A stretch of DNA of 64,000 bases, taken from the NCBI RefSeq assembly GCF_902833145.1, contig NZ_CADFEN010000002.1:62001-126000 (forward strand), in the 5' to 3' direction. The notes below the pieces were generated by a model. The model did no database searches and was not told the origin of the DNA. It worked only from the letters and a program-made list of their open reading frames with translations. This DNA comes from Burkholderia sp. BCC0506. Lineage in GTDB: Bacteria; Pseudomonadota; Gammaproteobacteria; Burkholderiales; Burkholderiaceae. The position numbers were made by a program, and so were the translations under genes. Below, in pieces: positions 1-64,000 of the stretch (position 1 is the stretch's first letter; every line of letters begins with the position of its first letter).

Positions 1-82
1 GGGGACGGTGTCCGTGATGGAGTACACGGTGCTCGGGTTCAGCCCGCCGCTCGAACAGGTCGGGCGCGAACCGCGCGCATGA
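1..82 (+). CDS. C-terminal fragment of an unidentified protein
   Basis: An open frame enters from the left edge and stops at TGA 80-82, giving the last 26 residues (ending ...LEQVGREPRA). There is no recognisable domain in so short a piece. It converges on the sensor kinase gene, whose stop lies 18 bp further on. I cannot assign a function. Confidence 0.45.
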   Translation, partial: GTVSVMEYTVLGFSPPLEQVGREPRA

Positions 83-100
83 GGGCGTAACGGCGGCGCG

Positions 101-1198
101 TTACGCCGGGAAGCGTTCGCTGTCGGCGGCCGGCGCGAGATCGTCGGGCCACTGCACCTCGAACCGCGTGCCGCCCGCGCCGGTCGGCACGCACAGCGCT
201 TCGCCGCGATGCGCATGCGCGATCGCCGCGACGACCGCGAGCCCGAGGCCGGTGCCGCCGGGTTGCGACTCGTCGACGCGCCGGAACGCCTGGAACACGT
301 GCGGCGCGAACTCGGCCGGGATGCCGGGGCCGTCGTCCTCGACGCGCAGCCGGCACATGCCGTCTTCGATGCACGTCTGGATCCGGATCGTGCCGGGCAC
401 CGCGTGGCGGCGTGCGTTCTCCAGCAGCGCGAGCAACGCCTGACGGATACGGACCGGATCGCAACGCATGCGTCGCGGGTCGAGATCGAGCACGGGATGC
501 TGGCCGGCGGCCTGCAGCGCGTGCGCGAACACGTCGACCACCGCGCGCACCTCGGCGGCGAGGTCGGTGTCGCGGATCTCGATGCTCAGGTGCCCGCTGT
601 CGGCGAGGCTGACCACGCGCAGATCCTCGATCAGCCGCGTCAGCCCTTCGACCTGCGCGAGCAGGCTGCGGTACAGCGCCTCGCTCGGCGTGAACACGCC
701 TTCGGCGAGCCCCTGCAGCCGGCCGCGCAGCACGGTCACGGGGGTGCGCAGCTCGTGCGCGATCGCCGCGTTCCAGAACGTCTGCTCGTCGGTCACGCGC
801 TGCAGTTCGCTCGCGAGCGCGTTGAAATTGTCGGCGAGCAGCGCCGCTTCCTTCAACGAACGGTCGCCGGCGACCGCGCGTGCGCCGAGATCGCCGCGCG
901 CGACGCGGCGGATGCTGTCCGTCACCGAATTGAGCGGCACGAGGATGCGGCGCGACAGGTTGATCGCGACGACGACCGCGATCAACAGGCCGACCAGCGT
1001 GGTCGAGGTGATCCAAACCCACTCCGGCCCGCTCGGGACCCAGCTCACCGCCTGGAAGGATTGCGGCGAGTACTGGTACAGCAGGTAGTAGAACACATAG
1101 GCCGTCACGACGATCAGCACCGTGATACCGAAGGCGATCGCGCCCATCGTCAGCGCGATCTGGCGGCTCAGGCCATCGAGTCTCACTCGCCGCTCCAC
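101..1198 (-). CDS. Two-component sensor histidine kinase (BaeS/OmpR-partner type)
   Basis: A 365-residue inner-membrane kinase that should autophosphorylate on histidine and pass the phosphate to the regulator encoded upstream. Two membrane segments lie at about residues 14-40 and 61-82 and enclose a very short periplasmic loop. A HAMP linker follows, then the H-box (HELRTP, about residue 149) and the ATPase lid motifs (LLENARRHA, DDGPGIP, GTGLGLAVV). The start overlaps the stop of the response regulator gene by 16 bp, so the pair is translationally coupled. The small sensor loop suggests that it senses within or close to the membrane. The family is clear. The stimulus is unknown. Confidence 0.9.
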   Translation of the reverse strand: MERRVRLDGLSRQIALTMGAIAFGITVLIVVTAYVFYYLLYQYSPQSFQAVSWVPSGPEWVWITSTTLVGLLIAVVVAINLSRRILVPLNSVTDSIRRVARGDLGARAVAGDRSLKEAALLADNFNALASELQRVTDEQTFWNAAIAHELRTPVTVLRGRLQGLAEGVFTPSEALYRSLLAQVEGLTRLIEDLRVVSLADSGHLSIEIRDTDLAAEVRAVVDVFAHALQAAGQHPVLDLDPRRMRCDPVRIRQALLALLENARRHAVPGTIRIQTCIEDGMCRLRVEDDGPGIPAEFAPHVFQAFRRVDESQPGGTGLGLAVVAAIAHAHRGEALCVPTGAGGTRFEVQWPDDLAPAADSERFPA

Positions 1199-1920
1199 AG
1201 TTTGTAGCCGACGCCGCGCACGCTTGCCGGCATGCCGGTGACGCCGAGGTCGTCGAGTTTCTTGCGCAGCTTGCTCACGTGGCTGTCGACCGTGCGCTCC
1301 AGCGCATCGCCTTCCGGCAGGCAGGTGGCCATCAGCTCGGCGCGGCTGAACACGCGGCGCGGCGCGCGGGCGAGCTGCGCGAGCAGCTTGAATTCGGTGA
1401 GCGTCAACGCGAGCGTGTGGCGCGCGCCGTCGACTTCGACCGTCGCTTCGTGATGCTCGAGATCGATCTCGAACGGCGCGGCGCGCAGCACGCGCTGCTC
1501 TTCGTGGCGCGAGCCGGCCATCGACCGGCGCAGCACGGCCTGGGCCCGCGCGACGACTTCGGCGGGGTTGAACGGCTTGACCACGTAGTCGTCGGCGCCG
1601 ATGCGCAGCCCGGTCAGCTTGTCGATGTCCTGGTCGAGCGCGGTCAGCATGATGACCGGCGTGTCGCCGCGATGGCGAATCTCGGCGAGCACCTTCCAGC
1701 CGTCGACGTGCGGCATCTGCACGTCGAGCAGCACGAGGTCGGGCTTCAGCGACAGGTGGAGTTCGAGCGCGCGGCGGCCGTCGGCGGCGTGCACGGTGCG
1801 CAGGCCGTTGCGCGCGAAATAGGCGATCAGGATCTCGGCGATCTCGGGTTCGTCCTCGGCGATGAGGACGAGCGCTTGCGCGCCTTGGCCGGCGCCGGGC
1901 GATGAAGAAAATTCGGGCAT
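1183..1920 (-). CDS. OmpR-family response regulator
   Basis: A 245-residue cytoplasmic regulator and cognate partner of the overlapping kinase gene. The N-terminal receiver domain shows the acidic pair, the phospho-acceptor aspartate in VLLDVQMP, and the conserved lysine in VVKPFNP. The C-terminal winged helix carries LTLTEFKLLAQLARAPRRVF and ends in SVRGVGYKLWSGE, as usual for OmpR/PhoB regulators. I chose the start at MPEFSSSPGAG (1920). The frame stays open upstream to 2061, but that stretch is Arg-rich, unlike a receiver domain, and would run close to the divergent regulatory module at 2071. Confidence 0.9.
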   Translation of the reverse strand: MPEFSSSPGAGQGAQALVLIAEDEPEIAEILIAYFARNGLRTVHAADGRRALELHLSLKPDLVLLDVQMPHVDGWKVLAEIRHRGDTPVIMLTALDQDIDKLTGLRIGADDYVVKPFNPAEVVARAQAVLRRSMAGSRHEEQRVLRAAPFEIDLEHHEATVEVDGARHTLALTLTEFKLLAQLARAPRRVFSRAELMATCLPEGDALERTVDSHVSKLRKKLDDLGVTGMPASVRGVGYKLWSGE

Positions 1921-2070
1921 GGCCACTCGTTCAGATCCATCGGGGTTCCATCGAATCGCCATACTACCGTAGTGCCCGCGCGACCGAACGGAGGCGGGCG
2001 AGGCCGCGCCGGTCGCCAACGCGCAGGCAGTCTTTCCGCGACCTTTCGGAAGTGCGGCCATGCGCCGTCC

Positions 2071-2144
2071 GACAGGGGAATACCCTGTCTTTTTTTTTCG
2101 AACTTGTTTTATGTATCATGACCTATCTTTTGCAACATGTACTA
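2071..2144 (+). promoter_or_regulatory. Composite regulatory module, copy 1 (unit A)
   Basis: The perfect dyad GACAGGGGAATACCCTGTC occupies 2071-2089 and is followed by a nine-T run. GACCTA is at 2120-2125 and the conserved CTA at 2142-2144, 19 nt after GACCTA. The same architecture recurs at 6036, 16895 and 23413. Here the -35-like hexamer is degenerate (TATGTA) and the half-dyad over it is imperfect. The first gene of the unit starts about 220 nt downstream, so the leader is long. Confidence 0.7.
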
Positions 2145-2363
2145 ATTAAGGGCGCCGGAAAATCCTTATCGGTAGAAGGCAATACGGCGCGTGTACAGGC
2201 AGGAATGCGAACCGGATGCCCGTGCCTCGTCCGAGGCAGGCGGGCCGGCGGCAGGTGAAGCGGAGCGGGATCGCATCCCGTCGTCAGATTCCGCGCGAGC
2301 GCAGGCAGCACGCCGTCGGGGCATGCCGCCGTTCGCGCCAATTTCAGGCGTCATTCATAGATC
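2145..2363 (+). other. Long structured 5' leader of unit A
   Basis: About 220 nt separate the inferred transcription start from the amine oxidase ATG, against 60-85 nt in the other three units. Two stem-loops are visible. One is at 2218-2245 (TGCCTC/GAGGCA with a GTCC loop, extended by GCCCG/CGGGC across a two-base bulge). The other is at 2266-2280 (CGGGAT/ATCCCG). No convincing small ORF with a ribosome site was found. The leader could affect translation or stability, but nothing identifies it as a known riboswitch. Confidence 0.35.
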
Positions 2364-3848
2364 ATGTCCAGGAAGTCATCCATCAGCGGGGCGGCCGACC
2401 TGCAGCGCAGGCAGTGGCTGAAGGTGGCCGGCGCATCGGTCGCGGCGGGCGGTCTCGCACTCGGCGGCACGCGGGCGAAGGCCGATGCGGCACCGGCCGC
2501 CGGCCATGAAGGCGACGTACTCGACGTCGCGATCGTCGGCGCCGGGCTGGCCGGCCTGACGGCCGCGCGCGACCTGCGCCACGCGGGCTGCGAATCCTTC
2601 GTCGTGCTCGAGGCGCGCGACCGCGTGGGCGGCCGCACGCTGAACTACGACGTGGGCGGCGGCTTCGTGACCGAAGTCGGCGGACAGTGGATCGGCCCGG
2701 GTCAGACGGCGGTCGCCGATCTCGCCCGCGAACTGGACGTCGGCACGTTCCCGAGCTACTACGCGGGCAAGACGGTGATTCTCGGCGGCGACGGGCGTGC
2801 GGAGATCGACCTGGAGGGCACGTTCGGCACCGACGAGGCCGTCGCGGCGAAGCTGAGCAGGTTGTCGCGCGACGTGCCGTCGGGGGCGCCGTGGACGTCG
2901 CCGAAGGCCGGCGAACTCGACCGGTTGTCGGTGGGCGACTGGCTCGCGACGCAGGGCATCAAGGCGGAGGACCGGATGGGCTGGAACGCGTCGATCTCGC
3001 TGTCGGGCGGCGTCGCGCCCGCGAAGATGGGGTTGCTGCACTTCCTGTCGATGATCAACTCCGCCGATTGCGATTACGCACAGCTCGACTCGATCAAGCA
3101 CAGCGCGCAGGAAACCCGCTTCGTCGGCGGCTCGCAGCTCCTGAGCATCCGGATGGCGCAGCAACTGGGCGACAAGGTGCGGCTGTCGTCGCCGGTGCGG
3201 CGGATCGTCGGCTGGGATCGCGACGTCGTCACGTTGCAGACCGATCGCGGCACGGTACGCGCGAAAAAGGTCGTGATGGCGCTGCATCCGGCGCTGTGCC
3301 ACCAGATGCAGTTCGACCCGCCGTTGCCGGAAAAGCGCCACGCGCTGCAACGCGCATGGCCGGCCCATTCGCCGGCGCGCAAGACGGCGATGGTCTACCG
3401 CCGCCCGTTCTGGCGCGACAAGGGCTTGAACGGCCACATCTTCCAGACCGACGGGCCGGTGTTCTGGGCCTACGACAATTCGCCGCCGGGCGGCGAGATC
3501 GGCGTGATCAACGCGTTCGTCCGGAATGCGCTGGTGCCGTCGGATCCGCAGGCCGCGAAGCAGATGCATATCGATCTCTATGCGCAGGCGTGGGGCGACG
3601 AAGCGCGCGCGCCGGTGTCGTATCACGATCGCGACTGGGGGCTCGCCGACCCGTGGACGATCACGTGCGTGTCGGCGATTCCACCCGGGTTCTGGAGCGC
3701 GCACGGCGACGCGCTGCGCGCGCCGTGCGGCAACCTGATCTGGTCGGGCACCGAGACCGCGACCATCTGGGCCGGCTACATGGACGGCGCCGTGCGAGCC
3801 GGACACCAAAGCGCGCTTCAGGCGCTCAATGCGCTGCGTCATGCTTAG
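2364..3848 (+). CDS. Tat-exported flavin amine oxidase/dehydrogenase (copy 1)
   Basis: A 494-residue flavoenzyme of the monoamine oxidase/nicotine oxidoreductase family, which oxidises amines to imines. A twin-arginine signal (RRQWLK, residues 15-20, then a hydrophobic Ala/Gly stretch) points to export of the folded FAD protein to the periplasm. The FAD dinucleotide motif VGAGLAGLTAARDL starts near residue 58 and ARDRVGGRT follows near 84. The C-terminal FAD contact SGTETA..WAGYMDGAVRAG is present. The stop overlaps the region just before a dihaem cytochrome c gene, so the electron acceptor is probably cytochrome c rather than O2, as known for NicA2-type enzymes. A paralogue lies at 14723. 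The substrate is unknown. Confidence 0.88.
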   Translation: MSRKSSISGAADLQRRQWLKVAGASVAAGGLALGGTRAKADAAPAAGHEGDVLDVAIVGAGLAGLTAARDLRHAGCESFVVLEARDRVGGRTLNYDVGGGFVTEVGGQWIGPGQTAVADLARELDVGTFPSYYAGKTVILGGDGRAEIDLEGTFGTDEAVAAKLSRLSRDVPSGAPWTSPKAGELDRLSVGDWLATQGIKAEDRMGWNASISLSGGVAPAKMGLLHFLSMINSADCDYAQLDSIKHSAQETRFVGGSQLLSIRMAQQLGDKVRLSSPVRRIVGWDRDVVTLQTDRGTVRAKKVVMALHPALCHQMQFDPPLPEKRHALQRAWPAHSPARKTAMVYRRPFWRDKGLNGHIFQTDGPVFWAYDNSPPGGEIGVINAFVRNALVPSDPQAAKQMHIDLYAQAWGDEARAPVSYHDRDWGLADPWTITCVSAIPPGFWSAHGDALRAPCGNLIWSGTETATIWAGYMDGAVRAGHQSALQALNALRHA

Positions 3849-3858
3849 GATCACGAAG

Positions 3859-4518
3859 ATGAAGAAACGGATTGTACTGATCACGGCATTGGTCGCGATC
3901 GGCGCGTTACTGGCGCTCTACGGCCCGACGCTGCTCGGCTTCTACCGTCTGCAGCGCCATATCGATACGGCCGCGCAAGCCGACGACGCCGACGGCGGGC
4001 CGTGGCCGCGCGTGACCGACGCGTGCATGGGCTGCCATGGCGTGAAGGGCACGTCGCTCAGTCAGGCGTATCCGAGCCTGGCCGGCCAGCCGGCGCAATA
4101 CGTGGCCGCGCAGCTTCACGCGTTTGCGAGCGGGCAACGCGCGAACCCGACGATGGGACCGCTCGCGATGACGATGAGCGAAGCCGAGATCACGCGTCTG
4201 GCCGGCTATTACGCGAAGCAAGCGCCGCTGGACAACCGCTATTTCAAGCCGGATGCACGACTGCGCACGAAAGGCGAGCAACTGGTGACGGGCGGCGCGT
4301 GCGCGGCCTGCCACGGCGCACGGTTGACGGGCCAGGCGCAGTTTCCGCGTCTGGCCGGGCAGGGCTACGACTACCTGCTCGCGCAGCTCGACGCGTTCGC
4401 GTCGGGTTCGCGCAGCGAAGCGACCGGCACGATGCAGCGCGTCGCGCAAGCGATGTCGGCGGACGATCGGGCGGCGGTGGCGACCTATCTGGCGAGCCTC
4501 GGCCCCGCCAGGCAGTGA
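3859..4518 (+). CDS. Membrane-anchored dihaem cytochrome c (copy 1)
   Basis: A 219-residue cytochrome c with an N-terminal uncleaved-looking membrane anchor (IVLITALVAIGALLALYG) and two haem-attachment motifs, CMGCH and CAACH, one in each of two tandem class-I domains. Distal-type methionines are available after each (TMGPLAMTM; TMQRVAQAM). I place the start at 3859, 9 nt after an AGGA. An earlier ATG at 3841 overlaps the oxidase stop. Its position directly behind a periplasmic flavin amine oxidase, repeated in the second cassette at 16202, suggests that it takes electrons from the flavin and passes them to the respiratory chain. Confidence 0.88.
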   Translation: MKKRIVLITALVAIGALLALYGPTLLGFYRLQRHIDTAAQADDADGGPWPRVTDACMGCHGVKGTSLSQAYPSLAGQPAQYVAAQLHAFASGQRANPTMGPLAMTMSEAEITRLAGYYAKQAPLDNRYFKPDARLRTKGEQLVTGGACAACHGARLTGQAQFPRLAGQGYDYLLAQLDAFASGSRSEATGTMQRVAQAMSADDRAAVATYLASLGPARQ

Positions 4519-4553
4519 ATCAACGGCAGCAATCGACCTTGGGAGTTCGACTC

Positions 4554-5228
4554 ATGGATTACAGATCACTTGTCCTTTGCCTTTCCAGCGCGACGCTGGC
4601 GGCGACGACCGGCATCTACGGCTTCAAGTTCGTCCGAAAACGCAATTTCCTGCTCGGCTTCGAATGGTGGATCGTGACGGTCTCCGCGTCCAACGCCGTG
4701 ATCTTCTTCGCGACCGAATCGCCGGTGTCGTACTTCATCTCTCACTTTCTCGACGCGTTTTCGCGCGGGTTCGGGATGCCGGTGATCGCGGTCGCGGGCC
4801 TGATGGCCGTCACGCACGGCTACCGGCCGTCGATGCGGCAGGACGTGACGCTGTTCGTGCTCGCGACGCTCGGGACGATCGCGCTCGTGGCCGGCGCGTT
4901 GCAGCACGCGTTGCCGTACTTCTACGTGGCGATGTGGACGCTGATGTCGATCTATCTCGCCGGTTTCGTGTGGCGGCTCGTGCGTGCCGGCCACGCGCTC
5001 CATGCGCTGACGACGACGCTGGGCCTCGTCGCTGCGCAGGCGATCGCATGCATCTACGATTTCTACAAGATCCCCGGCGAGGAAACCAACGTCGTGTTCA
5101 ATTTCTACGTGCTGGCGCTGCTGACCTGGTCGTACCTGACCGTCACGCTCTATTACGCTTATTGCGCGCTGGAGCGGGAGAAGGGGCGCGGTCGGGCCGA
5201 TGCCGGCGTGTTGTCGTATCCGAAATGA
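4554..5228 (+). CDS. Polytopic membrane protein of unknown function in unit A
   Basis: A 224-residue protein with about seven predicted membrane helices (near residues 6-26, 32-54, 72-88, 97-116, 121-143, 149-172 and 178-205) and a short charged C-terminal tail. GGGAG lies 8 nt before the ATG. I do not recognise the family and see no haem or metal motif beyond scattered His/Tyr residues. It follows the cytochrome gene by 35 bp, so a role in electron transfer, substrate passage or sensing for the amine oxidase is possible but unsupported. The second oxidase/cytochrome cassette has no counterpart. Confidence 0.7.
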   Translation: MDYRSLVLCLSSATLAATTGIYGFKFVRKRNFLLGFEWWIVTVSASNAVIFFATESPVSYFISHFLDAFSRGFGMPVIAVAGLMAVTHGYRPSMRQDVTLFVLATLGTIALVAGALQHALPYFYVAMWTLMSIYLAGFVWRLVRAGHALHALTTTLGLVAAQAIACIYDFYKIPGEETNVVFNFYVLALLTWSYLTVTLYYAYCALEREKGRGRADAGVLSYPK

Positions 5229-5301
5229 GTAGCGCTACTGATGAAAAAATGAAGGACCGAGCCGGTTGCCGGCCCGGCCGCGGCGATCGCGGAGCACGTG
5301 G

Positions 5302-5922
5302 ATGGACCGCGTTCGCCTGACCCGCGCCGAGCGGCGCGATGCGACGCGCGAACGCCTGATCGACGCCGCCCGCGCGATCTTCGCGGAGAACGGATACGCG
5401 GCCGCGAGCGTGGAAGACATTGCTGCTGCGGCAGGGCATACGCGTGGTGCGTTCTACTCGAACTTCCGCGGCAAGGCCGACGTGCTGTTCGAGTTGCTGC
5501 GACGCGATCAGGACGAGGCTGCCGCGGCATTGCAGCGGATCGTCGGTTCGCATGACCCGGCCGACGATGCGCAGCGCGCGCTGCTCGCGTACTGGCGAAG
5601 GGGCACGACGCAGCCGGCCTCGCAGCTGATGTGGCTCGACGCGCAGCTCCAGGCGGCGCGCGATCCGCTATTCCGTGCGCGGTTCGGTGCGTTGCTGCGC
5701 GACCGGCAGGCGCTCGCGATTGCGTGCATCGACGCGTATGCGGCGCGGGCCGGCGTATCGCCGTCGCTGCCCACGCCGGTGCTGGCGCTCGGCCTGACCG
5801 CGCTGTGCGACGGCATGCAGTCGCACAGCGCGGCCGATGCAGGCAGTACCGCCGGCCCGCTGGCCGATGCGGTGCTGGTCGGCTTCCTCGCGCATACGGT
5901 GTGCGACCGCGTGCGCGAATGA
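5302..5922 (+). CDS. TetR-family transcriptional regulator (unit A)
   Basis: A 206-residue regulator. The N-terminal helix-turn-helix reads SVEDIAAAAGHTRGAFYSNF and is followed by the usual KADVLFELL helix. The ligand domain is divergent, as is normal for the family. The start is set at ATG 5302, preceded by GGAG. An upstream TTG at 5266 would add an Arg-rich extension unlike TetR proteins. It lies 73 bp after the membrane protein gene in the same direction and just before module copy 2, so it is one of two TetR candidates for controlling the four modules. Confidence 0.88.
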   Translation: MDRVRLTRAERRDATRERLIDAARAIFAENGYAAASVEDIAAAAGHTRGAFYSNFRGKADVLFELLRRDQDEAAAALQRIVGSHDPADDAQRALLAYWRRGTTQPASQLMWLDAQLQAARDPLFRARFGALLRDRQALAIACIDAYAARAGVSPSLPTPVLALGLTALCDGMQSHSAADAGSTAGPLADAVLVGFLAHTVCDRVRE

Positions 5923-6035
5923 AGGTGCGCAGCAGCGGCGGCCGTGCGTTGTCGTGCGCTTGTATCAGGGCTGAAAGCCGATTGTCATGACGGGGCGGCG
6001 GCGTGCGGCGACGCACGTTCGATCATGCAGACGAA

Positions 6036-6105
6036 ACAGGGAATACCCCGTCTTTTTCTTTTCTTTATTTTTGTCATGATGACCTAACATTGTCACTATG
6101 TTCTA
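6036..6105 (+). promoter_or_regulatory. Composite regulatory module, copy 2 (unit B)
   Basis: ACAGGGAATACCCCGTC at 6036-6052 carries the GGGAATACCC core, with one base shifted relative to copies 1 and 4. A TTTTTCTTTTCTTT run follows. TTGTCA (6071-6076) overlaps the palindrome GTCATGATGAC. GACCTA is at 6081-6086 and CTA at 6103-6105, again 19 nt after GACCTA. The PhyH gene begins 62 nt further on and has a strong AAGGAG. Confidence 0.75.
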
Positions 6106-6167
6106 CTCAAGGCGTCGGCAGTGATCGATCGCGGCCGGCAGGGTTGGGACGAATAAGGAGATCTACG

Positions 6168-7001
6168 ATGGATGCACTCATGCGCAAGGCTTTCTTCGAG
6201 GACGGTGCGGTTCTCGTCGAAGGCGTACTCGATGCGGCGCAACTCGCGCAATGCCGCGCGGTGTACGACTGGGGGATGGAGAACCCGGGCCCGATGGCGA
6301 CGACGCTGCTCGACGGCACCGAATACCAGTCGCACAACGACAACGCGAACCCGTATGCGAAGACGCGGCTCGACGAACTGGTCGCCACGCTGCCGTTCGG
6401 CAAGCTGTTCGCCGACCTGTGGGGTTCGAAGCACGTGTGGTATTTCGCGGAAGAACTGTTCATGAAGGCCGGCGGCAAGAGCGCACGCTCGCCGTGGCAT
6501 CAGGACACGTCGTACCTGCCGTGGCAGGGGATGCATTTCGGCAACGCGTGGATCAGCTTCGAACACGTGCCGAAGCGCAACGCGCTCGAGATCGTGCGCG
6601 GCTCGCATCGCGGCGTGCGGCACGACGGCACGACGTTCCAGAACGCCGAGGATCCGACCGACCCGCTGCATGGCGGCGACGTGTGGCCGCGCCTGCCGGA
6701 CATCGAGGCCGAGCGCCGCGTGGCGCCCGATGCGTACGACATCCTGTCGTGGGAAACGAAGCCGGGCGATGTGCTGCTGCTCCATCCGGGCGTGCTGCAT
6801 GGCGGCGGCGCGGTCGATGCCGACTTCCCCGATCGCCACACGCTCGTGCTGCGCTTTTTCGGCGACGACGCGGTGTTCAGCCCGTTGCCCGACGAAAGCC
6901 GCTCGGGATTCACGCCGGCCGGCGTGCTGTTCGTCGAGGAGCTGGCCGGGCTGAAGGCCGGCGATCCGTTCCGCGCGCCGTGTTTCCGTCAACTCGTCTG
7001 A
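6168..7001 (+). CDS. Phytanoyl-CoA dioxygenase (PhyH) family protein
   Basis: A 277-residue Fe(II)/2-oxoglutarate oxygenase-like protein, probably cytoplasmic. The metal triad is visible as H111 and D113 (WHQDTSYLPW) and H211 (GVLHGGG). An arginine in DRHTLVLRF (about R223) is placed to bind 2-oxoglutarate. The start at ATG 6168 has AAGGAG 7 nt upstream, while the longer open frame from 6003 runs through the promoter module and is excluded. Known relatives hydroxylate acyl-CoAs, ectoine or natural products, so the substrate here is open. As first gene of unit B it probably hydroxylates the transported compound or a CoA/amine intermediate. Confidence 0.88.
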   Translation: MDALMRKAFFEDGAVLVEGVLDAAQLAQCRAVYDWGMENPGPMATTLLDGTEYQSHNDNANPYAKTRLDELVATLPFGKLFADLWGSKHVWYFAEELFMKAGGKSARSPWHQDTSYLPWQGMHFGNAWISFEHVPKRNALEIVRGSHRGVRHDGTTFQNAEDPTDPLHGGDVWPRLPDIEAERRVAPDAYDILSWETKPGDVLLLHPGVLHGGGAVDADFPDRHTLVLRFFGDDAVFSPLPDESRSGFTPAGVLFVEELAGLKAGDPFRAPCFRQLV

Positions 7002-7017
7002 ACCGGGAGAACGCATC

Positions 7018-7431
7018 ATGACAGCAACCCCGAAGCGGCAATCGATCGTGCCGGCTGCCTTCCAGCCGTGGTACGACGCATATCACTTCTCGCCGGCCAC
7101 ACGTGTCGGCGACACGATCTGGGTATCGGGCCAGGTTGGCCTCGATGCACGGATGCAGCCGGCCGACGGCGTGCAGGCGCAGGCGCGGATCGCGTTCGAG
7201 TGCCTGAAGGCGATCCTCGAGGAAGCCGGCGCGAGTCTCGCCGACGTCGTCGAGCTGACGACTTTCCACACGGATCTGCAGCGCGAGACCGAAGACTTCG
7301 CGGCGGTCAAGGACGTGTATTTCCCGAACCGTTACCCGTCGTGGACGGCGGTCGGCGTCACGCAACTGGCGCTGCCGGGATTGTGCGTCGAGATTCGTGC
7401 GGTGGCGGTGGCCGGGTCCGGCAAGGACTGA
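7018..7431 (+). CDS. RidA/YjgF family protein
   Basis: A 137-residue protein of the RidA (YjgF/YER057c/UK114) family. Members are trimeric and hydrolyse reactive enamine/imine intermediates or act in specialised deaminase steps. Family features seen are VGDTIWVSGQVGLDA, the FECLKAILEEAGASLADVVE helix region and the C-terminal GLCVEIRAVAVAG. GGGAG precedes the ATG, 16 bp after the PhyH stop. Amine oxidases generate imines, so a RidA protein in this regulon is chemically sensible. It has no signal peptide, so it would act on cytoplasmic imines. Confidence 0.9.
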   Translation: MTATPKRQSIVPAAFQPWYDAYHFSPATRVGDTIWVSGQVGLDARMQPADGVQAQARIAFECLKAILEEAGASLADVVELTTFHTDLQRETEDFAAVKDVYFPNRYPSWTAVGVTQLALPGLCVEIRAVAVAGSGKD

Positions 7432-7554
7432 TCGGAGGCACGACGGTTTTCGCCGGATCTGCGTTTCATATGCATCGCAGTACTGACGAAAAAACGAGAA
7501 CAGGGATCGATCGGCAGGCGGCCGGGCGGAACCCCGGCCGGCCCGGATCAGGGA

Positions 7555-7588
7555 GCGATCGTCGTCGTCGGCTGACGACGACGATCGC
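7555..7588 (+). repeat. Perfect 15-bp stem-loop between ridA-like and DUF1329 genes
   Basis: Arms GCGATCGTCGTCGTC (7555-7569) and its exact complement (7574-7588) enclose the four-base loop GGCT. No T-run follows, so it is not a classical terminator. It lies within the 212-bp gap between the RidA gene and the DUF1329 gene and could be an mRNA processing or stability barrier that separates enzyme genes from transporter genes. Confidence 0.6.
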
Positions 7589-7643
7589 AGCAAATGCGTC
7601 TCGTCCCGGGCGGGCGAGCGAAGGCGGAGCACGAAGGAGAACC

Positions 7644-9011
7644 ATGATGAAGAAGCATCGTTTCTGGACCACGTCCGCGATCGCGGCCGCTGCATGTGTC
7701 GCGATCGGCACCGCCGTCGCGGCGGACGACCTGACGCCGGCCGGCGCCGAGCGCTCGGCGAGCAAGGACGGCGCGGTGCCGGCCTATGCGGGCAAGCAAT
7801 CGCCCGACGCCGGCTGGGAGTGGGGCAAGGTGCGCGGCGATTTCTGGAAGCATCGCAACGAGAAGCCGCTCTACTCGATCGACGCGGCGAACGTCGACAA
7901 GTACGCGGACAAGCTGTCGCCCGGCCAGGTCGCGCTGATCAAGCAGAAGAAGGGCTACCGGATGGACGTCTACCCGTCCCATCGCGAGTGCCAGTTGCCG
8001 GATGCCGCCGAGCAGAACTCGAGGGCGAACCTCACCGCGGCGAAGCTGGATGCGAGCGGCGAGAACCTCGCATCGGCCGCGTTGCCGGGCGTCCCGTTCC
8101 CGCAACCGAAGAGCGGCATCGAAGCGATCCTGAACTACGAGATGCGCTATCGCGGCGAAGGCGTCGAATGGGCGCAGGTCGCCACGAGCATTTCGCCGCG
8201 CCCCGGCAGCAGCGAATGGATCGACGCGGTCGGTCCGCAGACGTTCTACTTCCCGTCGGCCAAGCTCGGCAAGACGTCGCCGCAGGAGGTCGACCAGTTG
8301 AGCGCCGCCGTCTACTTCCAGATGAACTCGCCGGCCGCACTGGCCGGGCAGGCCTTCGTCCAGCGGCAGTACTTCAACAAGGATTCGGAAACCTACTACT
8401 ACTTCCCGGGCCAGCGCCGCGTGCGACGCATGCCGGCCTATACGCACGACGCGCCGTTGATCGGCTTCGAGAACCAGTATCTGATCGACGAAGGCAACAT
8501 GATCAACGGTTCGCTCGACCGTTTCAACTGGAAGCTGGTCGGCAAGAAGGAAATGCTCGTCCCGTACAACGCGTTCGGCATGTACCGGTTCAAGAGCAAG
8601 CTGCACGACGTCGCGACGCCCGACGGCCTCGCCGCCGCGAACCGTCGCTACGAGGCGCATCGCGTGTGGGTCGTCGAAGCGACGCTGAAGCCGAGCGCGC
8701 GGCACGTCGCGTCGAAGAAGGTGTTCTATCTCGACGAAGACAGCTGGCTCGCGCTCGTCGGCGAAGACTACGACGCGCAGGGCAAGTTGTGGAAGGTGCG
8801 GGAAAGCTACCCGATTCCGGTATGGGAGCTCGGCGGTACCTGCGACAACGAACCGCTCGCGCAGTACGACATGATCAACGGCCGCTATGTGTTCGATGCG
8901 TCGTCGATCGGCCAGGGCAAGGACATTCGCTGGTTCGGTCAGGCCGACGATCCGCGCTTCAAGCAGGATTTCTACACGGCGGAATCGCTGCGCTCGGTCA
9001 GCGAACGGTGA
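7644..9011 (+). CDS. DUF1329 family exported protein
   Basis: A 455-residue protein with an N-terminal signal peptide (FWTTSAIAAAACVAIGTAVAA). The body carries DUF1329 features: the LTPAGAERSASKDGAVPAY start, NQYLIDEGNMINGSLDRFNW, and the long C-terminal part ending YTAESLRSVSE. DUF1329 proteins resemble the LolA/LolB lipid-carrier fold and usually sit beside DUF1302 and RND genes, as here. I infer a periplasmic carrier for a hydrophobic ligand. AAGGAGA precedes ATG 7644, and a second in-frame ATG follows at once. Confidence 0.88.
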   Translation: MMKKHRFWTTSAIAAAACVAIGTAVAADDLTPAGAERSASKDGAVPAYAGKQSPDAGWEWGKVRGDFWKHRNEKPLYSIDAANVDKYADKLSPGQVALIKQKKGYRMDVYPSHRECQLPDAAEQNSRANLTAAKLDASGENLASAALPGVPFPQPKSGIEAILNYEMRYRGEGVEWAQVATSISPRPGSSEWIDAVGPQTFYFPSAKLGKTSPQEVDQLSAAVYFQMNSPAALAGQAFVQRQYFNKDSETYYYFPGQRRVRRMPAYTHDAPLIGFENQYLIDEGNMINGSLDRFNWKLVGKKEMLVPYNAFGMYRFKSKLHDVATPDGLAAANRRYEAHRVWVVEATLKPSARHVASKKVFYLDEDSWLALVGEDYDAQGKLWKVRESYPIPVWELGGTCDNEPLAQYDMINGRYVFDASSIGQGKDIRWFGQADDPRFKQDFYTAESLRSVSER

Positions 9012-9089
9012 CGATCGCCGGCTGACGGGTACAAGGACCGGCGCACGCAACGATCGCGCGCCGGCGTCGAACAGGGGCGGAGGTGGATC

Positions 9090-10934
9090 ATGGAACCGGC
9101 AAGATTGTTCAGGAATGCTACCGTATCGGTGGCGATGGCGGGCGCCGCGACGTCGAGCGCGTATGCATACGACTTCACGGTGGGCGGCGGCGCGGTGCAG
9201 GGTTCGTGGGTGACGAACCTGACGGCGGGCGCCGGCATCCGGACCAAAAACCCGAGCTGCTCGCTCACCGGCGACCCGAACGCCTTCGGCTGCGGCGCGG
9301 GCGCGAACACCAACCAGTGGGGCTACGCGGACAACGGCGACCTGAACTATCGCAAGGGGCAGCCGTTCAGCACCTACGTCAGCGCGACCAGCGAGCTGTT
9401 GCTGAAGATGCCGGCCGAAGGGCTGAAGTTCATGGTGCGCGGCACCGGCATGTACGACTTCATGGCCAAGAACACGAACCGCACGCCGTTGTCGAGCACG
9501 GCGGCCGCGCAGGTCGTCTACAACGCGCAACTGCTCGACCTGTGGGCGCAGAAGGATTTCACGATCGGCGGGCGCAACGCGCACGTGCGGCTCGGCAACC
9601 AGGTGATCAACTGGGGCGAGAGCATGTTCGCGCAGAGCGGCATCAACGCGACGAACTCGATCGACGCGCAGAAGCTGCTGATCCCCGGCTCGCAGCTCAA
9701 GCAGGCGCTGCTGCCCGCGCCGATGGCGAGCTTCGCGGCCGACCTGTCGCACGGGTTCAGTACCGAGGCGTATTACCAGTTCCAGTGGAACGGCAACCGC
9801 TATCCGCCGGTCGGCTCGTACTGGTCGGTGTCGAACGGCTTCGGCCGCGGCGCCGAGCCGTTCACGATCAACACGAACAACCTGAACGTGACCGGCCCGA
9901 GCGCGGGCACGATCGCCAACGCGATCGGCGGATCGGGCGCGGCCGGCAACCAGGACACGCTCAACGCGATCAAGAACGGGCTCGTGAACGGGAGCTATGC
10001 CGGGCCGCCGTTCAACGACATCGGGCTGCCGTCCGTCACCAACCTGCCGGCGAAATACCGGCCGCAGTTCGGCGTGAAGTTCAACTATTCGCCGCGTGCG
10101 TTCGACGCGAACTTCGCGTTCTACTACCTGAACTACACCGACAAGTCGCCGGTGCTCGCGTCGCTCGCGAACGGCACCGAGCAATGGTCGTATCTCGGCC
10201 GACGCCAGCTGTTCGGGGTCAGCGCGAACTTCGGCATCGGCCCGTGGGCGATCGGCACCGAACTGTCGTACCGGCCGCGCGATGCGGTCGCGCTGTCGAG
10301 CTGCTACGGCGCGGGCGGCCCGCTCGACCTGAACACGAACGGCGTGGCCGGCATCGACTGCCAGCAATGGGTCGACAAGAAGAAGTTCCAGTACGACATC
10401 AACGGGCTGCTCGCGCTCACGCGCAGCGAGTACCCGTTCCTGAAGCTGCTCGGCGCCGATTCGGCCGCGCTGACGTGGGAACTGACGTGGATCTACTACC
10501 CGGGGCTGAGCTCGAGCGGCGTCACGCGCACGGTCGGCGGGCAGACCGTCACGCAGGTGCCGCAGACCGGCTACCTGCCGTGGTTGAACAACGGCTCGGC
10601 GGCCGGCTATCCGATCGGGATGGGCCAGGGCACGTCGAGCTCGGTGGGCGGGACGATCGACTTCAACTGGACCTATGACGGCACGCTGATTCCCGGCTGG
10701 CAGGTCACGCCGGGTGTGACGTTCAGCACCGGCCTGTACGGCTACACGCCGACCTTCACCGCGAACTACATGCAGGGTGCGAAGTCGCTGAACGTCTACG
10801 TGCTGTTCAACCAGAACCCGCCGAACTGGCAGGCCGGCATCAACTTCACCGCGTTCTGGGGCGGCCACAACACGGTGGGCCAGCCTTATGCGGACCGCAA
10901 TTTCGTCGGCTTGTTCGTCACGCGGAATTTCTGA
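9090..10934 (+). CDS. DUF1302 family outer-membrane protein
   Basis: A 614-residue protein with a signal peptide (VSVAMAGAATSSAYA), alternating beta-strand character throughout and a terminal phenylalanine (FVGLFVTRNF), as in outer-membrane barrels. The DUF1302 pattern is visible in RLGNQVINWGES and in LDLWAQKDFTIGG. It lies 78 bp after the DUF1329 gene and just before an RND gene, the arrangement typical of this transport set. I infer a channel or receptor for a hydrophobic compound at the outer membrane. The direction of transport cannot be read from the sequence. Confidence 0.88.
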   Translation: MEPARLFRNATVSVAMAGAATSSAYAYDFTVGGGAVQGSWVTNLTAGAGIRTKNPSCSLTGDPNAFGCGAGANTNQWGYADNGDLNYRKGQPFSTYVSATSELLLKMPAEGLKFMVRGTGMYDFMAKNTNRTPLSSTAAAQVVYNAQLLDLWAQKDFTIGGRNAHVRLGNQVINWGESMFAQSGINATNSIDAQKLLIPGSQLKQALLPAPMASFAADLSHGFSTEAYYQFQWNGNRYPPVGSYWSVSNGFGRGAEPFTINTNNLNVTGPSAGTIANAIGGSGAAGNQDTLNAIKNGLVNGSYAGPPFNDIGLPSVTNLPAKYRPQFGVKFNYSPRAFDANFAFYYLNYTDKSPVLASLANGTEQWSYLGRRQLFGVSANFGIGPWAIGTELSYRPRDAVALSSCYGAGGPLDLNTNGVAGIDCQQWVDKKKFQYDINGLLALTRSEYPFLKLLGADSAALTWELTWIYYPGLSSSGVTRTVGGQTVTQVPQTGYLPWLNNGSAAGYPIGMGQGTSSSVGGTIDFNWTYDGTLIPGWQVTPGVTFSTGLYGYTPTFTANYMQGAKSLNVYVLFNQNPPNWQAGINFTAFWGGHNTVGQPYADRNFVGLFVTRNF

Positions 10935-11002
10935 CGGCGGCGGGCGGCAAGTGGCAGGTGGCAGGTGGCGTATGCCACCGGAATACATGAAGGGGTAACG
11001 TC

Positions 11003-13363
11003 GTGCTCAATCGTCTGGTCAGTCGCCTGGAAAGGCTTTTCTTCGGTCACCGCGCGATCGTGCTCGCGGCGATCGCGTTGTTCACCGTCGCGATGGCCGT
11101 GTTCGCCGTGCAACTGCGCATGGATGCCGGCTTCGAAAAGCAGATGCCGATCGGGCACGAGTACATCCGCACGTTCCAGCAATACCGGAACGACCTGCTG
11201 GGCGCGAACCGGATCACGGTCGTCGTGCGCGCGAAGCACGGATCGATCTGGTCGAAGGAAGGGCTGACGCGGCTGTACGACGTCACGCAGGCCGTCACGT
11301 ACCTGCCGAACGTCGACCGGATCGGCGTGCGCTCGTTGTGGACGCCGAACGCGTTCGTCAACGAAGTGACCGAGGAAGGGTTTCGCGCCGAGCCGATCAT
11401 TCCCGGCACGATCACGCCCGACCAGTTGACGCCGGAACGCGTGCAGCGCATTCGCCGTGCGACGACGCTCGGCGGCTACGTCGGCACGCTCGTGTCGCAC
11501 GGCGAGGACAGCGCGATGATCACGGCCGAGCTGAACGAGCGCGACAGCGCCGGCAAGGTGCTCGACTACGTGGCGTTCAATCACCTGCTCGAAGACAAGA
11601 TCCGCAAGCCGTTCGAGGACGACGGCTACGAGATCCAGATCATCGGCTTCGCCAAGCAGATCGGCGATATCGCGGACGGCGCGACGGCCGTGCTCGGCTT
11701 CTGCGCGGTCGCACTGCTGCTGACGACGCTCGCCGTGTACTGGTACTGCCATTCGGTGCGCTTCACGGTGCTGCTGGTCGCATGCTCGCTGACGTCGCTC
11801 GTATGGCAGTTCGGCACCCTGAAGCTGCTCGGCTTCGGCCTCGATCCGCTCGCGGTGCTCGTGCCGTTCCTGGTGTTCGCGATCGGCGTGTCGCATGGCG
11901 TGCAGCAGGTGAACTTCATCGTCCGCGAGATCGCGCACGGGCAGAGTTCGTTCGATGCGGCGCGTCACAGCTTCAGCGGCTTGCTGATCCCCGGCGTGCT
12001 CGCGCTGATTACCGCGTTCGTGTCGTTCATCACGCTGCTGCTGATCCCGATCCCGATGGTGCGCGAGCTGGCGATCACCGCCTCGCTCGGCGTCGCGTAC
12101 AAGATCGTGACGAACCTGATTCTGCTGCCCGTCGCGGCATCGTGCTTCGACTTCACGAAAACCTATGCGGACGACTCGCTGAAGCGCGCGCAGCAGCGTG
12201 CGAAGCCGCTTCGCGTACTCGCCCGCGTGGCGGAACCGAAGTATGCAGGCCTCACCGTCGCGCTGACGGTGGCGATCTTCGCACTCGCCGCATGGCAAAG
12301 CCGCGACCGCGTGATCGGCACGCTGCAGCCGGGCGCGCCGGAGCTGCGCGCGGACGCGCGCTTCAATCGCGACGCGACGTCGATCGCCGGCAACTACGAC
12401 ATGGGCCTCGACTGGCTGACGGTCGCGATCGAATCGACGGGCAAGGCGTGCAACAACCCGGCGGTCGGGCTGTACGAGGACGACTTTTCGGCCGCGATGA
12501 AGACCGAGCCGGGCGTCGTGTCGGTGCAGTCGTACTCGGCGATGCTGCGCGCGTACAACCAGGGCTACAACGAGGACTTCCCGAAGATGAACGTCGTGCC
12601 GATCGACCCCGAGAACTACGGCGCGGTGTCGGTGGACGTGTCGCGCGTGAAGGGCTTCATGAGCCGAGACTGCGGGATGACGGCGGTGCACCTGTTCCTG
12701 ACCGACCACAAGGCGACGACGATCAACCGCATCCTCGACGACGTGAAGCAATACCGCGCGTCGCATCCGTTCCCCGGCATCACGGTGCGCCTGGCCGCGG
12801 GCAACGCGGGCGTGCTCGCCGCGACGAACGACGAAGTCGAGAAGAGCGAGCTGCCGATGATGCTCTACGTGTATGCGGCGATCCTGATCCTCGTGTTCGT
12901 CGCGTATCGGGACTGGCGCGCGATGCTCGCCTGTTGCGTGCCGCTGTCGGTCGCGACCTTCATCGGCTACGGGTTCATGAAGGAACTGCAGATCGGGCTG
13001 ACGGTGGCGACGTTGCCGGTGATGGTGCTGGCGGTGGGTATCGGCGTCGATTACGCGTTCTACATCTACAACCGGCTGCAGGTACACCTCGCCGGCGGGC
13101 AGGACATCGTGAAGGCCGTGCAGCACGCGATGCTCGAAGTGGGCGTGGCCACGATCTTCACCGCGATCACGCTGGCGATCGGCGTCGCGACGTGGAGCTT
13201 CTCCGCGCTCAAGTTTCAGGCCGACATGGGCAAGCTGCTCGCGTTCATGTTCATCGTGAACCTGGTGATGGCGATGACGGCGTTGCCCGCGCTGGCCTCG
13301 GTACTGGAGCGCTGGTTCCCGCGCCGCAAGCCGGCTCGCGCGCCGGGCCTGTTCAGCCACTGA
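11003..13363 (+). CDS. RND/MMPL-type transporter
   Basis: A 786-residue inner-membrane transporter of the hydrophobe/lipid (MMPL) branch of the RND superfamily. One helix near residues 16-35 leads into a periplasmic domain. A helix bundle follows at about 220-380 (containing FAIGVSHGVQQVNF), then a second periplasmic domain and a second bundle at about 630-770 with the signature GIGVDYAFYIYNRLQ, whose acidic residue fits proton coupling. The start is GTG 11003, with AGGGG 7 nt upstream. There is no adjacent membrane-fusion protein gene, so DUF1329/DUF1302/YCF48 probably complete the system, as in other loci of this type. Confidence 0.88.
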   Translation: MLNRLVSRLERLFFGHRAIVLAAIALFTVAMAVFAVQLRMDAGFEKQMPIGHEYIRTFQQYRNDLLGANRITVVVRAKHGSIWSKEGLTRLYDVTQAVTYLPNVDRIGVRSLWTPNAFVNEVTEEGFRAEPIIPGTITPDQLTPERVQRIRRATTLGGYVGTLVSHGEDSAMITAELNERDSAGKVLDYVAFNHLLEDKIRKPFEDDGYEIQIIGFAKQIGDIADGATAVLGFCAVALLLTTLAVYWYCHSVRFTVLLVACSLTSLVWQFGTLKLLGFGLDPLAVLVPFLVFAIGVSHGVQQVNFIVREIAHGQSSFDAARHSFSGLLIPGVLALITAFVSFITLLLIPIPMVRELAITASLGVAYKIVTNLILLPVAASCFDFTKTYADDSLKRAQQRAKPLRVLARVAEPKYAGLTVALTVAIFALAAWQSRDRVIGTLQPGAPELRADARFNRDATSIAGNYDMGLDWLTVAIESTGKACNNPAVGLYEDDFSAAMKTEPGVVSVQSYSAMLRAYNQGYNEDFPKMNVVPIDPENYGAVSVDVSRVKGFMSRDCGMTAVHLFLTDHKATTINRILDDVKQYRASHPFPGITVRLAAGNAGVLAATNDEVEKSELPMMLYVYAAILILVFVAYRDWRAMLACCVPLSVATFIGYGFMKELQIGLTVATLPVMVLAVGIGVDYAFYIYNRLQVHLAGGQDIVKAVQHAMLEVGVATIFTAITLAIGVATWSFSALKFQADMGKLLAFMFIVNLVMAMTALPALASVLERWFPRRKPARAPGLFSH

Positions 13364-13394
13364 AGCCGACGAACGTTCCGACGGAGATCCAGTC

Positions 13395-13679
13395 ATGGTC
13401 AAGACCTTCGCTGTGTGCGGCGCACTTTGCCTCTTGGCCGGCGCCTACACACGCTTTCATGAAACGGTCGCGCAGCAGTCCGCGCCGGCCCACGCGTTCG
13501 CGACCGACGTGAAACGCGTCAGTGTGCGCCACGCCACGGGCGACGAACCGGCCGTGGCCCCGCCGTCGAACGACGGCGACGCCGGACGCGGGGCGGCAGC
13601 CGCGCAGGGCGCCGACAAGCCGCCCGTCGTCGCGCTCGGCGTCGCGCACGCCGGCTGGTCGGTGCTGTTCAGCCACTGA
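13395..13679 (+). CDS. Small exported protein, apparently chimeric by origin
   Basis: A 94-residue ORF with a signal peptide (FAVCGALCLLAGAYT) and a low-complexity Ala/Asp/Pro-rich body. I know no family. Its start (MVKTFAVCGALC) resembles the signal peptide of the next gene (MIKTLVACTALC). Its last 15 bases, CTGTTCAGCCACTGA (13665-13679), are identical to the last 15 bases of the upstream RND gene (13349-13363). This looks like the remnant of a tandem duplication spanning the RND/YCF48 junction. A GGAG lies in the spacer, so it may still be translated. Confidence 0.55.
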   Translation: MVKTFAVCGALCLLAGAYTRFHETVAQQSAPAHAFATDVKRVSVRHATGDEPAVAPPSNDGDAGRGAAAAQGADKPPVVALGVAHAGWSVLFSH

Positions 13680-13710
13680 TGCCCGCGCATACCACTACGG
13701 AGGTTTTTCC

Positions 13711-14679
13711 ATGATCAAGACGCTCGTTGCCTGTACCGCGCTGTGCGCCGCCGCGGCGGCCTTCGCGCAACCGCAGGACGGCACGGTGGCCGCCTGGGCC
13801 GCGAAGCCCGCGCATGCATGGGCCGAGCCGGCGCACCGGATGCTGATGGACGCGGCGCGCGCCGGATCGCGGATCGTCGCGGTCGGCGAGCACGGCATCG
13901 TGCTGCTGTCCGACGACGACGGCAAGACGTGGCGGCAGGCGCGACGCGTGCCGGTAGCGGCGACGCTGTCGGCCGTCTCGTTCGCGGATGCGAAGCACGG
14001 CTGGGCCGTCGGCCAGTGGGGCGCGATTCTCGCGACCGACGACGGCGGCGACACGTGGGTCACGCAGCGGCTCGATACGTCGGTCGACCAGCCGCTGTTT
14101 TCGGTGCTGTTCACGAACGCGCGGGACGGCATTGCCGTCGGCCTGTGGTCGCTGATGCTGCAGACGCACGACGGCGGCAAGACCTGGACGCGCACGACGC
14201 TGCCGAAGCCGCCGGGCGGCGGCAAGGCCGACCGCAATCTCTATCACGTGTTCGCCGACGCCACGCAGGCGCGCTACATCGTCTCGGAACAGGGGATGGT
14301 GCTCAAGTCGGCCGACGGCGGCGCGAACTGGACCTATCTGCCGACGGGCGGCAAGGGCACGTTGTGGTCGGGCGTCGCGATGCCGGACGGCCGGATCGTG
14401 GTCGGCGGGCTGCTCGGCAGCCTGTTCGAGAGCCGCGACGGCGGCACGACATGGGCCGCACTGCACACCGGGACGCGCAGCTCGATCACCGATCTCGTCG
14501 CGAGCGGCGGCGGGCTGACCGGCGTCGGGCTGGACGGCCTCGTGTTGACGCAGCGCGTGGCCGGCGGCCCGTTCGACATCGTGCAGCGCGCGGATCGCGC
14601 GACGCTCACCGCCGCGCTGATCGACGCGCGTGGCAAGCCGGTGCTGTTTTCGCAGGACGGCGTGCTGGCCGCGCCGTGA
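13711..14679 (+). CDS. YCF48/BNR-repeat exported protein
   Basis: A 322-residue periplasmic beta-propeller protein. The signal peptide (LVACTALCAAAAAFA) is followed by at least five Asp-box repeats: DDDGKTWRQ, DDGGDTWVT, HDGGKTWTR, SADGGANWT and SRDGGTTWA. YCF48-like proteins act in photosystem II assembly in phototrophs. In heterotrophs they commonly accompany DUF1302/DUF1329/RND genes, where the role is not established. ACGGAGG precedes ATG 13711. I infer an accessory of the transporter, perhaps a scaffold. Confidence 0.87.
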   Translation: MIKTLVACTALCAAAAAFAQPQDGTVAAWAAKPAHAWAEPAHRMLMDAARAGSRIVAVGEHGIVLLSDDDGKTWRQARRVPVAATLSAVSFADAKHGWAVGQWGAILATDDGGDTWVTQRLDTSVDQPLFSVLFTNARDGIAVGLWSLMLQTHDGGKTWTRTTLPKPPGGGKADRNLYHVFADATQARYIVSEQGMVLKSADGGANWTYLPTGGKGTLWSGVAMPDGRIVVGGLLGSLFESRDGGTTWAALHTGTRSSITDLVASGGGLTGVGLDGLVLTQRVAGGPFDIVQRADRATLTAALIDARGKPVLFSQDGVLAAP

Positions 14680-14722
14680 GTTGAATTCATCGAGAAAAAC
14701 GAGGAAGCATGGAGCACTTGAC

Positions 14723-16201
14723 ATGAAGCGCAAGCACAAGCCGGACATGCAGGCCCGGCGGCGGATATTGCGCGCCGCGGCCGCGGGTGCCGCGTCGCTC
14801 GCCACCGGCGAGGTGTCGTTCGCCGAAGGCGCGGCGTCGGCATCCGCCGATCGTGGCGTGTTCGACGTCGTCATCATCGGCGCGGGGCTCGCGGGGCTGA
14901 CCGCCGCGCGCGACCTGAAGCGCGCCGGATGCGAATCGTTCGTCGTGGTCGAGGCGCGCGATCGCGTCGGCGGGCGCACTTACAACCACGACCTCGGCAA
15001 CGGTGTGGTGTCCGAAGCCGGCGGCCAGTGGATCGGGCCGGGGCAGACGGCGATCGCCGATCTCGCGCGCGAACTCGGGGTCGATACGTTCCCGACGTAT
15101 TACGCGGGCAAGACGGTCGTGCTGGCCGGCGACGCGCGCGTCGCCCAGGATTTCCACGGCGGCTCGGGCGGCGACGACGCGATCGGCGCGAAGCTCGGCG
15201 CGCTCGCGCGCGGCGTGCCGTCGCGCGAACCGTGGACCGCGCAGCACGCGGCGGAGCTCGACAAGCTGACCTACGGCGACTGGCTGCTCAAGCAGGGCGT
15301 GACTTATGAAGACGGCTACTTCCTCGGCCTCGCGGCGAAGCTGTCGCTCGGCGGCGCACCGGCGCAGCTCGGGCTGCTGCACTACCTGTCGGTGATCAAC
15401 AGTGCCGATTGCGACTACGCGAAGCTGGAATCGATCAAGGGCGGCGCACAGGAAACGCGCTTCGTCGGCGGCTCGCAGGTGCTGAGCCTGCGGATGGCGC
15501 GCGAACTCGGCGCGAAGGTGCAACTGTCCTGCCCGGTGCGCAAGATCTCGGGCTGGGATCGCGACGTCGTCGACGTGCAGACCGATCGCGGCGTGCTGCG
15601 CGCGCGGCGCGTGATCGTCGCGCTCAATCCGGCGCTGTGCCAGCAGATCGCGTTCGATCCGCCGCTGCCGGACGGCCGCGCGCAGTTGCAGCGCAACTGG
15701 CCGGCGAATGCGCCGATGCGCAAGACGGTGCACGTGTACGACCGGCCGTTCTGGCGCGACGACGGCTACAACGGACAGATCTTCGAGGTCGGCGGTCCGG
15801 TGTTCATGGCGTACGACAACTCGCCGCCGGACGGCTCGGTCGGCGTGCTCGCCGCGTTCGTCGCGCCGGGCGCGCTGCCGGCCGAGCCGAAGGCCGCCGA
15901 ACGGACGCTGTCGGCCATCTTCGCGCGTGCGCTCGGCGACAAGGCGCTGCACCCGACGCAGTTCCACGACTACGACTGGGGCCGCGTCGATCCGTGGACG
16001 CTGCAGTGCATCCACCCGTTGCCGCCCGGCTTCTGGACGAAATGGGGCAAGTTCCTGCGCCCGGAGGCCGGCCGGCTGATCTGGTCGGGCACCGAGACGG
16101 CCGACCTGTGGCCCGGTGCGATGGACGGCGCGGTGCGCTCCGGGCATCGCGCGGCGTTGCAGGCGCTCGGCAAGCTGGCCGGCCGCGGCGGGGAGGCCTG
16201 A
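14723..16201 (+). CDS. Tat-exported flavin amine oxidase/dehydrogenase (copy 2)
   Basis: A 492-residue paralogue of the enzyme at 2364, with extensive identity along the whole length. It has a twin-arginine signal (RRRILRAAAAG near residue 12), the FAD motif IIGAGLAGLTAARDLKRAG, ARDRVGGRTYNHD, and the C-terminal SGTETADLWPGAMDGAVRSG. Copy 1 has GYMDG where this has GAMDG, and the pocket-forming middle region differs, so the two may accept different amines or successive intermediates. It is preceded by the YCF48 gene and touches the second cytochrome gene with no gap. I infer a periplasmic location and electron delivery to that cytochrome. Confidence 0.88.
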   Translation: MKRKHKPDMQARRRILRAAAAGAASLATGEVSFAEGAASASADRGVFDVVIIGAGLAGLTAARDLKRAGCESFVVVEARDRVGGRTYNHDLGNGVVSEAGGQWIGPGQTAIADLARELGVDTFPTYYAGKTVVLAGDARVAQDFHGGSGGDDAIGAKLGALARGVPSREPWTAQHAAELDKLTYGDWLLKQGVTYEDGYFLGLAAKLSLGGAPAQLGLLHYLSVINSADCDYAKLESIKGGAQETRFVGGSQVLSLRMARELGAKVQLSCPVRKISGWDRDVVDVQTDRGVLRARRVIVALNPALCQQIAFDPPLPDGRAQLQRNWPANAPMRKTVHVYDRPFWRDDGYNGQIFEVGGPVFMAYDNSPPDGSVGVLAAFVAPGALPAEPKAAERTLSAIFARALGDKALHPTQFHDYDWGRVDPWTLQCIHPLPPGFWTKWGKFLRPEAGRLIWSGTETADLWPGAMDGAVRSGHRAALQALGKLAGRGGEA

Positions 16202-16873
16202 ATGAAACGAACCTGGATGATCGGCGCGGCACTGGTGTTGGCGGCTGGCGTCGCGGCAGGCGTGCTGTACGGGCCCGATCTCGTCGACGGCATGCGTTAC
16301 CAGAAGGCGATGGCCGCGATCGGCGAAGCCGACAAGGGCAACGGCGGCGCGTGGCCGCAGCCGCAGGAGACGTGCTTCTTCTGCCATGGCGCGCACGGGC
16401 AGTCGCAGAACGCGTGGTATCCGTCGCTGTCGGGCCAGCCGGCCACGTATATCGCCGCGCAACTGCGCGCGTTCGCCACGGATCAGCGCCGCAACGCCTA
16501 CATGGGGCCGCTTTCGCGCGAACTCGACGACGCGAGGATCGCCGCGCTGGCGACCTATTTCGCGCGACAGGCGCCGGCGCGCAACGAGGCCGTGCCGGCC
16601 GACGCGGCGCTCGACAAGCGGGGCATGGCGCTCGTGGCGGCGCGAAGCTGCAGCGCATGTCACGGCGCGGCGCTGACGGGCAAGGATCCGGCGCCGCGCC
16701 TCGCCGGCCAGGGGCAGCTTTACCTGGAAGCGCAGCTGGCGGCGTTCCGCTCGGGCGAGCGGCACGATCCGACCGGCGCGATGAACGCGTTGGCCGCGAC
16801 GTTGTCGGGCGACGACACGCGTGCCGTTGCGCACTATCTGGCCGGCCTGTCGCCGGACGGGGCGGCCAGATGA
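16202..16873 (+). CDS. Membrane-anchored dihaem cytochrome c (copy 2)
   Basis: A 223-residue paralogue of the cytochrome at 3859. It has an N-terminal anchor (MIGAALVLAAGVAAGVLYG) and two CxxCH sites, CFFCH and CSACH. The ATG directly follows the TGA of the amine oxidase, with GGGGAGG inside the end of that gene, so translation is coupled. The repeated oxidase-cytochrome pairing in two units strongly suggests a dedicated electron acceptor for each flavoenzyme. Confidence 0.9.
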   Translation: MKRTWMIGAALVLAAGVAAGVLYGPDLVDGMRYQKAMAAIGEADKGNGGAWPQPQETCFFCHGAHGQSQNAWYPSLSGQPATYIAAQLRAFATDQRRNAYMGPLSRELDDARIAALATYFARQAPARNEAVPADAALDKRGMALVAARSCSACHGAALTGKDPAPRLAGQGQLYLEAQLAAFRSGERHDPTGAMNALAATLSGDDTRAVAHYLAGLSPDGAAR

Positions 16874-16894
16874 TGCGCGAAAGGCGTCAGGGCC

Positions 16895-16962
16895 GGGAAT
16901 ACCCTGCCTTTTTCTTTACCGTTTACTTTGTCATAGTGACCTAAGATTGGTAATGTGTTCTA
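16895..16962 (+). promoter_or_regulatory. Composite regulatory module, copy 3 (unit C)
   Basis: GGGAATACCC is at 16895-16904. The outer dyad bases are weaker than in copies 1 and 4. A CCTTTTTCTTTACC run follows. TTGTCA (16929-16934) lies over the inverted repeat GTCATAGTGAC. GACCTA is at 16938-16943, TAATGT is a possible -10 with a 17-bp spacer, and CTA is at 16960-16962, 19 nt after GACCTA. The next ATG is 85 nt downstream. Confidence 0.75.
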
Positions 16963-17046
16963 CAAAAGAACACGCCGGATACGAAGTTGCAGTACCCGAC
17001 CTCGAACCGAACCGGTTCCCGACAATTCACGTTTCAGGAGACAAGC

Positions 17047-18177
17047 ATGGCTAAGCACCCCGTCGTCGTTTATGGCGCAAGCGGTTACACCGGCATGTTG
17101 ATCATGGACTGGCTGATCGACCAGAACATCCCGTTCACGGCGGTCGCGCGCAATGCGGGCCGCGCGAAGGAAATGATGGCGCAGCGCGTCGTGCGGCTCG
17201 AATCCGCGCAATACGAAATCATCGAAGCCGAGCACGACGTCGATGCGCTCGTGAAGGCGTTCCGCGGTGCGAAGGTGGTGTGCAACACGGTCGGGCCGTT
17301 CTCGAGCTTCGGGCTCGTCGGCGTCGAGGCCGCGCTGAAGGCCGGCTGTCACCACCTCGATACGACCGGCGAACAGTCGTATATCCGTGCGGTGCGCGAC
17401 CAGTTCGGCGAGCAGTACCGCCAGGCCGGCCTGCTGGTGTCGTCGTCGAACGCGTACATGTACACGTTCGCGGAGATCGCCGCCGAGCTCGCGCTCGAAA
17501 CGCCGGGCATCGACGCGCTGGAGACGGCCACGCTGACGCGCGGCCCGCGCGGCGCGGCCGGCGTGAGCATCGGCTCGACCGCGACGATCTTCGACGGCGC
17601 GCGCCACGAGTCCTGCTACCTGTGGGAGAAGGCGCTCGTGCCGCACGCCGCGGACGCATCGTTCACCGTCGCGACGCCCGAGCTGATGCAGCCGGTGTTC
17701 TGCCTGCCGTGGGGCGGCACGTCGCTGCCGGTCTACTTCGAGCACGATGCGCGCGTGCGCAGCTGCATCTCGTGCGTGGGCTTCTACGACAACAACGTGA
17801 TGAAGCTGGTGCACCAGTTCGGGCAGAAGTGGGAAGCCGAATACAAGCACCTGCCGCGCGAGCAGCAGGACGAAGTGCTGAAGCAGGTCGTCGCGTCCAC
17901 CACGCCGACGATGCCGCCGCGCGAGCGCACGACGATCCAGCGCAGCGTCGACTTCGCGATCGGCCGCGGCCAGCTCGCGGCGGTGCGCGCGACCGTGCAC
18001 GGTGTCACGCCGTACATCTCGACGGGCGCGATTCACGCGGCCGGCGCGCTCAAGCTGCTCGACGGCGAGACCGCGCGCACGGGCTTCGCGTCCGGCTCGA
18101 AGGCATTCGGCCATCGCTACCTGCTCGGCTTCCTCGAACAGCGCGGGCTCGCGCGCGCCACCGTCACGCAACTGTGA
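17047..18177 (+). CDS. Saccharopine dehydrogenase-like NAD(P)-binding reductase
   Basis: A 376-residue protein of the saccharopine dehydrogenase/trans-acting enoyl reductase family. The N-terminal nucleotide motif is VVYGASGYTGML, and GPFSSFGLVGVEAALKAGCHHLDTTGE is the family's second conserved region. True lysine-pathway enzymes sit with lysine genes. This one leads a CoA ligase/thiolase operon, so a role in reducing or dehydrogenating an acyl or amino intermediate is more likely. CAGGAG precedes ATG 17047, and the longer open frame from 16987 is rejected for lack of a ribosome site. It is the first gene of unit C. Confidence 0.82.
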   Translation: MAKHPVVVYGASGYTGMLIMDWLIDQNIPFTAVARNAGRAKEMMAQRVVRLESAQYEIIEAEHDVDALVKAFRGAKVVCNTVGPFSSFGLVGVEAALKAGCHHLDTTGEQSYIRAVRDQFGEQYRQAGLLVSSSNAYMYTFAEIAAELALETPGIDALETATLTRGPRGAAGVSIGSTATIFDGARHESCYLWEKALVPHAADASFTVATPELMQPVFCLPWGGTSLPVYFEHDARVRSCISCVGFYDNNVMKLVHQFGQKWEAEYKHLPREQQDEVLKQVVASTTPTMPPRERTTIQRSVDFAIGRGQLAAVRATVHGVTPYISTGAIHAAGALKLLDGETARTGFASGSKAFGHRYLLGFLEQRGLARATVTQL

Positions 18178-18219
18178 CGGCCGCCGCCGCACCGGACCAG
18201 ACCCAACGGAACTTGTGAC

Positions 18220-19773
18220 ATGGCCATTATCGATTTCTACGACCGCGGCTGGCGGCTCAATCCCGACGGCATCGCGTACATCCAGGACGAGCGCAACTAC
18301 ACGTTCCAGGAGATCGGCGAGCTGTCGTGCCGCATCGCCAACGGCTTGCTCGCCGCCGGCTTCGCGAAGGAAGCGAAGGCGGCGGTGTGGGCCGACAACG
18401 ACGTGATCGGCTGGAGCTGCGCGCTCGGCATGTGGCGCGCGGGGCTCGCGTACATCCCGGTGAACGGCCGCAACGCGGTGGCCGAGAATCAATACGTGCT
18501 CGATGCGTTCGACTGCGAAGTGCTGTTTTTCCATCAGGCGTTCGCGGCCGCGATCGACGCGCTGCGGCCCAGCCTGCCGAAGATCCGGCTGTGGGTGTGT
18601 CTCGACGCCGACCTGCCGTGGGCGCCGTCGCTGGCATCGTGGAGCGAGCACCAGCCGGCGACGCCGCCGGTCGTCGATTACGCGATGGACGACGTCGTCG
18701 CGCTGTCGGCCACGGGCGGCACGACGGGCGCGCCGAAGGGCGTGATGAACACGCACCGTTCGCTGCAGACGTACTTCGCGCAATTCATGATCGCGATGAC
18801 GTACGGCGATGCGCGCCCGGTCAATCTCGCCGCGGCGCCGATGACGCACACGGCCGGCATGATGTCGCTGCCGTGCACCGCGCGCGGCGGCACGGTGGTC
18901 GTGCTGCCGAAACCCGACCCGGCGCTGTTGCTCGGCGCGATCGTCAAGCATCGCGTGACCGAGTTCTTCCTGCCGCCGACCGTGATCTACCGGCTGCTCG
19001 ACATCCCCGGCATCGAGCAGGTCGATTTCTCGTCGCTGCGCTACTTCCTGTACGGCGCCGCGCCGATGTCGGTCGAGAAGCTCAAGCGCGCGATCGACGT
19101 GTTCGGCCCGGTGATGACGGGCGGCTACGGGCAGACCGAGGCGCCCGCGTCGATCTCGTACCTGACGCCGGCCGAGCACTTCGTCGACGGCAAGCTCGCA
19201 TCCGACACGCGGCTCGCGTCGGTCGGCCGCCCGAACCCGCTGGTGCGCGTCGAGATCGTCGGCGAGCGCGGCGAGCTGCTGAAGCAGGGCGAGACCGGCG
19301 AGATCTGCGTGCGCGGCGACCTCGTGATGAAGGGCTACTACCGCGCGCCGGACAAGACGGCCGAAACCATCGTCGACGGCTGGCTGCATACCGGCGACAT
19401 CGGTCATCTCGATCAAGACGGCTATCTGCACATCACCGACCGCAAGAAGGACATGATCATCAGCGGCGGCTTCAACGTCTATCCGAGCGAGATCGAGCAG
19501 GTGATCTGGGCGCACCCCGCCGTGCAGGACTGCGCGGTGATCGGCGTGCCCGACGACAAATGGGGCGAGGCGGTGAAGGCCGTGGTCGAGCTCAATGCCG
19601 GCCAGCAGGTGAGCGCGGAAGAACTCGTCGCGCTGTGCAAGGAGAAGCTGGGCTCGGTGAAGGCGCCCAAGAGCGTGGACTTCGTCGCCGCGCTGCCGCG
19701 CAGCACGGCCGGCAAGGTGCTGAAGAAGGACCTGCGCGAACAATACTGGCAGGGTCGGCAACGCAGGATCTGA
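18220..19773 (+). CDS. AMP-dependent acyl-CoA synthetase/ligase
   Basis: A 517-residue enzyme of the ANL family that activates a carboxylic acid through an acyl-AMP to the CoA thioester. Motifs in order: the P-loop-like ATGGTTGAPKG (about residue 165), the GYGQTEAP adenine/aryl-binding segment (about 305), GWLHTGDIGHLDQDGY (about 387), the hinge DRKKDMIISGGFN, and the catalytic lysine in STAGKVLKKDLR near the C-terminus. It follows the reductase gene by 42 bp. The pocket gives no clear substrate; medium or long chain or cyclic acids are all possible. Confidence 0.9.
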   Translation: MAIIDFYDRGWRLNPDGIAYIQDERNYTFQEIGELSCRIANGLLAAGFAKEAKAAVWADNDVIGWSCALGMWRAGLAYIPVNGRNAVAENQYVLDAFDCEVLFFHQAFAAAIDALRPSLPKIRLWVCLDADLPWAPSLASWSEHQPATPPVVDYAMDDVVALSATGGTTGAPKGVMNTHRSLQTYFAQFMIAMTYGDARPVNLAAAPMTHTAGMMSLPCTARGGTVVVLPKPDPALLLGAIVKHRVTEFFLPPTVIYRLLDIPGIEQVDFSSLRYFLYGAAPMSVEKLKRAIDVFGPVMTGGYGQTEAPASISYLTPAEHFVDGKLASDTRLASVGRPNPLVRVEIVGERGELLKQGETGEICVRGDLVMKGYYRAPDKTAETIVDGWLHTGDIGHLDQDGYLHITDRKKDMIISGGFNVYPSEIEQVIWAHPAVQDCAVIGVPDDKWGEAVKAVVELNAGQQVSAEELVALCKEKLGSVKAPKSVDFVAALPRSTAGKVLKKDLREQYWQGRQRRI

Positions 19774-19798
19774 ACCTGCTTCATACGGATTCCATACG

Positions 19799-21040
19799 AT
19801 GAGCAACATCTACATCGCCGGCATCGCGATGACCGTGTTCGGCCGGCATCTCGATCGCAGCCTCGACGATCTGGCGAGAGAGGCGCTGCAGCGCGCATTG
19901 CGGGACGCCGGCTGCCACGCCGATGCGATCCGCGCCGCGTTCTACGCGGGCATCACCAACGGCGCGCTGCAGGGGCAATTGTCGATCCCCGGCCAGGTCG
20001 TGTTCAGCAAGATCGGCATCGAGGGCATTCCGGTGTTCAACGTCGAGAACGCGTGCGCGTCCGGCAGCACGGCCGTGCACCTCGCCGTGCGGCAGTTGCA
20101 GTCGGGCGCATGCGACGTCGCGCTCGCCCTCGGTGCGGAAAAGATGAACGTCGCGGACAAGGCGAAATCGTTCGCGCTGTTCGAAGCCGGCTGGGACGTG
20201 TCGCGCGTCGACGAGAATTTCGCGACGCTCGCGCGGCTCGGCGAAGGGATCGAGCCGCCGCCCGGCTCGGAATCCGACCGCCCGTACAGCCGCTTCATGA
20301 AGATCTACGCGGCGATGTGCCGGCATCACATGCACACGTACGGCACGACCCAGCGGCAGATTGCCGCCGTGTCGGCGAAGAACCACGGGCATTCGGTGCA
20401 CAACCCGTACTCGCAGTTCCGCCAGCCGTTCACGATCGACGAGGTGCTGGCGGCCGCGCCGATCACGTATCCGATCACGTTGCCGATGTGCGCGCCGCTG
20501 TCGGACGGCGCGGCGGCCGCGATCCTCTGCACGGAGGAAGGGCTGGAACGCATCGGCGCCGATCGCAGCCGCTGCATCCGGATCGCCGCGAGCGTGATCC
20601 GCAGCTTCACGCGGCGGCGCATCGACGAGCCGCACAAGCACATCGGCCGGCTCGCCGCGCTGCAGGCGTACGAGCTGGCGGGCGTGGGGCCGGAGGACAT
20701 GGACGTGGCCGAAGTGCACGACGCATCGGCGATGGGCGAGATCATCCAGGCCGAGAACCTCGGCTTCGTGCCGCTCGGCGAAGGCGGGCCGGCCGCCGAG
20801 CGCGGCGAGTTCACGCTCGGCGGGCGCATCCCGATCAACACGTCGGGCGGCCTCGAATCGAAGGGCCATCCGCTCGGCGCGACCGGTATCGGGCAACTGT
20901 ACGAGCTGGTCACGCAGTTGCGCGGCGAAGCGGGCGCGCGGCAGGTGGACGGCGCGCGTCATGCGATCCAGGAGAACGGCGGCGGCTTGCAGGGCGTCGA
21001 AGAGGCAGCGCTGGCGATTCACATTCTCAGCAGGGACTGA
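19799..21040 (+). CDS. Thiolase (SCP-x-like acetyl-CoA acyltransferase)
   Basis: A 413-residue thiolase expected to cleave a 3-ketoacyl-CoA. The nucleophilic cysteine lies in ENACASGSTAVHLAV (about residue 84). EVHDASAMGEI and NTSGGLESKGHPLGATG supply the catalytic His. The usual C-terminal CxGGG is replaced by ENGGG, as in SCP-x-type thiolases, which often act on branched or sterol-like substrates. It starts 26 bp after the ligase gene, in the same unit. The combination with ligase and reductase argues for chain shortening of a non-standard acyl group. Confidence 0.87.
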   Translation: MSNIYIAGIAMTVFGRHLDRSLDDLAREALQRALRDAGCHADAIRAAFYAGITNGALQGQLSIPGQVVFSKIGIEGIPVFNVENACASGSTAVHLAVRQLQSGACDVALALGAEKMNVADKAKSFALFEAGWDVSRVDENFATLARLGEGIEPPPGSESDRPYSRFMKIYAAMCRHHMHTYGTTQRQIAAVSAKNHGHSVHNPYSQFRQPFTIDEVLAAAPITYPITLPMCAPLSDGAAAAILCTEEGLERIGADRSRCIRIAASVIRSFTRRRIDEPHKHIGRLAALQAYELAGVGPEDMDVAEVHDASAMGEIIQAENLGFVPLGEGGPAAERGEFTLGGRIPINTSGGLESKGHPLGATGIGQLYELVTQLRGEAGARQVDGARHAIQENGGGLQGVEEAALAIHILSRD

Positions 21041-21051
21041 CGGAGGCGGAC

Positions 21052-22536
21052 ATGGGCGACACACACGGCGCGATGGCGCGCGGGCAAGTAGCGCCGGCAG
21101 GGCAGGCGATGCGACAGGCGCCGGGTGGGGTCGGCGCGGCGGCGGCGATGCAGGCGGCGGGCGCCGAGGCGGCCGGGCCGCTCGCGCGCTGGGGCGAGGA
21201 AATTCGCACCGACGCCGCGTTGCGGAAGTATCGTCCCGTCGGCGGATGGATCGAGCCGCCCGAGCATGCGCAACCGGCGCTCGAAGGCGACGTGCAGGCG
21301 GACGCGATCGTCGTCGGCGCGGGCTTTGCCGGCCTGTCCACCGCGCTGGAACTGGCCGCGCGCGGCGCAAGCGTCGTCGTGCTCGAACGCGAGTTCGCGG
21401 GCTTCGGTGCGAGCGGGCGCAACGCCGGCTATCTTGCCGGCGGCCAGGGGCTCGAATACGAGCTGTTTCTCAAGCGGGTCGGCCACGAACAGGCGAAGCG
21501 GATCGTCGGCTTCTACGACGAAGGCGTCGCGTACGTCGAACGCAAGCTCGCCGAGTACGCGATCGACTGCGACTACCGCGCGTCGGGCATCATTCGCGCG
21601 GGCGTGCATCCGTCGCAGGAGAAGCGCCTGCGCGAGAGCATGGCCACCGGCATCGAGCTCGGCTCGCCCGCCGAGTTCCTCGATGGCGCGGCGATGCGCG
21701 AACGCGGGATTCCGCCGGCGTTCCTGTTCGGCGCATACGTGCCGGGCGGCGGCACGCTCGATCCGGGCAAGTACGTGACCGGCTTGCGGCGCGCGGCGCT
21801 CGCGGCCGGTGTGAAGCTTTACGAAAACACCGCGCTGCTCGATTTCGACGCGGGTAAGACGGTGCGCGTGCGCACCGCGCGCGGCAGCGCGAGTGCGCCG
21901 GTGCTGGTGCTCGCGACCAATGCGTACACGCCGCAACTCGGGCTGCTCGGCGACAAGGTGATGCCGCTGCGCGTGTCGGCGCTCGAAACCGAGCCGCTGT
22001 CCGACGCGCAGCTCGCGGCGCTCGGCTGGCCGAACCGGGAGGGCATCGTCACGTCGCACCTGACGATGGAGAGCCACCGCCTGACCGCGCGCAACACGCT
22101 GCTGCTGACGACCAAGCGGCTGCATTACGTGTACGGCTCGCAGACGCCGAACGTGCCGGACGACGACGCGTATCGCGCGCTGCTGAAGACGTTGCGCGCG
22201 CGTTTTCCGTCACTCGGCGACGTGCCGGTGCGCGCCTGCTGGAGCGGCTACATCTCGTTCGCGGGCGATGCGTTGCCGGTGGTCGGCGCGGCCGGCGCAC
22301 ACGGCAACGTGTTCTACACGGCCGGGTGTTCGGGGCACGGCGTCGGCACGCAATCGCTGATCGGGCGCGTGCTGGCCGAGCGCATTCACGACGGACGGTC
22401 GCCGCTGCTCGACGCGTTGACGCACAAGACGCCGTCGGTGCCGCCCGAGCCGCTGCGATGGTGTGCGATGACCGCGATGCTCGGCGTCGCGAACCTGCTC
22501 GACGAACGCGTGAACCGAAAGGTGCGGCCGGTGTAG
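21052..22536 (+). CDS. FAD-dependent oxidoreductase (DAO family)
   Basis: A 494-residue flavoenzyme of the DAO fold, close in pattern to gamma-glutamylputrescine/sarcosine-type amine oxidases. The FAD motif IVVGAGFAGLSTALELAARG begins near residue 84, and EREFAGFGASGRNAGYLAGG follows. The C-terminus has GHGVGTQSLIGRVLAERI. The first 40 residues form an unusual Ala/Gly-rich extension before the family's normal start (RWGEEIRTDAALRKY), so initiation may actually be later. GGAGG precedes ATG 21052. It has no Tat signal, so it would oxidise a C-N bond in the cytoplasm, unlike the two exported enzymes. Confidence 0.85.
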   Translation: MGDTHGAMARGQVAPAGQAMRQAPGGVGAAAAMQAAGAEAAGPLARWGEEIRTDAALRKYRPVGGWIEPPEHAQPALEGDVQADAIVVGAGFAGLSTALELAARGASVVVLEREFAGFGASGRNAGYLAGGQGLEYELFLKRVGHEQAKRIVGFYDEGVAYVERKLAEYAIDCDYRASGIIRAGVHPSQEKRLRESMATGIELGSPAEFLDGAAMRERGIPPAFLFGAYVPGGGTLDPGKYVTGLRRAALAAGVKLYENTALLDFDAGKTVRVRTARGSASAPVLVLATNAYTPQLGLLGDKVMPLRVSALETEPLSDAQLAALGWPNREGIVTSHLTMESHRLTARNTLLLTTKRLHYVYGSQTPNVPDDDAYRALLKTLRARFPSLGDVPVRACWSGYISFAGDALPVVGAAGAHGNVFYTAGCSGHGVGTQSLIGRVLAERIHDGRSPLLDALTHKTPSVPPEPLRWCAMTAMLGVANLLDERVNRKVRPV

Positions 22537-22703
22537 CGGCGCACGCGATCGTCGCGACGCGCGAACGCGCATCCGGCTGGCCCGCCCGGTGGAAGGGCGG
22601 CTCGATGGAAAATGAAGCGCGCATCGGGTATAGTCGTTGGCGCTCCGTAAGGTGCGGAGCGTCCATTCGACGAAGCCGAAACGCCATTTTCACGACGAAC
22701 ACG

Positions 22704-23378
22704 ATGACAGTGTCCAACGAGCCGCGCAGCACGAGAAAGCGGCGCACTTCGACTGCCACCGCCGCAGCGGGCAATACCGACGGCTTGCGGGCGCAAGGCC
22801 TGCGCACGCGCAACACGATCATTCGCGTCGCGCGCAAGCTGCTGCTCGAAGGCGGCCCGCTCGAATTCTCGCAGCGCGCGGTTGCCGCGGCCGCGGGCAT
22901 CAGCGTCAGCAATCTGCAGTACTACTTCCCGACCCGGATCGCCGTGTTGCGGGCCGTGATCGAGCCGGTCATCGACAGCTATCTCGACGACATGAAGCGT
23001 GCGATGAGCAGCGAAGCGTCGCCGCGCGACGTGTTCGAGGAGATCATGCAGCGCTCGATCTCCGACGCGAAGGATGCCAAGTACAACGCACTGTTCCGGC
23101 ATTTGCTGTCGTTCGCGGCCACCGATGCCGAATGCTTCAAGCTGTACGACGAGTGGTACACGACGCTCACGCGCGACCTCGCGCAACTGCTGCGCGCCGT
23201 CAATCCGGCGTTCAGCGCGGCCGACAGCCGGCATGCGGCGACGATGCTGATCGCGCTGGCCGACGGCCTCGCGATGCAGTACGGCACCGGCCGGCACACG
23301 CAGGCGCTCGATGCGTATTTCATCGCGACGTCGCGCGCGATCGCCTTCGGCACGCTGACGGCGCCCGCGGGTAAATAG
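22704..23378 (+). CDS. TetR-family transcriptional regulator (unit C)
   Basis: A 224-residue regulator with the HTH FSQRAVAAAAGISVSNLQYYF at about residues 50-72 and a basic, disordered N-terminus (RSTRKRRTSTATAAAG). It is 167 bp from the FAD enzyme gene. A TATAGT at 22628 could be its own -10. It ends just before module copy 4, mirroring the first TetR gene, which ends just before copy 2. The start is uncertain by some tens of codons, because an earlier ATG exists at 22604. Confidence 0.85.
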   Translation: MTVSNEPRSTRKRRTSTATAAAGNTDGLRAQGLRTRNTIIRVARKLLLEGGPLEFSQRAVAAAAGISVSNLQYYFPTRIAVLRAVIEPVIDSYLDDMKRAMSSEASPRDVFEEIMQRSISDAKDAKYNALFRHLLSFAATDAECFKLYDEWYTTLTRDLAQLLRAVNPAFSAADSRHAATMLIALADGLAMQYGTGRHTQALDAYFIATSRAIAFGTLTAPAGK

Positions 23379-23412
23379 CGGCGCGATCCGCCGCGGCGGC
23401 CACGCGAACCGA

Positions 23413-23485
23413 GACAGGGGAATACCCTGTCTTTTTTTTGCTTCCTGTGTTTGTCATGATGACCTATGTTTGGTATGTATTACTA
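23413..23485 (+). promoter_or_regulatory. Composite regulatory module, copy 4 (unit D)
   Basis: The perfect dyad GACAGGGGAATACCCTGTC (23413-23431) is identical to copy 1. An eight-T run follows. TTGTCA (23451-23456) lies over GTCATGATGAC, and a 17-bp spacer leads to TATGTA (23474-23479). GACCTA is at 23461-23466 and CTA at 23483-23485. The dyad centre is about 64 bp upstream of the inferred start. This is the clearest copy. Confidence 0.8.
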
Positions 23486-23551
23486 GATGTGGGATGGCCG
23501 GGCGCGTCCGCTGCCGGGCCGACATGATTCGAGTCCAGGAGGAGAACGGAG

Positions 23552-24841
23552 ATGATTCGTCTGAACAAGTCCGCGGCGCTGCCCGTGGTCGGCATGACCG
23601 GCTTCGAGACGCCGCTGAGCGAAGAGGAAAGCGCGATCCAGCACACGGTTCATCGCTTTGCGCGCGACGTGCTGCGGCCGATCGGGCGCGAGCTCGACCG
23701 GATGACGCCGGAGGACGTGATCGCACCGGGCTCGCCGTACTGGGCCGCGATCGTCGAGAGCGCGAAGCTCGGGCTCGATCCGCAACTGATCGCGCAGTTT
23801 CCGCCGGAGACGGCCGTGCGCATCGAATCGCTGATCGGCGAGGAACTCGGCTGGGGCGATTCGGGCCTTGCCGTGTCGATCGGCGCGGCCACGATGCCGC
23901 TGATGATGGCGCACACGGTCGGCAACGCCGAACTGATCGAGATGTGCGCGGGCAAGGTCGGCTGCTGGATGAACACGCAGCCCGATCGCGGCTCGGACGC
24001 GGCGATCCTGTATCGGCAGGAACTCGGCGCGCACGGCCGCCAGCCGGTCGGCAACGTGACCGCGAAGGTCGGCGCCGACGAGATCGTGATCAACGGGCAA
24101 AGCTCGGCTTGGATCTCGAACGGTTCGGTCGCGCAGGTCGCGCTCGCGTACATGGCGGCCGACTACGGCGACGGCTTCTACGGCGAAGGCGAGCGCAGCG
24201 CGTTCACGAACGGCATCGCGATGATCCTGCCGCTCGATCTGCCCGGCGTGTCGCGCGGCAAGCCGCTCGACAAGATCGGCCAGCGCTCGCTGCCGCAGGG
24301 CGAGATCTATTTCGACAACGTGAAGGTGCCGAAGCGCTTCGCGGTCGCGCTGAAGGACGACTATCTCGGCAACCTGGCGTCGACGTGGTCGTATGCGGGC
24401 ACGCACATGTGCCAGGTGTTCGTCGGTGCGGCGCGCGCCGCGTTCGAACTGGCGCTCGCGTATTGCCACGAGCGCAAGCAGGGCGGCGCGCTGCTGATGG
24501 ATCACCAGATGACGCACCTGCGCATCGGCGAGATGCTGCGCCGGCTCGAGATGGCGCGCGCGATCGCGCGCCGCAGCCTCGCGTTCTCGCGGATGTCGCC
24601 GCAAAGCCATCCGTACGCGACCGCGCAGGCGAAGGTGAGCGTGACCGAGGAAGCGATGAAGATCACGCACGAGGCGTTCCAGCTGTTCGGCGGCAACGGC
24701 ACCACGCGCGAATTCCCGATCGAGAAGCTGTTCCGCGACGTGCGCTCGGCGCTGATCGAGGACGGCGAGAACTACATTCTCGCGTCGCGCCTCGGTGTGC
24801 TGGCCGGGAAGCTTTACGAGAACGGCTGGACGCGGGAGTGA
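23552..24841 (+). CDS. Acyl-CoA dehydrogenase family protein (unit D)
   Basis: A 429-residue flavoprotein of the acyl-CoA dehydrogenase fold. Recognisable regions are the N-terminal helical domain (LSEEESAIQHTVHRFARDVLRPIGREL), the beta domain, and the C-terminal FQLFGGNGTTREFPIEKLFRD. The usual catalytic EGT region reads IEDGENYIL, so the base could be the Glu or Asp there. This is a divergent subgroup and activity on a straight acyl-CoA should not be assumed. GGAGGAGAACGGAG precedes the ATG. It is the only gene clearly in unit D and is followed by a hairpin at 24940. Confidence 0.87.
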   Translation: MIRLNKSAALPVVGMTGFETPLSEEESAIQHTVHRFARDVLRPIGRELDRMTPEDVIAPGSPYWAAIVESAKLGLDPQLIAQFPPETAVRIESLIGEELGWGDSGLAVSIGAATMPLMMAHTVGNAELIEMCAGKVGCWMNTQPDRGSDAAILYRQELGAHGRQPVGNVTAKVGADEIVINGQSSAWISNGSVAQVALAYMAADYGDGFYGEGERSAFTNGIAMILPLDLPGVSRGKPLDKIGQRSLPQGEIYFDNVKVPKRFAVALKDDYLGNLASTWSYAGTHMCQVFVGAARAAFELALAYCHERKQGGALLMDHQMTHLRIGEMLRRLEMARAIARRSLAFSRMSPQSHPYATAQAKVSVTEEAMKITHEAFQLFGGNGTTREFPIEKLFRDVRSALIEDGENYILASRLGVLAGKLYENGWTRE

Positions 24842-24939
24842 GCGCGGGCCGCGCGGGCGCGTTTTCCGTTACGGCTTACTTTCGTGTGTAAAGAAGACAT
24901 GGCCGAGGTCAAGGCGGCGATACCGGAACGCCGGAGCTG

Positions 24940-24971
24940 AACGCGCGTGCCCATGCAGCGGCACGCGCGTT
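24940..24971. terminator. Hairpin between convergent genes
   Basis: AACGCGCGTGCC (24940-24951) pairs perfectly with GGCACGCGCGTT (24960-24971) across an eight-base loop. It lies between the acyl-CoA dehydrogenase gene (+) and the DUF3309 gene (-). It has no long T-run, so it is a probable rather than classical terminator. Confidence 0.5.
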
Positions 24972-24977
24972 CCCTCC

Positions 24978-25133
24978 TCAGATGCGACCGAGCAGCACCA
25001 GTATCACGACAATGACGACGATCAGACCGACGGTTCCCGATGGCCAGTAGCCCCAGCTTCGGCTATGCGGCCATGCAGGAAATGCGCCGATGAGCAGCAG
25101 AATCAGAACGATGATGAGGATCGTACCGAGCAT
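24978..25133 (-). CDS. DUF3309 family small membrane protein
   Basis: A 51-residue hydrophobic peptide starting MLGTILIIVLILLLIGAFPAW, with a central PHSRSWGYWPSG and a second hydrophobic stretch ending LLGRI. This pattern is characteristic of DUF3309, a small two-helix membrane protein of unknown function common in Proteobacteria. GGAGGG lies just upstream of ATG 25133. It runs opposite to its neighbours and is probably unrelated to the regulon. Confidence 0.85.
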   Translation of the reverse strand: MLGTILIIVLILLLIGAFPAWPHSRSWGYWPSGTVGLIVVIVVILVLLGRI

Positions 25134-25335
25134 CGCATCCCTCCTGGATTGATTCGACACGGAGTGCGCTGACGCAATTCATGTGCCGCGGCGGGGCGCC
25201 GATGAAAGGAGGTGCAAGCGCATCGTCTGAATCGCCTGAATTCACGGGATGAATACCGATTGATTCAGAAAATAAATTTCAAAAATGTACGCACGGTCGC
25301 TATGCTGGGCCATCGTTTTCCCTCGGGCGGGCGCA

Positions 25336-26010
25336 ATGGCTGAACTCTTTCTGGTACGGCACGGACAGGCATCGTTCGGCACCGACGACTACGACCGGCT
25401 TTCCGCGACGGGCGACCAGCAGGGCGTCTGGCTCGGCGAATATTTCGCGCGGCAGGGCCTGGCGTTCGACCGCGTGATCTGCGGCACGATGAACCGCCAT
25501 GCGCAGACGGTCGCCGCGATCCTGCGCGGGATGGGCCGCGAAGGCGTCGCGGTCGATCGCCATCCGGGCCTGAACGAATACGATTTCCACGGGCTGTTCG
25601 CGGCAGCCGCCAGCGACTACCCGGAGATCGCGCGGCTCGCGGCCGGCTCGATGAAGGAGCATTTCCGCGCGCTCCGGCAGGTGCTGCAGCTGTGGACCGA
25701 GGACAAGCTCGGCGATGCGGCCCCCGAGACCTGGGCCCGTTTCCAGCAACGCGTGGCCGACGCCCGCGCGGCGATCCGCGCAGGCGACGGCCAGCGCGTG
25801 CTGGCGGTGAGCTCCGGCGGCCCGATCGCGGTCACCGTGCAGCAGGTGCTCGCGGCGCCGCCGTCGAGCGCGATCGCGTTGAACCTGCAGATCCGCAACA
25901 GCAGTCTTTCGCAGTTTTTCTTCAACGCCGAGGCGTTCCACCTCGCGTCGTTCAACGGCATCCCGCATCTGGAGGATCCCGAACGACACGCGCTGCGCAC
26001 CTACGGCTGA
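25336..26010 (+). CDS. Histidine phosphatase family protein
   Basis: A 224-residue branch-1 histidine phosphatase. The catalytic motif LVRHGQASFG is right at the N-terminus (His about residue 9). The second catalytic region is LAVSSGGPIAVTV, and an acidic residue lies in GLNEYDFHGLF. The start is set at MAELFLVRHG because the family begins here, but the ribosome site is weak. It is followed after 19 bp by an APH-type kinase gene, so it may remove or proofread a phosphate in the same pathway. It heads the 25336-29938 gene set, which carries no module copy. Confidence 0.85.
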   Translation: MAELFLVRHGQASFGTDDYDRLSATGDQQGVWLGEYFARQGLAFDRVICGTMNRHAQTVAAILRGMGREGVAVDRHPGLNEYDFHGLFAAAASDYPEIARLAAGSMKEHFRALRQVLQLWTEDKLGDAAPETWARFQQRVADARAAIRAGDGQRVLAVSSGGPIAVTVQQVLAAPPSSAIALNLQIRNSSLSQFFFNAEAFHLASFNGIPHLEDPERHALRTYG

Positions 26011-26029
26011 CCCACGAACGATCGCGACG

Positions 26030-27061
26030 ATGACGAACCCTTCCCAGCAACTCGACGTAGCCCGCCTCACGCGCTATCTGGAAACGCACGTGCCGGGCTT
26101 CGAAGGCCCGCTCGACACGGAGAAGTTTGCCGGCGGCCAGTCGAACCCGACTTTCCTGCTGAATGCGAAGAGCGGCCGCTACGTGCTGCGCCGCCAGCCG
26201 CCGGGCGAACTGCTGAAATCCGCGCACGCGGTCGACCGCGAATTTCGCGTGCTCACCGCGCTGTCGGGCACCGCGGTGCCGGTCGCGCGCCCGTATAACC
26301 TCTGCGAGGACCGCGACGTGATCGGCAGCCTGTTCTACGTGATGAGTTTCGAGGATGGCCGGATCTTCTGGGATCCCGCGCTGCCGGAACTGCCGAAGGC
26401 CGAGCGCGCGACCTGCTACGACGCGCTGCTGCAGACGATGGCCGCGCTGCACGACGTCGATGTCGACGCGGTGGGCCTTGCCGACTACGGCCGCCCCGGC
26501 AACTACTTCGAGCGCCAGATCGGCGTGTGGACGAAGCAGTATCGCGCGGCCGAAACGGGGCGCCTCGACGCGATGGAGACGCTGATCGACTGGCTGCCGA
26601 AAGCGTGCCCCGAGGATACGGGCCGGCCGGCGCTGGTGCACGGCGATTTCCGGATCGACAACCTGATGTTCGCGCGCGACGGCTATCGCGTGCAGGCCGT
26701 GCTCGACTGGGAGCTGTCGACGCTCGGCAACCCGCTCGCCGATCTCGCGTATTTCTGCATGTGCCTGCGGCTGCCGTCGGGCGGGCAGGTGCGCGGGCTC
26801 GCCGGTCAGGATCGCGATGAACTCGGCATTCCCGACGAAGCGGCGATCGTCGCGCGCTATTGCGAACTGCGCGGGATCGAACCGATTCGCGACTGGCATT
26901 TCTATCTCGCGTTCAGCTTTTTCCGGCTCGCCGCGATCGCGCAGGGCGTGAAGGCGCGCGCGCTGCAGGGCAACGCATCGAGCGAGCAGGCGCTGCGCGT
27001 CGGCGAAATGGCCGGCCGGCTGGCGGAGCTCGCCGTCGGCGTGATCGACGCGCATCGCTGA
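26030..27061 (+). CDS. Aminoglycoside-phosphotransferase-fold kinase (ACAD10/11 N-domain type)
   Basis: A 343-residue kinase. KFAGGQSNPTFLL, YVLRRQPPGELLKSAHAVDREFRV and GSLFYVMSFEDGRIFWDP match the N-terminal kinase domain of ACAD11 as I remember it. The catalytic loop is VHGDFRIDNLMF and the metal motif is VLDWELSTLGNPLADLAY. Characterised relatives (human ACAD10/11, LvaA of Pseudomonas putida) phosphorylate 4-hydroxyacyl-CoAs. It lies in one operon with two SDRs and an ACAD11-like dehydrogenase, which supports the same role here. Confidence 0.87.
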   Translation: MTNPSQQLDVARLTRYLETHVPGFEGPLDTEKFAGGQSNPTFLLNAKSGRYVLRRQPPGELLKSAHAVDREFRVLTALSGTAVPVARPYNLCEDRDVIGSLFYVMSFEDGRIFWDPALPELPKAERATCYDALLQTMAALHDVDVDAVGLADYGRPGNYFERQIGVWTKQYRAAETGRLDAMETLIDWLPKACPEDTGRPALVHGDFRIDNLMFARDGYRVQAVLDWELSTLGNPLADLAYFCMCLRLPSGGQVRGLAGQDRDELGIPDEAAIVARYCELRGIEPIRDWHFYLAFSFFRLAAIAQGVKARALQGNASSEQALRVGEMAGRLAELAVGVIDAHR

Positions 27062-27127
27062 TATCGCCGCGAATCGCAACGATCGCGCGGGGACACGACA
27101 ACTCAATCAATGGAGGAGCACAGCAAC

Positions 27128-27892
27128 ATGGCAACGAACCTGTTCGACCTGACGGGCAAGATCGCACTGGTGACGGGCGCGAGCCGCGGCATCGGCGAGG
27201 AAATCGCGAAGCTGCTCGCGGAGCAGGGCGCACACGTGATCGTGTCGAGCCGCAAGCTCGACGACTGCCAGGCCGTGGCCGACGCGATCGTCGCCGCGGG
27301 CGGCCGCGCGGAGGCGCTGGCGTGCCACGTCGGGCGTCTGGAAGATATCGCCGCGACGTTCGAGCACATCCGCGGCAAGCACGGCCGCCTCGACATCCTC
27401 GTGAACAACGCGGCCGCGAACCCGTATTTCGGGCACATCCTCGATACCGATCTCGCCGCGTACGAGAAGACCGTCGACGTGAACATCCGCGGTTACTTCT
27501 TCATGTCGGTCGAGGCCGGCAAGCTGATGAAGGCGCACGGCGGCGGCGCGATCGTCAACACCGCGTCGGTGAACGCGCTGCAGCCGGGCGACCGGCAAGG
27601 CATCTACTCGATCACGAAGGCAGCCGTCGTCAACATGACGAAGGCGTTCGCGAAGGAATGCGGGCCGTTCGGCATCCGCGTGAACGCGCTGCTGCCGGGC
27701 CTCACGAAGACGAAGTTCGCCGGCGCGCTGTTCGCCGACAAGGACATCTACGAGACGTGGAAGGCGAAGATCCCGCTGCGTCGTCACGCGGAGCCGCGCG
27801 AGATGGCCGGCACCGTGCTGTATCTCGTGTCGGATGCGGCGAGCTACACGAACGGCGAATGCATCGTCGTCGACGGCGGGCTGACGATCTGA
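27128..27892 (+). CDS. Short-chain dehydrogenase/reductase 1
   Basis: A 254-residue classical SDR. The cofactor motif is TGASRGIGEEIAK, the structural motif is NNAA, the catalytic residues are S (NTASVNAL) and Y-x-x-x-K (YSITK), and GLTKTKF follows. GGAGG lies 11 nt before ATG 27128; the apparent ATG at 27110 sits upstream of that ribosome site and is rejected. It lies in the kinase/dehydrogenase operon and probably interconverts a hydroxyl and keto group on the acyl-CoA or the free acid. Confidence 0.88.
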   Translation: MATNLFDLTGKIALVTGASRGIGEEIAKLLAEQGAHVIVSSRKLDDCQAVADAIVAAGGRAEALACHVGRLEDIAATFEHIRGKHGRLDILVNNAAANPYFGHILDTDLAAYEKTVDVNIRGYFFMSVEAGKLMKAHGGGAIVNTASVNALQPGDRQGIYSITKAAVVNMTKAFAKECGPFGIRVNALLPGLTKTKFAGALFADKDIYETWKAKIPLRRHAEPREMAGTVLYLVSDAASYTNGECIVVDGGLTI

Positions 27893-27897
27893 GCGCG

Positions 27898-28656
27898 ATG
27901 AAACTCGACAGCTACGCCGGCCAGGCCGTGATGATCACCGGCGGCGCGAGCGGCTTCGGCGCGCTGCTCGCGAGCGAACTCGCGGCGATGGGCGCGCGGC
28001 TCGCGCTCGGCGACCTGAACGCCGACGCGCTCGAACGCGTGGCCGCGCCGCTGCGCGCGGCCGGCGCGGACGTGATCGCGCAGTGCTGCGACGTGCGCGT
28101 CGAAACGGACGTCGCAGCGCTGGTGCAGGAAGCCGTCGCGCGCTTCGGGCGGCTCGACGTCGGCATCAACAACGCGGGCATCGCCCCGCCGATGAAGGCG
28201 CTGATCGACACCGACGAAGCCGATCTCGACCTGAGCTTCGCGGTGAACGCGAAGGGCGTGTTCTTCGGGATGAAGCACCAGATCCGCCAGATGCTCGCGC
28301 AGCGCGAAGGCGTGATCCTGAACGTCGCGTCGATGGCCGGGCTCGGCGGCGCGCCGAAGCTGGCCGCGTACGCGGCATCGAAACATGCGGTGGTCGGGCT
28401 CACGAAGACGGCCGCGCTCGAATACGCGCGCCACGGCATCCGCGTGAACGCGGTGTGCCCGTTCTACAGCACGACCCCGATGGTCACCGACAGCGAGATC
28501 GGCGACCGCCAGGATTTTCTGGCGCAGGGCTCGCCGATGAAGCGGCTCGGCCGCCCCGACGAAATCGTCGCGACGATGCTGACGCTGTGCGCGAAGGAAA
28601 ACACTTATCTGACCGGGCAGGCCGTCGCCGTCGACGGCGGCGTCTCGGCCTTCTGA
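27898..28656 (+). CDS. Short-chain dehydrogenase/reductase 2
   Basis: A 252-residue SDR. It carries TGGASGFGALLA (cofactor), NNAGIAPPMKA, the catalytic serine in NVASMAGLGG, YAASK (Tyr-Lys) and CPFYSTTPM. It resembles 3-hydroxyacyl-CoA dehydrogenases of the HSD17B10 type. It starts 5 bp after SDR 1, so the two are translationally linked. Two SDRs of different subfamilies in one operon suggest two alcohol/ketone positions or two stereochemistries. Confidence 0.88.
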   Translation: MKLDSYAGQAVMITGGASGFGALLASELAAMGARLALGDLNADALERVAAPLRAAGADVIAQCCDVRVETDVAALVQEAVARFGRLDVGINNAGIAPPMKALIDTDEADLDLSFAVNAKGVFFGMKHQIRQMLAQREGVILNVASMAGLGGAPKLAAYAASKHAVVGLTKTAALEYARHGIRVNAVCPFYSTTPMVTDSEIGDRQDFLAQGSPMKRLGRPDEIVATMLTLCAKENTYLTGQAVAVDGGVSAF

Positions 28657-28693
28657 ACCGAACGAACGGAAACGGAATCTCGAGGAGTCGATC

Positions 28694-29938
28694 ATGGACT
28701 TTGGCTACACCCCGAAAGTGGAAGCGCTGCGCGAACGCGTGCGCGCGTTCATGGATGCGCACATCGTGCCGCGCATCCGCCAATGGAACGAAGAAGTGCA
28801 CGCGGGGCACTATCCGGTGTCGTTCATGGAGGAGCTGAAGGAGCGCGCGAAGGCGGAAGGCCTGTGGAACCTGTTCCTGCCGCACCTGAAGGACGACGAG
28901 CCCGGCATGGGCCTGACGAACCTCGAATACGCGCCGCTCGCCGAGATCATGGGCCGCGTGAGCTGGGCGTCGGAAGTGTTCAACTGCAATGCGCCCGACA
29001 CCGGCAACATGGAGCTGCTGCACATGTTCGCGACGCCGGAGCAGCGCGAACAGTGGCTGCTGCCGCTCTTGCGCGGCGAGATCCGTTCGGCGTTCGCGAT
29101 GACGGAGCCCGACGTCGCGTCGTCGGACGCGACCAACATCACGACGCGCATCGAGCCCGTGGGCGACGAGTACGTGATCAACGGCCGCAAGTGGTTCATC
29201 ACGAACGCCGCGCATCCGAACTGCCGGATCTTCATCGTGATGGGCAAGACCGATCCCGAGGCCGAGTCGCACCGGCAGCAGAGCATGATCCTCGTGCCGC
29301 GCGACACGCCGGGCGTGACGGTCGTGCGCAACATCACGGTGGTCAATCACTACGCGCCGGAAGGGCACTGCGAAATCACGTTCGACAACGTGCGCGTGCC
29401 GGCGCGCAACCTGCTCGGCGAGGAAGGCAGCGGATTCGCGCTCGCGCAGGCACGGCTCGGGCCGGGCCGCATCCACCACTGCATGCGTTCGATCGGCGCG
29501 GCCGAGCTGGCGCTGGAGCTGATGGTCGACCGCGCGCAGTCGCGCGTCGCGTTCGGCAAACCGTTGAACCGGCACGGCACCGTCGGCGAATGGATCGCGC
29601 GCTCGCGCATCGAGATCGACCAGGCGCGCCTGCTGGTGCTGAAGGCCGCGTGGATGATCGACAAGGTCGGCGCGAAGGCCGCGCGCAAGGAAATCTCGAT
29701 GATCAAGGCGCTCGTGCCGACCGTCTATACGGACGTGTGCGATCGCGCGATGCAGGTGTTCGGCGCGGCGGGCCTGAGCCCCGATACGCCGCTCGCCGAC
29801 CTGTGGACGTGGGGCCGCGCGCTGCGCTTCGCCGACGGCCCGGACGAGGTGCACCTGCAGGCGATCGCGCGGATGGAGATCAAGGACGGCGAGCCCGGCG
29901 CGACGGCGCCGTACCTGACGCCGCCGCCGCGCGGCTGA
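28694..29938 (+). CDS. Acyl-CoA dehydrogenase, ACAD10/11 type
   Basis: A 414-residue flavoprotein. The flavin/acyl region carries AMTEPDVASSDATNI and NGRKWFITNA. The C-terminus carries FGAAGLSPDTPLADLWTWGRALRFADGPDEVHL, in which ADGPDEVHL is the hallmark of the ACAD10/11 branch rather than the EGT of ordinary acyl-CoA dehydrogenases. Together with the separately encoded kinase at 26030, the operon contains both halves of ACAD11. Expected chemistry, by homology, is conversion of a phosphorylated 4-hydroxyacyl-CoA to an enoyl-CoA. Confidence 0.9.
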   Translation: MDFGYTPKVEALRERVRAFMDAHIVPRIRQWNEEVHAGHYPVSFMEELKERAKAEGLWNLFLPHLKDDEPGMGLTNLEYAPLAEIMGRVSWASEVFNCNAPDTGNMELLHMFATPEQREQWLLPLLRGEIRSAFAMTEPDVASSDATNITTRIEPVGDEYVINGRKWFITNAAHPNCRIFIVMGKTDPEAESHRQQSMILVPRDTPGVTVVRNITVVNHYAPEGHCEITFDNVRVPARNLLGEEGSGFALAQARLGPGRIHHCMRSIGAAELALELMVDRAQSRVAFGKPLNRHGTVGEWIARSRIEIDQARLLVLKAAWMIDKVGAKAARKEISMIKALVPTVYTDVCDRAMQVFGAAGLSPDTPLADLWTWGRALRFADGPDEVHLQAIARMEIKDGEPGATAPYLTPPPRG

Positions 29939-29999
29939 GCGGGGCGACGTGGACGAACGAATGGCGCCCGCCGTAAGATCTCGGCAAGGAGATCCGGCG

Positions 30000-30905
30000 A
30001 TGCGCCTTTCGAAGATTGATCTGAACCTGTTCGTCGTATTCGAGGCGATCTACAACAAGCGCAACCTGACGCGCGCGGCCGAGGTGCTGAACCTCACGCA
30101 GCCGGCCGTCAGCAACGCGCTGGCGCGGCTGCGCAAGACGCTGAACGATCCGCTGTTCGTCAGCACGCCGGCCGGGATGATGCCGACGCCGATGGCCGAG
30201 AACATCGTCGGCCGCGTGCGCGAGGCGTTGCAACTGCTCGATTCGAGCGCGCACGAGGGCGACGTGTTCGATCCGGCTTCGTCCGAGCGCGTGTTCCGGT
30301 TGAGCATGAGCGACCTGACCGAGGCGCTGCTGCTGCCGGCGCTCGGCGAACTGCTGCAGACGCATGCGCCCGGCATGCACGTGCGCAGCTACACGATGGA
30401 CCGCCGCGAGGTGGCGACCGCGCTCGCGAACGGCTCGGTCGACATCGCGATCGACGCGCCGCTGATCGGCGACCCGCATCTGCACCAGGCGTTGCTCGTG
30501 CAGGACCGCTACGCGTGCATGATCCGCGACGACCACCCGTTCAAGGGCGACACGTTGACCATGGACGACTACCTGTCGATGGGCCACATCCACGTGTCGA
30601 GCCGCCGCAAGGGCAGCGGGCACGTCGACGCCGAACTGACGCGGCTCGGGCTGCGCCGCAACATCCAGATGCGCGTGCAGCACTACATGGTCGCGCCGCT
30701 GATCGCGATGCGCAGCGATCTCGTGCTGACGGCGCCGCTGCGGCTGCTGCGGCGTTATCCGGCGCGGATTCTGGCGTTGCCGTTCGAGATGCCGGGGCTC
30801 GACTACTTCTGCTACTGGCATCGCAGCGCCGATCAGGATCAGGGCAGCCAGTGGCTGCGCGAGCAGTTGATGACGTTGATGGGCGGGATCGGCGAGGTGT
30901 GGTGA
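30000..30905 (+). CDS. LysR-type regulator
   Basis: A 301-residue LysR regulator of the NodD/NahR-like branch (LRLSKIDLNLF-type start; HTH NLTRAAEVLNLTQPAVSNAL). The effector domain includes FRLSMSDLTEALLLPAL. AAGGAG lies 8 nt before ATG 30000. It follows the ACAD11-type gene by 61 bp in the same direction and is the natural candidate to regulate the 25336-29938 set, which lacks the four-copy module. Confidence 0.88.
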   Translation: MRLSKIDLNLFVVFEAIYNKRNLTRAAEVLNLTQPAVSNALARLRKTLNDPLFVSTPAGMMPTPMAENIVGRVREALQLLDSSAHEGDVFDPASSERVFRLSMSDLTEALLLPALGELLQTHAPGMHVRSYTMDRREVATALANGSVDIAIDAPLIGDPHLHQALLVQDRYACMIRDDHPFKGDTLTMDDYLSMGHIHVSSRRKGSGHVDAELTRLGLRRNIQMRVQHYMVAPLIAMRSDLVLTAPLRLLRRYPARILALPFEMPGLDYFCYWHRSADQDQGSQWLREQLMTLMGGIGEVW

Positions 30906-30951
30906 TGAGCGGGGTGTGCGCGTCGCCACGTTCCTTCCGGCACCAGCCGGT

Positions 30952-32079
30952 TCAATACGAATCGTCTGCGAAGCGCGACGCCGCCGGCCGGCGTTTCATG
31001 TCCTTCAACCAGTTCCTGACCTGATCCGGATCCTCGAATTCGCGCAGCGCGACGGTCAGGTCCTGGTTGCTCCGCTGCATGCCGGCAATGTCGCGCGCGA
31101 GCATGCGCATCACGGTATCGGGTGCGATCTTGGTGGACGACGCGATCCCGTACGTCCGCCTGAAGTCGTTCTCGACGTGCACGATCTCCCGATCGAGTTC
31201 GCGCAGTTGTTCCTCCAGGATGCCGTTGTAGCGCGCGAGCCGTGCCTCGCCGAGGCCGTCGATCGCACGGCGATCGATCTGTTCGATTTCCAGCTGCAGT
31301 TCGAGCAGTTGCAGCAGGTTGCCCTTCTCGTACGCGCGGTTGACCCGCTGCATCAGCACGGTCTTGCGTTGCTGCTCGTGCGGATCGGTTTCGCGATCGG
31401 GATGCAACGCGCTCGCGAGCTTGCGATAGATCTCGCGGATCGATTTGCTCGACTCGGCCCGCTCGGCTTCGATCCGGGCCTGAGCGGCCGATTGCTTCGG
31501 TGCTTTCTTGCGCTTCGCGCGCTGCGCCTCGCGGGCCGCGTGGGCGGCCATGTCGCGCTCGAACTGGGCGTCGAGTTCGGCCTGCATGCGTTCGGCGAGT
31601 TCGTCGGGCGACAGCGAGTCGAGATCGTCCGGCGGTTCGGCGGCGGAATGGGGTTCGGGTTCCGGCTTCGTCCGTGCGGGGGCCGCCGCTGCGTGGTCGT
31701 CGTCGCCGGATGTGCAGTGCCGGTTGTAGATGATTTTCAACGCCGCGTCGTCGCTGACGTCGAGCAAGTCGCGCGCCATGTCGGCGATCAGGTCGGACAG
31801 CGTGCGCTGCTCGGCCTTGCTCAGGCCCTTCCGCAGGAACGCGTCGTCGAGCAGATGGATCAGCCGGATGCGCAGCGTCGTCGCCGCCTGTTCGAGCGGC
31901 AACAGGCCGTCGACGAACTTCTTCTGGAACGCCGGCATCGCGGCTTCCCACGCGCCGAGCCGCTCGCGTCGCGCTTCGATTTGCTTGACGAGCGTATTGA
32001 ACGTTTGCTGGGCTTTCGACAGGCTGGCTGTCTCGTGGCCGGGTGCGATGGCGACCGCGGCACCGCGACGTGCGGTCAT
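30952..32079 (-). CDS. J-domain-containing protein
   Basis: A 375-residue cytoplasmic protein. A helical N-terminal half is followed by an acidic/proline-rich linker and a basic Lys/Arg/Ala coiled-coil. A J-domain-like segment then reads SIREIYRKLASALHPDRETD, containing the HPD motif near residue 250. J-domains stimulate Hsp70 ATPase. Another helical region follows. GGAGG lies 8 nt before ATG 32079. The frame runs open far upstream, but that part is an antisense shadow. It converges on the LysR gene with a 46-bp gap. Confidence 0.85.
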   Translation of the reverse strand: MTARRGAAVAIAPGHETASLSKAQQTFNTLVKQIEARRERLGAWEAAMPAFQKKFVDGLLPLEQAATTLRIRLIHLLDDAFLRKGLSKAEQRTLSDLIADMARDLLDVSDDAALKIIYNRHCTSGDDDHAAAAPARTKPEPEPHSAAEPPDDLDSLSPDELAERMQAELDAQFERDMAAHAAREAQRAKRKKAPKQSAAQARIEAERAESSKSIREIYRKLASALHPDRETDPHEQQRKTVLMQRVNRAYEKGNLLQLLELQLEIEQIDRRAIDGLGEARLARYNGILEEQLRELDREIVHVENDFRRTYGIASSTKIAPDTVMRMLARDIAGMQRSNQDLTVALREFEDPDQVRNWLKDMKRRPAASRFADDSY

Positions 32080-32186
32080 GATGAATGTCCTCCGGCCGCG
32101 GCGGGACGCGCGGCAGGCCGGTATTTTAGCCGCATGCCCGCGGGGCGGCGCGCAAGGGAGGCTTCCCCGCGGCGGTGGGCGGCGCG

Positions 32187-32510
32187 TCAGCGCGTGACGC
32201 CCGTCGATGCCGGTGCGCCGGCATCCGAGCCCGGTGCGCCGTTCGGCCCGTAGCCGGCTTCGGCGTTCCCGTGTTCGGCGAGGCGCTTCGCGGCCAGGCG
32301 TTCCTGCGCGGCGACGATGTCGTCCGGATAGCTGTCCCCGTCGCCGATCGACGGGTTGTAGCCGACCGATTCGAGGTCGAGCAGTTCCTGGCGCACTTGT
32401 GCACGGGTGAGCGTCGAGTGCGACGACTGCGCGTACGACAGAGCCGGTGCGGCGAGTAGCGCGGTGGCGGTCGCGGTGACGCTGGCGATGGTAACGATGA
32501 TCGATTTCAC
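32187..32510 (-). CDS. DUF4148 family exported protein
   Basis: A 107-residue secreted protein starting at GTG 32510, preceded by GAGGAAAT. The signal peptide is IIVTIASVTATATALLAAPALSYA. The mature part has the DUF4148 signature LTRAQVRQELLDLESVGYNP and YPDDIVAAQERLAA. DUF4148 proteins are abundant in Burkholderia and have no established function. It sits upstream of the J-domain gene on the same strand. Confidence 0.85.
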   Translation of the reverse strand: MKSIIVTIASVTATATALLAAPALSYAQSSHSTLTRAQVRQELLDLESVGYNPSIGDGDSYPDDIVAAQERLAAKRLAEHGNAEAGYGPNGAPGSDAGAPASTGVTR

Positions 32511-32841
32511 GATTTCCTCTGACGGTTGCGTTGCGGTTCGGCGCAATGGCGGCCGGCCGGACCGATGGAGCAAGTTTAGGAACCCGGAACGGGCGGATAA
32601 ACGGCGATTCCTGGCGAGCTGTGTTCCAGAATGCGCGAGAGTGTGAGCAACGCGCATGCCGCTGCGATCGCGCATCGGCAATGGCCGCGACGGTGCCTCT
32701 CGCATCGACCGTTCCCGATGCGCGCGGTGCGGCGAGCACGGCGGCGGTCGATCGACAGACCCACGGTCGACATGCGTTGCATTGCGTTGCGTGAAACGAA
32801 TCGGTTGCATGCGCAACCGGGTCGGGCCGGAGGGTGGCCCG

Positions 32842-35226
32842 TCAGTCGCCGAACAACTGCCCCTGCCCGGAGATCACGCGTTCGAAATCGTCGCGCAGGA
32901 ACGGCAGGATCGCGTCGGCGACGGGCTGAAGCTGGCGGCTCAGGTAGAACGCATAGTCGATCGGCGAGCGCATCGTTTCGAGCGGCTCGGGGCCGGCGGT
33001 CGTCATCACGTAGCTGATCCAGCCGCCGCGCTGGTACTGCAGCGGCCGGCCCTGCGCGTGGTTGAATTCGTCGGCGATGCGCGCCGCGCGCACGTGCGGC
33101 GGCACGTTGCGCTCGTATTCGCGCAGCGGCCGGCGCACGCGTTTGCGGTAGATGAGCTGGTCGTCGAATTCACCGGCCAGCGTGCGCCGCACGTAGTCGC
33201 GAACGAAATCCCGGTACGGTTCGCGCCTGAACACGCGCCGGTACAACTCGCGCTGGAACTGTTGCGCGAGCGGCGTCCAGTCGGTGCGCACCGTTTCGAG
33301 CCCCTTGAACACGAGATCCTCGCCGCCGTCGGCGGTTGCCGCGAGGCCCGCATAGCGCTTCTTGCTGCCTTCTTCCGCGCCGCGCACGGTCGGCATCAGG
33401 AAGCGGCGGTAATGCCGCTCGTATTGCAGTTCCAGCGCGCTGTCGAGCCCGTACTGTTCGCGCAGGTGGGTACGCCACCAGTGGTTCACGTGCTCGACCA
33501 GCGCGCGGCCCTTGGCGCCGGCTGCGTCGTCGTCGTGCGCGCGGCCGAGCCACACGAACGTCGAATCGGTATCGCCGTAAATCACTTCGTAACCCTGAGC
33601 TTCGATCAGTTTGCGCGTGCGATGCATGATCTCGTGGCCGCGCATCGTGATCGACGACGCGAGGCGCGGGTCGAAGAAGCGGCAGCCCGTCGAGCCGAGC
33701 ACGCCGTAGAACGAGTTCATGATGATCTTCAGCGCCTGCGACAGCGGCGCGTTGCGCTGCCGCTTCGCGTCGTCGCGGCCTTCCCACACGCGGCGCACGA
33801 TGTCGGGCAGGCAGTGCGCGGTGCGCGAGAATCGCGCACCGAGAAAACCGGGCACCGATGCGTCGTCGCCGGGGTGCGCGAGCCGCTCGATCAGGCCGAC
33901 CGGATCGATCAGGAACGTGCGGATGATCGACGGATAGAGGCTCTTGTAGTCGAACACGAGCACCGAGTCGTACAGGCCGGGGCGCGAATCCATCACGAAA
34001 CCGCCGGGGCTGTTCTGCCCCGTCACGTCGCCGAGGTTCGGCGCGACGTAGCCGAGCCGGTGCATGCGCGGCAGGTACAGGTGCGTGAACGCCGCGACCG
34101 AGCCGCCGGTGCGATCGGCCGCGAGGCCCGTGACGCTCGCGCGTTCCAGCGCGAAGGACAGCAGGTCGGCCTTGTCGAAGATGCGCGTGACGAGTTCGCA
34201 ATCCTTCAGGTTGTAGCGTGCGAGCGCGGGCTTGTCGTGATCGAAGCGGCGCTGGATCTCGTCCATCCGCTGGTACGGGTTGTCGATCGACTTGCCTTCC
34301 CCGAGCAACGACTGCGACACGTATTCGAGGCTGAACGACGGGAACGTCCACGTCGCGGATTTCAGCATGTCGATACCGTCGAGGATCAGCCGGCCGGCCG
34401 CGCCCGCGAAAAAGTGGTCGGGCTGCTGGCCGTGCGCGCGCCAGTCGAGCACGCTGCCGCCGCGGCCGAGCTTCAGCGGGATACCGTACTGCTCGGAATG
34501 GGCATGCAGGATGCGCAGGTCGAACTGCACGAGGTTCCAGCCGATCACCGCATCGGGGTCGTGCTCGTCGAACCAGTCGTTCAGCCGCGCAAGCATCGCG
34601 GGGCGGCTGTCGCAGTAGTCGAGCTCGAAGTCCAGCGTGCCTGCGCTGCCGCTTGCGTCGCCGTTCGGCGGGCCGAGCATGAAGACCTGGCGCTGCCCGC
34701 AGCCTTCGAGCGCGATCGAGTACAGCTCGCCGTGGATGCTGGTTTCGATGTCGAGCGACACGCAGCGCAGCGCCGGGCGGTAACCGGTTGCGGGCTTCAG
34801 CTCGCCGCCGGTCAGCGTGCCGTCGCGGCCGGGCTGGCCGCGAAACTGCACGCACGCGGTGATGAAGCGCTCCATCGCGTAGCGGTCGGGCGGCTGCACG
34901 TCGGCCTCGTAGACGTCGACGCCGGCGGCGGCCAGGCGCTTCTGGAGCCCGGACAGATGGCGGTAGCGCTTGCAATAGAGGCCGACGACCGGGCGCTGCC
35001 GGAAGTCGCGCAGCGCGAGCGGGCGCAACTCGGCGTCGCGCTCGCCGGCCAGCGTGCGTTCGGCGAGCGCCTGCTGCTCGGCCGGGACGAACGCGACGGC
35101 TTCCTGCGGGCGCAACCGCACGCGGCGCGGACCGTGTTCGGTTGCCAGCCAGAACTCGATCTCGATGCCGGATGCGGTGTCCCGCCAGTGGCGGGTAAGG
35201 ATGAAGCCCTGCTCGAACGCCGTCAA
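32842..35226 (-). CDS. polB: DNA polymerase II (family B)
   Basis: A 794-residue family-B polymerase with proofreading exonuclease, used in SOS/replication restart in other bacteria. Exonuclease motifs: SLDIETSIHGELYSI (Exo I) and VIGWNLVQFDLRIL (Exo II). Polymerase motifs: VFDYKSLYPSIIRTF (motif A), IKLKIIMNSFYG-type motif B (LKIIMNSFYGVLG) and YGDTDSTFV (motif C, catalytic Asp pair). The length is normal. The start is TTG 35226 (TAFEQGFILTRHW follows, the usual family beginning). I saw no clear LexA box in the 184 bp upstream. Confidence 0.93.
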   Translation of the reverse strand: MTAFEQGFILTRHWRDTASGIEIEFWLATEHGPRRVRLRPQEAVAFVPAEQQALAERTLAGERDAELRPLALRDFRQRPVVGLYCKRYRHLSGLQKRLAAAGVDVYEADVQPPDRYAMERFITACVQFRGQPGRDGTLTGGELKPATGYRPALRCVSLDIETSIHGELYSIALEGCGQRQVFMLGPPNGDASGSAGTLDFELDYCDSRPAMLARLNDWFDEHDPDAVIGWNLVQFDLRILHAHSEQYGIPLKLGRGGSVLDWRAHGQQPDHFFAGAAGRLILDGIDMLKSATWTFPSFSLEYVSQSLLGEGKSIDNPYQRMDEIQRRFDHDKPALARYNLKDCELVTRIFDKADLLSFALERASVTGLAADRTGGSVAAFTHLYLPRMHRLGYVAPNLGDVTGQNSPGGFVMDSRPGLYDSVLVFDYKSLYPSIIRTFLIDPVGLIERLAHPGDDASVPGFLGARFSRTAHCLPDIVRRVWEGRDDAKRQRNAPLSQALKIIMNSFYGVLGSTGCRFFDPRLASSITMRGHEIMHRTRKLIEAQGYEVIYGDTDSTFVWLGRAHDDDAAGAKGRALVEHVNHWWRTHLREQYGLDSALELQYERHYRRFLMPTVRGAEEGSKKRYAGLAATADGGEDLVFKGLETVRTDWTPLAQQFQRELYRRVFRREPYRDFVRDYVRRTLAGEFDDQLIYRKRVRRPLREYERNVPPHVRAARIADEFNHAQGRPLQYQRGGWISYVMTTAGPEPLETMRSPIDYAFYLSRQLQPVADAILPFLRDDFERVISGQGQLFGD

Positions 35227-35410
35227 AACGCTTGCTCGTCGTGGATGCCCAGGCGGCGGATTTTAGCGCTTGAATGGCGGCCGTGCCGGCGAGGACGCCT
35301 GGCAACAGGCGGCAGGAAGTCGTCCGACGATGTGCGGGCCGCGCCATGGACCCGAGGGCATGGCGACGACGGCCGGCGCGGACGGTCACGCGCACGACGC
35401 AACGAGGCGG

Positions 35411-36391
35411 CTACGCGCGATGCAGCGTTTCGTGCACGATTGATGGCGACCGCCGGCCGGCGCCGTCACCGTTCGACTGGAGCCTGGGCATCATGCCGAC
35501 GACGAAGTCGATGAACGCTCGGACCTTGGCCGGAACGTGGTTTCGACTCGGATAGTAGACATAGAGCGGGAACGTCTCGTCGGGCCAGTCCGTCAGAACC
35601 GGCTCCAGCGTGCCCGCACGCAGGTGCGTGTCGATTCCGAGGTCGATCACCTGGGCGATCCCGAACCCGGCGAGACAGGCGCCGATCTTGGTTCCCGCGT
35701 CCGTGACGGTCAGGTTGCCGCCGACGGCCACTTTCACTTTCTCGTCACCACGCCAGAACTCCCAGTCGAACGGTCTGTCGGTCGCCGGGTCGAGGGCCAG
35801 GATGCATTCGTGGCCATCGTCGACCAGATCCTGCGGCGACCTTGGCCGACCGCGTTGCGCGAGGTAGGACGGCGCGGCCACGGTCAGTACCCGTGGGCTG
35901 TACAGCCTGCGACAGACGAGGGACGAACGGGACGGCGGTCCGAACCGGATGGCGAGATCGAATCCGTCGCTGACCAGGTCCGAGAGGTTGTTCCGGGTCT
36001 CCAGCTTCAGGTGAAGCGCGGGATGATCCTTCATGAACTGGGCCAGCTGCGGCGCGAGCACGAGGCGGGAGAATGCGGCATCGCACGCCACACGGAGCGT
36101 TCCGTTGACGATCGAGCGCTGGCCGGAGGCGTCGGCAGTCGCCTCTTCGATCCCCTGGAGTAACGGCAGTACCTTCGACAACAACGCATGGCCCGCGTCG
36201 GTTACTTCGACGTGTCGGCTGGTGCGATGCACGAGCTTCGCACGCAGGCGGTCCTCCAGTCGCTGGATGGCGCGACTGACCGCAGGCTGGGTCTTGCCCA
36301 GCCGAGATGCCGTGCGACCGAAGCTTCCGGATTCGGCCAGGGCCGCCAGGACGAGCAAGCCGCTGACCAGTCCTCCATCGAGGTCTTCCAT
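35411..36391 (-). CDS. LysR-type regulator
   Basis: A 326-residue LysR regulator. The HTH is GSFGRTASRLGKTQPAVSRA and the effector domain ends in YVYYPSRNHVPAKVRAFIDFV, typical of the branch. The start is at MEDLDGGLVSG (36391). It is divergent from the NTF2-like gene at 36494, and the 102-bp shared gap contains ACTATACGAGC as a plausible promoter element, so the usual arrangement of a LysR controlling its divergent neighbour applies. Confidence 0.88.
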   Translation of the reverse strand: MEDLDGGLVSGLLVLAALAESGSFGRTASRLGKTQPAVSRAIQRLEDRLRAKLVHRTSRHVEVTDAGHALLSKVLPLLQGIEEATADASGQRSIVNGTLRVACDAAFSRLVLAPQLAQFMKDHPALHLKLETRNNLSDLVSDGFDLAIRFGPPSRSSLVCRRLYSPRVLTVAAPSYLAQRGRPRSPQDLVDDGHECILALDPATDRPFDWEFWRGDEKVKVAVGGNLTVTDAGTKIGACLAGFGIAQVIDLGIDTHLRAGTLEPVLTDWPDETFPLYVYYPSRNHVPAKVRAFIDFVVGMMPRLQSNGDGAGRRSPSIVHETLHRA

Positions 36392-36493
36392 GATCCATGT
36401 GTTCCTGTAATGGCAGCGATAACCGGGTCGCCGTAGCCGACGGCGGGGGCGATCGCTCACTATACGAGCCGTTCACCATCGAGGAAAGCAGCC

Positions 36494-36868
36494 ATGACCC
36501 AGACCCAGGCCGTCGTCGCGTTGATCGACGACTACTTCAATTTGGCTTACGAGCCGAAGAGCCGTGACTTCAACACGGTCTTTCACCCGAGCTGCCGGAT
36601 TCAGTGGCTGGATGAAGGCCGGTTGCGCACCTTGTCGGCGCACGAGTATGCAACGCTCATCAACGGGAGGCCCAGTCCTCGGTCGACCGGCGCGCCCAGA
36701 GACGAGGCGATCCTGTCGATGGAGCATGTCTCGGACGGCCTTTCGACAGCGACGGTACGGGTGCGGATCGGCAACAGGCTGTTCCACGATCACTTCGTCA
36801 TGCATCAGGAAGAGGGGCGCTGGTCGATCGCAACCAAGGCGTCCGCCATCGTGCGTACGTTCGACTGA
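36494..36868 (+). CDS. NTF2-like/SnoaL-type small protein
   Basis: A 124-residue single-domain protein with the cone-shaped NTF2-like pattern: a helix (VVALIDDYFNLAYEPKSRDF), VFHPSCRIQW, and strands ending HDHFVMHQEEGRWSIATKAS. Such proteins include lumazine-binding-like domains, isomerases and hydrolases, and the active residues here are not diagnostic. It is divergent from the LysR gene and is followed by a strong bidirectional terminator. Function unknown. Confidence 0.82.
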   Translation: MTQTQAVVALIDDYFNLAYEPKSRDFNTVFHPSCRIQWLDEGRLRTLSAHEYATLINGRPSPRSTGAPRDEAILSMEHVSDGLSTATVRVRIGNRLFHDHFVMHQEEGRWSIATKASAIVRTFD

Positions 36869-36942
36869 AGTGCGGCGCGGCAGATGCGCATCGGCGGCCG
36901 GATGCGTCAGCGCGCGACAGTGTGCGCGCCGTCACCGAGAAC

Positions 36943-36980
36943 AAAAAACCCGGGAAATTCGTCGATTTCGCGGGTTTTTT
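36943..36980. terminator. Bidirectional intrinsic terminator
   Basis: Sixteen-base arms, AAAAAACCCGGGAAAT and ATTTCGCGGGTTTTTT, pair with a single mismatch around the loop TCGTCG. An A-run precedes the stem and a T-run follows it, so it works on both strands. It separates the NTF2-like gene (+) from kdgT (-). Confidence 0.85.
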
Positions 36981-37042
36981 ACGCTGCTGGACATGGACTG
37001 ACTTGAAGCGGCTGTCTGAGGCCGGACGCGATCCCGCTCCCC

Positions 37043-38062
37043 TCAAACATGCCCCTCATGCTCGATCGCTCCGGCGTTGCCGACCTGCGCCGCGACCCTC
37101 GCCGGCACCCCTGACATCCTGACCGCCCGCTTCGCCCACATCGCCGTCAGAATCGGCACGAGAATCGCCGTCAGCAGGCACGCGGTCGCGACGATCGCCG
37201 TCGCCGCCGGCACCATCGGTTTGAACTTCGGAATCATCTCGCCGATGATCGCCGGGTTCGCGACCGCGGCGCCGGCCGTCGACGATGCGGCGAGCCCGGC
37301 GGTGCCGTTGCCGCCGCCCAGCAACCTGTCGGCCAGCATCAGCGGCACGCCGGTTACGACGATCACCGCGAGCCCGAGCGCGATACCCGGCAACCCGCTC
37401 TTCGCGATCACGTTGAGATCGATGCCGTTGCCGAGCGCGAAGCCGAAGAATGGAATCAGCGGATGCACGCAGCGGCCGAACAGCTCGCGCAGTTCCACAT
37501 CGAGGTTGCCGAGCGTGAAGCCGATCAGGAACGGCAGCACCGCGCCGACGAAGAGCCGCGTCTCGAACACCGCGACGCCGGCCGCGCCGAGAATCAGCAT
37601 GCTGACGAGCGGCCCCGATTCGATCGACATCAGCACGAACGCGCCGGCCTCTTCCTTGCTGCCGTACTGCTGCATCACGGCCGCATAGAGGCCGCCGTTG
37701 GTCATGTCCATCGACGTCGTGATCGCGAGCAGCGACAAGCCCGCGAACAGGCCCGTGCGGATGCCGTCGTCGGGGATGAACCGCGCGGCGATCATCGTCG
37801 CGAGCCACGCGACCACGATCTTCGTCACGAGCAGCGTGCCCGATTTGCGCAGCACGACACCGGTCGCGTGCAGGTTGATCGTCGCGCCCATGCAGAAGAA
37901 CCAGACGGCGAGGATCGGCACCGTGCCGGCGATCAGGCCGTTGGTGAACGAGCCGAAGTACTTCCCGGCGTTCGGGGCGAACGTATGCACGCACGCGCCC
38001 AGCAGCATCGGGACCAGCATGAGCCCGCCAGGAATGCGGTCGATGGCCTGTTTCAGCTTCAC
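37043..38062 (-). CDS. kdgT: 2-keto-3-deoxygluconate permease
   Basis: A 339-residue inner-membrane transporter of the KdgT family, a proton-coupled importer of 2-keto-3-deoxygluconate. The family start [20 protein letters not shown] and segments [19 protein letters not shown] and [16 protein letters not shown] are present, with about ten helices. It stands alone: no pectin or KDG catabolic genes flank it. The 285 bp upstream hold no clear operator that I can name. Confidence 0.9.
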
Positions 38063-38347
38063 GTCTCCTCCGTGGACGTCGATGCGTCCCGTTGTCGAAT
38101 GATGTCTGCTGACTGACTATAGGACATGATTCGGAACACGGGTCCGTTTTTGTGAACGTCGACGGTGGTCGTATCGCGGGATTGTCGATGTCGTTTCCGA
38201 CGATGCAGCGCGGCGCGGACACGAAGGCGCATTACGCCGCGTGGCCGATTGAAGCCGGGCAGGCAATTTCCGCGCGGCTCGGGCATCATCCGGAAGCGGC
38301 CGGCGTCGAAGCGGCAAACCGGAAAAACGATACGGCGGAGAGCGCGA

Positions 38348-38728
38348 ATGACGAAGACGAAAATGACGATGCGCATGGGCATCGCGATACTGGTGCTCGG
38401 CGCGAGCCTGGGCGCGAACGGCGCGCACGCCGGGAGCGCGGTCGATTGCGGCAAGCTCGATGCGGCCACGAACGGCCCCGACGACAACTTCCGGCCGCCG
38501 GCGTCCGGCACGGTCGTCGGCACGGGCCGCGCGTATTTCTACTCGGCGCCCGATGCGCAGTGCATGACGAAGCGGACTTTCATCATTCCGGGCGATTCGG
38601 TGACCGTCTACAAGTCGCACGGGCGCTGGTACAGCATCATGTACGTGAACGACAAGACCGGCGACGACTTCCAGGGATGGGTCGAGCAGGGCCGCGTGCG
38701 CCTCGACGGTCGATACGGCGGGCAGTAG
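38348..38728 (+). CDS. Exported SH3-like domain protein
   Basis: A 126-residue secreted protein. The signal peptide (MGIAILVLGASLGANGAHA) is followed by a compact domain with GRAYFYSAPDAQC, VTVYKSHGRWYSIMYVNDK and FQGWVEQGRV, a bacterial SH3 pattern. Two cysteines (CGKLD; QCMTK) could form a disulphide. It resembles small cell-wall or toxin-immunity SH3 proteins, but no partner gene is adjacent. GGAGAG precedes the ATG. It ends 18 bp from the stop of the convergent EAL gene. Confidence 0.82.
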   Translation: MTKTKMTMRMGIAILVLGASLGANGAHAGSAVDCGKLDAATNGPDDNFRPPASGTVVGTGRAYFYSAPDAQCMTKRTFIIPGDSVTVYKSHGRWYSIMYVNDKTGDDFQGWVEQGRVRLDGRYGGQ

Positions 38729-38746
38729 TCGCCGCGCACGGCGCCG

Positions 38747-40351
38747 CTACGCGGTCGCCCAGGCGAAATCGCGCCGCAGGTGCGCCGCGCGCGACGGCCG
38801 CTGATACAGGTAGCCTTGCGCGTACTGGATCCCGACCGCATGCAGCGCGCGGTGCTGCGCTTCGGTCTCCACGCCTTCCGCGATGATCTTCATGCCGTAA
38901 TGATGCGCGACGGCCGCGATCCCCTCGATCAGCCTCGCGCTGCCGCTGTCCAGTTGCGAGATGAACTGTCGATCGATCTTCACGTAGTCGAACGGAAAGC
39001 GCGACAGCATGTCGAGGTTGCTGTGATGCGTGCCGAAATCGTCGATTGCGAACTTCGCGCCTCTCGATCGCAGTGCGTGGAAGATCTCGGTGGTGCGCGC
39101 GTTCTTCTCGAGCAGGATGCGCTCGGTGACTTCGAGCACCAGCGTGAAGCCGGGCGGCAGCGCGCGGATGGCTTCCTCGACGACGGTCACGAACCGCGCG
39201 CGCTCCAGATCCTGCGGCGCAACGTTGACGGCGATGCGCAACGGCGCGGACGGCGTCAGCGCGGTCAGTTCGGACACCGCCGTGCGCAGCACGAATTCGG
39301 TGATCTTCGGCAGCACGGTGCTCGATTCCACCTGCGGGATGAACACGGCAGGACTGATGGCTCCCCACTTCGGATGGTGCCAGCGCAGCAGCGCTTCGAC
39401 ACCGACCGTCCTGCGCGTCTGCACGTCGACGATCGGCTGGTACTCGACGTGGAACTCGCGGCGCCTGAGCGCGTGGCGCACGGCCTTCAGCAACAGCCGC
39501 CGCGGCGCCATCGCGAGCAGGTAGGCGGCCATCACGAGGCTGTCGGCCAGCAGCACGATCGTCGCGCAGATCAGCCGGTAGTGGCGCCGGACCTGTGACG
39601 CGTAGCGCGCCGACGCGATGACCGACACCGTGAACGGCCAGCGCTGCGAAGCAATCGAGCTGCCGCCCGCGGGGGCGGCGTCTGTTTCCGGCGTGAATTT
39701 TCCGTGCTGATCGAGGCGGCCCGAGCCCGCGATCGACAGCGTGGCCGTTTCCGCCCCGTGGCCGGTGCCGTGGGCCAGCGCGTCGGCCACGTAGTCGCCT
39801 TCGATCAGGTACAGGACGCCCGTGCCGCGCGCGGTGGCGCGGAATACGGACAGCACCGGAATCCCTTGCTGGAACGGCGTCTGGCGCAGCAGCGCGACGG
39901 TCATCGCGCCCGGTTCGGGCTCGCGCGCATACGCCGCGAGCGGCAGGTCGATCGAACCGAGCGCCGACGAGCACATCAGACGGCCGTCGTTCACGAGCCC
40001 GACCGCACGCAGATAGCGCAGGTGAGTGCCCACTTGGGCGAGTGTCCGGAACACCGTCGCGCAGGGGCGTCCGACGAGCGCGTTCAGTTCGTCCACGTGT
40101 CGAACGCGCACGCCGTCGAGAATGCGATCCACGGAAGTCACGATGTCCTTTGCCGCGACGCGCTCGTGCGCGGTGACGGCATCGCGTGCATAGCGGTCGG
40201 CCAGCACGAGCGCGAACACGGGCACGAGCACGCAAATGATCACGGCGGCGAAAAAGACGACGCGTGGCCACGCGCCGCTGCGGTGGAACAGGAGCTTCGA
40301 GCCGGGCGTGAGCGCCCGCATTCCCGCGGTGGCCTTTGGTGTTGTTCGCAT
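38747..40351 (-). CDS. CSS-motif/EAL cyclic-di-GMP phosphodiesterase
   Basis: A 534-residue inner-membrane protein. A helix (VVFFAAVIICVLVPVFALVL) leads into a periplasmic CSS-motif sensor domain with CSS in GRLMCSSALGSIDLPL, a second helix near residue 265, and a cytoplasmic EAL domain. That domain carries VGVEALLRWHHP, the metal-binding DDFG and the catalytic glutamate in IIAEGVETEAQ, so it should be active in hydrolysing c-di-GMP. CSS-EAL enzymes are known to respond to periplasmic redox state through the cysteine. The start is at MRTTPKATAG; MRALTPGSK 30 nt later is an alternative. Confidence 0.9.
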   Translation of the reverse strand: MRTTPKATAGMRALTPGSKLLFHRSGAWPRVVFFAAVIICVLVPVFALVLADRYARDAVTAHERVAAKDIVTSVDRILDGVRVRHVDELNALVGRPCATVFRTLAQVGTHLRYLRAVGLVNDGRLMCSSALGSIDLPLAAYAREPEPGAMTVALLRQTPFQQGIPVLSVFRATARGTGVLYLIEGDYVADALAHGTGHGAETATLSIAGSGRLDQHGKFTPETDAAPAGGSSIASQRWPFTVSVIASARYASQVRRHYRLICATIVLLADSLVMAAYLLAMAPRRLLLKAVRHALRRREFHVEYQPIVDVQTRRTVGVEALLRWHHPKWGAISPAVFIPQVESSTVLPKITEFVLRTAVSELTALTPSAPLRIAVNVAPQDLERARFVTVVEEAIRALPPGFTLVLEVTERILLEKNARTTEIFHALRSRGAKFAIDDFGTHHSNLDMLSRFPFDYVKIDRQFISQLDSGSARLIEGIAAVAHHYGMKIIAEGVETEAQHRALHAVGIQYAQGYLYQRPSRAAHLRRDFAWATA

Positions 40352-40558
40352 GGCGTGGCAAGTCGAACCGGTCGATGCGCCGGCGGCGCGCATGCCACAT
40401 GCCCGAATCGGACCATGCGGCCCGCGCGGCGGTTCAGGACGCCGATCGATTCGGCCCGCGCGACGGCATCGGTTCAGCCTGTCGCGATCGGCCATTCATC
40501 TGGCAGCATTCCTCAGTAACATGCGTGCATTGCGCATGTATATCGACGCAGCGTACCG

Positions 40559-40595
40559 AAAAAAGTCCCGGCCGCACAGTGTGTGCGGCCGGGAC
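40559..40595 (-). terminator. Intrinsic terminator, minus strand
   Basis: Fourteen-base arms GTCCCGGCCGCACA (40565-40578) and TGTGCGGCCGGGAC (40582-40595) pair perfectly around GTG. Read on the minus strand the stem is followed by six T. It lies between the small exported-protein gene at 40854 and the EAL gene. Confidence 0.8.
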
Positions 40596-40630
40596 GAAAG
40601 ACACCGTCTTCTTGGCACGAGGATGGTGCG
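40559..40630 (-). ncRNA. Candidate small RNA or attenuated leader of the EAL gene
   Basis: A consensus-like -10 (TATACT on the minus strand, 40642-40637) with a weak -35 (TTCGTA, 16-bp spacer) would start a transcript near 40630. It would run about 70 nt into the perfect terminator at 40595-40559. A small stem, AAGAC-GGT-GTCTT, precedes the terminator. No ORF of note lies inside. Either this is a stand-alone sRNA, or it is the 5' leader of the EAL gene with a conditional terminator. Confidence 0.3.
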
Positions 40631-40853
40631 CGGAAAGTATATGATGCGGCGCGCTATTACGAAATATTGTTGACGAAAAATTGATGCGATTTCGTGATTG
40701 TGTCTCAAAAAGAAACATTTTCATGCGGCCCGCTTTCGGTGGTCGGCCGCCAGGTGTCGAGCACGCGCTTTGAGATGGAAAAAAATACTGCGCCTGCGGT
40801 CATCGTGACCGATGGCGCTGCTGCGGCGTGCTGTCGAACGTGCGGGGGGTGCT

Positions 40854-41153
40854 TCAGAAATCGTTGCGCATCTTGTGGAACAGGCCGCTCGGGGACTGGT
40901 GCGTGTCCACGGCTGTGAGGACATCGGTCAGGAACCACGGCAGGTTCAGCTGCGTGTCGGAATCGCCGACGCAGACGCGGATCGGCGGCGCGCCGGACGG
41001 CGAACGGGCGCCTGGCGCGGCCTCTCGCGACGGCACGCAATTTTTCGCGTATGCCGGAGCCGGCGCGACGGCGTCGGAGGGCGTACCGGCGATTGCCGGC
41101 ACGTCGATGGCGGCAAACAGGGCGAGGGTAGCGACAAGGGCAACGCGTTTCAT
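40854..41153 (-). CDS. Small exported protein, family unknown
   Basis: A 99-residue protein with a signal peptide (VALVATLALFAAIDVPAIA). The mature part has two cysteines (KNCVPSRE, IRVCVGDSD), likely disulphide-bonded, and ends in LFHKMRNDF. GGAG precedes ATG 41153. I do not recognise it. Next to it on the same strand lie the phosphatase lipoprotein (upstream) and the candidate sRNA (downstream), with no obvious functional link. Confidence 0.7.
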   Translation of the reverse strand: MKRVALVATLALFAAIDVPAIAGTPSDAVAPAPAYAKNCVPSREAAPGARSPSGAPPIRVCVGDSDTQLNLPWFLTDVLTAVDTHQSPSGLFHKMRNDF

Positions 41154-41430
41154 GAGGGTTCTCCGATGATGCTCGTTCGACCATGCGAGCCGATGCGAGT
41201 TCTCCCGTGCGAGATGCGTGTCGGTTGCCCGAAAAGATGATCGCTCGGTCGCGTGCGACGCCGACCGCCCGCACCGGCGGCCGCCCGTCGCGCGGTGCTC
41301 ATGCATCGGGTGCCACTGCGGAACGATGTACGCGAAGGTTGGCGAGCCGCGGCGCGCATGAAGAAGTCAGGGCGGTCTGTTCCGTCCTGGTTTCAACGCG
41401 CGTCCGGCCAGATGGCCTCGCCGCATCACG

Positions 41431-43056
41431 TCACCGATATCCGTAACACTGCTTCAGCCCCGCGTAGTCGTAGAAGTGGCTGCCCGGCGCGATCTTCGCG
41501 CCGTCGCACGCGGCCTGGAAATCCGTCTCGCGCTCGTTGTACAGCATCTTCACGATGAGCCGCGACCCGTTGCGATAGACGTCCCACTGCATGTTCGCGG
41601 CCATCGGCGATACCTGCTCGCCGCGCCACGGGTTGTTCGCATACGTGTAGGTCTGCGCCTGCGGCGTCGGCACGAACACGTTCTTCAGGTTCATGATCGA
41701 CGCGAACGGAATCACGATCTCCGCATGCGTGAAGCGCAGCTTCGCGGCGTGCGTCAGGTCGCCGCGCGCGATCGCGTCGACTTCGCCGAAGAAATCGTCC
41801 TGCAGCACCTTCGCCATCCGGTACGTCACGGGGTTCGCTTCCAGGATGCCGGGCCCCTTCTGGTAGTAGTCCTCGGCATCCTGCAGGTACGCAAGGTACT
41901 GCGCCTGCTCCGCGCCGATGTACTTCTCCATCGTGACGCCGCCTGTTTCCGCGGTCATGGCCGGCGCCACCTGCAGCAGGTTGTACAGCACGTTCACCGC
42001 ATCGACGGCCGTCGCGATCTTCGTCTTGCCGTCGCCTTTCAGCGTGTTGGTGAACTTGCCGTCCGTCGACGTGAACGCATAGGTGCCGGTGTTCGCGAAC
42101 GTATAGCCGTCGGAGCCGAGCTTCGCGATGAAAGCCGGCGACACGAGGGCGGACAGCACCGTTTGCGCGACGTCGGCTGCCTGCGGCGCGGCCTTGATCG
42201 CCTTCAGCTTCGCGGCCACCGCCGCGTCGTTCGCGTAGGCCTGGTACGCCTGGCTCGCCTGATAGGTCGCGTAGTATGGATCGCTCGTGTCGGTCACGAG
42301 ATCGGTGGCCGGCTTCAGCGAATGGAAATACAGCAGGAAGCGATCGGTGCCGGCCGGTTGCGCGACCGGCGCACCCGTCGGATAGCCGGATGGCGCGGCT
42401 GGCAGCGTGATGGCCGGTGCCAGTGCCGGCTGCGCGGCGACGAGCGCCGCCGAGAAATACGTGGAACTGTCGACCGCGCGATCCTGGCCCGAGTTGACGA
42501 CGACCACCTGGCGGTTGCCGGTGGCGAACAGCGCGGGCAGCCGTTGCGCGAGACGCGCGGCGAGTTGCTGATGTTCGCGGATGCCGGCTTGCGTGAGGTT
42601 GCCGTACCCGGGTGTCGAGATGCCCTGCACGCCGTAGCCGAGCAGCGCGTTGGCCTTCATCATCGCGTACGTGTCGGCCTTGAGTTGCGCGCCGAGCGCG
42701 GTCAGCGCGCCGTCGGCCTCGGCCCTGACGAGCATCGCGTAGATCGCGCCGTCGTACTTGAAGCCCGACAGTCCGCGCGAGCCGTGACGCGCGACGAGTT
42801 CGGTGTAGACCGGCGCGTAGCCGGCCGGCGGTGCTTCGTACGTCGCGGCGTCCTGCTGCGGGCGGTACGGCGTCTTCGTCTGGTAGTAGGCCGCGGGTGC
42901 CGGGGGCGGCGTCGGCGTGGGTTGAGGCTGCGGAGCGGGCGCCGTGCCGCTGTTGTCGGCCGGCGTGGCGGACGGCGTCAAGTCGTCCCCGCCGCAAGCA
43001 GCGAGCAACAGGCAGGCAATCGTAACGGCGGCGGCGGTGCGGGTCGGGCGTGTCAT
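41431..43056 (-). CDS. Histidine acid phosphatase-type lipoprotein
   Basis: A 541-residue secreted lipoprotein: the signal ends in the lipobox LLAACGG, and a Pro/Thr/Gln linker (about residues 35-55) holds the domain away from the membrane. The histidine phosphatase branch-2 motif is VARHGSRGLSG near residue 90 and the proton-donor motif is FTHAEIVIP near residue 445. The family includes phytases and multiple inositol-polyphosphate phosphatases, so release of phosphate from inositol phosphates or similar esters outside the inner membrane is likely. No regulatory element was recognised. Confidence 0.85.
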   Translation of the reverse strand: MTRPTRTAAAVTIACLLLAACGGDDLTPSATPADNSGTAPAPQPQPTPTPPPAPAAYYQTKTPYRPQQDAATYEAPPAGYAPVYTELVARHGSRGLSGFKYDGAIYAMLVRAEADGALTALGAQLKADTYAMMKANALLGYGVQGISTPGYGNLTQAGIREHQQLAARLAQRLPALFATGNRQVVVVNSGQDRAVDSSTYFSAALVAAQPALAPAITLPAAPSGYPTGAPVAQPAGTDRFLLYFHSLKPATDLVTDTSDPYYATYQASQAYQAYANDAAVAAKLKAIKAAPQAADVAQTVLSALVSPAFIAKLGSDGYTFANTGTYAFTSTDGKFTNTLKGDGKTKIATAVDAVNVLYNLLQVAPAMTAETGGVTMEKYIGAEQAQYLAYLQDAEDYYQKGPGILEANPVTYRMAKVLQDDFFGEVDAIARGDLTHAAKLRFTHAEIVIPFASIMNLKNVFVPTPQAQTYTYANNPWRGEQVSPMAANMQWDVYRNGSRLIVKMLYNERETDFQAACDGAKIAPGSHFYDYAGLKQCYGYR

Positions 43057-43238
43057 CGTGGCGGGCAGCGGACGGGACGATACGCACGCGCGTCGTCCCG
43101 TCTTCGGGGGAAGGTGGTCGAGCCCCGAAGTGTTGCAAGCGACTTTGACAGCAGAATGTCAGGGTGCGGTCGGGCAATCGTCGGATTGCCGCCGGACCGA
43201 TGGGGATGACGAGCCGCGGCCGGCCCGTGTGCAGGCGT

Positions 43239-43673
43239 TCAGTGCAGCCCGGCCGATGCGATCGAGCGCACCGAATCGGTGATGTTCACACAGCGCGACA
43301 GCCCGAAATGTTCGGCTTCGCGGCGTTCCGGTTCGCTGCTCGCGATCCCGACCGCGCGCTCCGGCGGCACGCCGAGCGCCTGCAGCGCGACATCGAACGG
43401 ATGCTGGTTCGATCGGGAGTCCTGCTGATCGGCATCGGTGACGACGACCGAGAAGCGGTCGAGGTTCGCACGGCCGAACTGGCCTTCGAACATGTCGCTG
43501 AGCCGCGCGGCCGGCAGCGTCGTGACGAGACCGAGTCGATATCCTTCTTCCGATGCGCGATCGAGCCACTGGATGATCGCGTCGCGCTGATGGCGCGATT
43601 CGCGGGAATCCGGTGTTGCTTCGATCTGGGCGAATGCTGCGTCGAGACGGGTGACGATGGCTTCGATGACCAC
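43239..43673 (-). CDS. HAD-like protein lacking the nucleophile segment
   Basis: A 144-residue protein starting at GTG 43673 after AAGGAATC. EEGYRLGLVTTLPAARLSDMF, FSVVVTDADQ, HPFDVALQALGVPPERAVGIASSEPERREAEHFGL and CVNITDSV match the second half of phosphoglycolate-phosphatase-like HAD proteins (threonine and lysine-equivalent motifs). The N-terminal DxDxT nucleophile motif is absent. It is therefore either a non-catalytic HAD relative or a truncated remnant. I saw no missing half in the adjacent sequence. Confidence 0.65.
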   Translation of the reverse strand: MVIEAIVTRLDAAFAQIEATPDSRESRHQRDAIIQWLDRASEEGYRLGLVTTLPAARLSDMFEGQFGRANLDRFSVVVTDADQQDSRSNQHPFDVALQALGVPPERAVGIASSEPERREAEHFGLSRCVNITDSVRSIASAGLH

Positions 43674-43998
43674 GGTGATTCCTTTTCAGAAACGTGATGA
43701 TCCGTTCGCCGACGGGAATGCCCCACACCTTAGCGTCGATCCGGAAAACACAACCAATTAATATTTTTAGCCGACCCATACGATTTGACTAATGATTGGC
43801 GCGGCGAGCCAGAGCGGGCGCGGGATGCGTGTCGTGCGGCATGCGCCGCGCGAACGGCATCGTATCGACGGTCTTCAATCTGATGCACCAGCGTGGCGCA
43901 CATTCCCGAGGCATCGCGCATACGCATATAAAAAAACGGCATATCGAGCGATGGCCGCTCCGAGATGCCGTGTCGCGATACCGCGTGCGAGTCGTCGC
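43674..43998. other. 325-bp intergenic region between the HAD-like and NDH-2 genes
   Basis: No coding sequence supported. It contains the ndh terminator (43930-43971) and an AT-rich stretch at 43740-43795 (CAACCAATTAATATTTTTAG) that is a likely promoter region for the HAD-like gene. Confidence 0.5.
43930..43971 (-). terminator. Intrinsic terminator of the NDH-2 gene
   Basis: On the minus strand ACGGCAT (43971-43965) pairs with ATGCCGT (43942-43936), helped by inner CG pairs, and is followed by seven T. It lies about 30 bp after the stop of the NDH-2 gene. Confidence 0.75.
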
Positions 43999-45357
43999 TC
44001 AGTGCAACTTGATCGACGGCTGGTTACGGCTTTGCAGCCAGTGGCTCAGCGACTGGAACAGCGCGCGCTTCATGCCGACGACGCTGAACAGGTGCTTGCG
44101 ATACAGAAGCTTGTACAGCCCGATCGCCGCCAGCCCGTCGACGATCAGCGAGCGCGAGCGCCCGCCGATGTCCGCCTGGTACACGGCGCCCGCATGCCCG
44201 AGCGACACGACGGTGCCCGCATCGCGGAACGTGAAGCCGGCCACCGGCTTGCCGGCGACGCGGCGCGCGAAGGCGTTGACCAGATACACGGCCTGCTGGT
44301 GCGCGACCTGCGCGCGCGGCGGCAGGAATCCGCCCGCAGTGGCCGACGGGCACGCGGCGCAGTCGCCGAACGCGTACACGTGCGGATCGTCGGGCGTCTG
44401 CAGCGTGTCGGTCACGATCACCTGGTTCGAGCGGTTGAGCGCGATGTCGCCGATGTCCCGCAGCATCGCGGGGCCCGCGACGCCGGCCGCCCAGATCGTG
44501 ATGTCGCTCGCGAGGCGTTCGCCGGTCACGGTCGCCACGGCATCCGCGCCGACTTCCGCCACGCGCGTATCGGTCAGCACGTCGACGTTCAGCGCGCGAA
44601 GCTGCGCGTGCATCTTGCCGGACAGCCGCTCGTCGAGCGCGGGCAGGATGCGCGGGCCGCCTTCGATCAGCCGGATGTGCACGTCGCGCGCGGACACCAG
44701 CGCCTTGAAGCGGTACGTCGTCAGTTGCTGGACGGCGTGCCGCAGCGCGGCGGCCAGCTCGACACCCGTCGCGCCCGCACCGATCACGTTGATGCAGATC
44801 GGCGCCGCGCGCCGCGCGGGCTGCTGCTCGGCCCGGTGATTCGCCTTCGTGCACGCTGCCAGGAACTTGCGGCGGAAATCCTCGGCCTGGTCGAGGTTTT
44901 CGAGCGGCAGCGCATGACGCTCGGCGCCCGGCACGTTGAAGAAGTTCGTCACGCTGCCGACCGCCAGCACGAGATCGTCATAGTCGAGCATGCGCTGCGG
45001 CAGGATTTCCGTGCCGTCCGCATCGAGCACGGCCGCGATCGTCGCCGTGCGTGCCGCGCGGTCGACCCGCTGCAGCGCGCCCTGCACGAAACGGAAGCCG
45101 TGGCGCTTCGCCTGCGCCGCGTATTCGATCGTATGCGAGGCCGGATCGCGATGGCCCGACGCGGCTTCATGCAGCAGCGGCTTCCAGAAATGTGTCGGAT
45201 AGCGGTCGACGAGCACGATTTCGGCCTGCCCGCGGCGTCCGACCGTATCGCCGAGACGCGTCGCGAGCTGCAGGCCGCCTGCGCCGCCGCCGACGATCAC
45301 GATGCGCGGCACGCGCGCTGCGCGCTCCGTTGCCAGGTTGGGCGTGATGTTGTCCAT
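43999..45357 (-). CDS. ndh: Type II NADH dehydrogenase
   Basis: A 452-residue FAD enzyme of the NDH-2 family, which oxidises NADH and reduces quinone at the inner membrane without pumping protons. The FAD motif is IVIVGGGAGGLQLATRLG, the NADH-binding motif is INVIGAGATGVELAAAL, and the C-terminal FAD segment is VYAFGDCAACP. The conserved AHQQAVY is present. GGGAG precedes ATG 45357. It is divergent from a LysR gene across 100 bp that include an AT-rich GCTTATAAACATTAAA, the probable shared control region. Confidence 0.9.
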   Translation of the reverse strand: MDNITPNLATERAARVPRIVIVGGGAGGLQLATRLGDTVGRRGQAEIVLVDRYPTHFWKPLLHEAASGHRDPASHTIEYAAQAKRHGFRFVQGALQRVDRAARTATIAAVLDADGTEILPQRMLDYDDLVLAVGSVTNFFNVPGAERHALPLENLDQAEDFRRKFLAACTKANHRAEQQPARRAAPICINVIGAGATGVELAAALRHAVQQLTTYRFKALVSARDVHIRLIEGGPRILPALDERLSGKMHAQLRALNVDVLTDTRVAEVGADAVATVTGERLASDITIWAAGVAGPAMLRDIGDIALNRSNQVIVTDTLQTPDDPHVYAFGDCAACPSATAGGFLPPRAQVAHQQAVYLVNAFARRVAGKPVAGFTFRDAGTVVSLGHAGAVYQADIGGRSRSLIVDGLAAIGLYKLLYRKHLFSVVGMKRALFQSLSHWLQSRNQPSIKLH

Positions 45358-45457
45358 GTTGGGCTCCCGCTGAATGACGATTCGGATGACATTGCTCAAG
45401 AACCGACGATATAGTTTCGAACCCACTCGAACAATTTAATGTTTATAAGCGACTCAT

Positions 45458-46411
45458 ATGTATTCACTTATAGGAAAAACCGCGACGTTCCGGCAGTTGA
45501 AGGCGCTGGACATGATCGCGCGGCTCGGCAGCGTGTCGCGCGCGGCCGAGGAGCTGAACCTGACGCAGCCGGCCGTGTCGCTGCAGGTTCGCCTGCTCGA
45601 GGAGGCCGTGGGCGCCGCGTTGTTGCAGCGGGTGGGACGCGGCGTGCAACTGACCGCGGCCGGCGAGATCGTGGCGCGCTACGCGCGCGAGATCCTGCAT
45701 CTGTGGAGCGAGGCCGGCGACGAGGTGGCCGCGCTGACGGGCGATCTCGGCGGCACGCTGCGGATCGGCGCGATCACGACGGCCGAATACCTGATTCCGC
45801 CGCTGCTCGTCAAATTCACCGCGACGCGCCCGCATGTGAAGACCTACTTCAAGGTCGGCAACCGCGACGACATCATCCGCATGCTCGCCACGCATGAAAT
45901 CGATCTCGCGGTGATGGGCAGCGCGCCGAAGGAGCTGCGTACGCACGCGGTCGAGTTCGCGAAACACCCGATGGTGTTCGTCGCGGCGCCCGGCCATCCG
46001 CTGATGCAGCGCAAGCGCGTCGCGCTGAGGGATCTCGAATCCGCGCACCTGCTCGTGCGCGAACGCGGTGCGGGCACGCGCTCGACCGTCGAGAGCCTCT
46101 TCAAGAATGCGGGCTACCGTTTTCATGTGGGGTCCGAACTGTCGAGCAACGAGGCGATCAAGCAGATGGCCGAAGCCGGGCTCGGCGTCGCGTTCCTGTC
46201 GTTGCACGCGTGTGCGCTCGAACTGCGCACGGGGCTGCTCGGGCAACTGCCGTTTCCCGGCAACCCGATCGAGCGCGAATGGTATGTGGTCACGCTCGCC
46301 GACCGGCGGATCTCGCAGGTGACGGGGCTGTTCCGCGATTTCCTGATCAAGCAGGGCGCGCCGGTGATCGACGGGGCGACGGTGGCGCCGCACGAGCGGC
46401 GGCGCAAGTAG
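45458..46411 (+). CDS. LysR-type regulator (CbbR-like)
   Basis: A 317-residue LysR regulator. The HTH is GSVSRAAEELNLTQPAVSLQV, and LRIGAITTAEYLIPPLLVKF and HTLRERGAGTR-type segments (LLVRERGAGTRSTVESLF) are typical of the CbbR/CysB-like branch, which senses metabolites such as NADPH or phosphorylated sugars. It starts 100 bp from, and divergent to, the NDH-2 gene, so NDH-2 is the likeliest target. No Calvin-cycle genes are nearby. Confidence 0.88.
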   Translation: MYSLIGKTATFRQLKALDMIARLGSVSRAAEELNLTQPAVSLQVRLLEEAVGAALLQRVGRGVQLTAAGEIVARYAREILHLWSEAGDEVAALTGDLGGTLRIGAITTAEYLIPPLLVKFTATRPHVKTYFKVGNRDDIIRMLATHEIDLAVMGSAPKELRTHAVEFAKHPMVFVAAPGHPLMQRKRVALRDLESAHLLVRERGAGTRSTVESLFKNAGYRFHVGSELSSNEAIKQMAEAGLGVAFLSLHACALELRTGLLGQLPFPGNPIEREWYVVTLADRRISQVTGLFRDFLIKQGAPVIDGATVAPHERRRK

Positions 46412-46429
46412 GTAGGTTTGGCCGGCCGG

Positions 46430-46624
46430 TCAGCCGAGCCCGAAGTCGTCGTTGCTGTCGGGAATCGACGCGAGCAGCCGTTCGAGCCGATACCAGCCGA
46501 CCACGCGCAGGCACCACGCGGCGATGGCGGTGCGGTCGGTGCGGGCTTGGGGGCCGGATGAGGGGCGGGCGGCGGCGGGCGCGCGCGCGATGAAGGCCGC
46601 GCGTTGCGGGCAGTAATGGGGCAT
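46430..46624 (-). CDS. Small hypothetical protein
   Basis: A 64-residue ORF (MPHYCPQRAAF...IPDSNDDFGLG) with GGAG before ATG 46624. The second half, TAIAAWCLRVVGWYRLERLLASI, looks like an amphipathic helix, and the tail is acidic. I have no family assignment. It converges on the LysR gene with an 18-bp gap. It could be a real Burkholderia small protein, but the support is only the ribosome site and amino-acid composition. Confidence 0.5.
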   Translation of the reverse strand: MPHYCPQRAAFIARAPAAARPSSGPQARTDRTAIAAWCLRVVGWYRLERLLASIPDSNDDFGLG

Positions 46625-46816
46625 GACGGGCTCCGTAGGTGTCGGATGAGTCGATCGTAAGCGGCGCGGCGCCCGCCGGCGCGCACGCAAGGATCGTTCC
46701 GAGCACAAACGGATGATCTTTTTATGCTGGATCCGGCGGCGGCCGCGCAAGGCCGGCACGCCGGCCCGAAACGCGTCACAATGCGCGTTCGGCACCTGAT
46801 CTGGTGGAGACCATCA

Positions 46817-47740
46817 ATGAGCGATCCGATTCTTGCCGCGCCGACCGACAACGGCGTCCCGGTCAGCCTGCGCTCGAGCCGCGGGCTGGGCTGGCGCGGC
46901 TTCGGCGCGTCGCTGCTGGAGATCCGCGCGGGCACGTACCGGATTCCGGCGGCCGAGCATCACCGGATCGGCGTGCATATCGGCTCGCCGGTGCGCGCGG
47001 ATTGCGTGTGCGACGGCGAGCGCGTGTCGCGCATCCAGGCGCACGGCGACATCGACGTGATTCCGGCCGGCCTGCCCGGCCAGTGGACCGACAGCGCCGA
47101 CTGCCGGATCCTGCACATTGCGCTCAGCGACACCTTCGTGCGGCGCACCGTCGAACAACTCGAACTGAAGGCGTCGCACGCGCAGATCCGCCGGCGGCTG
47201 CAGGTGCGCGACCCGCGGTTGCAGCACATCGCGTGGGCGATGGCCGCCGAACTCGAAGCGGAAGACGCGTCGGACCCGCTCTACGCGGAAAGCCTGTGCA
47301 CGGCGCTCGTCGCGCGGCTGGTCGACGGCCAGCCGGCGTTTCGCGAACGCCGGCGCGCGCTGGCGCCGAAGGCCGCGGCGCGCGTGATCGACTATGTCGA
47401 AGCGAATCTGGACCGGCGCATGACGCTGGCCGAGCTCGCGGCGCTCGTGTCGATCAGCGTGCCGCATTTCAAGGTGCTGTTTCGCGAAACGCTCGGGATG
47501 CCCGTGCACCAGTACGTCGTGCGGCGCCGGGTGGAGCGCGCGAAGACGCTGCTGCTCGAAGGCCGGCTCAGCATCAGCCAGATCGCGCTGGAAGCCGGGT
47601 TCGCGCATCAGAGTCACATGGCGAACTGGATGAACCGCGTGCTCGGCGCGACGCCGACGGAGATCGCGCGGTCGGGCGCACGGGGCGGGTTGCGGCTGGC
47701 TTATGACGGCGGGGATGACGCGAAACCTTCACGTCGCTAG
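46817..47740 (+). CDS. AraC-family regulator
   Basis: A 307-residue regulator with an N-terminal cupin-like domain (HHRIGVHIGSPVRADC, IDVIPAGLPGQW) and a C-terminal double HTH. The first HTH is MTLAELAALVSISVPHFKVLF and the second is LSISQIALEAGFAHQSHMANW, followed by GATPTEIARSG. GGTGGAGA lies 7 nt before ATG 46817. It is upstream of the NmrA-like gene in the same direction and may control it. The cupin domain presumably binds a small ligand. Confidence 0.88.
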   Translation: MSDPILAAPTDNGVPVSLRSSRGLGWRGFGASLLEIRAGTYRIPAAEHHRIGVHIGSPVRADCVCDGERVSRIQAHGDIDVIPAGLPGQWTDSADCRILHIALSDTFVRRTVEQLELKASHAQIRRRLQVRDPRLQHIAWAMAAELEAEDASDPLYAESLCTALVARLVDGQPAFRERRRALAPKAAARVIDYVEANLDRRMTLAELAALVSISVPHFKVLFRETLGMPVHQYVVRRRVERAKTLLLEGRLSISQIALEAGFAHQSHMANWMNRVLGATPTEIARSGARGGLRLAYDGGDDAKPSRR

Positions 47741-47878
47741 CTAGCGCGCCGACGGATGCGCGGGCCGTGCCGACGCCCGCATCCCGTCATCCTTTCCTGC
47801 TCGATTCATCCCTCCGTGCGCGCCTTCCCGGCCGGGCGTGCCGACAATCACAGCACTTTCATTCCTCGGGAGCGAATC

Positions 47879-48766
47879 GTGTTCGTGATCTTCGGAGCAT
47901 CCGGCAACGTCGGCCTGTCGACCGTGACGACCTTGCGCAACGCCGGCCATTCCGTGCGCGCGGTGCTGCGCGACGCACGCCATCGTGAACGTTTCGCGCA
48001 GCTCGGCTGCGATGTCGCGATCGCGGACCTGACGGACGCGAACGCGATCGCCGCGGCGATCGACGGCGCGCAGGCCGTGCAGATGCTGTGCCCGGTGCCG
48101 GGCGCCGACCCCGATCCGGCTGCGACGATGACGCGGACGATCGACGTCGCGACCGCCGCGCTCGCCGCAAACCCGCCACCTGTGCTGCTCGCGTTGTCGG
48201 ACTACGGTGCGGAGCTGGAAGGCAATACGGGTATCACGCGTCTGTTCCATGACTTCGAGGAACGGCTGAAGACGATCCCCGCGCAACTGACGCTGCTGCG
48301 CTCGGCCGAGCATCTGCAGAACTGGGCGCGCGTGCTGCCGGTCGCGCTCGGCACCGGCGTGCTGCCGAGCTTCCACCATCCGGTCGGCAAGGTCTTTCCG
48401 ACGGTCTGGGCGCCCGATGTGGGCATCGTCGCGGCGCGGCTGCTGCGCGATGCGCCGGAAGGCGGCAGCGGGCCGCGCATCGTCAGCGTCGAAGGGCCGC
48501 GGCGGGTGAGCGCGACGGCGATCGCGGATACATTGAGTGCGGCGGCAGGCCGCGCGATCGTCGCGCACGAGCTGCCGCGCGACACGTGGAACGCGACGCT
48601 ACTGCGCGCGGGGCTCAGCGATCGTCATGCACAGCTGATCGTCGATCTGTACGACGTGCACAACGCGGGGCGGATCGACGTCGAGGCCGGGGTGTCGGAG
48701 CGGGTGTACGGGACGACGCCGCCGGAGGAGGGGCTCGCGCAACTGGTGCGCGGGCATGCGCATTGA
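47879..48766 (+). CDS. NmrA-like NAD(P)-binding protein
   Basis: A 295-residue atypical SDR/NmrA-family protein. The nucleotide motif VIFGASGNVGLSTV is at the very N-terminus, and DLTDANAIAAAIDGAQAVQML follows. No YxxxK catalytic pair is evident, as expected for NmrA/QorB-like proteins that sense redox cofactors or reduce quinones. The start is GTG 47879, with GGGAG 6 nt upstream. It converges on benE with 25 bp between the stops. Confidence 0.83.
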   Translation: MFVIFGASGNVGLSTVTTLRNAGHSVRAVLRDARHRERFAQLGCDVAIADLTDANAIAAAIDGAQAVQMLCPVPGADPDPAATMTRTIDVATAALAANPPPVLLALSDYGAELEGNTGITRLFHDFEERLKTIPAQLTLLRSAEHLQNWARVLPVALGTGVLPSFHHPVGKVFPTVWAPDVGIVAARLLRDAPEGGSGPRIVSVEGPRRVSATAIADTLSAAAGRAIVAHELPRDTWNATLLRAGLSDRHAQLIVDLYDVHNAGRIDVEAGVSERVYGTTPPEEGLAQLVRGHAH

Positions 48767-48791
48767 GTGATGCGGCCGTGCGCGGCGCGCA

Positions 48792-49994
48792 TCATGCGGG
48801 CCCCCGCACCCTGTTCACCACCCCATACGCCACCGACCCGATCACGATCCCCCAGAACGCCGACCCGAGCCCGAGCCACGACATCCCCGACGCGGTCGCG
48901 AGGAACGTGATCATCGACGCTTCGCGATGGTTCTCGTCCTCGAAGATCCCGTGCACGTTCGCGCCGATCGCGCCGATCAGCGCGAGCCCGGCGAGAATCG
49001 CGACGAACGCCTTCGGCAGCGCGAAGAACAGCGTGACGATCGTGCCCGCGAAGAGCCCGCCGATCAGGTAGAACACGCCGTTCGCGAGCCCGGCGACATA
49101 CCGCCGGTCCGGATCCTCGTGCGCGTCCTTGCCGGTGCACAGCGCCGCGGTGATCGCCGCGACGACGATCGTGATCCCGCCGAAGCACGCGACGACCAGT
49201 GACATCACGCCGGTCGCGGTGATGATCGGGCGCGCCGGCGTGTGATAGCCGGACACGCGCAGGATCGTCATCCCCGGCAGGAACTGGCCGGTGAGGCTGA
49301 CGACGACGAGCGGCAGCGCGAGGCTGAGGGTCGTGCCGAGCGTCCATTCGGGGGCGATGAAGATCGGCCGCGCGAGGCTCGGCGACACGTTGCCGAGATG
49401 CGTCATCCCGAGCAGCGTCGCGAGCGCGGCGCCCGTCAGCAGCACGAGCACGATGCTGTAGCGCGGCAGCAGGCGTCTGAAGATCACGTAGGCCGCGATC
49501 ATCCCGAAACCGAGCACCGGCTGCGCGGTCGCGGCGGAGAACGCGCGCATGCCGAACGGCAGAAGGATGCCGGCCATCATCCCGCACGCGATGCCGCGCG
49601 GAATGTGGCGCACGAGCCGGTCGAAATAGCCGGTCACGCCGATCAGCAGGATGATGAGCGCAGCCGTGATGTACGCGCCGACGGCCTGGTTCAGCGTCAG
49701 TTGCGGAAAGAGGCCGACCAGGAGCGCGGTGCCGGGCGCGGACCAAGCGGTCACGATCGGCACTTTCAGCTTCCAGCTCGCGAACAGCCCTGACACGCCC
49801 GCGCCGATCGAGATCGCCCAGACCCACGACGACACCATGTCGGTGGACGCATGTGCGGCTTGCGACGCCTGGAAGAAGATCGCGAGCGGGCCTGCATACG
49901 AAATCAGGACCGCGAGAAAGCCTGCCGTGACCGCGGAGACGGACCAGTCGTTGCCGATCGTGCGGATCGCGCCGGGTGGGGTGTTCGGTTGCAT
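48792..49994 (-). CDS. benE: BenE-family benzoate:H+ symporter
   Basis: A 400-residue inner-membrane transporter of the BenE family with about 12 helices. Family segments seen are SYAGPLAIFFQASQAA, VWAISIGAGVSGLF, VPIVTAWSAPGTALLVG and FFALPKAFVAILAGLALIGAI. BenE imports benzoate. No benABCD or cat genes lie in the window, so the true substrate here could be another aromatic acid. Confidence 0.88.
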   Translation of the reverse strand: MQPNTPPGAIRTIGNDWSVSAVTAGFLAVLISYAGPLAIFFQASQAAHASTDMVSSWVWAISIGAGVSGLFASWKLKVPIVTAWSAPGTALLVGLFPQLTLNQAVGAYITAALIILLIGVTGYFDRLVRHIPRGIACGMMAGILLPFGMRAFSAATAQPVLGFGMIAAYVIFRRLLPRYSIVLVLLTGAALATLLGMTHLGNVSPSLARPIFIAPEWTLGTTLSLALPLVVVSLTGQFLPGMTILRVSGYHTPARPIITATGVMSLVVACFGGITIVVAAITAALCTGKDAHEDPDRRYVAGLANGVFYLIGGLFAGTIVTLFFALPKAFVAILAGLALIGAIGANVHGIFEDENHREASMITFLATASGMSWLGLGSAFWGIVIGSVAYGVVNRVRGPA

Positions 49995-50169
49995 CGTCGT
50001 CGGGGAATGCGGCGCGCGGTTGTGCGGCGGAGCCGGGGCGGATGAGGGTTGGAAGCCCCTGATGAGCCGTCATTCTGGGCATGGCCGACGCAATTGGCAA
50101 TCCGCGGGCGACGATCGGTGCTGTCGGCTTTTCGTAACGATTGGTGCCGAAACGCGGAAACTTCTGACG

Positions 50170-51195
50170 TCACGTACTGATCTGCAACACCCTGTCGACC
50201 ACCGCCACCTTGATCCCGCTGCCCGTCGACAGCGATGCCGTGCCGGCGTCGAACGGATGCACGGGCGGATCGGTCGGCGTCCACGCATGGCGTGCGAGCA
50301 GTTCGCGATACCCGCCGCGGATCACGAAGCCGCCGCATTTCCGCGCATACGCGTCGCGCCGCATCCGGTACGCGCGCGGCAGGTCGTACCACGGCAGCTT
50401 CGGCAGGTCGTGATGGACGAGGTGATAGTTGTTGTTCAGGTACAGCAGCCGCATCGCGAAGCCGGCTTCGTTGATCGTGATGCGCGCCTTCGGATGCGGC
50501 GCGGCGCGATGCTCGTACAGCGAGCGGATCATCGCAAGCGATAGCGCGGGCCATGTGACGGCCAGCAGGTAGTACCACCACGGCACACCGATCGCCCATT
50601 GCAGCCAGGCGAGCAGCGCGACCACGCAGGCCACGTGAGTCAACCACATCGGCAGATAGCGGAAGTCGCCGCGCCGGAATGCGGCGAACGCATCGCGGAA
50701 CGTCGCGGCGATGGCGAGCGGCGGCCCGACGACGATGCGTCCGAGGAACGTCTTGCGCGCGAGCGTCAGCGCCCGGCGCCAGCGCGGCAGCCGCGCCCAG
50801 CGCTCGCGCGTCACGTAGTTCGTCTCGGGATCGACGCCCGGCACGGTCAGGTCTTCGTCGCGATGATGCTCGAGATGCGTGTCGCGATACAGCGTGTACG
50901 GATACCAGACCGTCAGCGGCGGATAGCCGAGCAGCTTGTTCACGAAGGCGGAACGCGTCGGATGGCCGTGCAGCAGCTCGTGCTGCAGCGACAGGTGCCA
51001 CGCGCCGAGCAGGATTAGCGGCGGCGTCGCGGCGGCGAGCGACAGGCGCCCGTCGCGCACGAGCAGCAGCACGGCGAGCCAGCCGCCGTAGATGACCACG
51101 ACCAGCAGCCAGGTCGGCCACTCGGTGCGGGCGGTGAAGCGGGCGTCGAGCGCGGCGATCGCGCGCGCGTGGTCGACGTCGAAGTATTCGGCCAT
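50170..51195 (-). CDS. Membrane fatty acid desaturase family protein
   Basis: A 341-residue integral-membrane di-iron enzyme. Three histidine boxes are visible: HELLHGH (about residue 76), HLEHH (about 111) and HLVHH (about 256). Several hydrophobic segments lie between them (WLLVVVIYGGWLAVLLLV, YLPMWLTHVACVVALLAWL). The family desaturates or hydroxylates acyl chains or carotenoids. It is monocistronic by spacing. The start at MAEYFDVDHARA is chosen because the residues upstream in the open frame are unlike the family; the ribosome site is weak. Confidence 0.85.
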   Translation of the reverse strand: MAEYFDVDHARAIAALDARFTARTEWPTWLLVVVIYGGWLAVLLLVRDGRLSLAAATPPLILLGAWHLSLQHELLHGHPTRSAFVNKLLGYPPLTVWYPYTLYRDTHLEHHRDEDLTVPGVDPETNYVTRERWARLPRWRRALTLARKTFLGRIVVGPPLAIAATFRDAFAAFRRGDFRYLPMWLTHVACVVALLAWLQWAIGVPWWYYLLAVTWPALSLAMIRSLYEHRAAPHPKARITINEAGFAMRLLYLNNNYHLVHHDLPKLPWYDLPRAYRMRRDAYARKCGGFVIRGGYRELLARHAWTPTDPPVHPFDAGTASLSTGSGIKVAVVDRVLQIST

Positions 51196-51436
51196 GGCGT
51201 TGAGGCGGATGAATCGGGCAGTGCGGGGAACGAGCGATGGAACCGGGGCGCTCGGCCCGGGTGCGCTGGTGTCTCGCGGATCACGGTCGGCCTGCCCGGC
51301 ATCGCGCGGTGGCGGCGCCGGCAGGCCTTCGAACGGTACCGGGGCGGCGCGGCTACGCCAACCAATCGATTCGCATTTGCTTATCGTGGTGCGGCCGATA
51401 AGCATCCGGGCTGCCGTCGATGCGTAGAATGCCCGC

Positions 51437-52261
51437 ATGAACCCCTGGATCGCAGTCCTGCCGATGTACAACGTGACGCCGCGCCACGCCACCCTGTGGC
51501 GCGCGTTGCTGCGTGACGCGCTCGACGCGTTCGCGAACGCAGGCGGGCCTGCCGGCGTCGCACTGCCCGACGCGCCGTTCGACGACCTGCATGCACTGTG
51601 GCGGCGCGACGATCTGCTGCTGTCGCAGACCTGCGGCTACCCGTACCGGGTGCTGGGCTTGCGCGACGTCGTGAGCTTGGTTGCGACCCCCATTTTCGAC
51701 GCGGACGGCTGCGATGGGGCGTGCTACAGCAGCGTACTGGTTGTATCGGCGCGGGTGCATGCGGGCGGGGCGACGACGCTCGCCGCCTGCCGCGGGTTGC
51801 GGGCCGCCTTCAACGGCGTGGATTCACACAGCGGGATGAACGCCTTCCGGCACGCGGTCGCGCCGCATGCGCACGACGGGCGGTTCTTCGGCTCGGTCAC
51901 GCCGGTCGGTTCGCACCTGAACGTGCTGCGTGCGCTGGCGTCGGGAGAAGCCGATTGCGCGGCGATCGACTGCGTGACGTTCGCGTACGTGCGCGACGCG
52001 CTGCCCGATCTGCTGACGGACATCCGGATCATCGGCACGACGGCGTCCGCGCCGGGATTGCCGTTCGTTGCATCGCGGGCGTTGCCGGACGCGAAGGTCG
52101 CCGCGCTGCGCGACGCGCTCGATCGCGCGGTCGCAGCCGATGCGCAGCGGGCGCGCGTGCTGAGGCTGAAGGGATTCGAGCGGCTGTCGCCGGCCGACTA
52201 CGACACGATTGCGCGGTTCGAGCGGGAAGCCGTCGCGCACGGCTATCCCGAACTCGCGTGA
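51437..52261 (+). CDS. PhnD-like periplasmic-binding-protein fold protein without signal peptide
   Basis: A 274-residue protein matching PhnD/phosphate-phosphonate-type substrate-binding proteins: LPMYNVTPRHATLWRALL at the start, DDLLLSQTCGYPYR, GLRAAFNGVDSHSGMNAFRH and GSHLNVLRALASGEADCAAID. There is no signal peptide and no ABC permease or ATPase next to it, so it is unlikely to be part of a normal importer. A cytoplasmic ligand-binding or enzyme-like role is possible. Confidence 0.8.
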   Translation: MNPWIAVLPMYNVTPRHATLWRALLRDALDAFANAGGPAGVALPDAPFDDLHALWRRDDLLLSQTCGYPYRVLGLRDVVSLVATPIFDADGCDGACYSSVLVVSARVHAGGATTLAACRGLRAAFNGVDSHSGMNAFRHAVAPHAHDGRFFGSVTPVGSHLNVLRALASGEADCAAIDCVTFAYVRDALPDLLTDIRIIGTTASAPGLPFVASRALPDAKVAALRDALDRAVAADAQRARVLRLKGFERLSPADYDTIARFEREAVAHGYPELA

Positions 52262-52309
52262 CGCACGGCGTGGCGTGCGGCGTGCTGCGACCGCCCGCGC
52301 TGCGTCAGG

Positions 52310-53707
52310 TTACTCCTCGTCCATCAAGCGGACCTTGACCCGCTTGCCCTTGATCTTCCCCGCATTGAGCTTGCGCAGCGCATCGCGCGCGACGCCGCGC
52401 TCGATCGCGACATAGGTCGAGAACTCGGTCACGTTGATCTTGCCGATCTGCTTGCCGTCGAACCCGGCGTCGCCGGTCAGCGCGCCGAGCACGTCGCCCG
52501 GACGGATCTTGTCCTTGCGCCCGCCGAGGATCTGCAGCGTTTCCATCGGCGGCAGCAGCACGCTGTCGTCCGCCGGCGTCAGCTCGGCGAGCGGATGCCA
52601 TTCGACCTCGCGCTTCTGCGCCTGTTCGATCGCGCCGACGCGGCCCATCTCGTCCATGCTCGCGAGGCTCAGCGCCCAGCCGTCCTGATCCGCGCGGCCC
52701 GTGCGGCCGATACGGTGCACGTGCACTTCGGGGTCGGGCGTCACGTCGACGTTGATCACCGCCTCGAGCTGCGCGATGTCGAGCCCGCGCGCGGCGACGT
52801 CAGTCGCCACCAGCACCGAGCAACTGCGGTTCGCGAACTGGATCAGCACCTGGTCGCGCTCGCGCTGGTCGAGCTCGCCGTGCAGCGCGAGCGCGTGGAA
52901 GCCCTGCGCGTGCAGCACGTCGAGCAGGTCGCGGCACTGCTGCTTGGTGTTGCAGAACGCGATCGTGCTCACCGGGCGGTAGTGGTTCAGCAACTGGCCG
53001 ACCGCATGCAGCCGCTCGTCCTCCGTCACTTCGTAGAAGCGCTGGCGGATCTTGCTGTCGTCGTGGCGTTCCGCGAGCTTGATTTCCTTCGGATTGCGCA
53101 GGAACTGCTGGCTCAGCTTCGCGATGCCGTCCGGATAGGTCGCGGAGAACAGCAGCGTCTGGCGCGTCGTCGGGCACATCCGCGCGACTTTCGCGATGTC
53201 GTCGAAGAACCCCATGTCGAGCATCCGGTCGGCTTCATCCAGCACCAGCGTGTTCAGCGCGTCGAGCTTCAGGTTGCCGCGATCGAGGTGATCCATGATG
53301 CGGCCCGGCGTGCCGACGACGATATGCGCGCCGTGCTCGAGGCTCTGCGCCTGTGGACGCATCGGCGTGCCGCCGCAGAGCGTCAGCACCTTCACGTTCT
53401 CTTCGGCGCGCGCGAGGCGGCGCACTTCCTGTGCGACCTGGTCGGCCAGCTCGCGCGTCGGGCAGAGGATCATCGCCTGCACGTCGAAGCGGCGCGCGTC
53501 GAGACGCGCGAGCAGCGCGAGCGAGAACGCGGCGGTCTTGCCGCTGCCCGTCTTCGCCTGCGCGATCAGGTCCTGGCCGGCCAGCGCGACCGGCAGGCTG
53601 GCGGCCTGGATCGGCGTCATGTCGACATAGCCGAGCTGCGCGAGGTTCGCGAGCGTGGCGGGCGTCAGCGGCAGTGCGCTGAACGGCGTGGCGGTCGGTT
53701 GGCTCAA
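52310..53707 (-). CDS. dbpA: DEAD-box ATP-dependent RNA helicase DbpA
   Basis: A 465-residue helicase that acts in assembly of the 50S ribosomal subunit, recognising 23S rRNA hairpin 92. Motifs: AQAKTGSGKTAAF (Walker A), VLDEADRMLDMGF (DEAD), LLFSATYP (SAT) and HVHRIGRTGRADQ (VI). The C-terminal DbpA RNA-binding domain is LQILGGRKDKIRPGDVLGAL...YVAIER. The start is TTG 53707, after GGAGACCTGTC. This TTG overlaps the TGA of the upstream zinc-ribbon gene as TTGA, so its translation is coupled to that gene. Confidence 0.92.
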   Translation of the reverse strand: MSQPTATPFSALPLTPATLANLAQLGYVDMTPIQAASLPVALAGQDLIAQAKTGSGKTAAFSLALLARLDARRFDVQAMILCPTRELADQVAQEVRRLARAEENVKVLTLCGGTPMRPQAQSLEHGAHIVVGTPGRIMDHLDRGNLKLDALNTLVLDEADRMLDMGFFDDIAKVARMCPTTRQTLLFSATYPDGIAKLSQQFLRNPKEIKLAERHDDSKIRQRFYEVTEDERLHAVGQLLNHYRPVSTIAFCNTKQQCRDLLDVLHAQGFHALALHGELDQRERDQVLIQFANRSCSVLVATDVAARGLDIAQLEAVINVDVTPDPEVHVHRIGRTGRADQDGWALSLASMDEMGRVGAIEQAQKREVEWHPLAELTPADDSVLLPPMETLQILGGRKDKIRPGDVLGALTGDAGFDGKQIGKINVTEFSTYVAIERGVARDALRKLNAGKIKGKRVKVRLMDEE

Positions 53708-53901
53708 GACAGGTCTCCGAGGTAGGGGCGGCCTTCCATCTGCTCGTAGAGAACGTTGCCTTCGTCGTCCTCGAAGCGTTCGAGGTAGTTGCGGGCGCCG
53801 CACAGCGGGCAGCGGAACAGCAGCCCCTGGCCTTCGTCCTTGATGACGACGTCGGACTGCTCCCACTGCGTGCCGCAGCTCTGGTTTCGGCAGGTAAACA
53901 C
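53704..53901 (-). CDS. Small zinc-ribbon protein coupled to dbpA
   Basis: A 65-residue protein starting at GTG 53901 after GGAGAAAGACC. Two CxxxxC/CxxC-type pairs, CRNQSCGTQW and CPLCGARN, form a rubredoxin-like zinc ribbon. An acidic tail follows (RFEDDEGNVLYEQMEG). It overlaps the dbpA start by four bases (TTGA). The coupling suggests a function linked to the helicase or ribosome assembly. I know no characterised homologue. Confidence 0.8.
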   Translation of the reverse strand: MFTCRNQSCGTQWEQSDVVIKDEGQGLLFRCPLCGARNYLERFEDDEGNVLYEQMEGRPYLGDLS

Positions 53902-54100
53902 GGTCTTTCTCCAGCTGAATTCGGTTGATGGCGCGCCCGGGCGGGCGCGGCCACGGCGGGCGGCGCTCGCGCGGCTCGGGCGCGGGCCGCACCGGCGGTC
54001 GCTCGGGTTGGGTCGATGCGGGTGATGGATCGGGCGGCGACGGGGTCGCGCGTGCCGCAATTCTAGCGGAAGCCGGTGCTGGCGCCCGGCGCGCGCCACG

Positions 54101-54128
54101 AAAAACGGCCGCCCGGGAGGGCGGCCGT
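54101..54128 (-). terminator. Intrinsic terminator of mqo
   Basis: ACGGCCGCCC and GGGCGGCCGT pair perfectly around a four-base loop. On the minus strand the stem is followed by five T. It lies 50 bp after the mqo stop. Confidence 0.85.
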
Positions 54129-54177
54129 GTCGGGCGGCGCAACGGCGCCGCGCGGGTGTGGCGCGGCGTCGGGCGCG

Positions 54178-55821
54178 TTACAGCGCCATGTCGGCCGACG
54201 CCTTCGCCGGGCGGGCCGGCACGGCGCCGGTGGCCTGCGACGGCATGCCGAGGTCGATCTTCGGCGGCGGCGACAGTTGCAGCACGTCGCTCGTGTAGGT
54301 CCATTCCTCGACGACTTTCGCCGGGCTGTCGTTCAGCTTGGTGCCGTAGCTCGGCACGATCTGGCGGATCTTCTGCTGCCACTCGGGCGTCGCGACCTTG
54401 TCCTTGAACACCTTCTTCAGCAGGTTCAGCATGATCGGCGCGGCGGTCGACGCGCCCGGCGACGCGCCGAGCAGGCCCGCGATGCTGCCGTCCTGCGACG
54501 CGACGATCTCGGTGCCGAGCTTCAGCACGCCGCCCTTGACCGGGTCGCGCTTGATGATCTGCACGCGCTGGCCGGCCTGCCACAGGCGCCAGTCTTCCTT
54601 CTTCGCGTTCGGGAAGTATTCCTTCAGCGCGTTGAAGCGGTCGTCGTCGGACAGCATCAGCTGGCCGGCGAGGTACTGCACGAGCGGGAATTCGTCGACG
54701 CCCACGCGCATCATCGGCGCGACGTTGTGCAGGTTGGTGCTCTTCGCGAGGTCGAAGTACGAGCCGTTCTTCAGGAACTTGGTCGAGAACGTCGCGAACG
54801 GCCCGAACAGGATGATCTTCTTGCCGTCGATGATCCGCGTGTCGAGGTGCGGCACCGACATCGGCGGCGAGCCGACCGACGCCTTGCCGTACGCCTTCGC
54901 GAGGTGCTGCTTCACGACCTCGGGGTTGTCGGTCACGAGGAACGAGCCGCCGACCGGGAATGCGCCGTAGTCCTTCGCTTCGGGAATGCCCGACGCCTGC
55001 AGCAGGTGCAGCGCACCGCCGCCCGCGCCGATGAACACGAACTTCGCGTCGACCGATTGCGGCGGTTCGTCCGAGTGCAGCTTGACCCACGACACGTGCC
55101 ACGTGCCGTCGGCGTTGCGCGAGATCTCGCGCACTTCGCTCGACAGCGACAGCGTGAAGTTCGGCTGCGTCTTCAGGTAGCCGACGAACTGGCGCGTGAT
55201 CTCGCCGAAGTTCACGTCGGTGCCGATCGGCGTCCAGGTGGCGGCGACCTTCTGCGAACGGTCACGGCCGTCCATCATCAGCGGCACCCACTGCTTGATC
55301 TGGTCGTAGTCTTCCGAATACTGCATCCCGCGGAACAGCGGGCTCGCCTGCAGCGCTTCGTAGCGCTTCTTCAGGAAGCGGACGTTGTCGTCGCCCCACA
55401 CGAAGCTCATGTGCGGCGTCGAGTTGATGAACGTGTGCGGGTTCTTCAGCACGCCCTGCTTCACCTGCCACGCCCAGAACTGACGCGAGATCTGGAACGA
55501 CTCGTTGATCTCGATCGCCTTCGAGATGTCGATCTTGCCGTCCGCCTTCTCCGGCGTGTAGTTCAGCTCGGCGAGCGCCGAGTGGCCGGTGCCGGCGTTG
55601 TTCCAGCCGTTCGAGCTTTCCAGCGCGACGCCGTCGAGGCGCTCGACCATCGTCATCGACCAGTCGGGCTGGAGTTCGTGCAGCCAGACGCCGAGCGTCG
55701 AGCTCATGATGCCGCCGCCCACCAGCAGGACGTCGACCTTCTTCGTGTCGGCGGCGTGCGCGGACGATGTCGCGACGCACAGCGCGAGCGCCGACAGTAT
55801 TACCCGTAACGTTTTGATCAC
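54178..55821 (-). CDS. mqo: Malate:quinone oxidoreductase
   Basis: A 547-residue FAD enzyme that oxidises malate to oxaloacetate and reduces quinone in the respiratory chain. Family segments include [19 protein letters not shown] (FAD motif), [38 protein letters not shown] and [15 protein letters not shown]. The start is GTG 55821 with AAGGG upstream. The N-terminus is a clear signal peptide ([20 protein letters not shown]), which is unexpected for an enzyme normally bound to the cytoplasmic face. The upstream region carries an unusual ATCCGG palindrome cluster. Confidence 0.92.
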
Positions 55822-56360
55822 AGCAGATCCCTTTTTCAACTTGGATGCATCGGTTTGCCATGCCGCCCGGCGTGCGGTTCCGTTGCGCCGAAACACGGAT
55901 CCGGAGATCCGGATCGCGAATCCGGAATTCCGGATCGGCGCCGTGTGCCGTTGCATTTGCGCACGCGAAGCCATTCGGAAGGACACCTTCGGATCGGCTT
56001 CCCGCGAGCAGGCAAGTGCCTGCGTCGCGACGGTGCGCCACGCGCCCGGGCTCTGGCGGCAAGCCTGAGCGGACGGCGCTCCAGGCTGCGTCGAAAGAGG
56101 CCGCGTGCGACGCGTTTCGCGGGGGCGGGGTGGCAAGGGGCGCGTAATATAACCGAACTCGGACAACGTGTCGCAGGCGACGAATATCCTTGTTTTCGTG
56201 GGGTTTTTTGTGCGTCCGGGTTTCCGGAATGACGGTGCGCGACGCAGGAAAACCGGTGGGGATCGGCGGGGCGGCGGGGGCGGTCATGCACGCCGGGCAC
56301 CGGACCGGCACATCATCGAGTCGCGGCGTTGCACCGCGACTCGTTCACGGTGACATCACT
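55822..56360. other. 540-bp intergenic region upstream of mqo
   Basis: No supported gene. On the mqo side it contains the ATCCGG palindrome cluster at 55897-55935. The 56150-56225 part (ATATAACC... TTGTTTTCGTGGGGTTTTTT) is AT-richer and could hold promoters. The lipoprotein gene at 56361-56666 ends at its right edge. Confidence 0.5.
55897..55935. repeat. Cluster of ATCCGG(A) palindromes upstream of mqo
   Basis: Within 39 bp, CCGG preceded by AT or followed by AT occurs four times, and ATCCGGAATTCCGGAT (55920-55935) is a perfect 16-bp palindrome. It lies about 75-115 bp before the mqo start, in the range of an operator or of a leader hairpin. Confidence 0.5.
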
Positions 56361-56666
56361 TCACTTCGCCCCGCCGTTCCGGCAGAACTGCTCGTAAGCC
56401 TGCGGCGAATTCGCGAAACCCTTCTGCTTCGCGAGTTCCCACGGACGCTCGCATTGCCGGGTCGTTTCGCACCAGGCATAGCCGGCCGAGCCGATGCAAC
56501 CGTGTGCATCGCGATCGCCGCCGACCAGCGGCGGAACCGCTTGCGCGGAAGATTCGGCGGGTGTCGACGCATTGGCCGGCGCGGACGATTGCGCCGCACA
56601 GGCGCTCAATGCGCATGCACAGACGATCGCGGCGGCAAACGACGCGGTGGGAAAGTCACGTTTCAT
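56361..56666 (-). CDS. Small cysteine-containing lipoprotein
   Basis: A 101-residue lipoprotein: the signal ends in the lipobox ALSACAAQ. After an Ala/Ser linker there is a compact cysteine domain, HGCIGSAGYAWCETTRQCERPWELAKQKGF, with a further cysteine in YEQFCRNGG, so two disulphides are likely. GGAG precedes ATG 56666. It probably sits in the periplasm or outer membrane. I cannot name a function. Confidence 0.75.
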   Translation of the reverse strand: MKRDFPTASFAAAIVCACALSACAAQSSAPANASTPAESSAQAVPPLVGGDRDAHGCIGSAGYAWCETTRQCERPWELAKQKGFANSPQAYEQFCRNGGAK

Positions 56667-57027
56667 CGGGTAGCGCTCCATGGGATGACGATCGACGGTG
56701 GATGCCCGTGTGTGGGCGCGTGAAAAACATGAAGTCACGCGTCCGATACTGGCCCGCGCGACGAGAACTTCACCGTGTGCGACGCGAGGCTCGACCGGAT
56801 CGACGACACGCGGGCCGGGCTTCTCGGCACGCGCTCGACGAAGCGGGCGACGGTGCGGGGCGCGATGCTGGTCATAGTCTAGCGCGGCATGACCGGAGAA
56901 ACGAGCTTCACATCGCCCGGCCACCTGAAGCACGGCGCGATCCTGGCGTTCACGTGCAGGAGCGGCAGGAAGGCGTCGCTCGACATCGTCATGATGTCAC
57001 GTCGCAGCCGGGGCGCGCGGCGCTGCT
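56667..57027. other. 360-bp intergenic region
   Basis: I see no supported gene, terminator or repeat in this stretch between the small lipoprotein gene and the MscS gene. Open frames here look like chance high-GC frames. Confidence 0.4.
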
Positions 57028-57897
57028 TCACGAAATCCGCATCCGCGCAGCGTCCGCGCGACGCTCCGCGTCGTGCACGATGTGCAGCTCCCGCGTGCGG
57101 ATCGGCAGCGCGCAATCCGCATCGGCGAGCGTCTTGCGGACCTGGCGCGCGAGGCGCCAGCGCATCGCCCAGAACGTGTCGGTATGCGTCCACACGCGCA
57201 TGTTCGCGATGGCCGTGCTGTCGTCGAAGCGCATCACCATCACGTCCGGCGCGGGATCCTGCAGCACGTCGGGATCGGCCACGGCCAGTGCGCGCAATGC
57301 ATCGAGCGCGCGATCGATGTCGTCATGCACGGACACTTCCACTTCGAGATCGAGACGGCGCGTCGGGTTGCGCGTGTAATTGCGAATCGAACTGCCCCAC
57401 AGCGCGCTGTTCGGCACGTACTCGCAGATACCGTCCGGCTTCGTGAGGCGCGTCATGAACAGCCCGACCTCCTCGACGGTACCCGCGACGCCCGTGCCGC
57501 CGTCGATGTAGTCGCCGACCTTGAACGGCCGCAGCAGCAGAAGCATGATGCCGGCCGCGATGTTCTGCATCGTGCCCTGCAGCGCGAGCCCGATCGCGAG
57601 GCCGGCCGCGCCGAGCACCGCGACGATGCTCGCGGTTTCGATGCCGAGCTGCGACAGCGCGCCGACGATCGCGACGATGCGGATGCCCCACACCGCGACG
57701 TCGCAGAGGATCGGCCGCAGCGTGTCGTCGACACGCTCCTTGTTCGAGAGCAGCCGGTTCAGCCAGTTGCCGACGCGTTTCGACAGCCACCAGCCGGCGA
57801 CGAGCAGCGCCAGCCCGGCGGCCAGCTTGAGGGAAAGGGTGGACAACGCGTTCCACAGGAACGTCCAGCGTTCCGGGTGAAGTTGATCGAGAAACAT
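57028..57897 (-). CDS. MscS-family mechanosensitive channel
   Basis: A 289-residue inner-membrane channel. Three helices lie in the first 130 residues. The pore-lining third helix is GAAGLAIGLALQGTMQNIAAGIMLLLLRPFKVGDYI, followed by the MscS beta domain (GTVEEVGLFMTRLTKPDG, VPNSALWGSSIRNYT). It releases solutes on osmotic downshock. The start at MFLDQLHPERW is preferred over MVSRTLPAAP 66 nt upstream, which lacks similarity. It is a short, small-conductance type. Confidence 0.88.
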   Translation of the reverse strand: MFLDQLHPERWTFLWNALSTLSLKLAAGLALLVAGWWLSKRVGNWLNRLLSNKERVDDTLRPILCDVAVWGIRIVAIVGALSQLGIETASIVAVLGAAGLAIGLALQGTMQNIAAGIMLLLLRPFKVGDYIDGGTGVAGTVEEVGLFMTRLTKPDGICEYVPNSALWGSSIRNYTRNPTRRLDLEVEVSVHDDIDRALDALRALAVADPDVLQDPAPDVMVMRFDDSTAIANMRVWTHTDTFWAMRWRLARQVRKTLADADCALPIRTRELHIVHDAERRADAARMRIS

Positions 57898-58033
57898 GAC
57901 GGGTTCCGGTTTGGAGACAGATGACGCAGCGCCTGGCGCTGCCGGCAGCGTTCGACTGACCATGCGGCGCGGTGGTTCACGCGAATGTGCGGAGGCGTTG
58001 ATTTGATACTCGTACTAAGCGATGGATGGAGAA

Positions 58034-58051
58034 AATAGGATTGGTCCTATT
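58034..58051. repeat. Short perfect inverted repeat upstream of the M23 gene
   Basis: AATAGGA and TCCTATT flank TTGG, about 125 bp before the peptidase start and within an AT-richer region. It may be an operator. It is too short to call more. Confidence 0.3.
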
Positions 58052-58176
58052 CAGCCATTTTGAGCACGCCGATACACTCGCCTTCATGTTGCCGGATCGC
58101 GATGCAGGTTCCTCCGCGATATCCGGCTCTCTCCCGGTTTTTCATTTTTCATCGATAGATAGCGAGTGACGACGTC

Positions 58177-59550
58177 ATGCGGTTAGACCTGCGTTTCCGT
58201 CTCGCACGCGAACAAGGTCAACCCGTGCGACGCGCCGTTCGCTGTGTTCCGTTTCGCCGCGCGCTGCTGCGCGGTGCTGTCGCGGCGGCTTGCGCGGCCG
58301 GCGCGCACGCCGGGATCGCGCAGGCGTCTCACGACGCCGTGCCGGTCGCGCCCGTGTCAGCGGAAACGACCGACCTTGTCGACGTGCCCTTTTTCAATTC
58401 CGCGCGCACGACGTGGGGCGGCCTGCGCGCATCGTCCGCGGCGCCGCTCGACGTTGCTTATGCGTCGCATGCGTTGAATGTGCCGGCAGGCACCGAGCGC
58501 GACGATCCGGTCGCGCGCTTCGGCGCCTGCGTCGCGTATCGCGTGCTGTGCGAGACGGCGCGCGGTGCGGTCGAACGCGGCTATGCGTCACGGTTCGATT
58601 ACGGGCTGGCGTCGGCGCTGCCCGCGACGGGTGCGCAGCCGGCGTTCGCGCGCGGTCCGGTCGACCTGGCATCCGCCGGGCCGTTCACGCTCGCGTTGCC
58701 GGATCGCGGCACGCATGCCGGCGCGATCGTCGGCAGCCTGCGCGCGTCGCTGGCGCGCGCCGATCTGCCGGCCGGCGTCGCCGCGCAGATCGTCCGCATG
58801 CTGGCCGGGCGCGTCGATCCGAAGCAGCGCGGCGCGCATGGCGATACTTTCCGTGTGGCATTCGAGCCCGACCACGACGCAACGCGGCCGGGCCGCGTGC
58901 GCGTGACGGCGTTCGACATCCGTTTTCGCGGGCAGCGCGTCGCCGGCGTGTGGTTCGTCCCGCAGGCAGGCTCGCCGGGTGCCTACTACGATCTCGACGG
59001 CATGCCGCTCGCCGGCGCGCGCTTCGCGATGCCGGTCGCCGCGACACGCATCAGCTCGCGATTCGGCGAGCGCGTGCATCCGGTGAGCGGCGCGCGTCAC
59101 GTGCATTCGGGCGTCGATCTCGCGGCGCCGGCGGGCCGCGCCGTGCATGCGTCGGAGCACGGCGTCGTCGCGTTCATCGGCACCGAGCCGCGCGGCTACG
59201 GCAAATACGTGGTGATTCGGCATGACGGCGGCTACGCGTCGTACTACGCGCATCTATCCGCGTTCGAGCCGACGCTGCGAACCGGTGCGCGTGTGATGCG
59301 CGGTCAGCGCGTCGGCGCGGTCGGCAGCACGGGGACCGCGACCGGTCCGCATCTGCACTTCGAGGTGCGCCGGCATGCCCGCCTCGTCGATCCGATCGAA
59401 CTCGTGCACGCGGCCAGAGCGGCGAAACTGAAGGGCGCGCAGCGCGTGGCGTTCAACCGCGTGGCGCGCGATGCGCGCACGCAACTGGCGTCGGCCACGT
59501 TCGCGCAACCGGTGGCGATGTCGAAGGCTGTCGCGCTGCAGGCGGGGTGA
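58177..59550 (+). CDS. M23 (LytM) family metallopeptidase
   Basis: A 457-residue exported protein. A long basic N-terminus leads to a signal-like segment (LLRGAVAAACAAGAHAGIA). A middle domain is followed by the LytM peptidase: HVHSGVDLAAP (zinc His and Asp), YYAHLS and HLHFEVR (zinc and catalytic His), all intact. Such enzymes cut peptidoglycan cross-bridges in growth or division, or serve as activators. The zinc residues are complete, so catalysis is likely. No partner gene is adjacent. Confidence 0.87.
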   Translation: MRLDLRFRLAREQGQPVRRAVRCVPFRRALLRGAVAAACAAGAHAGIAQASHDAVPVAPVSAETTDLVDVPFFNSARTTWGGLRASSAAPLDVAYASHALNVPAGTERDDPVARFGACVAYRVLCETARGAVERGYASRFDYGLASALPATGAQPAFARGPVDLASAGPFTLALPDRGTHAGAIVGSLRASLARADLPAGVAAQIVRMLAGRVDPKQRGAHGDTFRVAFEPDHDATRPGRVRVTAFDIRFRGQRVAGVWFVPQAGSPGAYYDLDGMPLAGARFAMPVAATRISSRFGERVHPVSGARHVHSGVDLAAPAGRAVHASEHGVVAFIGTEPRGYGKYVVIRHDGGYASYYAHLSAFEPTLRTGARVMRGQRVGAVGSTGTATGPHLHFEVRRHARLVDPIELVHAARAAKLKGAQRVAFNRVARDARTQLASATFAQPVAMSKAVALQAG

Positions 59551-59658
59551 TCGGTGCGGAGCGCGTTGCGCGGTTGACGAATCTCGACAGTCAGCACCCG
59601 CGCACGATTACCGATAATGCGGGCGTGCGATGGCCGTGATGATTGGACGTGTGAGGAT

Positions 59659-59711
59659 GCGGGTATGCGATCGGCCATGGCACGCGTCGTCGCGGCCGAT
59701 CGCATACCCGC
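59659..59711. repeat. Perfect 18-bp inverted repeat between convergent genes
   Basis: GCGGGTATGCGATCGGCC (59659-59676) and its exact complement (59694-59711) flank a 17-base loop. It lies between the M23 peptidase gene (+) and the lectin gene (-). There is no T-run. It is unusually long and perfect for a terminator and may be a transcription barrier or a protein-binding site. Confidence 0.7.
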
Positions 59712-59755
59712 TGCGCGAGCCGGCGCTCGCGGAGGGCGGAGCCGCACGGGCCCAT

Positions 59756-59777
59756 CGCCACGCCGGGCGGCGTGGCG
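59756..59777. terminator. Hairpin after the bclB-type lectin gene
   Basis: CGCCACGCC and GGCGTGGCG pair perfectly around GGGC, 23 bp beyond the lectin stop. No T-run, so it is a probable rather than classical terminator. Confidence 0.45.
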
Positions 59778-59799
59778 ACGCTCGTCAGGCTGCCGCGAC

Positions 59800-60534
59800 T
59801 TAACCCAGCGGCCAGTTCAGGATCGCGATCCCGTCGTTGTAGTCGCCGTCACCGCCATCTTCCGACCCGACCAGCCCGAAGTAGGTCTTCTTGAAGATGT
59901 CGACCTGACGCGAACCGATCTTCGACGGCTTGCCGTTCGCCGTCACGACCACGCGCACCTTCCCCTTGCCGGAGTTCACGATCTGCGTGTTCAGGTTCGC
60001 GTCCTGCGTGCCGGTGCCCTGGAACGTCGCGGCCGGCTTCGGGTTGTCGTCGACGAAGACCTCGATCGTCTGCTGCGCGGACGAATTGACCAGCGCGGTC
60101 ACGCCGAAGGCGATGTTCGGCGGCAGGTTGAAGACGCCGTCGCGTTCGCCGCCGCCGCTCGGCGTGGGCGCCGGCGGCACGGGTTGCGGCGTCGCTTTCG
60201 AGAAGTAATTGACCACCGCGCCGACGCCGAACTTCGCCGCGGCGCCGGGCAGCACACCCGGCGCGCCCGCCCACGTCACCGTGCAGGCAACGACCTCGCC
60301 TGCCGCATCGGTTTTCACCTTGTTCTGCCAACTGCCGACGTCGAAGCTGTACGGGATCGTCGCGATATCGACGAATACGTCGTATTGCGGCAGTTTCTCG
60401 ACCAGCTGCGCGGTCATGAACTGACGCATCCGGTCGAGCACGGCCTGATCGCCGTTGGCCTGCACGGCCGTGGCGTCGTTGCCCGCGAGTTGCAGCAGTG
60501 CGTACAGATCGTCGTGGGTAAAGGGTTGTGACAT
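59800..60534 (-). CDS. bclB: Calcium-dependent PA-IIL-type lectin with extra N-terminal domain (BclB-like)
   Basis: A 244-residue lectin. The C-terminal 115 residues (FNLPPNIAFGVTALVNSS to the end) form a PA-IIL/BclA-type domain with the double-calcium motif GDGDYNDGIAILNWPLG and the terminal glycine that completes the site in the neighbouring subunit. Residues 1-115 form a separate domain (PFTHDDLYALLQLAG...) joined by a Pro-rich linker (QPVPPAPTPSGGG). The size fits BclB of B. cenocepacia (about 245 residues, as I recall). ATG 60534 follows GACGAGGACGAC. It should bind fucose/mannose-type sugars. Confidence 0.85.
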   Translation of the reverse strand: MSQPFTHDDLYALLQLAGNDATAVQANGDQAVLDRMRQFMTAQLVEKLPQYDVFVDIATIPYSFDVGSWQNKVKTDAAGEVVACTVTWAGAPGVLPGAAAKFGVGAVVNYFSKATPQPVPPAPTPSGGGERDGVFNLPPNIAFGVTALVNSSAQQTIEVFVDDNPKPAATFQGTGTQDANLNTQIVNSGKGKVRVVVTANGKPSKIGSRQVDIFKKTYFGLVGSEDGGDGDYNDGIAILNWPLG

Positions 60535-60706
60535 GTCGTCCTCGTCTCGATGGAAGGGCTTGCATCGCACGGCCGGCGAACGGATTTACCGGGCAGCGTG
60601 CGGAGCAAAGCGTGGGACTGCAAATGACTGCTCGAACGATTCGCAATGTGTGGTTGGCCCCGTCGCCATTGCGATGCTTCATGGCGGCTGCCGCTCAGCC
60701 GAGAAC

Positions 60707-60735
60707 CCGCCGGCCGCCATGGAAGCGGCCGGCGG
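60707..60735. repeat. Hairpin between the two lectin genes
   Basis: CCGCCGGCCGC and GCGGCCGGCGG (11-bp perfect arms) flank CATGGAA, 27 bp after the bclA stop in the direction of transcription. No T-run. It may reduce read-through or protect the 3' end of bclA mRNA. Confidence 0.55.
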
Positions 60736-60761
60736 CGCTCGATCGTCGATCGCGCGTCAGG

Positions 60762-61151
60762 TCAGCCGATCGGCCACTGGAGCACGACGATGCCGTCGTT
60801 GTAGTCGCTGTCGTGACCGTCTTCCGACACGACGATCCCGAAGTTGACCGTGAACGGCGAGCCGTCCGATTTCTTGCCGTTGATCGGCGCGAGGCGTGCG
60901 TCCGTCGCCGACTTTTTGCCGTTTACGGTGACTTCGAAGCGAAGCTTCCCGTTGCCCGAATTCAGCGTGGCTTCGCGCGGGCCGTCGCGTGTCGTCAGCT
61001 TGTGATAGGCGGCGGGTTCCTGGCTGTCGCCGATGAACAGCTTGATATGCTGTTGCTCGGCGGCATTCGCGAAGAAAATCGCGCGGAAATCGGTATTCGG
61101 CGGAATCGAAAACTCGCCGGCACGGTTGGATGACGTTTGAGAGTCGGCCAT
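60762..61151 (-). CDS. bclA: Calcium-dependent mannose-binding lectin BclA
   Basis: A 129-residue single-domain lectin of the PA-IIL family, the same length as BclA of B. cenocepacia and nearly identical to it as I remember that sequence (AGEFSIPPNTDFRAIFFANA; KLFIGDSQEPAAY; HDSDYNDGIVVLQWPIG). The two-calcium site residues (EDGHDSDYND and the C-terminal Gly) are intact. It binds mannose-type sugars as a dimer in the characterised protein. AGGAGG precedes ATG 61151. It has no signal peptide, as in the family. Confidence 0.93.
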   Translation of the reverse strand: MADSQTSSNRAGEFSIPPNTDFRAIFFANAAEQQHIKLFIGDSQEPAAYHKLTTRDGPREATLNSGNGKLRFEVTVNGKKSATDARLAPINGKKSDGSPFTVNFGIVVSEDGHDSDYNDGIVVLQWPIG

Positions 61152-61737
61152 GCTTGCCTCCTGATGAGTATTGGATAAGGCGTGAGCCTTGTCGCGCAAA
61201 CGTTTGCCGTTTGAAACACGACATACAAAGCATGGCGAAAAATAAATAAAAAAATATTCTGGTGAGAATGGCTATTGTTCAGTAAATCGGAAAGCAACGC
61301 TGATCGATTTAATGAAATGTGCTTAATGAAGCGGATTTGGATATATTCGATAAACGATATCGATGCGTGTATCGATTTCCTGAATGATGCGCGAGCGCGC
61401 AATGCGAAGGCGGAGTGGGAGCGGCGGGGGCAATCGGACTTCGGAGCAGACGCTCGGCGTTCGCATATGGCAGCGTTTCGTTTCAACATCGGCATCTCTG
61501 TCGTGGCCGCGCCCACCGGCCACCGTCGAACGCCCACACCGAAGCCCGATTGCAGGGGAGGAGGGGGGTGCGGCAACCGGCGAAGAGGATGGACCGACTC
61601 ACTCCGAACATGAATAGGACCTCACTGGCGCCGCACCCGTGAAGCATATCGATGGGGGAAGCCGCCGCCTATCGGACGGGACTGATTCTGCGCCAGCGCG
61701 CGTGTCGAGGGACGGATCGGGATCGGTGCGTATCCGG

Positions 61738-61767
61738 TTGACAGCCACAGGCACCCTGTGATTTGAT
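61738..61767 (+). promoter_or_regulatory. Candidate leuA promoter with dyad in the spacer
   Basis: A perfect -35 TTGACA (61738-61743) is followed after 17-18 bp by the weak -10 ATTTGA/TTTGAT. The inverted repeat CACAGG-CAC-CCTGTG (61746-61760) fills the spacer and may be an operator. Transcription would then start at or next to the leader-peptide ATG at 61775. Confidence 0.4.
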
Positions 61768-61774
61768 GCCGGTC

Positions 61775-61870
61775 ATGCACGCCGCCCAGTTCTCCTTCTC
61801 GCTACGACTACTAGCCCGCTTCTCCGGGCTGGGTCTGCGGCTGCGCGCTTTCCATTTGCTTCTTTCCTGA
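61775..61870 (+). CDS. Leucine-rich leader peptide upstream of leuA
   Basis: A 31-residue ORF, too short for ordinary gene calling, with nine leucines: L10, L12, L13, L19, L21, L23 and a terminal LLLS (28-30). The leucine codons include CTA three times, CTT twice and TTG once, all uncommon in this GC-rich genome, where CTG/CTC dominate. Its position about 240 nt before leuA, and the hairpin at 61901-61923 just after it, fit a leucine attenuation leader, in which ribosome stalling at Leu codons controls read-through into leuA. No Shine-Dalgarno sequence is visible. An in-frame ATG at 61766 would add three residues. Confidence 0.55.
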
Positions 61871-61900
61871 AGCGCCAGATTTTCCCCGTATCACCGACCT

Positions 61901-61923
61901 GGCCCCGGTTGTCGACCGGCGCC
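61901..61923 (+). promoter_or_regulatory. Hairpin downstream of the leader peptide
   Basis: GGC-C-CCGGT pairs with ACCGG-C-GCC around TGTCG, 31 nt after the leader stop, followed by the pyrimidine-rich TTCGTCCTTCTTTCG. Part of its right arm (GGCGC, 61918-61922) could instead pair with GCGCC at 61872-61876, right after the leader stop. That is the kind of alternative pairing expected in an attenuator. The T-run is interrupted, so the terminator form is uncertain. Confidence 0.35.
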
Positions 61924-62111
61924 TGAGTTCGTCCTTCTTTCGTCACCACTCCGCTCCGTCCCGGTCGCTCAACCGCCAAGGCCGTCGTTTGCCGTACCGC
62001 TTTGCCGTTGTGCCGCTTTTTGCCGTTTTCACCGCGGCGTGCGTAGCCGGCTCCCGATGCCGATGGCCGCCGCGCCGCGCTTCACCGACAAACAGACCGA
62101 GGACCGACATC

Positions 62112-63824
62112 ATGATGCTGAAGAACCCCGCGACGAAATACCGACCGTTCACGCCCGTCAACCTGCCCGACCGCACGTGGCCGTCGCGCACGATCACGCA
62201 GGCGCCGATCTGGATGAGCACCGACCTGCGCGACGGCAACCAGGCGCTGTTCGAACCGATGGACGCCACGCGCAAGATGCGGATGTTCAAGACGCTGGTC
62301 GCGATTGGTTTCAAGGAGATCGAGGTCGCGTTCCCGTCCGCGTCCGAAACCGATTTCAACTTCGTGCGCGAACTGATCGAAGGCGGCCATATTCCCGACG
62401 ACGTGACGATCGAAGTGCTGACGCAGGCGCGCGACGACCTGATCGAGCGCACCTTCGCGTCGCTGCGCGGCGCGAAGCGCGCGATCGTGCACCTGTACAA
62501 CGCAACCGCGCCGGAATTCCGCAAGATCGTGTTCGGCCTCGATCGCGACGGCGTGAAGCAGCTCGCGGTGAACGCGGCGCGCACGATCAAGCGGTGCGCC
62601 GATGCGGCGACCGACACGCAATTCACGCTGCAATACAGCCCCGAAACATTTACGGCGACCGAACTCGATTTCGCGAAGGAAGTCTGCGACGCGGTGTTCG
62701 ACGTGTGGCAGCCGACACCCGAGCGCAAGTCGATCGTGAACCTGCCGGCCACGGTGGAAATCGGCACGCCGAACTACTATGCGGACCAGATCGAATGGAT
62801 GCACCGGAACCTCGCGCGCCGCGATTCGCTGATCCTGTCCGTGCATCCGCACAACGATCGCGGCACGGCAGTCGCCGCGGCCGAGCTCGCGGTGATGGCC
62901 GGCGCCGACCGGATCGAGGGCTGCCTGTTCGGCAACGGCGAACGCACGGGTAACGTCGATCTCGTGACGCTCGCGTTGAACCTGTACACGCAGGGTGTCG
63001 ATCCGGGCCTCGATTTCTCGCAGATCAACGAAGTCGCGCGCACGGCCGAGGCATGCACACAGTTGCCGGTCCACCCGCGCCATCCGTATGTCGGCGACCT
63101 CGTATTCACCGCGTTCTCGGGCTCGCACCAGGACGCGATCAAGAAGGGCTTTGCCGTGCAGCGCGCCGACGCGATGTGGGAAGTCCCGTACCTGCCGATC
63201 GATCCGAACGATCTCGGCCGCACGTACGATTCGATCATTCGCGTGAACAGCCAGTCGGGCAAGGGCGGTATCGCGTATCTGCTCGAACAGGGCTACGGCG
63301 TCGCGCTGCCGCGCCGCATGCAGGTCGATTTCAGCGCGGCCGTGCAGCGCCTGACCGACGACAGCGGCCAGGAGGTGACGAGCGCGCAGATCTGGGCGCT
63401 GTTCCAGCAGGAATACGTCGACGGCGCCACGCCGCTGCGCTATGTCAGCCACGAACTGACCGAACGCGACGGCCGCGAGACGATCGTGCTGACCGCCGAC
63501 GTGCACGGCGAGCGGCGCGTGCTGCGCGGCGAGGGCAACGGCCCGCTCGACGCGCTGATGCATGCGCTGCACACGCCGCTGCGGATCCAGCATTACGAGG
63601 AACGCGCGCTGTCGCAGGGCGCCGATGCGAAGGCGATCGCGATCGCCGAGCTGGCCGGTACGGGCGTGCGCGGCAGCGCATTCGGTGTCGGTATCGACGC
63701 GAACCTGACGACCGCGTCGATCCGTGCGGTGATCAGCGGCGTGAACCGCGCGTATGCGCGTGCGGATGAGGTTGTGCAGGCAACCTTCTTTGCCGGCCAG
63801 CCGGCGGTGCAGGCTGTCGCGTAA
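62112..63824 (+). CDS. leuA: 2-isopropylmalate synthase, long form
   Basis: A 570-residue enzyme that condenses acetyl-CoA with 2-ketoisovalerate, the first step of leucine biosynthesis. The TIM-barrel metal/substrate motif is [15 protein letters not shown] near residue 38, with [16 protein letters not shown] (metal His pair) and [16 protein letters not shown] further on. [14 protein letters not shown] marks the linker region and the last 140 residues form the leucine-binding regulatory domain. The length is that of the long LeuA class. ATG 62112 is followed at once by a second ATG. The leader peptide upstream suggests control by leucine supply. Confidence 0.93.
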
Positions 63825-64000
63825 CGGCGGCAGGGGCGGTCGCACCGGGATTCTCGGGAGCGGCCGCGTCGCCCGCAGGGGCGCTGCATGGCCCGTCGAG
63901 CGCCGCCTGTGGCGCCTGCTTCATGAAATCCACCCACGCGCGTGTCTTCGCATCGAGATGCGGGCGCGACGGATACACCAGAAACATCCTCACTTCGTCC
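63733..64000 (-). CDS. LysR-type regulator, C-terminal fragment
   Basis: The frame enters from the right edge as [26 protein letters not shown], the typical end of a LysR effector domain. It continues about 60 residues as an Ala/Pro/Arg-rich tail to a stop at 63733, so its 3' end overlaps the end of leuA by about 92 bp on the opposite strand. Only the C-terminal part is in the window. Confidence 0.7.

Follow-up and report, generated by a model that had tools for sequence, protein, structure and literature searches.

Four neighboring gene units on the plus strand of a Burkholderia contig are each preceded by a copy of the same composite sequence, which raises the question of what these copies do and which protein reads them. 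The window, i.e., the whole stretch of DNA analyzed here, consisted of 64,000 nt of Burkholderia sp. BCC0506 (GCF_902833145.1, contig NZ_CADFEN010000002.1, positions 62,001–126,000 of the forward strand). In the reading that we favor, and regard as marginally probable as a whole, the copies would be promoters of a cluster-specific catabolic regulon, at which the TetR-family protein TetR2 would bind an operator and activate from upstream while a second factor probably reads the core.

Composite modules in front of the operons of a catabolic cluster

The four modules were found at 2076–2144, 6039–6105, 16895–16962, and 23418–23485 (GGGAATACCC to CTA), where an earlier note on this DNA had placed them, and all four faced the first gene of a plus-strand unit, as it had reported (Table 1). 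The pattern GGGAATACCC-N(32–34)-GACCTA-N16-CTA gave four matches in the window versus none in 100 shuffles, and GACCTA-N16-CTA by itself also gave four, with 0.01 expected. The near-constant distance from dyad to GACCTA and the fixed distance to CTA were both borne out: GGGAATACCC and GACCTA were separated by 34, 32, 33, and 33 bp in modules 1–4, respectively, and N16 was exact in all of them. A weight-matrix scan at 12 bits or more returned only these modules, in agreement with the claimed absence of other copies in the window. On the other hand, the TTGTCA-like element ascribed to every copy was missing in unit 1, which has TATGTA instead. The 19-bp sequence GACAGGGGAATACCCTGTC, described as a perfect dyad in two copies, was indeed present in units 1 and 4 but was not perfect: it consists of 7-bp arms, GACAGGG and CCCTGTC, around GAATA and, when centered, forms 8 of 9 pairs. 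In units 2 and 3, the dyad arms were broken.

The module order is fixed, with a putative palindromic operator, GACAGGG-W4-CCCTGTC, followed by a T-tract and by a core that would hold the −35/−10 region, the GACCTA of the core lying 32–34 bp past the inner GGGAATACCC. Among 105 modules, this spacing was 32, 33, and 34 bp in 21, 63, and 21 cases, respectively, CTA stood at offset 16 from GACCTA in 102, and T occupied the five positions of the T-tract at 93–99%. The weight matrices were trained on modules picked for exact GGGAATACCC and ACCTA, and these columns are therefore invariant by construction. Several dyad variants at other loci, such as GGGTATTCCC, GGGATTACCC, GGGATAACCC, and GGAAATTCCC, were still palindrome-like.

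The units had been presented as a previously unlinked regulon; they are in fact adjacent operons of one catabolic cluster of about 28 kb. In genomes with another operon order, the module stays at operon heads. The cluster contains two flavin amine oxidases with cytochromes c, PhyH, RidA, and CoA steps, and the DUF1329, DUF1302, and MMPL genes are its uptake genes; a hydrophobic amine would be its substrate. No AraC gene was found among units 1–4.

Table 1. Positions of the module elements and genes in the window
Feature	Position	Strand	Basis or remark
P1 dyad GACAGGGGAATACCCTGTC	2071–2089; GGGAATACCC 2076–2085	+	Predicted TetR2 operator; RNA fold −13.6 kcal/mol
P1 T-tract	2090–2098	+	
P1 core	2109–2144; direct repeats 2109–2125, 2128–2144; GACCTA 2120–2125; CTA 2142–2144	+	
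P1 predicted −10	From 2143	+	
Unit 1	2364–5922	+	Pfam
FAD amine oxidase	2364–3848	+	Pfam
Cytochrome c (two cytochrome c stretches)	3829–4518	+	Pfam
Membrane protein MP1	4554–5228	+	No Pfam match
TetR1	5266–5922	+	Pfam
P2 dyad, imperfect arms	6033–6052; GGGAATACCC 6039–6048	+	RNA fold −6.3 kcal/mol
P2 T-tract	6053–6057	+	
P2 core	6070–6105; direct repeats 6070–6086, 6089–6105	+	
Unit 2	6168–16873	+	Pfam
PhyH	6168–7001	+	Pfam
RidA	7018–7431	+	Pfam
DUF1329	Ends 9011	+	Pfam
DUF1302	9090–10934	+	Pfam
MMPL	11003–13363	+	Pfam
YCF48-like	13522–14679	+	Pfam
FAD amine oxidase	14630–16201	+	Pfam
Cytochrome c	16202–16873	+	Pfam
P3 dyad, one arm mismatch	16890–16908; GGGAATACCC 16895–16904	+	RNA fold −11.1 kcal/mol
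P3 T-tract	16909–16913	+	
P3 core	16927–16962; direct repeats 16927–16943, 16946–16962	+	
Unit 3 enzymes	17047–22536	+	Pfam, NCBIfam
DUF5938/saccharopine-dehydrogenase-like	17047–18177	+	
Acyl-CoA synthetase	18220–19773	+	
Thiolase	19799–21040	+	
DAO-type FAD oxidoreductase	About 21115–22536	+	
TetR2 (last gene of unit 3)	22704–23378	+	Pfam TetR_N, TetR_C_6
P4 dyad GACAGGGGAATACCCTGTC	23413–23431; GGGAATACCC 23418–23427	+	RNA fold −15.7 kcal/mol
P4 T-tract	23432–23439	+	
P4 core	23450–23485; direct repeats 23450–23466, 23469–23485	+	
Unit 4 (putative extent)	23552–29938	+	Pfam
Acyl-CoA dehydrogenase	23552–24841	+	Pfam
Histidine phosphatase	25285–26010	+	Pfam
APH-type phosphotransferase	26030–27061	+	Pfam
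SDR	27110–27892	+	Pfam
Second acyl-CoA dehydrogenase	28694–29938	+	Pfam

Specificity and distribution of the module

In the host genome, a pattern search allowing up to two mismatches returned the four modules and no fifth copy. GGGAATACCC by itself occurred 15 times (11 outside the window) versus three times for the reversed control, and when a T-run was required as well, only the four module copies were left. The core pattern gave four sites at 0–1 mismatch and five matches at three mismatches, with 20 matches for the reversed control. The core was thus rejected as a general promoter signature, there being no excess over the reversed control beyond the four sites.

A scan of 84,980 species for the exact pattern yielded 52 stretches, all from Burkholderia, Paraburkholderia, Caballeronia, Cupriavidus, or Pandoraea. 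In the search of Burkholderia genomes that the earlier note had proposed, the module was present in 29 of 65, with exactly four copies in 19 of those, and the reversed pattern was absent from all 65. Among 97 distinct modules of at least 30 bits in the fetched loci, 88 were followed within 1.5 kb by a labelled cluster gene, on the same strand in every case (88/88). A dispersed repeat, which the earlier note had named as a finding that would speak against a regulon, was rejected: for 55 of 60 exact matches, the gene ahead is a labelled cluster gene on the same strand. Of the other five exact matches, one has a tandem TetR gene on the opposite strand 825 bp away (L098), two adjoin TetR2 with no labelled gene ahead (L071 and L075), one adjoins TetR2 and is cut by the locus end (L109), and one is cut by the end of a locus without a labelled gene (L111). 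The sites go with these units and their orthologues and represent a real conserved composite regulatory module. A previously anonymous cluster of 28 kb, represented in at least five genera, can thereby be described as a defined regulon, for which there are now a candidate regulator, a predicted operator, and a testable geometry.

TetR2 and the palindrome

TetR2 is the likely controller of all four modules, because module and TetR2 gene go together across the compared genomes. The earlier note knew of no regulator for the site, and indeed no bacterial-regulator paper on GGGAATACCC was recognized among the titles and abstract openings from a full-text search, nor did the entries listed in further literature searches show the site or cluster; however, the TetR2 gene inside unit 3 had been missed. 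Of 398 family genomes, 41 had the searched pattern and 43 had TetR2 (E ≤ 1e-35), with TetR2 in 41/41 pattern genomes and variant modules beside TetR2 in the remaining two (G145 and G399); these counts are not phylogenetically independent, and some linkage is expected for any cluster gene. Of two module genomes outside this sample, G054 had TetR2 in the module locus and G057 had none on its 6-kb contig. By hand count, DUF5938 (E ≤ 1e-170) was found in 41 genomes, 34 of which had the pattern.

The 350-aa open frame at 22326–23378 matched PF00440 (TetR_N) at 27.5 bits (cut-off 24) and PF13977 at 34 bits (cut-off 27). In an alignment of 50 relatives with the window's TetR2, the recognition region AGISvSNLQYYFPTR was nearly invariant, and overall identity fell to 47%. 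The AlphaFold2 model (mean pLDDT 82.9) had nine helices in a TetR-like all-helical fold, and the best 50 Foldseek matches, searched against the PDB only, mostly bore names of TetR-family or transcriptional regulators (E down to 1.5e-5, query TM 0.54–0.73), with identities of at most 22% among the matches listed. TetR2, whose gene closes unit 3, probably binds the dyad as its operator, and given this location it would control its own gene.

At ten fetched loci, a paralogous cluster with DUF5938 but no TetR2 was present within the stretch, although the genomes of L142, L144, and L149, the last a short contig, have TetR2 elsewhere. None of the ten had a dyad-like site reaching 8 bits; three kept a clear core before DUF5938 (52, 41, and 32 bits), and at one the core was weak (22 bits). 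CTA has been lost from the weak core of L140. Dyad and core are separable. As an exception, a second Pandoraea cluster (L143/L172) has TetR2 at 62% and no module; G243, without TetR2, had one weak module-like match of 18 bits with no dyad score (L183).

Two other regulator genes were considered and rejected. In 10 of the 43 genomes with TetR2, no TetR1 reached E ≤ 1e-25, and the HK/RR pair (101–2061) was not seen at many module loci, e.g., L062, L126, L127, L131, L137, and L138 (stretches up to about 20 kb). At several other loci, this pair stands beside apparent RND efflux genes, as judged by eye; the 10 kb preceding the window showed none.

The best-supported −10 begins at the TA of CTA (TAnWWn), and the start is therefore predicted about 10 nt downstream of CTA, not just after it as the earlier note had it, which would move the dyad center from −62 to −65 to near −73. 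No −35 fits well, and two −10 registers are possible. An operator at about −73 is outside the −35/−10 zone and has near-constant spacing, and therefore TetR2 most likely acts from upstream: bound there, it would activate RNA polymerase, whose alpha-subunit C-terminal domain might make use of the T-tract. The upstream activator of the earlier note is thus still the most likely reading; judged from the position of the operator, we consider it fairly probable that TetR2 activates rather than represses.

Alternatively, TetR2 on the dyad at about −73 might be a repressor that keeps the alpha subunit from contacting the T-tract, or blocks an activator, and is released by a metabolite of the pathway, e.g., an acyl-CoA. 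TetR genes of catabolic clusters usually act in this way, and here the gene sits within the cluster under its presumed control; repression draws on the same co-occurrence of module and TetR2, and some of the closest PDB folds among the matches listed are titled repressors, including BkaR and Thermus thermophilus FadR with acyl-CoA. However, typical TetR operators overlap the RNA polymerase core site, whereas here about 18 bp lie between the palindrome and the first core repeat, and at least 28 bp between the palindrome and GACCTA, so that this site is not overlapped, and the near-constant spacing of 32–34 bp is more natural for polymerase contact. We consider repression rather unlikely.

The dyad and T-run also look like an intrinsic terminator, which the earlier note had missed, as it had the direct repeat of the core; they might close each operon before the next promoter, leaving only the core as regulatory. 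Modules 1 and 4 give textbook terminator folds with 7- and 9-bp stems (−13.6 and −15.7 kcal/mol, respectively) and a subsequent T-run; by a hairpin-plus-T-run criterion, both are strong (z below −4.5), module 3 is moderate (z −1.9), and module 2 is weak (−6.3 kcal/mol, z −1.1). Over 105 dyads, folding energies had a median of −13.1 kcal/mol, with only seven weaker than −4, and the nearest upstream labelled gene was on the same strand in 72 of 97 modules. However, this gene was divergent in 18 (some before MP1, AmOx1, and PhyH) and absent in seven; where it is divergent, there is no known transcript to end, and a 3′-end position is therefore not a general rule. Moreover, the arms vary around a conserved loop and inner GGG/CCC, with fully paired arms in only 46 of 105 dyads (the inner 10-mer was a selection criterion), the dyad–core spacing is nearly fixed, and the dyad tracks TetR2 across genomes. 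These features make a terminator very improbable.

The direct-repeat core and related systems

The core consists of two 17-bp direct repeats, TTTGTCATnATGACCTA and TTTGGYAnnRTGTWCTA, with a period of 19 bp. Identities amounted to 10.0/17 at shift 19 versus 2.7–5.7 at other shifts from 12 to 23, and none of 2000 column permutations was as good. This repeat makes a second factor likely, and because the core is conserved beyond basal-promoter needs and is present without the dyad at some loci, such a factor probably reads it.

The true switch might instead be a dedicated alternative (ECF-like) sigma factor with the core as its promoter, or an unlinked AraC/XylS-like activator with the core as its site, and TetR2 would only modulate it. 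The GACCTA-N16-CTA spacer of the core is almost invariant (102/105), the core pattern is regulon-specific in the host genome, the core persists at dyad-less loci, and its 17-bp direct repeats have the symmetry expected of AraC-type activators. Nevertheless, in the subset of window ORFs scanned with Pfam, there was no sigma-factor gene, and the sole AraC-type gene (46724–47740) lies about 23 kb from the last module. Most ECF −35 elements carry AAC, which GACCTA lacks, and AraC-type site pairs are tandem 15–17-bp direct repeats usually about 21 bp apart, next to −35, whereas the core period is 19 bp. We regard a switch of this kind as improbable. The tandem (double) TetR of paralogous clusters was rejected as a core reader: it matched in only 16 of 49 genomes searched (one match partial), the window's genome gave no match, and no core was found before RidA/DUF1329 adjoining tandem TetR.

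Returning to TetR2 as upstream activator, the modules might, more speculatively, represent a two-factor promoter class, in which a TetR-family activator at GACAGGG-W4-CCCTGTC works via the T-tract, a dedicated second factor occupies the tandem 17-bp repeat, and four hydrophobic-amine uptake/oxidation operons fire together only with both. The two halves would evolve separately, because cores without a dyad exist. We hold this generalization to be doubtful.

BkaR, T. thermophilus FadR, and RutR, which we take to be local regulators of catabolic clusters, resemble TetR2 in TetR_N, the all-helical fold, a gene in its own cluster, and a palindromic candidate operator. Unlike in those systems, one predicted operator precedes each of several operons here; it does not cover the promoter but stands about 33 bp ahead of a distinct conserved core. 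TetR-type activators of the Vibrio LuxR/HapR group work through RNA polymerase; they share with TetR2 the TetR fold and sites upstream of the core promoter. In contrast to these global quorum-sensing regulators with many sites, TetR2 is local and its activating role is predicted. HapR is described as a TetR-family homodimer (PMC10328515). If TetR2 activates from −73, it would add to the minority of TetR-family members that are activators; repressors make up most of the TetR proteins studied (PMC3511530).

The cluster shares with SphR-sphA/sphBCD of Pseudomonas aeruginosa a small regulon, a periplasmic oxidase with a cytochrome c partner, a predicted porin, and direct-repeat promoter sites. SphR, the AraC-family regulator of the sphingosine regulon, is described with the half-site TGNCCSNNRNNSNCC repeated 6–8 bp apart (PMC3900636, PMC11893366). 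By inspection, the core does not fit this consensus, as TGACCT has T where S is required, and an SphR-type site was rejected; the gene set also differs, and no AraC gene was found in units 1–4. The presence or absence of TetR2 among clusters, and of the dyad among cores, offers a natural experiment for separating the operator from the core promoter.

The composite module in the window and host genome

The four composite promoter modules described in the earlier note, each comprising a dyad, a T-tract, and a core (GACCTA-N16-CTA), were recovered by the pattern GGGAATACCC-N28-38-GACCTA-N16-CTA, with four matches in the window (bases 62001–126000 of contig C2) and none in 100 dinucleotide shuffles. 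GGGAATACCC occurred four times in the window, always on the plus strand. The distance between GACCTA and CTA, claimed to be constant, was exactly N16 in all four modules, and GACCTA-N16-CTA by itself was expected 0.01 times in the window. The dyad, reported as perfect over 19 bp, proved to be imperfect (GACAGGG-GAATA-CCCTGTC), and the TTGTCA-like element attributed to all four modules was retained except in that of unit 1, where it was absent. In the whole host genome (7.29 Mb), GGGAATACCC by itself had 15 copies versus 3 for its reversed control, and GGGAATACCCNGNCTTTTT with up to two mismatches was found only at the four module sites. With up to three mismatches, the core pattern gave the four module sites (0–1 mismatch) and five matches with three mismatches, and its reversed control gave 20 matches.

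A logo was derived from 105 distinct modules selected on GGGAATACCC and ACCTA, the T-tract and CTA being unselected. It consisted of GGACAGGGAATACCCTGTCTTTTTnTT, a variable segment, and TTTGTCATnATGACCTAnnnTTGGYAnnRTGTWCTA. The gap between GGGAATACCC and nACCTA was 32, 33, and 34 bp in 21, 63, and 21 modules, respectively, and CTA lay at offset 16 in 102 of the 105. Within the core, TTTGTCATnATGACCTA and TTTGGYAnnRTGTWCTA, each 17 bp, form a direct repeat with a period of 19 bp. Self-alignment of the core gave a mean identity of 10.0/17 at shift 19 versus 2.7–5.7 at shifts 12–18 and 20–23, a level reached in 0 of 2000 column permutations.

Conservation and co-occurrence with TetR2

The composite was present in 29 of 65 Burkholderia genomes, and a reversed-pattern control had no match in any of the 65. 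Nineteen of the 29 had four copies, one had three, one had two, and eight had one; six of these eight fell within the family sample, and all six gained a second site if the G of GACCTA was allowed to be T. The TNACCTA form of the pattern was found in 41 of 398 family genomes, representing 6 of 25 genera (control, two matches altogether). An exact-pattern scan of 84,980 species yielded 52 stretches, exclusively from Burkholderia, Paraburkholderia, Caballeronia, Cupriavidus, and Pandoraea. Among 97 distinct modules scoring at least 30 bits in the fetched loci, 88 were followed within 1.5 kb by a labelled cluster gene, in every case on the strand of the module; the remaining nine had none within this distance, for six of them because the locus came to an end. 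In rearranged clusters, the operon head behind the module was AmOx1 or AmOx2 (flavin amine oxidases), PhyH, RidA, DUF1329, DUF5938, MP1 (a membrane protein), or ACAD1 (an acyl-CoA dehydrogenase). One degraded module, with GGGAAAACCC, an intact GACCTA, and a broken CTA, stood in the opposite orientation to an intact module 134 bp away and may be what remains of a divergent operon since lost.

TetR2, the candidate regulator encoded at the end of unit 3, was detected (E ≤ 1e-35) in 43 of 398 family genomes, including all 41 with the TNACCTA pattern. The remaining two, G145 and G399, had modules outside the search pattern, one combining an intact dyad and a GTCCTA core and the other with GGGATTACCC. 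DUF5938 (E ≤ 1e-170, hand count) was found in 41 genomes, 34 with the pattern and seven without, and seven pattern genomes lacked it. TetR1, the last gene of unit 1, had no match at E ≤ 1e-25 in 10 of the 43 genomes carrying TetR2. There were two exceptions to the association of TetR2 with the module: a second Pandoraea cluster (L143/L172) had a TetR2 with 62% identity but lacked the module, and G243, without TetR2, had one weak module-like match (L183, 18 bits, no dyad score). The recognition region of TetR2 was nearly invariant among 50 relatives and the window protein, as expected for a fixed operator. Its AlphaFold2 model had a TetR-like fold (mean pLDDT 82.9), and the 50 Foldseek matches listed were mostly TetR-family or transcriptional regulators, with identities of at most 22%.

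The dyad and T-run resemble an intrinsic terminator, and the folding energies (−13.6 and −15.7 kcal/mol for modules 1 and 4; median of the 105 dyads, −13.1) agree with this reading. However, the arms were fully paired in only 46 of the 105 dyads, the spacing between dyad and core was almost fixed, the dyad tracked TetR2, and the closest upstream labelled gene was divergent in 18 of the 97 modules. The dyad may double as a terminator in tandem contexts, which account for 72 of the 97.

Clusters without TetR2 and the predicted mechanism

Ten fetched loci contained DUF5938 clusters with no TetR2 within the stretch, seven from TetR2-less genomes (G048 twice, G107, G243, G264, G313, and G396) and three from genomes with TetR2 elsewhere (L142, L144, and L149 from G049, G325, and G399, respectively). 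None of the ten had a dyad-like site of at least 8 bits. A clear core preceded DUF5938 in L142, L147, and L148 (52, 41, and 32 bits, respectively), L140 had a weak one (22 bits) whose CTA was gone, and no core of at least 14 bits was found in the other six. L160, L165, and L170, from genomes with TetR2, likewise had cores whose dyad was poor or missing. TetR2-less clusters often had instead a protein of about 460 amino acid residues whose single chain combines two TetR domains, falling into groups at about 61–66%, 54–58%, and 49–51% identity to the L122 copy.

The −10 element would be TAnWWn starting within CTA, a placement based on the fact that all three clear cores without a dyad keep this register (TATATG, TACAAA, and TATTTG). 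The predicted start would then lie about 10 nt downstream of CTA, with the dyad centre near −73. B. cenocepacia promoters are reported to have no conserved −35 by one method (PMC8407463), and the −35 of the module therefore cannot be fixed from sequence. A candidate operator near −73 would not overlap the polymerase core site. This position speaks for activation, which may act via the alpha subunit at the T-tract; the nearest analogues of this geometry are TetR-type activators. The main rival is repression, in which a TetR-type repressor would block upstream contact. A second factor likely reads the core, since conservation of the core goes beyond what a basal promoter would require, and some loci have a core without the dyad.

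The catabolic cluster behind the module

Pfam and NCBIfam scans show that units 1–4 form one catabolic cluster, and from the gene set we infer that its function is hydrophobic amine catabolism. The closest solved structures to the unit 1 flavin amine oxidase were monoamine and putrescine oxidases. Among known systems, those nearest to TetR2 and the module are TetR proteins acting as local regulators of catabolic clusters. The sphingosine regulon of P. aeruginosa (PMC3900636, PMC11893366) is alike in size and chemistry but differs in its AraC-family regulator and its site. A full-text literature search with the 10-mer GGGAATACCC gave 14 papers, and judging by titles and abstract openings none of them deals with a bacterial regulator. 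The module is real and specific, without a match in the literature searched, and binding by TetR2 and its sign are predicted.

MP1 recurred in many clusters beside cytochrome c and amine oxidase genes. The two-component pair divergent from unit 1 adjoined, in several relatives, genes resembling RND efflux. Two neighbouring lectin-domain genes were also present in the window.

Features of the window and of the compared loci
Feature	Location	Strand	Content
Unit 1		+	flavin amine oxidase, cytochrome c, membrane protein, TetR1
Unit 2		+	PhyH, RidA, DUF1329, DUF1302, MMPL, YCF48-like, second amine oxidase, second cytochrome c
Unit 3		+	DUF5938/saccharopine-dehydrogenase-like, acyl-CoA synthetase, thiolase, DAO-type FAD enzyme, TetR2
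Unit 4		+	acyl-CoA dehydrogenase and others
MP1	window 4554–5228	+	membrane protein, no Pfam match
TetR2	window 22704–23378		TetR family
Two-component pair	window 101–2061	−	histidine kinase and OmpR-type response regulator
Lectin-domain genes	window 59800–60570 and 60762–61199	−	PA-IIL type fucose-binding lectin domains
Degraded module	L124:10090	−	
Two-TetR-domain protein	L122:4949–6325	−	
Two-TetR-domain protein	L142:18549–19901		
Two-TetR-domain protein	L190, L191, L192, L141, L193, L194
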